Below are positions 1 to 29,179 of a stretch of 29,179 nucleotides of DNA, one piece after another. Each line of letters starts with the position of its first letter. Position 1 is the stretch's first letter. Both the position numbers and the translations under genes were made by a program. Location: assembly GCA_943704415.1 (NCBI GenBank), contig CALSCO010002504.1:1-29179 (forward strand). Direction: 5' to 3'. This DNA is from Parvularia atlantis. Taxonomy: Eukaryota > Opisthokonta > Rotosphaerida. The notes below the pieces were generated by a model. The model ran no database searches. It was given only the letters and a program-made list of their open reading frames with translations, and was not told the DNA's origin.

Positions 1-186
1 CGATCGTACGACCCCATCCTCTGGCACGTCGTCTACGCGTCCGACAAGAAGACGGTTACGATCTTCCAGCCGAAGGCTCAACCAGGCACCGGCTCGGAAG
101 AAGAGGCGTGGGCTCGCAATTACACCAAGAATGTTCACCCCCGGGCCGTCATCGTCAACGCCTCGATGCGCTCGCCAACCGCATAG
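1..186 (+). CDS. 3' end of an unrecognised protein-coding gene
   Basis: An open frame runs from base 1 to a TAG at 184-186 and gives 61 residues with balanced, protein-like composition (it includes the stretch PILWHVVYASDKKTVTIF). The start lies outside the window. Codon use is GC-rich like the neighbours. The sequence after the stop is noticeably less GC-rich (190-330), as expected for a 3' UTR. I do not recognise the family and assign no function. It could also be a terminal exon of a larger spliced gene. Confidence 0.5.
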   Translation, partial: RSYDPILWHVVYASDKKTVTIFQPKAQPGTGSEEEAWARNYTKNVHPRAVIVNASMRSPTA

Positions 187-534
187 AGGCCGCCTCCATT
201 CAGTTTGGCATTGGGTCTACTTCCTTTCCCGTTCGGTAGGAATGTGTGTGTGCTCTTTGCTGTGTTTATGGTCGCCTTCAAGTTGGTCGCCTCTACTTCT
301 GTCTGTTCCACACAATGCGCCTTGAGCAGTGTCGAGAGGTTGTGCGGCAGACAGAACAGCCCGATCTGTCGTGGTCAGGGCCGCAGCCGGTCCATCGAAC
401 GCGGTGGCGCCAGCCGTTGCCCGCACACTGGCGGTCCACGAGCTCGTCGATCAGGTACGTGCCCTCGGGAAGCTGCTCGAGCTCCCCCTCCGCGTCCTCT
501 GTCGCGGCGGGCGGCCTGGTCGGGTCCTCATCGG
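187..534. other. non-coding stretch between the first gene and the Gypsy fossil
   Basis: The first part (about 190-330) is T-rich and lower in GC than the rest of the window, consistent with a 3' UTR or terminator of the upstream gene. From about 330 to 534 the open frames are of low quality and I recognise no domain. Part of it may be remnant of the adjoining retroelement. I see no RNA gene here. Confidence 0.4.
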
Positions 535-935
535 TCAGCGGCGGCGATGCCGGGGCGAGGGTGAGCTCGTCGCGGGCTGGCTTGCCGGCCTGTCGCCGGG
601 TTTGAGCACCACGTCGAAGTACAACAGCTCGTGCGGGCTGAACGCGGTCGAGGCGTGGCGAGCCGAGTTGTACGAGCTGACGATGAGCGGCAGCGCTGTG
701 TCCCGGTCGCGCTGGTCGGCGCTGGTGTACTTGCTCAGCGCGGTCTCGACGTGGCCTTGCGTCTGTGGGCGGTACGCCGTGCTGGTGCGGTGGCGGACGT
801 CGAGCAGGGTGCACAGGTGCTGGACGACGTCGGCCGTGAAGTGCGATCCGCGGTCGGTGATGATCGTGAACGGCGGGCCGTATCGGGCCACGAGCTGTAC
901 GAGGGCGGCTGCGGTCGTCGCAGCGTCGGCGGCGG
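535..935 (-). mobile_element. Ty3/Gypsy LTR-retrotransposon integrase fragment (fossil)
   Basis: The minus strand encodes part of a retroviral-type integrase catalytic core. A block reading RYGPPFTIITDRGSHF is followed by a segment of the form TAYRPQTQGHVE, then the SSYNSARHASTAFSPHELL region. These are the hallmark blocks around the second and third acidic residues of Ty3/Gypsy (Metaviridae) integrases. Only this piece is present: I see no reverse transcriptase, RNase H, gag or LTRs in the window. The element is truncated at both ends and broken. Its conserved motifs are still easily read, so it is probably not very ancient. It sits directly beside the 3' end of the Ser/Thr-rich gene on the same strand. 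Confidence 0.85.
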
Positions 936-937
936 AC

Positions 938-1773
938 TCATGCGTGATCAGCAGCAGCTAGCCTGAGTGGTGCGGGCACGCGACCGCACGCACTGGTAGA
1001 TGAACTTCGTGCTCGCGATGGTCACTGAGGGTGTCGGCGCGACGCACGCGCTCGGACTGGACGTGTAGCGGCCGTCGAAGGGTGACGTGACCGTGCCCGC
1101 GCACCCGCCCGGGTTGGCGTCGCGCAGCGTCACCGCGTTCGCAAAATTGATCTGCGAGCCCGGTGGGCGCTTTAGCGAGGGCCTGGGAGCCGCCCACACG
1201 CGCGCGCTCACGGTCGTGATCCAGAAGTCGTCGATGATCGAGGCCGAGCACTTGCTCAGTGGCACAACGCCGAGCTGCACGAGCGCGCTCGACAGCACGA
1301 CGAGCTTGACCGAGGCGATGCTGCTGTTGTAGTACCAGCCGTTGTTGCTGCGCGCGGGCGCGTGAGAGGCGGCGGGAGGCGCGTACACAGCCGTGCCACA
1401 CCGATAGTAGAGCACGGTGGCCGGCAGCGGCGTTGGCGTGGCGCTCGCGGTCGAGGTCGCGGTGCGGCTCTGGGAGAACGACGCCGTCGTGCTCTGCGTG
1501 AGGCTCGCGGTGGTGCTGACCGTCGCGCTCTGCGTGAAGCTTGGCGTGGCCCGTCTGGGTGAAGCTTGCTATGGCCGTCTGGGTGAAGCTCGCCGTCGCT
1601 GATCGGGTGTACGACGCCGTGGCGCTCGCGGTGAAGCTGGCCGTGGCACTCGCGGTGCTCGTGCGCGTCGGCGTCGGCGTCGGCTTCGGCAGCGCTGCGC
1701 ATGGCGGATAAGTCCGGGATCGGCTGGCAGGCTGCTTTGTTTGGTGCCAGGGGTCTGCCAGTTGCGTCATCAT
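938..1773 (-). pseudogene. Ser/Thr/Ala-rich repeat protein gene, apparently frameshifted
   Basis: The minus strand encodes a low-complexity region built on an eight-residue theme like SATASFTQ, typical of stalk or mucin-like segments of protist surface proteins. A folded C-terminal part of about 140 residues with several cysteines follows. The repeat is in one frame from about 1700 to 1555 and in another from about 1550 to 1420. A GGG where the repeat expects GG (near 1552-1554) looks like a one-base insertion, by mutation or assembly error. A 31-nt intron (963-993) probably leads to a last exon ending in TGA at 938-940. The true N-terminus and any signal peptide are not visible; the methionine at 1773 is only the first in frame. 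Function is unknown. It is either a real gene with a sequence error or a decaying one. Confidence 0.5.
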
Positions 1774-1989
1774 TCGGGCGAACGCACTGCGAACCGCCGG
1801 CGCTGTTGCTTTTATGTCGTCGTTTTCGCCGCACGGCGCGGGCGGCTGCGGGGCGCGCAGGGCGTGGGCTCGCGTGGGCTCGCGTGGGGCTAGGGTGGGG
1901 GCCCACCTCGCGCACGTTTCACGTCGGTTTCAGCGCGGCGGGCAAAACGGTCGCGGTTGCGAGTGGCTCACACAGGAGCGTCACGCACC
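1774..1989. promoter_or_regulatory. divergent intergenic region
   Basis: These 216 bases separate the presumed 5' end of the minus-strand Ser/Thr-rich gene from the plus-strand CREST hydrolase gene, so they must hold both promoters if both genes are live. I see no TATA box. The segment from about 1830 to 1910 contains repeats of a cgtgggctcg-like unit. Confidence 0.35.
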
Positions 1990-3546
1990 ATGCCGCGCAC
2001 AGCCCAGCGCCGCGCGACCATGCCCCGCGTGCAGTTCTTTGACCGCACGACGGTCTTGCTCCGCCTGAGCCTGATCGTCTTCGCCGCGCTCGTCGCGGGC
2101 GTGTGGGTCGCGCTCGGCCTGCTGTACCAGTACAAGAGCGGGATCCTCTTTCCCGCGCCCGGCTGGGGCGGCTACTGCGAGCGCAAGGACGTGGGCTCGG
2201 CCGTGCTCGAGCCGATCAACGCGTGGACGTCGATCTCGTACATCGTCTTCAGCGCGCTCGCCATCGCCGTCATCGGTCAGTACCGCTTCATCGTCGGCGT
2301 GACGCGCGTTCGCGCCGAGAACAACGCCGTCATGCGCGACATGCTCTTCCGCCGCTCGGCCCGCCCGCTCACACTCCGGCAGCGCCTCCGCTTCTTCTTC
2401 TTTGGCTCGCCCTTCTCCATCTCGCCCGAGACCGTCCACGCCCTGCGCGAGCCCGCCTCGGTCGACCCCAAGCACCGCCCGAGCTTTAGCGGGCCACAGA
2501 AGCTCGTCCTGGCCGAGCCCGACCTGCCGCACGAGGAGGGCGACGTCGTGCCGATGCGCGAGAGCGAGGACGCGATGGCCGGCACGACGCCCACCTCGGC
2601 CGCCGCCGCGGGCGGCACGCTCTCGAGCGTCGTCATCAGCATCCCCGACGCGAGCTCGGGCGCCCTGCTCAAGCCGCCGCTGTCGCCCTCGGCGTCGTCC
2701 TCGGCCGCCCGCGCGGCCGCCCCGCGCGTCTCCAACCTGAGCGACGTGACAGACGTGGCCGACCGCAACCCGACCCGTGACCAGCTCCGCCAGACGTTCA
2801 AGGTTTCCGTAGCCGACTTTGACCCGATCGACATGCGCGAGCTCACGCAGGACGACGGCCTGTACGTGGTCGAGCTGCGCTGGTCGTTCCGCACGTCCAT
2901 CTGGCTCGGGCTGATCTACAGCTTCATCGGCGTCGAGCTTGGCTTTGGCTCGTTCCTGTTCCACGCGCGCTTCGACGAGGCCTCGTCCTACGCCGACTTT
3001 GCCGGGATGATGAGCCTGGCCGCGTTCGCCTTCGCCTACGCCTTTGCGCGCCTGCGCATCCCGGGCACGCTCGGCGCGCTCGCCGACCGCTACGACGACT
3101 TCTCGTCCACGCGCCTGTTCTGCTGGCCCTTCCGCTCGTTCCGCGGCATCGTCTTCCTCGTCACCATCGCCGTCGTCCTCACGGGCGGCTTCCTCGTCCG
3201 CGCGCTCTCCCCGATCGACTTCACCCAGGCGCTCTTTGCGGGCTTCCTCGGCCTCGCGATCGTGCTCGAGGTGACGATGGTCGTGCTGCGCCTGCGCCGC
3301 ACCACCGACGACAGCCGTGGCCTCTCGCGCAACCACATCACCCTGCTCATCATCGCCTTTGTGCTCTTCGGCATCGCATTCATGTTCTGGAAGCTCGACA
3401 TCGACCGGACGCTGTGCGCGCCGACGTCGGTCTTCCAGGGGCACGCGCTCTGGCACTTCCTCACGGCCCTGGCCTACTACTTCCTCTTTACGTTTTACTA
3501 CTCCGAGTCGTCCGCGGTCTACATCGACACCACGTCCGACACATAG
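1990..3546 (+). CDS. alkaline ceramidase-like CREST-superfamily membrane hydrolase
   Basis: This is an intronless frame of 518 residues. Seven hydrophobic helices can be counted. The pattern matches alkaline ceramidases (ACER/Ydc1), zinc amidohydrolases of the ER/Golgi that split ceramide into sphingosine and fatty acid. Known ACER3 catalytic positions align: Ser321 and His325 in GSFLFHARF, Asp336 eleven residues later, and His485 and His489 in FQGHALWH near the C-terminus. The N-terminal YCERKD...LEPINAWTS block corresponds to the CEE...EFWNTVSN region that binds calcium. Unusually, about 170 charged, Ser/Ala-rich residues (about 115-290) lie after the second helix where ACERs have a short loop. 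ATG 1990 has a good context (caccATGc); ATG 2020 is an alternative. Family assignment is from motif matching; substrate is inferred. Confidence 0.75.
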   Translation: MPRTAQRRATMPRVQFFDRTTVLLRLSLIVFAALVAGVWVALGLLYQYKSGILFPAPGWGGYCERKDVGSAVLEPINAWTSISYIVFSALAIAVIGQYRFIVGVTRVRAENNAVMRDMLFRRSARPLTLRQRLRFFFFGSPFSISPETVHALREPASVDPKHRPSFSGPQKLVLAEPDLPHEEGDVVPMRESEDAMAGTTPTSAAAAGGTLSSVVISIPDASSGALLKPPLSPSASSSAARAAAPRVSNLSDVTDVADRNPTRDQLRQTFKVSVADFDPIDMRELTQDDGLYVVELRWSFRTSIWLGLIYSFIGVELGFGSFLFHARFDEASSYADFAGMMSLAAFAFAYAFARLRIPGTLGALADRYDDFSSTRLFCWPFRSFRGIVFLVTIAVVLTGGFLVRALSPIDFTQALFAGFLGLAIVLEVTMVVLRLRRTTDDSRGLSRNHITLLIIAFVLFGIAFMFWKLDIDRTLCAPTSVFQGHALWHFLTALAYYFLFTFYYSESSAVYIDTTSDT

Positions 3547-3650
3547 AAGCCCACCCGCACCTGCAAGCCTGCCCGTCTGCGAGCCTTTCGCCAACCTCTT
3601 GCGCCTGTCTTGCTTGTCGTTCAAAACATATCGCAACGCGTATAGACCTC

Positions 3651-6600
3651 ATGCACTCGCCGCGGCGCGCGTCCGCCGCCACCGGCAGCGCAAGCCCTGG
3701 CGGCGGCGCCGTGCACTGGTCGACACGCCGCTTCGGCGGCCACTCACCGCTGCCGCGCACGGGCGCGACGGTCGTGCCGCACGGGGCGTCGGTGCGCGAG
3801 ATCTCGCCCCACGCGCGACAGATCCCGCGCCAGTTGTCGCTCACACACCCGCCCAGCTGCTGCTCTTCAGCGGCACCGACGCGGCCGGCAAGCTGCACGG
3901 CGACGTGTGCGAGCTCGCGACGGGTGCGCGCCTCGCGCCCCTGCGACCGCGCGGCCGACCGCGCCGCCACATCGCGCGCAGGCGGCCTCGGCTGGTGGAG
4001 TGCCGTCAACGCGCTCGGCGCGGCCCGCCCGCCCACGCGCGCCCACGCCGCCGTCGCCTCGCACCACGCGCGCTTCTACTGCTTTGGCGGGCGCACGGCC
4101 GACGGCGTGACCGACCGCGCCGTCTACGTGCTCGACAGCTCGCACGGTTCGCGCGCCGCGTTGTGTCTCACCGCCGCCTGCGCCACACTCACGCCGCTGC
4201 TTGCCCAGCAGGCAAGTACATCTGGTCCAAACCGCGCGTCAGCGGCGTCGTGCCGGCCGCGCGCGAGCGCCACACGGCCTGCGCCGTGCGCGACAGCGTC
4301 TTCATCTTTGGCGGCCTCGTCGACGGCACGACGCCGAGCAACGACGCCTTCTTGCTGAGCGCGCGTGCGTAGGCGCCGGCCGTCGCCGCACGTGCGCCTC
4401 ACTCACCGGGCGTGCCCGCGCAGACACGATGCAGTGGACCGCCGTCGCGGCGACAACGAGCCCCCCGCCGCGCGCGGGCCACAGCGCTGCGGCCGTCGGC
4501 GGCGTCGTCTACGTCTTTGGCGGCGCAAGCGCTGCCGACGGCACGGGCGCGCTCGACGATCTGTGGGCGTACCACGTCTCGGGCAGCAAGTGGTGCGCGC
4601 CACGGCGTCGTCCCCGCGGGTGGCTGCTGAGCGCACCGCGCGGCAGGGAGCACGTCGCCCGCGCCACGCCCGACTGGCCGCCCGCGCGCTCGGGCCATGC
4701 GTGCGCCATCGTCGGCACCGACCTGTACGTGCTCGGCGGACGCGGGAGCGACGGGCGCGCGCTCGGCGATTTGTGGGTCTACGCGATTAAGGGTGCGCAA
4801 TGTCGCGGTGTGACTTTGCATCGGCCGGCTCAACGCAACGGCGTGGGTCGCAGCGGGGACATGGCGCAACCTGTCGGCCGTCGCGGGCGCCCTGCAGCCG
4901 CGATGGGACCACTCGCTCTGCCCAGTCAAGACGACGCTGTACGCACTCGGCGGCGTGGCGGACGGCGGCGCGGCGACCGGCGACGAGATCGCCATGCTGG
5001 ACACTGGTAGGGGGTGACCGCGTCGCGCACGGCGCCGCCGCCGACCCGCGCGCACGCAGTCAAGCTGACCGGCCAGGCGAAGGCGGCTGAAGAGGCTGTC
5101 GCAGCCGCAGCGAGTGGCGCAGAGCACGGCGGCGGTGCACTGGGGCTCCTGACGCCGCCAACCGAGACGGCGCTCGGCGGCAGCGGCTCGGGCCTGCTGA
5201 CCTCTTTCAAGCACGTTCTCGCCCCTTCTTCGTGCACTCGCCCATGCCCTGACACTTCTGTGCGCGCGTACACAGGGCCCTGCAGGCACAGTTTGAGGGC
5301 GGCACGGCGGCAGCGGACGCTGGCAAGGTGAGCGGAGTGAGCAAGGAAGGTTGCCGTTGCACTCATGACGAGCGCTCGCACAGAGCCCGGGCAAGACGCC
5401 CTTGCGCGCACGCGATGGTAAGCTCGGCCTGCTCACCGTCGACGCAACGCCGGTCGAGACTGCCGGGCCGGTTGTGCGCGTGAGCGGGCCGGCCTCGTCC
5501 GACGCCGACCGCGAGATCCAGATGCTGCGCGCGTCGCTCAAGGCGGCCGAGCAGTCGCTGGCGCAGGAGGCCGCGGCGAGGTGTGTCCGTTGGCGCGCAG
5601 TCCGCACGGTCCTCATGCCCCGCGCGCGCGCTCGCGCAGGGCCAAGGCGCACGAGCAGCTTTACACCGCCCGGGCCGACCTGCAGCGCGAGCTGGCCGAG
5701 GCTACGGCTGAGCGAGGCACGTCACGACTACACCCTGCACGTCGGTCTGAGCTGCGTGTCACAGAGCGCCTGCAAAAGGTGCTCGCGGAGAAGGAGCGCG
5801 CGCTGATGGAGGCCCGTGAGCTCGCGCAGCAGGAGGCACACTCTGGGCGGCTGCAGGGGTGCGTTGGCCGTGCGCCCTTGCATGCAATAACTGACGCACG
5901 TTTGCAGCCTGGAGCAGGAGAACGCGCTGCTGCGCGACGAGATTGACCGGGCGCGCGCGTTCCTCGCGCAGGCCCTCGAGAGCGAGCAAGCGCTCACGGC
6001 GACGCTCGAGCACGCCCAGACGACCCTGACCAGTGCGCTGGACTCTGTGCTGCGTGACTGCGCGCGCGTCCTCAATCGATTCGCCGGCAGATGCGGACGC
6101 GCCACTGGTGCGCGCGCCGCGTATGGCGACGCTGCCGACGGATCTGCTCGTCACGCAAGAGCAGCTGCGCGAGATGAGCCTGCTGACCGACGCTGCGACG
6201 GGGCACGAGCGGAGCGTGCGTCGTCGAGCGCGCGTGCCATGCCGTGCGCCTCACCGCTCTGTGCCGCAGCCGGCCGAGTGGAAGGCGCGAGCCGACGCGG
6301 CCGAGGCCATGGTCATCGCGCTGCGCACGGACCTCGCGTGCGCGGCCGTCTTGCGCGCAGCGTGCGCGTTGTCACACGGCCGCACACAGCAACGCAAACC
6401 GCGAGCTACAGCAGCTGCGCGAGGAGATCGTCGCCACGCAGCGGCGCGCGCGGCAGCTCGTCGTCAACGTGAACAAGCTTGAGGAGGAGGGCGCATTTCT
6501 GCAGGCGAGGTGCGCCTCCCTGTGTGTGGCCTTCCGGGGACGTGCCTCACACGCGCGCGCACACACCAGCCTCACGCAGGAGCGCGCGCGAAGCAGCGCA

Positions 6601-7940
6601 CTGCGCGAAGCCGTCGGCTACGTTGAAAAGGCCGCCGAGGAGCAGCTGTCGCAGCGGGTGCGTGCATGCGCACGCGGAGTGCGTGGCAGCGCTGAACGCG
6701 TGCACGTGTGCAATAGATCGTCATCGTCGGGCTGAACAAGCAGGTGGACGAGCTGCGCGAGCAGGCAAAGCAGGCAGAGCTGGGTGTGTGAGGGCGGCAC
6801 CGCTGGCGCAGGTGCGCTGACACGTGCGTGCAGACAAGCAGGCCGCGATGGCCGCCGCGGCCAGGCTGGCCGATGCGCAGACGCGCGTCGCGAGCCTCGA
6901 GCAGGCTGAGAGCGCGCTGCGCCAGGAGCTGGCCGGCGTCAGGGAGCAGGCCGAGGCGGACAAGTCGGCGCTGACGGTGCAACTGCAGCGCGCCGAGCTC
7001 AAGCTGCGCCGCACGAGCAGCCAGAGCGCCGGCGACGACCTGCCCAGGTCGGTGCGTGCCCGCAGCCAGCTGCTTCTGCGGCGCGCCTGACATGCTGCGC
7101 GCTCAGGCGCGCGACGACGCGGCGCAGGCCGTGCGCGAGCAGCTGAGCCGGCTGACGGCTGAACTGGCGGCCGAGCGGCAGGCGCAGGCGGAGCGGCTGC
7201 GGCAGGCGCGGGAGCAGGCTGCAGCGGAGGCGCGGCAGGCGCAGGAGCAGCGCGAGGAGGAGTGGGCGAGCGAGCGCGCGTCGCTGCAAGTGCAGCTGCA
7301 GCGCGCTCTGCGCCGCACCAGCTCGGCCAGCCCCAGCTTGCCCTCGCCCGACACGAGGATACAGGAGCTCGAGGGCCGCCTGGCTGCGGCCGAGGCCGAC
7401 AAGGCGGCGCTGCAGCGGCTCGTGGACGAGGCCGCGCGCAGCAGCTCGCAACTGAGCCACCTGCAGAGGACCAACAGCGACCTGACCGAGCGCGTGAGCC
7501 ATCTGCAGCGCCAGCTGAGCCTGCAGTCGCTGCCACCGACGATGCCCACGCGGCGCGTGCGGTTTGCGTCCGAGCGCACGCTCGAGGTCGACGCCGGGCC
7601 GGCGCTCAACGGGGACGTCTCGCACGTCGAGGTCAACCACGACGCGGCGGCCGTCTTCACGCGCGTACAGGCGGCACTGCTGGCCGGTGCGCCTAGTCAC
7701 GCGTGGCATCGCGCGGCTTTGCTCATGGCCGCCGCGCAGAGCGCATCGTCGTGAGCCTGATCGCCAACGTGCAGCGCGACCTCATCGCCGGCTCGGTGGC
7801 CACGAACCCGACGGAGGAGGTGCATGCACCGAGTGTGCCTCGTGCAGGCTGCTGACGGCGCGCGCGCGCGCACGCAGACCGTGGCGACGTGGGTCACCGA
7901 CCGGGTCATGGTGTACGCCAAGATGGAGGCGCTGCGGTGA
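3651..7940 (+). CDS. kelch-propeller and coiled-coil protein (22 exons)
   Basis: Exons: 3651-3791, 3857-3923, 3982-4146, 4212-4364, 4424-4592, 4647-4792, 4854-5006, 5060-5231, 5276-5327, 5384-5580, 5640-5716, 5765-5858, 5908-6053, 6091-6215, 6270-6337, 6390-6509, 6570-6657, 6717-6783, 6834-7051, 7107-7686, 7740-7819, 7878-7940. Together they give 1,046 residues in one frame. Residues about 45-335 hold about six kelch repeats with the usual RxxH...YVFGG...DLWxY signature, forming a beta-propeller. Residues about 435-940 are Glu/Gln/Arg/Leu-rich coiled coil with SLEQENALLRDEI-like heptads. A compact conserved-looking C-terminus follows (VRFASERTLEV...). The layout resembles fission-yeast Tea1-type cell-end proteins and other kelch/coiled-coil scaffolds, but I cannot name an ortholog. 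The intron at 5717-5764 appears to start with GC. The gene ends 93 bp before the convergent MINPP1 gene. Confidence 0.8.
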
Positions 7941-8033
7941 GGCGCCTCGCCGTGCATCTTTTTTTTGTTTTTTCGTTTGCTGTTGTGCTGCTTTGGTTTG
8001 CGGGCGAAGGTGGGACACGGGGGAAGTTTACTG
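7941..8033. terminator. convergent 3' region with T-rich tract
   Basis: The kelch gene (+) and the MINPP1 gene (-) end tail to tail with 93 bases between their stops. The gap includes TTTTTTTTGTTTTTTCG at about 7960-7976, the most T-rich stretch in an otherwise very GC-rich region. It probably holds the 3' end signals of both transcripts. No AATAAA is visible on either strand. Confidence 0.4.
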
Positions 8034-9705
8034 CTAGTTGGGGAGCGCGCACAGCTCGTCAAAGTCGGCCGAAAGGTAGCTGGCGGCCGCTGCGTCAGCG
8101 TCGCCGGGGCAGGCGCCGGCCAGTCGCGCGCGCGGGCGCACCCGCGGTAGGCGTCGACAAACGTTGCGAGAGGACAGTACAGCTGGCCGCCGCAGCCGTC
8201 GACGACGACCTCAAGCTCGTTCTGCAGCACCTTGACCTTGAAGCCGTCGGCGCCGCAGTCGTACAGCACAAAGGCGATGTTGCTGCGTCGACGCGTCACC
8301 ATTGCTGAGCCGGCGAGGTGCCGGTGCGCGCACGCACCTGCCCTTGGGCGAGACCACGCTCGTGCGGAACTTGCGCGCGTCAACGACGTCCTGTGGCGAG
8401 TCGTGCTTGAGCAGGACACTGTCTTTGTACAGCCCCTGTGCGGCCGCCCGTGGTGTGAGCTGCAGCCGCATCGGCGCGTGCATGCGGGCGCGCGGACCAG
8501 GGCCGTGGCCAGCGGCACGATGGTCGACGAGTGCGCGAAGCGGAGGTTGGCGCGCTGCGCCGTCTGGCCGCGTGCGACGCGTAGCATCTCGGCGACGATG
8601 TCCTGCAGCAGCGGCGCGACGATCTTGTAGTTGATCTCGTACGGGTACGCCTTTGTCCAGTAGTCGTCCTGCGCACCGTTGACATTTGTGAAGGTCAGCG
8701 CGGGCGCTCGGTGCGGGAGCGGCCGCACCAGGTCCTCCATGTACTCGATCTGGTTGACCTCGTCCTCCACGAACACGGCGCACCACTTGTCCGCCACGCC
8801 CTCGCGGTTGCCCTCGGACTGGCACGCGGCCCACATCGCCAGCGCGTCGTCCCCGGTCACCTGCCAGCTCTGGTCGACCGTGAGCTGGTCGGTGAGGCGC
8901 TGCGAGATGTTGGGGACGATCATCTCCTGGTACAGCTCCGTCTCGATGTTGGCCGTCTCGTTGTCATTCACGAGCAGGTTGTACAGCGGGCAGTTGTCGT
9001 AGAACTGGGCCGCTGGTGGTCAGCGCGGTCACGGTCACGGGCGGCACGCGCACCTTGAGGATATTGTCCTGCGACTGCGTGTCCGAGAGGATGTAGATCG
9101 GCTCGTAGCCGCTCTGGCCGAGTGAGCCGCGGCCCTCAAACAGGCCGAAGCCGAACGACTCGGCCGAGAGCATCGCGCGCTGCTCCTGCGTCGCGCGGAA
9201 AAAGTAGACATTGCTCTCGTACGGCTGCGCAAACAGGCCCGGGAAGGCGGCCTCGAAGCGGCGCGCCATGTCGTAGTTCTCGCGCCGCCCGATCGGCGCC
9301 AGGTGGCTCTCCTGGGCAAGCGGGATCGGGTTCTTCCACGTGCGCATCCAGGCGTACTCGGGCGCGATCGCGGCGCTGTACTGCGCGAGCTTCTGCTCCA
9401 GGCGCGCAAACTCCTCGATGTCGCCGTCGCTCGGGTTGCGCGTGCCGTGGCGCACGGCCATGTTGAGGTGCGCGGGCGTGCACGCAGGCGGCGCGGGCGT
9501 GTGGTCGGCAAAATCCTGCGGCGCGACAGCGACGGTGCTGTGAGACCCGCACGCCGTTCGCGCGTTCGTCAGCGAGCACAACCTGCAGCGCGTAGTACGC
9601 CGTCTTGGACGCGAGGTGCCGCAGCACGTTGTACGGGCCCTGCGCGTGCGCGCCCGTGGCTGCCGCAAGCACAAGCGCAGCCACGAGAACGGCGGCCGAA
9701 TGCAT
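8034..9705 (-). CDS. MINPP1: multiple inositol polyphosphate phosphatase (histidine phosphatase, clade 2)
   Basis: Exons (minus): 9705-9553, 9515-9048, 9004-8498, 8435-8338, 8282-8142, 8079-8034. They give 470 residues (human MINPP1 is 487). A signal peptide is clear: MHSAAVLVAALVLAAATG, ending in AHAQ. The histidine-phosphatase motif RHGTRNP carries the nucleophilic His and phosphate-binding Arg residues. Later blocks KVRFYDNC, LRFAHSSTIVPL and SNIAFVLYDCG line up in order with MINPP1 RFFDHC, the HAE proton-donor region and the C-terminal FVLYHC strand. The enzyme removes phosphates from InsP6 and related inositol phosphates in the secretory pathway or outside the cell. Two points are odd: HAE is replaced by HSS, and no KDEL-type retention signal follows (the end is CALPN). 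It is divergent with PLRG1, 110 bp between start codons. The donor of intron 2 is ambiguous among three in-frame GTs. Confidence 0.88.
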
Positions 9706-9815
9706 GCTGCAAAGTGAAACCGAGCTGAGACACGAATCGTTGCGCACGCCCTGGCCACGTGCGCATATCTCTACGTCCAGTTGAGCAGCGACAGTTACCG
9801 GCGGTACCCGTGCAG
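9706..9815. promoter_or_regulatory. bidirectional promoter region MINPP1/PLRG1
   Basis: Only 110 bases separate the start codons of two divergently transcribed genes, so both promoters and both 5' UTRs must lie here. No TATA box is evident. The stretch is less GC-rich than the flanking coding sequence. Confidence 0.5.
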
Positions 9816-11984
9816 ATGGCCGCCGCTGCCGTGGAGTCGGCGCGCTCACTGCTGCTCAGCGCGGCCAAGCGCACGCGCGACATGTTCCTCGCGCACTACG
9901 GCGCGCCCGTGCCCGAGGACCCGCCGAGGTGCGCCGCGTGCGCCGCGTGCGCCGCGCGTGCGTGCGCCGTCTGACGCGGCATGGCGCGCGCGAGCAGCCA
10001 GCGGCTCAAGCTGAGCAGCAAGGTCGCGGACGAGTACGCGACGGTGGTCGAGCTGCCGCCGGCCGTCGCCGCGCAGACCGCGCCCAAGCAGCCGGCCGTG
10101 GCACTGGGCCAGCAGCCGCAGGCGTCGGCGCAGTCGGAGACGGGCAAGCTGCTGGACACGATCAAAGTGTACGACGCGCTTTTCGCGTTCTCGTCGACGC
10201 GCGACGGGCTCACCACGGCGGCCTGCCGCAGCCCGGGCGCGCCCGCCAACGCGGCTGGCGGCTCGTCAGCGCTCGTACTGCGCGTGCCCGGTGCGCCGCC
10301 CGTGCCTGCGCCGCTCGGCGGGGCGCTCGTGCTGCGCAACGGCGCCGAGACGTCGCCCCTGGCCGTGGTACCGCTGCGCCAGCCCAACAAAGTGCCCAAG
10401 CCCAAGTGGCACCCGCCGTGGAAGCTCATGCGCGTGCGTGCAGCGCCCGCCGCCCGTGCTGCCGCGCGCACAGCGTCTGACGGGTGGCTGTGCGGCGCGC
10501 AGGTCATCGCGGGTCACCTCGGCTGGGTGCGCTGCGTCGCGGTCGAGCCCGGGAACGAGTGGTTCGTGACCGGCTCGGGCGACAAGACGATCAAGGTGCG
10601 CTCGGGACACGGGCACGCTGCGCTGCGACGTGACGCCCGCGGCCCGCGCAGATTTGGGACCTCGCGAGCGGGACGCTCAAGATCACGCTGACCGGCCACC
10701 TCAACTCTGTCCGCGGCGTCTGCGTGAGGTCTGTCGCGCGTGTGTACATGCATTCGCGAGTGCGCCGTGCTGACGCCGCGTCGACACAGCGACCGCCACC
10801 CGTACATGTTCAGCGTGGGCGACGACAAGCTGGTCAAGTGCTGGGACCTCGAGGTCAACAAGGTCATCCGGCACTACCACGGCCACCTGTCGGGCGTGTA
10901 CACCGCGGCGCTGCACCCGACACTGGACGTGCTCTTCACGGGCGGGCGTGACAGCACCGTGCGGGTGCGCCCGCCGCTCGCTTCGCCGGCGCTCTGTGAC
11001 GCCAGTGCGCGGCCAGGTCTGGGACATCCGCACGAAGCAGAACGTGCACGTAATGACCGGCCACAGCAACACGGTCGCTAGCATCGTCTCGCAGGCCGTG
11101 GCGCCGCAGGTCATCTCGGGCAGGTGAGCGGGTGGCGCGCTCTTGGTCCGTGCAAGCTGTTTGCTCACGCAACACGCAGCATGGACTCAACCGTGCGGCT
11201 GTGGGACCTGGCCGCGGGCAAGGTGCAGACGGTGCTCACGAATCACAAGAAGTCTGTACGCGCGCTCGCGCTCAACCTGAACGAGTGCGTGGGTCGGCTC
11301 TTTGCGCATGCGCTGCGCAGTGTGCTCACCTGATCACGCGCGCTCAGGTACACGTTCGCCTCGGGCGCGCCCGACAACATCAAACAGTGGCGCTGCCCTG
11401 AGGGCACGTTCCTGCAGAACCTCTCGGGCCACAACGCGATCATCAACACGCTCGCGATCAACGCCGACGACGTCGTCTTCTCGGGCGGTGCGTGCCTGCT
11501 GCTGCGATTGTCCCCTTGCGCTCATGCACACGCACAGCCGACAACGGCAGCATGTGCTTCTGGGACTACAAGTCGGGCTACAACTTCCAGCGCACCGAGA
11601 CGATCGTGCAGCCGGTGCGCGGCCTCGTGCAAACTGCCTGCGCGCGGCGGCTCACCGCTTGCGGCCACGTCCAGGGCTCGCTCGACTCGGAGCAGGGCAT
11701 TTTCGCCTCGGCCTTTGACCGCTCGGGGTCGCGCCTGATCACGTGCGAGGCCGACAAGTCGATCAAGATTTGGCGGGTGCGTTGCGGGCGCGCGGCGGGC
11801 GCAGTGATGCTAACGGAAAGGCCCGCCTGCGCACCTCCCCCGGCGGGGAGCAGGAGGACGACTCAGCGGTGCGTGCTCGCGCGGTTTGCGGCGGGGCTGA
11901 CGGCGGGGCTGACGCGCGCGCATGCAGACCGAGGAGACGCACCCGATAGAGTTTAAGGCGATGCTGCGCAAGTCGAGATGGTGA
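9816..11984 (+). CDS. PLRG1: pleiotropic regulator 1 / Prp46 (spliceosomal NTC WD40 protein)
   Basis: Exons: 9816-9928, 9998-10433, 10503-10595, 10652-10728, 10790-10964, 11017-11123, 11180-11284, 11348-11487, 11538-11614, 11675-11776, 11854-11868, 11928-11984. They give 498 residues. The N-terminus ([10 protein letters not shown]...GAPVP) matches the PLRG1 SLKRTHDMF...GKPVP block, and [11 protein letters not shown] precedes the propeller exactly as in animals. Seven WD40 repeats follow (about residues 190-480), with near-identical stretches such as [18 protein letters not shown] and [15 protein letters not shown]. The tail [10 protein letters not shown] matches TEETHPVSWK. PLRG1 is a core Prp19/CDC5L complex subunit needed for spliceosome activation. 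A 15-nt microexon encodes EDDSA. Intron 1 has a GAGCAG tandem acceptor and a repeated gtgcgccgc unit near its donor. Confidence 0.97.
11854..11868 (+). other. PLRG1: 15-nt microexon of PLRG1
   Basis: The five codons GAG GAC GAC TCA GCG (EDDSA) are bounded by an acceptor (gggagcag) and a donor (gtgcgt). They supply exactly the residues that human PLRG1 has between the last WD repeat and TEETHP (EDDTA). Skipping it would keep the frame but remove the conserved acidic link. Confidence 0.85.
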
Positions 11985-12206
11985 ACGTGCACTTTGTGTC
12001 CTTGTCGCGCCGCCGCACGAAAAGCAAGAGATCGCCGCAGCCGCACGCCGACGCATGACCGCTGGCTCACTAAGGTCGTTCCGGGCCTGTTTCATCGGCG
12101 CCGAGGACGCGGCGCGCAACACGGCAGAGCTTGTACTGTGCGTAACTCAGCTGAAGCCCATAGGACCTACATATCATCCTATTTGAAGTTTGCAGTAGAA
12201 CCCACG
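11985..12206. other. PLRG1-CLPB intergenic spacer
   Basis: These 222 bases lie between two plus-strand genes. The last 50 bases are relatively AT-rich (catatcatcctatttgaag) and sit just upstream of the CLPB ATG. The ending tttgcag looks like a splice acceptor, so a 5' UTR intron is possible. I see no RNA gene or reading frame worth calling. Confidence 0.4.
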
Positions 12207-14717
12207 ATGTACACGCGTGCATTGCGCGCGTCGCTGGCGGTGCGCTCGGCCGCGGCGCGCGCCCTGAGCACGGCGCCGGCCGTGGCGACGCGCGAGCGCA
12301 GACACGGGTGCGTGGCGTGCTCGCGTGTGCGGCCGCGCGCGATGACGCTGACCGCGCACGTGGCGCAGGCCGAGACAGCGCGCCGGCGCGGCAGCGGTCG
12401 CGGCTGCTGCTGCTGCTGCTGCGGCGGCGGCGGCGGCGGCGGCGTGGGCCGGCCAGCAGCAGCTGCTCGGCGACGCCCCGCCGGTCGCGGGTGACGGCAG
12501 CAGCCTCAGCGGCGGGCAGCCGCCGCGCCAGAGCGAGTTCCGCGCGGCGCTCCTGCGGAACGACCTCGCGGCTCTGACCACGTGCGCCCGCTACTGCTGC
12601 TGCAGCTGCTGCAGCTGCTGCTGCTCCGGGTGGCGCTGACGGGCGCGCGGCACGCAGCATGAGCCAACAGGCCGAATTTGTGGGCGTGAACGCGCGCTCG
12701 GCGCTCGGCTGGTGCCCCGTGCACTTTGCCGCAATGACCGGCAACCTGCCGATGCTGCAGCTCCTCGTGCGCATGGGCGCCGACGTCAACGCGCGCGACG
12801 AGCACGACCAGTACCGCCTCTCGGTCACCGACTACTTTGCCGAGCACGGGCGTATCCTCACCGCCGACCAGGCGCGCCAGATGTTTGTGAGCCCCGAGGG
12901 CGCGCGTGTTCCCTCGCTCGGCGCAACGCCGCTGCACTACGCCGTGCTGACGCGCAGCGAGGTGCGTCCGATGCACGTGCACGCGGCCGGTGCTGACCCG
13001 CACGCGCGCACTGCCAGCCGGTCGTGCGCTTCCTGGTCGAGCAGGGCGCCGACCCGACCATCACCGACCGGAGCGGCCACACTGCGCTCGATCTGGCCGC
13101 GCCCGAGACGGCGCAGGTGTTCGGGCCTGTGATCGATAAGGCGCGCGCGGCGTACCTGCAGTCGCAGCGCGAGCGCGAGCGTGAGCTGCGGCGCAAATGT
13201 GCGTGTGCTGCCGCCGGCAGTCTATGCGCGGCTGAGGCGGTACATGCGCGCACAGACCCGCTCGAGGATGTGCTCAAGCGCAACATTGTCGGGCAGCTCG
13301 GCCCGATCCAGTCAGTCGCCGCGGCCATTCGGCGCCGCCAGAACGGCTGGCAGGACACGGATCACCCGCTCGTCTTCCTCTTCCTCGGCTCGTCGGGCAT
13401 CGGCAAGACCGAACTGGCCAAGCAGATGGCGGCGTACCTGCACCCCAACAACCCGAACGTGCGTAGCACGCACCGTTTGCTTGCTCACGGGCGCACTCAC
13501 CACGTGCGGGACAGGGCTTCGTTCGCATCGACATGAGCGAGTACCAGGAGAAGCACGAGGTCGCCAAGTTCATCGGTGCACGCTGCTGCTACACATGCGC
13601 GCTTGTGCTCACCGCACACGCAGGCTCGCCGCCCGGCTACGTCGGCCACGAGAGCGGCGGCCAGCTGACCGAGCGCCTGCGCGCGTGTCCGAACGCGGTC
13701 GTGCTGCTGGACGAGGTCGAGAAGGTGTGCGCCGTGCTCCACCGACCGCACGGCTGCGCTCACTGCACGGCCGCAGGCGCACCCGGACGTGCTGACGATC
13801 ATGTTGCAGCTGTTTGACGAGGGCCGGCTAACGGACGGCAAGGCGCGGCCGCCCGCTCGCTGATCACCATGCGCGACCGACGGCTGACGCGCGCTGCGGC
13901 AGGGCCAGACGATCATCTGCAAGGACGCCATCTTTGTGATGACATCGGTGCGGCGCGTGTGCCTGGCGGGAAGTGCTGTGACTCACGTGGGCGCTCGCAC
14001 GGCTCAGAACCTTGCCCAGCGCGAAATCGGCGACGAAGGCCAGGGCCTGCGCGAGCAGGCCGAGCGCCAGGCCGGGCTCACCGGCGTCCCGACGGATGAG
14101 AGTGAGACGTAACGCGCGCGCCGCTCTTCGCTCAGGGGTCTGACGCGACGCACCCGCAGCGACGGCGCTGTCAAAGCTGTTTGTCGACGACGTCGTGCTG
14201 CCGATCCTCAGCCGCCACTTCCGGCGCGATGAGTTTATCGGGCGCATCAACGAGATCCTGTTCTTCCTCCCGTTCGACCAGGCCGAGAAGATCGCGATTG
14301 CGCGCCGTGAGCTGCAGCTCTGGCAGAAGCAGGTGCCGCGCTGCTCCTTCGCCGCCAGACAGCACGCAGCCTGATCGCTGCTTCCTTGCAGGCCAGCGAC
14401 CGCCACGGCATCACGCTCACGTGGGACGACGCCGTGCTCGACAACATCATCCGCGGCTACAACATGCGCTACGGCGCGCGCTGGATCAAGCACGAAGGCA
14501 CGGCGCAGCACGCTCGCATGCACACACGGCCTGACGCGCACGCGCGCGCGGGGCAGTCGAGAAGCGCATCATCAACCAAGTGGCCAGGGCGCACGAGCTC
14601 GACCAAGTCACGGCCGGCGGCAAGGTGCACGTCGGCGTCGACGACCAGGGCAAGATCGTGATCAAGTGCACGCCGGGCGAGGCCCCTGCGCCGAAGAAGC
14701 GCAGCTTCCTCTTTTGA
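12207..14717 (+). CDS. CLPB: mitochondrial ankyrin-AAA+ disaggregase CLPB (Skd3 type)
   Basis: Exons: 12207-12307, 12369-12581, 12658-12961, 13018-13198, 13256-13458, 13515-13575, 13624-13724, 13777-13842, 13903-13947, 14008-14101, 14160-14332, 14392-14497, 14557-14717. They give 602 residues. The N-terminus [20 protein letters not shown] is a textbook mitochondrial presequence (Arg/Ala, no acid). A poly-Ala tract follows, then ankyrin repeats (about 100-250; e.g. [20 protein letters not shown]), then one AAA+ module. The module has Walker [10 protein letters not shown] (Lys317), pore loop GYVG and Walker B VVLLDE (Glu385). The end is the Clp D2-small domain with [17 protein letters not shown]. 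Order and sequence follow human CLPB, which disaggregates proteins in the mitochondrial intermembrane space. Two introns, 13843-13902 and 14498-14556, seem to have GC donors; neither contains any GT. The gene converges on PPP1R21 with 48 bp between stops. Confidence 0.96.
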
Positions 14718-14765
14718 TGAGTAATGCCTCTGTGCACTGTGAGCTTTTCTGCACATCCACGTTCG
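14718..14765. terminator. 48-bp tail-to-tail gap between CLPB and PPP1R21
   Basis: The stop of CLPB (+) ends at 14717 and the stop of PPP1R21 (-) is at 14766-14768. Both 3' UTRs and polyadenylation sites must overlap the opposite gene, so the two mRNAs are likely complementary at their 3' ends. I see no canonical AATAAA. Confidence 0.5.
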
Positions 14766-17700
14766 TCAGCTGCGCACGCGTCGCGGGCTCGGGTTGGAAC
14801 CCGCGCCGCCCGAAGCGGCCGGCCGGGCGCTCGTGGCGGCGGACGATCGCCGGTCGAGCTCTTCCTGCTGCAGTGGCCGTGAGCGGCACCGTCACGGCGC
14901 ACCCTGCGCGTGTCTCGCGCTCACCTGCGCCGTCAACTGGCTGTTGAGCGTGAAGATGTGCTCGGTCATCATCGTCAGCTGTGACGAGTAGTTCTTCTCG
15001 GTTGTCGCGAGCTTGTCCTGCGGACGCACGGCTCAGCGTGCTGTTGCGGTCGCCCGCGCCGCCGCACCTGGATGTCGACCACCTCCTGGTTGGCCTTGCG
15101 CAGAGCGCTTTCGAGGCGCGCGCGCTCGGCCGCCGACAGCTCCAAGTCAGTTCGGGTCTTGTCGAGGAGCGACTTGTAGCGCTGTGCCGAGCCATCGGCA
15201 CGCTGGAGCTGCGCGCGCGTGTGCGCGCAACGCCGCGTCAGCCGATGCCACCTCTGCGTCAGGCCCGACCGCACCTGCACGTTGAGCTGCTGAATCTTCG
15301 TCTCAAAGTGCTTCTTGATCATGCTCTCGCGCATGGTCTGGTCGCGCGGCACGGGCACGAACGGCTGCGAGACCACCACCGCGCGTCAGTCGAACACAAG
15401 CAAATCACTGCAAGCACCGCACATAGGTTGCGCCGTCGATCGTGTCCGTCACGACGATGGACGACTCGCGCTCGGCCGCGGTGCCATTGACGTGCGGCTG
15501 ACTGCGCGCGCGCTGTGCGTCTGCGCCCGGCCGCGACATGAGCCCCCTGCACCCTGAGCGGCGGGGCACGGGCACCTGACGTCGTGCGCCGGTCCTTGGC
15601 CGAGGCTGACGAAGCGGCGCGCAAGCTGAGAATGTCGGCGAGGTAGTGCTGCGCACGCGCGTGTACGTCCACGTGAGGCACGCTCACGCGTCCGGTGCGC
15701 GCGCGGACCTCCGCCTCGTCGACCGCGCCGGCGTCGGCATCCGTCTTGTCTTGGGTGTCAGGCTGTGTCGACGCGAGCAGGTCTGCCCACGCGCGCGATG
15801 CGCCCTCGATCGGCGCGGACCCTGCCAGTGCGCGCGAGATTGTGAGTGTTCGTTCACGCGCCTGTGCGCTTCACGGACGCACCTCCGCTGACCGAGGACG
15901 ACGACGACGCCTGCACGAGCGGCTCGTCCATCAGGCTCGTCAGGCCGCCGCCGCTCACAGGCGCTGCAGGCGCGGCCGGTGCTGGGGAACTCGCGGCGGG
16001 CTCGCTCCACGACAGGTCGAGCAGGTGTTCGATGGAGCCTGTCTCGACAGCCGACCGCAGGGGCGACGACGGCGGCTCGGTGACGACGACAGCGGCAGCA
16101 AGCGGCGCGGCGACAGGCGGCGAGCTGACGAACGCGACGTCGCCCCAGACCGCAAAGTCGTCACCCGCACGGCCCTTGGCCACCAGTGGCGTAATGTCTG
16201 CAGGCTCGGCGGCCGCACCAGAGTCGCCCGAGACGATCTTGCCGCTGTCTAGTGCCGACACAGGCGCCGAGTCGGCTTCGGGCGCGGTGCTCGTTGCGCT
16301 CTCCTGCGCCGTCTCTGCGGTGACCTGCTTGAGCTGCCGCACGGCCAGCGTGAGCCGAATCGAGCATGTGCCGACACGCGCCCACGACGTGCCTGCTGCC
16401 GCAGCGACTTGAGGTCGGCCTGCACGGTGTGCCGCTGCCGCTCGAGCAGCGCCAGCTGCGCGTCCTTCTGCGCCTGGGCGGCGCGCAGGTCCGACAGCTG
16501 CGCCTGCATCTCGCGCAGCTGCTTATCCTGTGCATCGCGCGCTCAGCACCAACCACGCCGGGCACGAACCGGCGCGGCATGCCTGCGTCGCAACCAGCGC
16601 GTGCTGCCGCGCGGCGTCCTCGCGTGCCGCCGCTACCTCGCCCTGCATCTGCACAAGGGCACGGTGGCTGTCGGCCTTGATCGCACCGAGCTGCGCCGTC
16701 AGCCGGTCGCGCTCGCTCGTCAGCGTTGCGGCCGTCGTCTGCCGCACGACGTTGGCATCGCAAAAGAGCAGCTGACGGCGACGCACCAGCGCCGCCGAGT
16801 GCTCCGCCTGTAACTTGCGCAGCTGCGCCTCGACCTGCGCCACCGCCACCTTGTGCTCGGCAGCTTTGGCCTGGTGGATCGTCTGCTCCAGCAGCAGGTC
16901 CTCCTTCTGCTGCTCGACGATCTTGAGCCGGTCTGTGAAGGGACGCCGTGGTGAGCCGCCCATGCAGCGCGCCGCAATGCGCGCGGCACACCCGTCAGCA
17001 TCTGGATGCGCTTCGTCAGGTCGGCGTGGTCACGCGTCACCAACTCGCGCTCCTGGCGCATGCGCAGCGCATCCTCGTACGGCACCGACTCGGCCGGTGG
17101 CTGGCCAGGGCGCGCGCGGGCGGGGATTTCAGCACACACCGCAAGCACTAGTCGCACACTCCGCACCATCGCCCCAAGCAGCGTCATGTACTTGCGCGCG
17201 CGCTCCTCCATGCGTGCGAGCAGTGGCGCCACGGCCGCCGTGTCGAGCGCGCTGACGGGCACGCCGTGCGCCCAGGTCTTGGTCGTGCGCGCGAGGATGA
17301 GCGTCACCGTGTGCTCGACCAACGCGCGGAGCGGTGCTGCGTCGGCAGTGCGTGAGAGGCCCGCCGATGCGGTGTCGCGAGACACACGCAGCGCGGCGGC
17401 CAGCGTCCCGATCGCGAGCACGATCTGGTCGTTGGTCGAGCGGTTCTCGGCCGAGAGGCTGGCCAGGTGGCGGTTCTCGTGCGTGAGCTTGGACGAGGTC
17501 TGGAGCGAAAACTCTGCAAGCGAGCGGTGCCGTCAGCGGACGCCACGCAGGCCCTGTGCGTGCAGAGCACACCCTTGGCGACCCTCGCTAGGGCGTCGTA
17601 CAGCGCCCAGGACGGCGCGTCGACGAGCTGCCGGCAAAGGACGGCCATCTTGCCGAGCGACTCGACCATGAGCGCGTTGCGCGCCTTGGTCGCGGGCGAG

Positions 17701-19399
17701 CACTGCTCGGCGTCCGACTCCTGCGCGGGGCCTCAGCGTGAGCTGCCACGTCGACGGCGCAGCGACAGACCTCCTGCAGGGCGCGACTTTGCAGCGTCGC
17801 CAGCTGCTCCAGGTGGGCAAAGAGCCGGGTCGCCGCGGCCGCACTCGCGCTGTAGACGGCCTGAGGGCTCCTGAGCGTAGACCCTGCTGCCGCCGTCAGA
17901 CGGCGCGACCGCGGGGGGCGCGCTCTCCGTCCACGCCACCTTCCGCCCCGCCGCGCAGGAATCGGTCGACGTCGCGCTGCAGCTGCACGAAGTCGTCGGT
18001 GCGCCCGAGCGCGTCGTACAGCTGTGCGCGGCAGTTTGAGCGCGGTACCACTGCCGCGCGGTCGCGGCGCGCACCTCGACGCTGACCGGGCTCATGGTCA
18101 CGTCGCTCGACGCCTCCATCAGCCGCCCGAGCTTGACGCGCGAGGCGTCCTGGTACGTCCTGAGCGAGGTCGCGACCTGCTGCCACTGGAACATGGTCTT
18201 GCGGATGGCCTCGAGCACCTCGTACTGCGCCGCGCACGTGAGGCCCGCAGTCGCGCGTCTGTTGTCGAGCGTGCCTGCGACTCGACATCAAACGGCGGCA
18301 GGTTGAGGCAGTTGTACGCGGGCAGGAGCGTGTCGTTGAACGGGATGCGCTCGCCGATCGTCCGGTTGGCCGCGACCAGCTCCGTCTCGAGCTGCACCGA
18401 CTGGTCGCGCAGCTTGGTGACGGTGTCCTTGGCCTGCTCGACGGTTCTACGTGGACCGGGCGCGCGTCGGCGCCTCTCGCTGCTGTCGCAGCGGCGCAGG
18501 GCCGCGCACCTCATCAGCATCTGGCGCGTCTCGTCGAGCTGCTGCTCGGCCGTCTTCTGCTGCGTCTGCGCTTCCTCGAGCCGGCGCATCAGCTCGGCGA
18601 CCTTCTTGCGTCCCGTCGCCTGCGACCTCGCGGCTGCTGAGACTGTGCGTGCGTGGGCGTACGAGCTGGTTGGCGCGTCACCTCGCTATCGATCAGCTGC
18701 GCGCGCAGATTGGCCAGCTCCTCCTCGAGCCGACGCGTGGTCTGCGCGTGCTCGCGCCGCATGTCGGCGATGGTCGAGTGCAGTGTCTCTGCGGCACCGG
18801 GCGGACGGGTGAGCGCCAGGGGCGACCCCGCGCCGCGTCACGCACCGTTCTCGGCGATCTTGGCGTTGAGGTCGTCGGCCGTGGCCTGCAGCGCCTCCTT
18901 CGACTGCAGCAGCTCCTTCTTGCTGCCGCCACCGCCGAGCCACGACGACGAGCGCTCGGCCTTCTGCGCACACGGCCGCGCGCGCGTCGGCAGGCCGCGT
19001 CGGCGCGTCGCCGCGTGTGCGCCCCGCGCACCACGGCAGTGATCTCGGCCTGCAGCTGCGTCGTCAGTTTGGTCAGGCGCTCCTGGTGGAACGTGAGCAA
19101 GTCCATGTCCTGCGCTTGCTGCGGCACGGCGGCGGCCGCGGCGGTGGTCAGCGGCGGCGGGCGTGAGGAGCAGAGGCGCGTGCCTTGCGCAGCTGCTGAT
19201 CCTTCGTCTTGACCGTGTTCTCGAGCGCCGCCTGCTGCTCCTGCGTCGTGAGGATGCCCTTGCGCAGCACCGAGTTTTGCGCCTTGAGCGTCGTGTACTC
19301 CTGCGCCAGCCGCTGGTACTTGTCGACCAGCGCCGCGTGGGCCGCGGTCGACGTCGCCAACGGCGGCGAGCCAACGTCGTTTGGTGACGGTGACGACAT
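14766..19399 (-). CDS. PPP1R21: PPP1R21 (KLRAQ-domain) ortholog, early-endosome coiled-coil protein
   Basis: Exons (minus): 19399-19184, 19118-19032, 18963-18846, 18788-18682, 18619-18510, 18446-18275, 18224-18075, 18021-17935, 17860-17771, 17720-17573, 17513-16992, 16932-16595, 16527-16393, 16333-15883, 15821-15709, 15648-15581, 15501-15423, 15364-15275, 15208-15068, 15017-14925, 14867-14766. They give about 1,138 residues (human 780). Landmarks in the human order: YQRLAQEYTTLKAQNSVLRK near the N-terminus (the KLRAQ block), GERIPFNDTLLPAYNCLN, ESVPYEDAL, ESMIKKHFETKIQQLNVQ and TTEKNYSSQLTMMTEHIF near the end. Most of the rest is coiled coil. An Ala/Ser/Pro-rich insert (exon 14, about 150 residues) accounts for much of the extra length. 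In animals PPP1R21 is a subunit of the FERRY complex, a Rab5 effector linking mRNA to early endosomes, and also binds PP1. At least two introns (19119-19183, 16334-16392) look GC-AG. An in-frame 39-nt stretch in exon 11 (about 17101-17139) may be another intron. Confidence 0.9.
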
Positions 19400-19488
19400 T
19401 CGACTTGAAGTGCAAGGACGGCAGGCCTATCTGGTGGCCCGCTCACGCGCACGCGCGCGCCGCTACGGTCTTGCTGTTGTGCGGCGGC

Positions 19489-20870
19489 TCACGCAAAAAA
19501 CACGACAAAGACGATGAAGAACAGGATGACGACGCCAAAGACCTTGAGCATGAGCGCGCGGTTGGACCCGATCCCCTGCAGGTACTTGAGCAGCTGCTTC
19601 TGCGCCGCGTCGACGTTGTGCTCGATGTCGTCCACGTTGGCGTCGATGCTGCATCGCGCGCAGCCAGTCAGCCACGGCACGCCAGCCGCGCACACCGGCG
19701 CTCGCACCGCTGGATCTGCTCGCCCTGCTCCGCGACCAGCGTCGCCAGCTGCTGGAAGATGGTCCCGAGCTGCGCAATCGTCGACTCGATGTTCTGGATT
19801 TCCTCCAGTCGGCTCTCGCTGTACGTGTCCTGCGGCTGGGAGTGAGCACGCGGAGCCAGGAGCATGCGCGGCGCGCCCCGTGCCTGCTGCGGCGTCATCG
19901 TCATCTGCAGCTGTTGCCCGGACGCGGGCCCGAGGTCGATCGCGACGTAGTCGGACGCCGGCGTGGCCGCGGCAGCGCCCGCGCCACCGCCCGGCTTCTC
20001 GGGCCGCCGGTACAGCGCCGAGGTCGCTGAGCCGTTGGGGGCCTTGGCCGATGCCGCAGGCACGAGCGCACCCGTCCCGGCCGAGAACTGCTCGCGGCGG
20101 TCCTTCTGCGACTTCATGTTCTGCGTGCGACACCGCGACGGTCAGCATGAGGCGGCAGGCACGCGCGGCGGGTGTGCGCGGCGTGCCTGCGTGCGCAGCT
20201 CGAGCACGTCCTTGAACACGTTGGACGTGCTCGCGAGGCGCGACTGGAGCGAGATGACGACGCTGTTGGAGTGGTCGTCGGCCTGCTTGGACGCCGCGCC
20301 CTGGCCCTTTTGGCGCACCATGAGCAGGCGCAGGCGGTCTGCCAGCGGCGTTAGCTAACAGCCGCCACGCACGCCGGCCGCGCACCGATGTTCTGGTTGA
20401 GCGCGGCCAGGTCCTGTTTCACGATGTACGTCAACTCCTGGATCTCGACCGGCCGGTCGTCAAAGAGCGACTTCTTCTTGACGACTGCGCCGCCGTGTGC
20501 GCGCAGCGCAAGACTTCGTCAGTGCCACGCGTGCACAGGCCCGCCCGCTGCGCCGCCCACGCCGCAGCCCCCCCCCCCCCGCCGGGCCACGCACGCTTCG
20601 TCAGCTTCTCCAGCTTGGCCACGGTCCCGTTCAGCTCGCGGCCGATGGCCGCCGCGGCCCGCGCGAACTCGGAGCGCGGGTTGAGCGGTCGGCGCCGGTC
20701 TTGGACGGCGCGTGCGAGCGCGTGTCGTCAGCCGAGCGGTGCGCACACGCGGGCAAGCAGCAGCAGTCGCACGCACCGGCACCGCCCGACACGGCCGCGA
20801 CGGCCAGCGGCGACTGGCGCGCGCGCGCGGCCTCGACGATGGCGAGGAACTCGGCCGTGCGGTCGCGCAT
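19489..20870 (-). CDS. STX5: syntaxin-5 / Sed5 Qa-SNARE
   Basis: Exons (minus): 20870-20777, 20699-20595, 20484-20386, 20338-20187, 20120-19708, 19648-19489. They give 340 residues, or 324 if the probable 48-nt intron 19836-19883 is removed (human 355). The start MRDRTAEF matches the conserved syntaxin-5 CRDRTQEF, which fixes the ATG. Habc-region blocks KKKSLFDDRPVEIQELTY and SNSVVISLQSRLA follow, then the DRREQFS linker and the Qa-SNARE helix (IQNIESTIAQLGTIFQQLA...EQIQRID). A C-terminal anchor (VFGVVILFFIVFVVFFA) ends the protein. Sed5/STX5 drives ER-Golgi and intra-Golgi fusion. The intron 20121-20186 appears to use CAG|GCACGC, and the intron 20485-20594 carries a run of 13 C on the plus strand. 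Its start lies 29 bp from the divergent RS gene, and its end 89 bp before the PPP1R21 start. Confidence 0.96.
20568..20580. repeat. 13-nt homopolymer C run in a STX5 intron
   Basis: A run of thirteen C on the plus strand (G on the coding strand) lies within the second STX5 intron. Its length may be unreliable in assembly but it does not touch coding sequence. Confidence 0.8.
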
Positions 20871-20899
20871 TGTCTGTGTATGCCTGGAATTGTGCAACC
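20871..20899. promoter_or_regulatory. 29-bp head-to-head spacer between STX5 and the RS-protein gene
   Basis: The STX5 ATG (minus, 20870-20868) and the RS-protein ATG (plus, 20900, context caaccATGGc) leave only 29 bases, which include gtatgcctggaattgtgc. Transcription of each gene must start inside the other gene's transcribed region, or the mRNAs must have almost no leader. Both starts look well fixed, the STX5 one by homology. Confidence 0.6.
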
Positions 20900-20992
20900 A
20901 TGGCTACGCGCGGTAGATCACAGAGCAGGTCGCCGCCGTCGGCACGGCGCAGCCGCTCGCCGAGCAGCGACAGCAGCAGCGACAGCGGCGAC

Positions 20993-21027
<35 letters not shown>

Positions 21028-21709
21028 CAGCAGCAGCAGCCGCAACTTGAGCCGCAGCCGCCCGAGCGCCGAGAAAGGTGTGCCGAATGACCCACTTCTT
21101 CAAAGCGCCCGCGCTTACGCCAACGCCGCTGCGCGCTCCCGGCCACGCCGACCGCGCCCGCGCCCGTGCCGCCGCCTCGTGACGCACCCGCCGCACGAGC
21201 GCGCCCAGCCGGGTCAGCCGGGCCTGCCGCGGCGCCCGGGCGAGAGGACGACGAGCGGCGCGACCGCGAGCGCGACCGCGCACGGGACCGCGCGGCCGGC
21301 GAGCGGGCGCCCGAGCGCGAGCCCGAGCAGGACAAGAGCAAGAAGAAGCGCAAGAAGGACAAGGTCACGAGCAAGGACAAGAAGGAGCGCAAGAAGGACA
21401 AGAAAAAGGTTGGCGCGGCCGGATTGACGCGCGCGGCCGGCCGCTGGCTCACGATGCGCGCGCGCGCGCGCACGCGCACGCACACGCACACGCACAACAG
21501 AAGCACAAGAAGCGTAGCTCGCGCAGCCCCGAGGTGCGATCGCAGCGTCCGCGCGCCGACTGCCGGCTGCTGCTGACCGCGCGCAGGAGCTGCGCAGCTC
21601 GATCACCGGCCGGCGCATCAAGCTCAAGGTCAAGAAGACATCCAAGGACAAGGAGCGCGACGCCAACCGGCGCGACCTGCTGCAGTTCCTCAACAGCATG
21701 TACCAGTGA
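20900..21709 (+). CDS. small RS-rich, lysine-rich nuclear protein with conserved-looking C-terminus
   Basis: Exons: 20900-21077, 21209-21408, 21501-21533, 21587-21709. They give 177 residues. The N-terminus is an Arg/Ser-Asp/Ser low-complexity domain (RSQSRSPPSARRSRSPS, then SD repeats). A charged helix rich in RER/KKKRKKD follows. The last 41 residues are quite different and look folded: ITGRRIKLKVKKTSKDKERD, then ANRRDLLQFLNSMYQ. RS domains of this sort occur in splicing and mRNA-export factors, so a nuclear RNA role is likely, but I cannot name the family. The stop TGA at 21707-21709 overlaps a good donor (gtgagg), and the next ATG (MED12) is 45 bases on. Exon 2 could start at either of two nearby AGs. 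Confidence 0.65.
20965..21044 (+). repeat. AGC/GAC trinucleotide-hexanucleotide repeat coding for Ser-Asp tract
   Basis: Tandem AGCGAC and AGC units encode (SD)n/(S)n in the RS protein. The pattern is imperfect and in frame, so length changes would only alter the tract length. Confidence 0.8.
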
Positions 21710-21754
21710 GGCGTGGGGGAGATGTGTACACACGGCGATTGAGCTTTGCAGGAC

Positions 21755-21859
21755 ATGGACGGGCAGTGGCACGCGGCGCAGCCGCCGGGGCGAGCGCCGG
21801 GACGGCAGCAGCAGCAGGCGCAGCAGCAGGCGCACCAGCAGTACCAGCAACAGCAACAA

Positions 21860-21896
<37 letters not shown>

Positions 21897-24800
21897 CACG
21901 GGCCATGCGCGGGACGGTGCGCGCGCAAACAGCCCCGTTGCACGGGCATCACGCAAACCCGCGCGCGCAAGCAGAGCGACCCGCTGTCGGTCATCGCGCA
22001 CCTGCAGCAGCAGCAGTACCAACAGCAGCAGCAAATGTACCAGCGCGCTGCGGCCGGGCAGCCCGTCGCCGCTACGAGGCACGTCGCTCGCTGACGTCCG
22101 CCGCGCGCTCGTGAACTCGCGTGCTGCGCAGTGGCGCAAACACCCTTCCCGCCGCCGCGCAGCTGCTGCAGTCGCGCATGATGCGGCCGCAGCACGTGCC
22201 CGTCGCCGGCCGCCCCGGCACGGTGCTGCTGGGCCAGCCGGCGGGCACGCTCGCGCAACTGCCGCAGCAGCCCGTGCCGCCGACGCTGGCGCAGCAGCCG
22301 CCGCCACAGCAGCAAACGCCGCAGCAGCAAACGCCGGGCGGGCAGCCGTCACAGACCCTCATCAAGTACGAGCTCACGCCGCCGCCCAGCCGCCAGCTGC
22401 ACAAAAACGCGGCGCACGGCTACACCGACTTTTACCCGCAGCAGCGCGACCAGAAGGAGGACGACATGAGCAAGGCCAACGTGCGGCGGCCGACCGCGCA
22501 CAATCGCAGGATCGTTCGCTCACGCGCCGCGCAGATCGAGATTGGCTACAAGTCCGACCCGGTCGTGCTCGAGCTCAGCTCGTACGCGCGCGAGATGCTC
22601 AACCGGCCGCTGGGCGACCTGAGCGTGCGCCTGGGTGACTTCCTCACGAGCGTCATGTACCAGCACGACGAGGCCGCGCGCGTCCCGCCGCTCGGCCGGC
22701 CCTTCCAAGCGCCCGTGCGCGACACGAATGCGCAGCTCGAGAAGAAGCAGGCGCTCGTGGCCGACCTGTGCGGCAACGAGCCGCTCAGCTCGATCCTTGC
22801 CAAGCGTATCCCGCACGGGCTCAAGGTGCGCCGCGATGCCTCCCACGGCGGCAGCCGCATGCAGCTGACGCGGCCCGTCTGCAGGACGCGGTACTGCTTG
22901 ACGTGCTAGTGAAGAACAACGTGCCGATCCAGCGCGCGTCGTGGCTGATCAAGGTCCGTCGCGCCCGCGCCAACCATCGTGCCGTGGCTCACGCCGCGCA
23001 GATCGTCAACCTCGACACGCCGCTCGTCGCCGCATCGGGCGAGACGCACTGCTCGCGCTGGACGGCCACGCTCCTGTCGTACCTCAAGACGCTCCTGACC
23101 GACATCAGCCGCGTGCCCGTCGGCAGCGACCCGTTCACCAAGGCACGCGTCGATGATGCACACTGCGCGTCCTGACCGTGCGCGCCAGGCCAACTGGAAC
23201 TACAGCATTCGCCTGCTGCAGTGGCAGTACTCGGACGGCCTGCTGGAGATGCCGCGCGTGCTGCGCTGGATCGTGACAGAGCTCAAGTGCGTGTCCCCCC
23301 CTCCCTCACGCGGCTCGCGCACGCCCGACGACTGATCGCGTGATCGCGTGCGCCGGGCATGTGCCCAGGCTCGTCACGCTTGAGAACATCGGCCTGATCG
23401 TGCCCGTCGTGTGCCTGTTCTTCACCGACATCTGCGCGCACAAGATGCTCGCCAGGTGCGCCTTGGGCGTTGTCGCGCACACGCGGCCACTGACGCGCAC
23501 CAGCGAGCTCGCGGACGTGTGCCTCGTCAAGATCACGCGCTTCCGCAAGTACGGCATGACGACCGAGGTGCGCCGCGCCACGCGCGTTTGGCACTCGTGC
23601 GCCTGAACACCCCGTTGCTGCAGATCCAGGCGTACAACATGGTCACGGCTGACGGCCCGCCGCTGATGAAGGTCTACTACCACACGCTCCTGGCCTTTGT
23701 GCAGGGCGTTGTCCTCCTGTGCCCGCAAGGTGCGCGCCGCAGCCCCGCGTCGCACCGTCAGCCTCCGCCCACCCCTGGACGCGCACGTGCGCACGCCAGC
23801 CATGCAGGTCCACGCGAACGAGGAGCGCCACCGCCGCCTGCTGGCCGAGCTGGCGGCCGGGCAAGACGACGACGGCGACCTGTCGGGCGAGCTGCTCCTG
23901 CCGCCCGTGCTCGCCTACATGTCGCTGCTGCAGGACCGCTTCCGGCGTGTACTGCGCATGCACGACCTTAGCCTGCGGCACGGCACCAGCGCGGCCGCCG
24001 AGCTGCAGCAGCCGCCCGAATGGTTCGACGTGCTGCAACTCGATCGGCTGAGCGCGACCAACTACGCCCTGCCCGCGACACTCACGATGGTTAGCGAGCG
24101 CGGCGTTGCGCACGTGCTCGCCTGGGCCGTCGCCATCGATCGCAGCGACCCCTTCCGCCCCTACACGGCCGCCTCGGTGCTGCACGGCATGATGCAGGCG
24201 GCGCTGCAGGCCGTCGCACAGCCATTGGATGTCGCGCAGGGCAGCAGCCGCGGCACCCCGCTGGACCTGTTCACCCACGCGGCCACGCCCGGCTTTCTGC
24301 CGCAGACGCCGGCCTCGCAGCGCGCGTCGTCGGTGGCCGTGGTCCGGCCGCACGCGTCACCGACAGCGCCGCCCATGGCCGTCTTCATGAGCGCAGCGCC
24401 GAGCCCGGTCGCACCTGGAGCTGCAGCGGCGGGCGAGCCGCAGGGCGCGCTGACAACGCGCGCGGGCGTGATGGCGCAGCTGCAGAACAGCCTCATGGCG
24501 TTCCTGGACACGTATGACTGGCTGCAACTGCCGCCGGAGCAGCATGCACGTCTGCGCAGCGCCGAGCGTTCCCCCGCGCGCTGACGCTTCGCCCCGCTCA
24601 ACGCAGGCACGCGCGGTGGCCAACGTCGCCCACGTCTTCCGCGTGCTCATGGCCCGCCGCCTGTTCTCGTACGATCGCTTCGTCGAGCGCCTGATCGCGC
24701 GCGACGATCTGCACGCAGACAACCTGCCCTCGGCCGTGCGTCGTTCCGGCACGCACGCACCCGGGAGGCTCACTCTGCGCGCGGCAGCGCTCGCAACGCC

Positions 24801-27800
24801 TCGCCGCCTACGTCCGCGTGTTCTCGACGCCGCAAGGGTCCGCCATGCACGCCAACCAGCGCCGGCAGATGCTGCTCCGACTGCCCGCGCTGGCGGAGCA
24901 AGTGCGTGCCGCGTCTCTGCCGGCCGTGCCGCTCACGTGATTGGATCGCGCAGGACGCCGCGGCCGAGCGGCAGTGCGAGGTGCTGCGCGAGCAGCTGGC
25001 CGGTCTACTTCAGAGCACGTGGCTGCCAACGCCGTTTGCACCGCTCAAGTCGCCCAAGTGCGTCTACCGGCGTGTTTCCGGCTGCGTGAGGCCCGTTGAC
25101 ACTGCGTCGCAGCGACGGCAAGCCGGCACCGGTCTTGTTCGCCGCCACCGTCGCGTGGACGCAGCGCGCCCTCGCCCTGCCCGAGATTCAGCGCGAAAGG
25201 CTTCGAGCGGCGCTGCAGCAGCACATCGACAGCGTGCTAAACCCGCTGCACATGTGCGCAGCCACGCCGGACCGCGCGCGAGGGTGTCTCTCACACGGCG
25301 CCGCGCCGCCGGTTCGCGCAGGACCATGACGTCGCTTACCCCGCCCTTCTACGACGGCACGGACGAGCACCCGTTCGGCCCGTCGGTGGCGCTCGTGGTG
25401 CAAGCGTGGGCGACGTGGCTGCAGCTGCTCGAGGGTCTCGGCGACTGGGAGAGCGCGGTCGTCGTGCGTTTGTGGCGGCGGCGGCGGCCTGTCGTGCCAG
25501 CACTGACGCTCATTGTGCGCAGTTGCTCGTGCGTCTGATGCCGCTCGCCACTGAGCCGGCCGCGATCGAGTACCTCCTGGCTGAGCTGGACGGGGCCTCA
25601 CGAAGCTTTGTGCTACCGGACCTCGCACAGGCCGCGTTCCAGGTCGGCTATGCCAAGGTTCGCCCGCAACGTGCACGCGCCCCACGGCCCTGCGGCATCG
25701 CGCTGACTTTGCGAATCAGTACGAGCAAGTGAAGCAGAACCGCCAGCTGGCGCGGCGCACGCTCATGCTGCTGCAGGACTGGAGCCGCGTGCACGGCCTG
25801 ACGGTGCAGCCCCATGTGCAATCCGAGGTGCGCGGCGCCGCAGGTGAGTGTGCCCCGCCTCACCACGGGAGATGCAGATCGGCAACGCGATCCTCGCCAA
25901 TGACGTCGAGGTCGCGGCCGAGCGGCACAAGCTCGCGGTGCGGCGCCGCCGCCGCGTGGCCGCACAATCGCGCGCTCACGCAGCGTGCTGAGCAGGCGGC
26001 CAAGCCGACCGGCCAGACGCTGTCGTGGGAAGAGGAGCTCGACCAGCTGCAGGAGGAGACGATCGAGCTGGCGGTCGGCGCGCTGACGCAGCCGTGCCTG
26101 CAGCAGCCCGACCTGCTCGCGCGCATGGTGATGCGCGTGCTCGACCTGTTGCGGTGCGTGCCCGTTCCGCGTCGCACCCGCCAGGGCCCTCACGCAAAGA
26201 GCGCAGCAACCCGCCGCAGCACACGCTCGACGGCATGGTGGCCCCAGCGTTGCGCCTGACGGCCTTTGCGATGCTCATCAGCCGGCTCGCATCCGCGGTG
26301 GGCGGCGCAGGAGGCGAGCGACCCGTGGACGAGGTATGCTGCTGTAAGCAGGGCCTGCCGAGCCTGACGCGCTGCGCAGGTGCTGTGCCAGCCGATCGTC
26401 GCGCACCTACTGCACCACCCGGACACCGCCCTCACCTTGCTGCTGTGCCTCGTCGCGCACCGGGGCGTGAGCCTGACCGCGGCGCTGCGCCATGTGGTCG
26501 AAGCCTCGCTGGACCAGCCGCACCTTGCCGGCTCGGCTGCGCTGGGCGCGTGGCTGCTGCTCTCGCCGTGCGCGGCACCGGAGACCACGTCGGTGGGCTA
26601 CGCAGCCGAGACGCGCAGCGCGATCCTTGAGGCCGTGTCGAGCGCGGGCCTGGTCAACCTGCGCCTGCTTGACGCCGTGCAGCACCACGAGCTAGACGCT
26701 GGCCGCCTGCAGGCGAGCTCACCGACGCCGCCGAGCGTGGGTGCGGCGCTGGACGTGCTCCGCAAGCTGCTCGTGCTGCACGCGCCCGTGGCCGACGAGA
26801 TCCTGTACACGCACTGGCTGCGGCACCAGGCGCTTGTGGCGGCCGACGCGGTGTACGGACACATTGCGCAGGCCGCGCCAGCGCTCACGCCCGAGCGTCT
26901 TCGCGCGGCGCTGCACACGCTATCAGGCGGCGTGATTGGTGAGCTGCTGTTCCGTTGGGTATACGCCCGACTGACGCGTCTGACAAACCGCAAGCGCAAC
27001 GCTCGCCCGCAGCACTGCTGGCCGAGTCGGACCGCGCAAAGTTGCGCGAGCTGTTCCGCGCGGCGCTGGCCAGGATGAACGTCTGGACCGTGTCGTTCAA
27101 CGTGCTCGAGCTGCGGCTCCTCCTGGACGAGACCGTGCCGCTGACGGCCGAGCCGGCAACGGCCGAGCGCGAGGGTGTCCTGCGGGACGTCGTCGAGTTG
27201 CTGCTGGACGCGACCGTGTTTGGCCGCGGCGCGTGCGCAACCCTGCCGGCCCTAGTGGCGCAACTGCAGCGGCGTGACCTGATCGACCAGGTGTGCGGTC
27301 GCCGGCTGTCACGCGCACGCATGTGACGCGGCGCGCACAGCTCATCATCAGCGTCCAGGAGCACCTGCTCAGCGGCTGGGACGGCCTCGTGTCGGCCGAG
27401 AGCGCTCGTGCGGACGCGGAAGCAGGTGCGCGGCGTGTGTGCTTGTCGTTGTGCATGCCGAGGGGTCATGCGCGCGTCCAGGGCACCTGCAAGTGGCGCT
27501 GCAGGTCGCGTTGGAGGCGGCCGACGCGTCGCGGCGGAGCGCGTTCCTGCTGCACGTGCTGGGGCAGCTGCAGCTGTGCGAGCGGGAGTTTGCGGTGCGC
27601 TCACTCGCCGCGCCCCTCGCCACCGCGTCGCTGACGGCTCGAGCAGGTGCACGCCAGCACGCTCGCGCTCATGTTTGCCTGCGACGCGCCCTTTGGCGTC
27701 GCGGCCGAGGTCAAGGACCGGCGGCTGTTTGCGGACGCGCTGAGCGAGTGTGCGCAGCGGGCGGCGGCGCTCGCGACGGCGCGCACGGACGCGGGCGGCA

Positions 27801-28542
27801 AGACGGTCTTTAGCGGCCTGCGGGTGGACGCGACCGTGGCAGACATCGTCAAGGGCGTGTCGCACCGGGTCGCGCTTGCCATGCCCGTGCTGCGCTCGGA
27901 TGCGCTGGACGAGAACGCGTGCGTGACGTGGGCCCGGACGCTCTTTGCGCTCGTCTCGGTGCGTGCGCGGTGGTGCTGACTCAGCATGCGTGCTCTGAGC
28001 ACGTGCGGCGGCACTCAGAGCCGCCTCGTGCTGCTGCTCGGGCCCGGTGATGCGCTGTTTGAGCTGCTGAATCACGCGCTGCGCGAGCTGCTCGGCCGGC
28101 TGCCGGAGCGGAGGCGCGAGACGCTCGTGGAGGACCTGGAGCGGCGCGCCAGCGAGCTGGGCCTGCCGATCGTGCTGCACAAGGCGCTGCACGGCGTGCT
28201 GCTCGCCACGCCGTCGCAGATGCTCGTGACCTGCGCGATCTTGGGCCCAGCCGCCGTCCCGACGGGCACGCTGGGGCGCTGGCAGCTGCTCGAGAGCTGC
28301 GGCGAGGCGCTGATGCCGCTATCGGAGTTTGGCGCGACGCGCGTGGCGCCGCACACATCAGCGTTCCTGCGCGAGCAGGGAATCGTCGGCCTGGGCACGA
28401 TGGCCAACCTGCGGGTGCGTTTGTGCCGACGTGATGGCGCGGACGCTGACGACGCGCTGCCCGCTTGCAGCGTGCACGCAGCCCGCAGCCTGCAGCCGTC
28501 GTGAGCGCGCCACCGCTCAAGCGAGCGCGGCTGCCCGCCTGA
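21755..28542 (+). CDS. MED12: Mediator kinase-module subunit 12 (27 exons)
   Basis: Exons: 21755-21916, 21975-22078, 22132-22825, 22885-22953, 23002-23142, 23189-23286, 23369-23455, 23504-23567, 23624-23729, 23800-24545, 24607-24735, 24788-24901, 24954-25057, 25113-25253, 25322-25463, 25523-25657, 25720-25827, 25872-25937, 25984-26153, 26207-26333, 26380-26938, 27013-27290, 27341-27425, 27482-27594, 27647-27958, 28019-28414, 28471-28542. They give 1,773 residues. The Med12 signature is clear: TDFYPQQRDQKEDDMSKANV (animals: DVYPQDPKQKEDELTALNV), then SILAKRIP...VPIQRASWLIK (LAKKVP...VPVMRAAWLIK) and the YSDGLLEMPRVLRWIV segment. MED12 activates CDK8/cyclin C in the Mediator kinase module. Gln-rich tracts are N-terminal here, whereas in animals the Gln-rich part is C-terminal. 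The C-terminus PPLKRARLPA looks like a nuclear localisation signal. Two or three introns (22079-22131, 24546-24606, possibly 23143-23188) seem to have GC donors. The exact start is uncertain because ATG 21755 directly follows an acceptor-like ttgcag. Confidence 0.9.
21835..21893 (+). repeat. CAG/CAA repeat encoding poly-Gln in MED12
   Basis: A run of CAG and CAA codons encodes 16 consecutive glutamines near residue 40 of MED12, with shorter Gln runs just before it and in the next exon. Mixed CAG/CAA use at the 5' end and pure CAG at the 3' end suggest recent expansion of the pure part. Confidence 0.85.
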
Positions 28543-28566
28543 CGCCGCGCTAGTGTTTTTGATAGC

Positions 28567-28606
<40 letters not shown>

Positions 28607-28736
28607 GCGCTGCCCGCCCCCGCTGCCTGCCATTGATTGACAAACGCTCCGTCAGCCTGCACAAACCAAAGGACAAGACAAAAAGAAAGAAGCGGTCAGC
28701 AACGTCTTTTCTGCGCACGTGCGGCCGGCGCGGCGA
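28543..28736. other. convergent intergenic region between MED12 and the PP2C gene
   Basis: These 194 bases between two tail-to-tail stops contain a long TG microsatellite and a relatively AT-rich segment (28640-28710, with acaaaccaaaggacaagac). They probably supply both 3' UTRs. No gene is visible. Confidence 0.5.
28569..28605. repeat. (TG)18 dinucleotide microsatellite
   Basis: Thirty-seven bases of uninterrupted TG lie 27 bases after the MED12 stop codon, within its presumed 3' UTR. Alternating TG can form Z-DNA; in RNA it gives UG repeats of the kind bound by CELF/TDP-43-type proteins. Confidence 0.95.
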
Positions 28737-29179
28737 TCAGATGAACTCGATCATGGCAATGGTCACATTGTCGGTCGAGTTGCGCGCGCGCGTGAACTTG
28801 GCCAGGTTGGCCGAGGCGCCGCTGAGCGAGCCCTGGATGCTCCGGTAGCGCGACATGAAGTCCTCGAGCTCGAACGGCGTGAAGACGTCCCACAGGCCGT
28901 CACAGCCGAGCACGAGCAGCGCCTGACCGGCGCGGTCCCGCTGTCAGCGTTCGCCGCGGCAGACGCAGCGGGGGCGCACGCACCTCGTTGCCCGCGATGG
29001 CGTACGATGAGATCTCGGGGCTCGCGTTCACGTACGGGAAGAGCGTCTGGTCGCCAAAGGCGCGGCTCACGGCAAGCATGCCCTGGACCCGCATCATGCC
29101 GTTGACCTCGGTCACGGTCCCGCCGGCGGCAATGATGCGTATCTGCTCGGACTGCGGGCGCGGCCGTGGGTGTGAGGGG
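28737..29179 (-). CDS. 3' part of a PP2C (PPM-family) protein phosphatase
   Basis: The minus-strand gene enters from the right edge; its 5' part is outside the window. Visible exons are 29151-28984 and 28940-28737, with a 43-nt intron (gtgcgtgcg...ctgacag) between them, and a further acceptor (cgcag) at 29152-29156. PP2C motifs are in the right order: AAGGTVTEV, then GMLAVSRAFGDQ, LLVLGCDGLWDVF (metal-binding Asp), and NSTDNVTIAMIEF at the end (DN metal ligand). PPM phosphatases are Mg/Mn-dependent Ser/Thr phosphatases. The CDGLWDVFTP wording recalls plant PP2Cs and ILKAP, but the subfamily cannot be set from the C-terminal half. The stop is TGA at 28737-28739. Confidence 0.93.

What the first reader, a model, noticed from the sequence alone, without database searches (positions are those of the whole stretch)
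5717..24606. Abundant GC-AG introns with their own donor consensus, GCACGY
In at least eight introns only a GC donor restores the conserved reading frame: kelch 5717-5764; CLPB 13843-13902 and 14498-14556; PPP1R21 19119-19183 and 16334-16392; STX5 20121-20186; MED12 22079-22131 and 24546-24606. Three more are probable (PPP1R21 18225-18274, STX5 19836-19883, MED12 23143-23188). The two CLPB introns contain no GT at all. That is about 8-11 of about 105 introns, far above the roughly 1% usual in animals. The GC donors read GCACGT, GCACGC or GCACGG in all cases but one (GCGCGG), usually after AAG or CAG. GT donors in the same genes are mostly GTGCGT/GTGCGC. So +2C goes with +3A, and +2T with +3G, as if two donor classes exist.
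Basis: partly seen in the sequence, partly recalled or inferred. Interest (0 to 1): 0.78.

Follow-up and report, generated by a model that had tools for sequence, protein, structure and literature searches.

The report
Common GC-AG introns in Nuclearia
In this GC-rich amoeba, a relative of fungi, roughly 5 to 8 of every hundred introns start with GC instead of the usual GT; such introns are known from other GC-rich genomes, and here they seem to be tolerated where the rest of the splice signals are stronger.

Summary
The GC-donor introns are real. A gene finder trained on 226 kb of the same assembly, given a donor class without sequence preference, found GCACG as that class's commonest donor (12 seen, 0.37 expected). 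A test that ignores reading frame gives 7.9% GC donors. Genome-wide, AG|GCACG introns give 836 pattern matches against 17 reversed. Both CLPB GC junctions are spliced as predicted in a EukProt Nuclearia 'Unigene', apparently a transcript.

'Two donor classes' holds only in part. Genome-wide, GC donors with +3G are about as common as with +3A. The +3G of GT donors matches the T-A avoidance seen inside introns; GC donors carry a real preference for +3A (3.8-fold, or 2.8 without background subtraction). GCACG donors need AG before the cut, and GC donors prefer the branch site CTGAC (56%, 72%, 83% for GT-G, GC-A, GC-G). U1 and U2 have canonical pairing regions.

Best reading: ordinary U2-type GC-AG introns, made common by GC-rich composition and tolerated through compensation. 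High GC-AG fractions are published for GC-rich algae; my one search for GC-AG with Nuclearia found no paper.

The parts
13843..13902 (+). CLPB GC-AG intron, AAG|GCGCGG..CTGAC..CAG|GGC, no GT inside
   Evidence: spliced protein identical to Nuclearia Unigene P0001 across the junction
14498..14556 (+). CLPB GC-AG intron, AAG|GCACGG..CTGAC..CAG|TCG, no GT inside
   Evidence: spliced protein identical to Nuclearia Unigene P0001 across the junction
20121..20186 (-). STX5 GC-AG intron, CAG|GCACGC, CTGAC branch site
   Evidence: junction RTQ|N between conserved columns; not in the preference-free list
19836..19883 (-). STX5 GC-AG intron, CAG|GCACGG; acceptor 19836 or 19830
19119..19183 (-). PPP1R21 GC-AG intron, AAG|GCACGC, inside the KLRAQ domain; no branch-site word found
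18225..18274 (-). PPP1R21 GC-AG intron, CAG|GCACGC, CTCAC branch site
16334..16392 (-). PPP1R21 GC-AG intron, CAG|GCACGT, CTCAC branch site
22079..22131 (+). GC-AG intron of the MED12 gene (N-terminal low-complexity part), GAG|GCACGT; no branch-site word found
   Evidence: not in the preference-free list
23143..23188 (+). MED12 GC-AG intron, AAG|GCACGC, CTGAC branch site
   Evidence: gene identified by Pfam Med12
24546..24606 (+). MED12 GC-AG intron, CAT|GCACGT, CTGAC branch site; least certain donor (no AG before the cut)
5717..5764 (+). kelch/coiled-coil gene GC-AG intron, GAG|GCACGT, CTGAG branch site
   Evidence: (donor placed 9 bases upstream)

Best explanation
These are ordinary U2-type GC-AG introns of a nucleariid amoeba (Nuclearia). 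Sustained pressure towards G and C turns T into C at donor position +2. Such donors lose the pair with A7 of a canonical U1 RNA and survive mainly where other contacts compensate: AG at the exon end (with +1G, three pairs with U1), A rather than G at +3, and a branch site with G rather than C before the branch A (CTGAC), which can pair with U2 GUAGUA by wobble. GT donors need less help, so they drift to GTGCG, the form that the local composition favours. Shown: the introns, their frequency, the AG requirement of GCACG donors, the +3A excess, the branch-site gradient, the U1 and U2 sequences, and for CLPB the spliced protein in an apparently transcript-derived set. Inferred: that GC-biased mutation is the cause and that pairing strength is the selected quantity; the U1 and U2 pairing rules are established knowledge, not tested here.
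For: Preference-free donor class finds GCACG 12 vs 0.37 expected. Frame-independent test, AG before the cut: GCACG 17 vs 1.25 shifted control, GCGCG 12 vs 3.75, GTACG 0 of 22 sites; GCACG without AG 43 vs 52.7, no excess. Genome-wide matches, reversed-pattern control in brackets: GCACG 836 (17), GTACG 154 (16), GTGCG 3966 (19), GCGCG 968 (54). CLPB Unigene identical across both GC junctions. U1 5' end AUACUUACCUGG; U2 GTAGTA. CTGAC share, by subtracting the CTCAC counts: 55.6% (GT-G), 72.0% (GC-A), 83.0% (GC-G); chi-square p about 1e-62. GT donors with AG before the cut have less +6T (29 of 184) than the others (232 of 616), a trade-off expected of U1 pairing. GC of the 226 kb is 69.5%; precedents at similar GC in PMC3033335 (passages).
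Against: A nearest-neighbour U1 duplex calculation gives GCACG and GCGCG donors the same energy (-3.0 kcal/mol in one context), so it does not explain +3A, and observed GC donors are not stronger than AG-prefixed GT donors with +2 set to C (p = 0.13). In the 226 kb the branch-site shift is significant for CTGAC against all others (p = 0.0005) but not for CTGAC against CTCAC alone (p = 0.09). GCGCG without AG shows an excess (133 vs 107.7), perhaps from GCGCG runs inside GT introns, so the AG requirement is not shown for GC-G; AG|GC followed by any three bases has a net of only 6.7 (54 vs 47.3). In the equal-weight dinucleotide run GC was 11 of 79 non-GT introns, hardly above AC, AA and TT with 9 each. 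No reads were mapped; RNA-level evidence covers 2 junctions of one gene. Micromonas RCC299 has 2.7% GC-AG at 64.1% GC (PMC3033335), and in mammals GC-donor accumulation was found not to depend strongly on composition (PMC2490688, passage). Human GC-AG introns have weaker, not stronger, acceptors overall (PMC7242645, passage).
Confidence: 0.8

Rival explanations
1. Two donor classes recognised by different machinery: a second U1 RNA or a class-specific U1 protein reads GCACG, so +2 and +3 change together.
For: Odds ratio between +2 and +3 of 22 to 32, above the 3.5 to 7.3 from composition; GC introns differ in phase, prefix and branch site.
Against: One U1 match in the genome search, with the canonical 5' end; GC donors with +3G are about as common as with +3A; GT-side preference fits composition. 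The U1 search scored 41 of 149 candidates, so divergent copies are not excluded; U1 proteins (LUC7, U1C) were not examined.
Confidence: 0.1
2. The GC donors are errors of sequence or of frame reasoning: the true donors are nearby GT sites, or the C is a base-calling error.
For: Five of the 11 introns have GT at their fifth base or within the first eight (5717, 16334, 22079, 24546, 23143); AGGCGCGTGCG sites overlap a possible GTGCG donor four bases on. My gene finder does make errors: its CLPB model has a spurious short intron at the C-terminus that the Unigene lacks.
Against: Two introns contain no GT and are spliced as predicted in a Unigene; hundreds of genome-wide matches with the right branch-site spacing; the signal appears in a test that ignores frame.
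Confidence: 0.03
3. The +2/+3 link is entirely a by-product of TpA avoidance and GC-rich composition, with no splicing selection on +3.
For: GT donors fit the intron-interior TGCG:TACG ratio (p = 0.62); interior odds ratio 7.3.
Against: GC donors have 3.8 times (raw counts 2.8 times) more A at +3 relative to G than interior CACG:CGCG predicts (p about 1e-43 with net counts).
Confidence: 0.07

Closest known systems
GC-AG introns of GC-rich algae (Aureococcus anophagefferens 39.6%, Micromonas pusilla 22.2%, Chlorella sp. 7.7%: PMC3033335, passages; Emiliania huxleyi 56-65%: PMC4028052, passages)
   Same: High genomic GC (about 65-70%) with a GC-AG fraction far above 1%, AG acceptor kept
   Different: Here a nucleariid, related to fungi, about 5-8%, short introns (GT median 56 bases), and a measured dependence on prefix, +3 and branch site
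Human GC-AG introns (PMC2490688, passages; PMC7242645, passages; Thanaraj and Clark 2001 and Kralovicova 2011 seen only as citations)
   Same: The rest of the donor adheres more closely to the consensus when +2 is C, read as compensation
   Different: Fraction 0.8% in human protein-coding genes (3.0% in lncRNAs); human GT donors often have +3A (recalled), here nearly all have +3G; human GC-AG acceptors are weaker overall
Non-GT introns of dinoflagellates and Amoebophrya (PMC7789003, passages)
   Same: Large non-GT fraction
   Different: In Amoebophrya many donor types; here AG|GA and AG|AT show no excess (28 vs 31.0 and 15 vs 20.0)

Membership tests
U2-type GC-AG intron | GC at the donor and AG at the acceptor, with the spliced frame conserved | tested here: met
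   11 of 11 listed introns have the dinucleotides; frame conserved in proteins for 2 CLPB, 2 STX5 and 1 PPP1R21 junctions
U2-type GC-AG intron | U1-complementary exon end and a U2-type branch site near the acceptor | tested here: met
U2-type GC-AG intron | Spliced in RNA by the major spliceosome | tested here: inconclusive
   Apparently transcript-derived protein for 2 junctions; spliceosome type not testable; U1, U6 and U2 genes present
U12-type intron | RTATCCTT donor and TTCCTTAAC branch site (recalled) | tested here: not met
   None of the 11 donors reads RTATCC; the 8 branch sites found are CTGAC/CTCAC/CTGAG
GC-AG expansion of GC-rich genomes | GC-AG share well above 1% with genomic GC of about 65% or more | tested here: met
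   4.9% to 7.9% at 69.5% GC, over 226 kb of 16.25 Mb

The most novel reading that the evidence does not exclude
Probability: 0.45. Interest if true: 0.6.

Novelty: new member of a known kind. Interest (0 to 1): 0.42.

Why it matters
It adds a lineage close to the origin of fungi to those with common GC-AG introns, offers on the order of a thousand natural GC donors in which the cost of a +2 mismatch can be measured, and warns that GT-only gene prediction will break many genes in this genome.

Tried and rejected
Unsupervised re-estimation of a GC-donor class ran away (GC share 0.108 to 0.287 while genes fell from 63 to 43) and was discarded. A run with all other dinucleotides at equal weight did not single out GC (11 of 79 non-GT introns, AC, AA and TT 9 each); its scoring rewards rare A/T-containing dinucleotides, so I set it aside. 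CpG decay as origin of the TG/CA pair: rejected, CpG is not depleted (observed/expected 1.29). A U1 with altered 5' end: the one U1 match is canonical. PPP1R21 search at E 1e-20 found nothing; the STX5 search's 120 listed rows name no Nuclearia. Background fractions for one search came from the shifted controls, small numbers; for GTACG I scaled 0.25 to 18 of 154 by hand.
Full report
What the window is. The window is contig C603 of a 16.25 Mb, 616-contig assembly. The CLPB protein predicted here matches a EukProt entry 'Unigene8260_Nuclearia_a' at 100% identity over 89% of the query, so the organism is a Nuclearia, an opisthokont amoeba of the order Rotosphaerida. The name format (Unigene, m., g., ORF) looks like a transcriptome assembly; this is an inference from the name. 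Pfam confirms Med12, SNARE/Syntaxin-5, KLRAQ (PPP1R21) and the CLPB domains.

Are the introns real? I fetched 197 kb from four other contigs, and with the window built a 226 kb set, 1.4% of the assembly. A gene finder was started from the codon use of one intronless gene and a hand-set GT donor, and trained on the set itself. GT donors read G at +3 in 89%, C at +4 in 86%, G at +5 in 90%. I then added a donor class with no sequence preference. Of 930 introns, 63 used it; 28 of these began with GC (10.1 expected from dinucleotide frequency), 9 with CG (9.8), 7 with CT (3.3); the commonest pentamer was GCACG, 12 against 0.37 expected. A conservative run with a GC class favouring AG before the cut and CG at +4/+5, +3 left free, called all 11 donors.

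A second test ignores reading frame. A donor word should be followed by CTGAC or CTCAC after 22-38 bases and CAG 9-23 bases further. With AG before the cut and CG at +4/+5: GTGCG 45 (2.0 with the branch site shifted away), GCACG 17 (1.25), GCGCG 12 (3.75), GTACG 0 (0.25); GA, GG, AT, CT, TT, CC and AC donors show no clear excess (seven of the 14 other dinucleotides tested). Net counts give AG|GC[AG]CG as 24 of 302, 7.9%, all GT donors included. GCACG without AG shows no excess (43 against 52.7), but GCGCG without AG does (133 against 107.7), perhaps because GT introns often hold GCGCG runs; and AG|GC with any three following bases nets only 6.7 (54 against 47.3). So the AG requirement is shown for GCACG only. 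The strict gene-finder count is 44 of 892 introns of 40-90 bases, 4.9%; 48 others were neither GT nor strict GC, and 68 of 960 introns lay outside the length range.

Genome-wide counts of the same pattern, both strands, with the reversed pattern as control: GTGCG 3966 (19), GCACG 836 (17), GCGCG 968 (54), GTACG 154 (16). Matches with several CAG ends count more than once, so p-values from these counts are somewhat optimistic, and the shifted control suggests a larger background (about 30%, from 12 matches) for GCGCG than the reversed control does.

RNA and protein support. The Unigene protein P0001 contains LTDGK|GQTII and KHE|VEKR, the two CLPB GC junctions; K305, G306 and V445 beside them are invariant among the 8 homologues aligned. 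By inspection, shifting either boundary gives no other pair with an AG end. In STX5, junction 20121 (RTQ|N) lies between invariant columns; 19836 lies just before the invariant D and Y, with a variable left side. The weakest of the 11 is 24546, whose donor follows CAT.

Is there a second donor class? The +2/+3 odds ratio is 22 raw and about 32 after background subtraction. The proper null is the same bases inside introns: CACG 170, CGCG 560, TACG 12, TGCG 288, odds ratio 7.3; over the whole sequence, where the base before is not G, 3.5. Against the intron interior, GT donors show no preference at +3 between A and G (p = 0.62, low power), GC donors 3.8-fold more A with net counts, 2.8-fold with raw counts.

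How GC donors are tolerated. U1 begins AUACUUACCUGG and U2 carries GTAGTA: both canonical. A +2C opposes A7 of U1 (established pairing). Compensation is seen at three places: the AG prefix; +3A; and the branch site. CTCAC makes up 1760 of 3966 GT-G, 234 of 836 GC-A and 165 of 968 GC-G matches, so the CTGAC share rises 55.6, 72.0, 83.0% (chi-square p about 1e-62). From known U2 pairing, G before the branch A can form a wobble pair and C cannot. GT donors show a similar trade-off (AG prefix goes with less +6T). In the 226 kb the branch-site shift is weaker (p = 0.0005 for CTGAC against the rest, 0.09 for CTGAC against CTCAC). A duplex-energy calculation did not reproduce the +3A preference, and observed GC donors were not stronger than AG-prefixed GT donors with +2 set to C (p = 0.13), so the energy step is inference.

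GC introns are nearly all phase 0 (40 of 44, against 358 of 800 GT introns), which follows largely from the AG prefix: AG-prefixed GT introns are phase 0 in 144 of 184 (difference p = 0.06).

What is known. Averages are about 1% GC-AG (PMC7072748, passages). High fractions at high genomic GC are published for Aureococcus, Micromonas pusilla and Chlorella (PMC3033335, passages) and Emiliania huxleyi (PMC4028052, passages), and closer adherence to the consensus around GC for mammals (PMC2490688, passages). Against a purely compositional cause, Micromonas RCC299 has 2.7% at 64.1% GC (PMC3033335), and GC-donor accumulation in mammals did not depend strongly on composition (PMC2490688). A search for GC-AG with Nuclearia found no paper. 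The finding is therefore a new member of a known kind, with a clearer picture of compensation, including a branch-site gradient that I did not meet in the passages I read; Kralovicova 2011, whose title speaks of compensatory signals at human GC sites, could not be read.

Noticed in passing
L006:1501-1662 (G000:C142:8820-8981): The only U6 snRNA match found (47 of 492 candidates scored) has an insert of about 48 bases right after ACAGAGAAGATTA, flanked by GTTGC repeats and holding a hairpin; by inspection no GT- or GC-to-AG boundary restores the usual U6 sequence.
   Followed up: partly
window and 226 kb set, GT introns: GT donors carry C at +4 in 86% (GTGCG), a mismatch to canonical U1.
   Followed up: partly
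window 293-1991, minus strand: Low-score model with a weak integrase-core (rve) match, 26.9 bits, below Pfam's cut-off of 32.6; perhaps a retroelement remnant.
   Followed up: no
window 16528-16582, minus strand: A further possible GC-AG intron in PPP1R21 with donor CAG|GCATGC, called by the conservative gene finder.
   Followed up: no
window, about 28569-28605: Long GT dinucleotide repeat between the MED12 gene and a gene that looks like a PP2C-type phosphatase (resemblance recalled, not tested).
   Followed up: no
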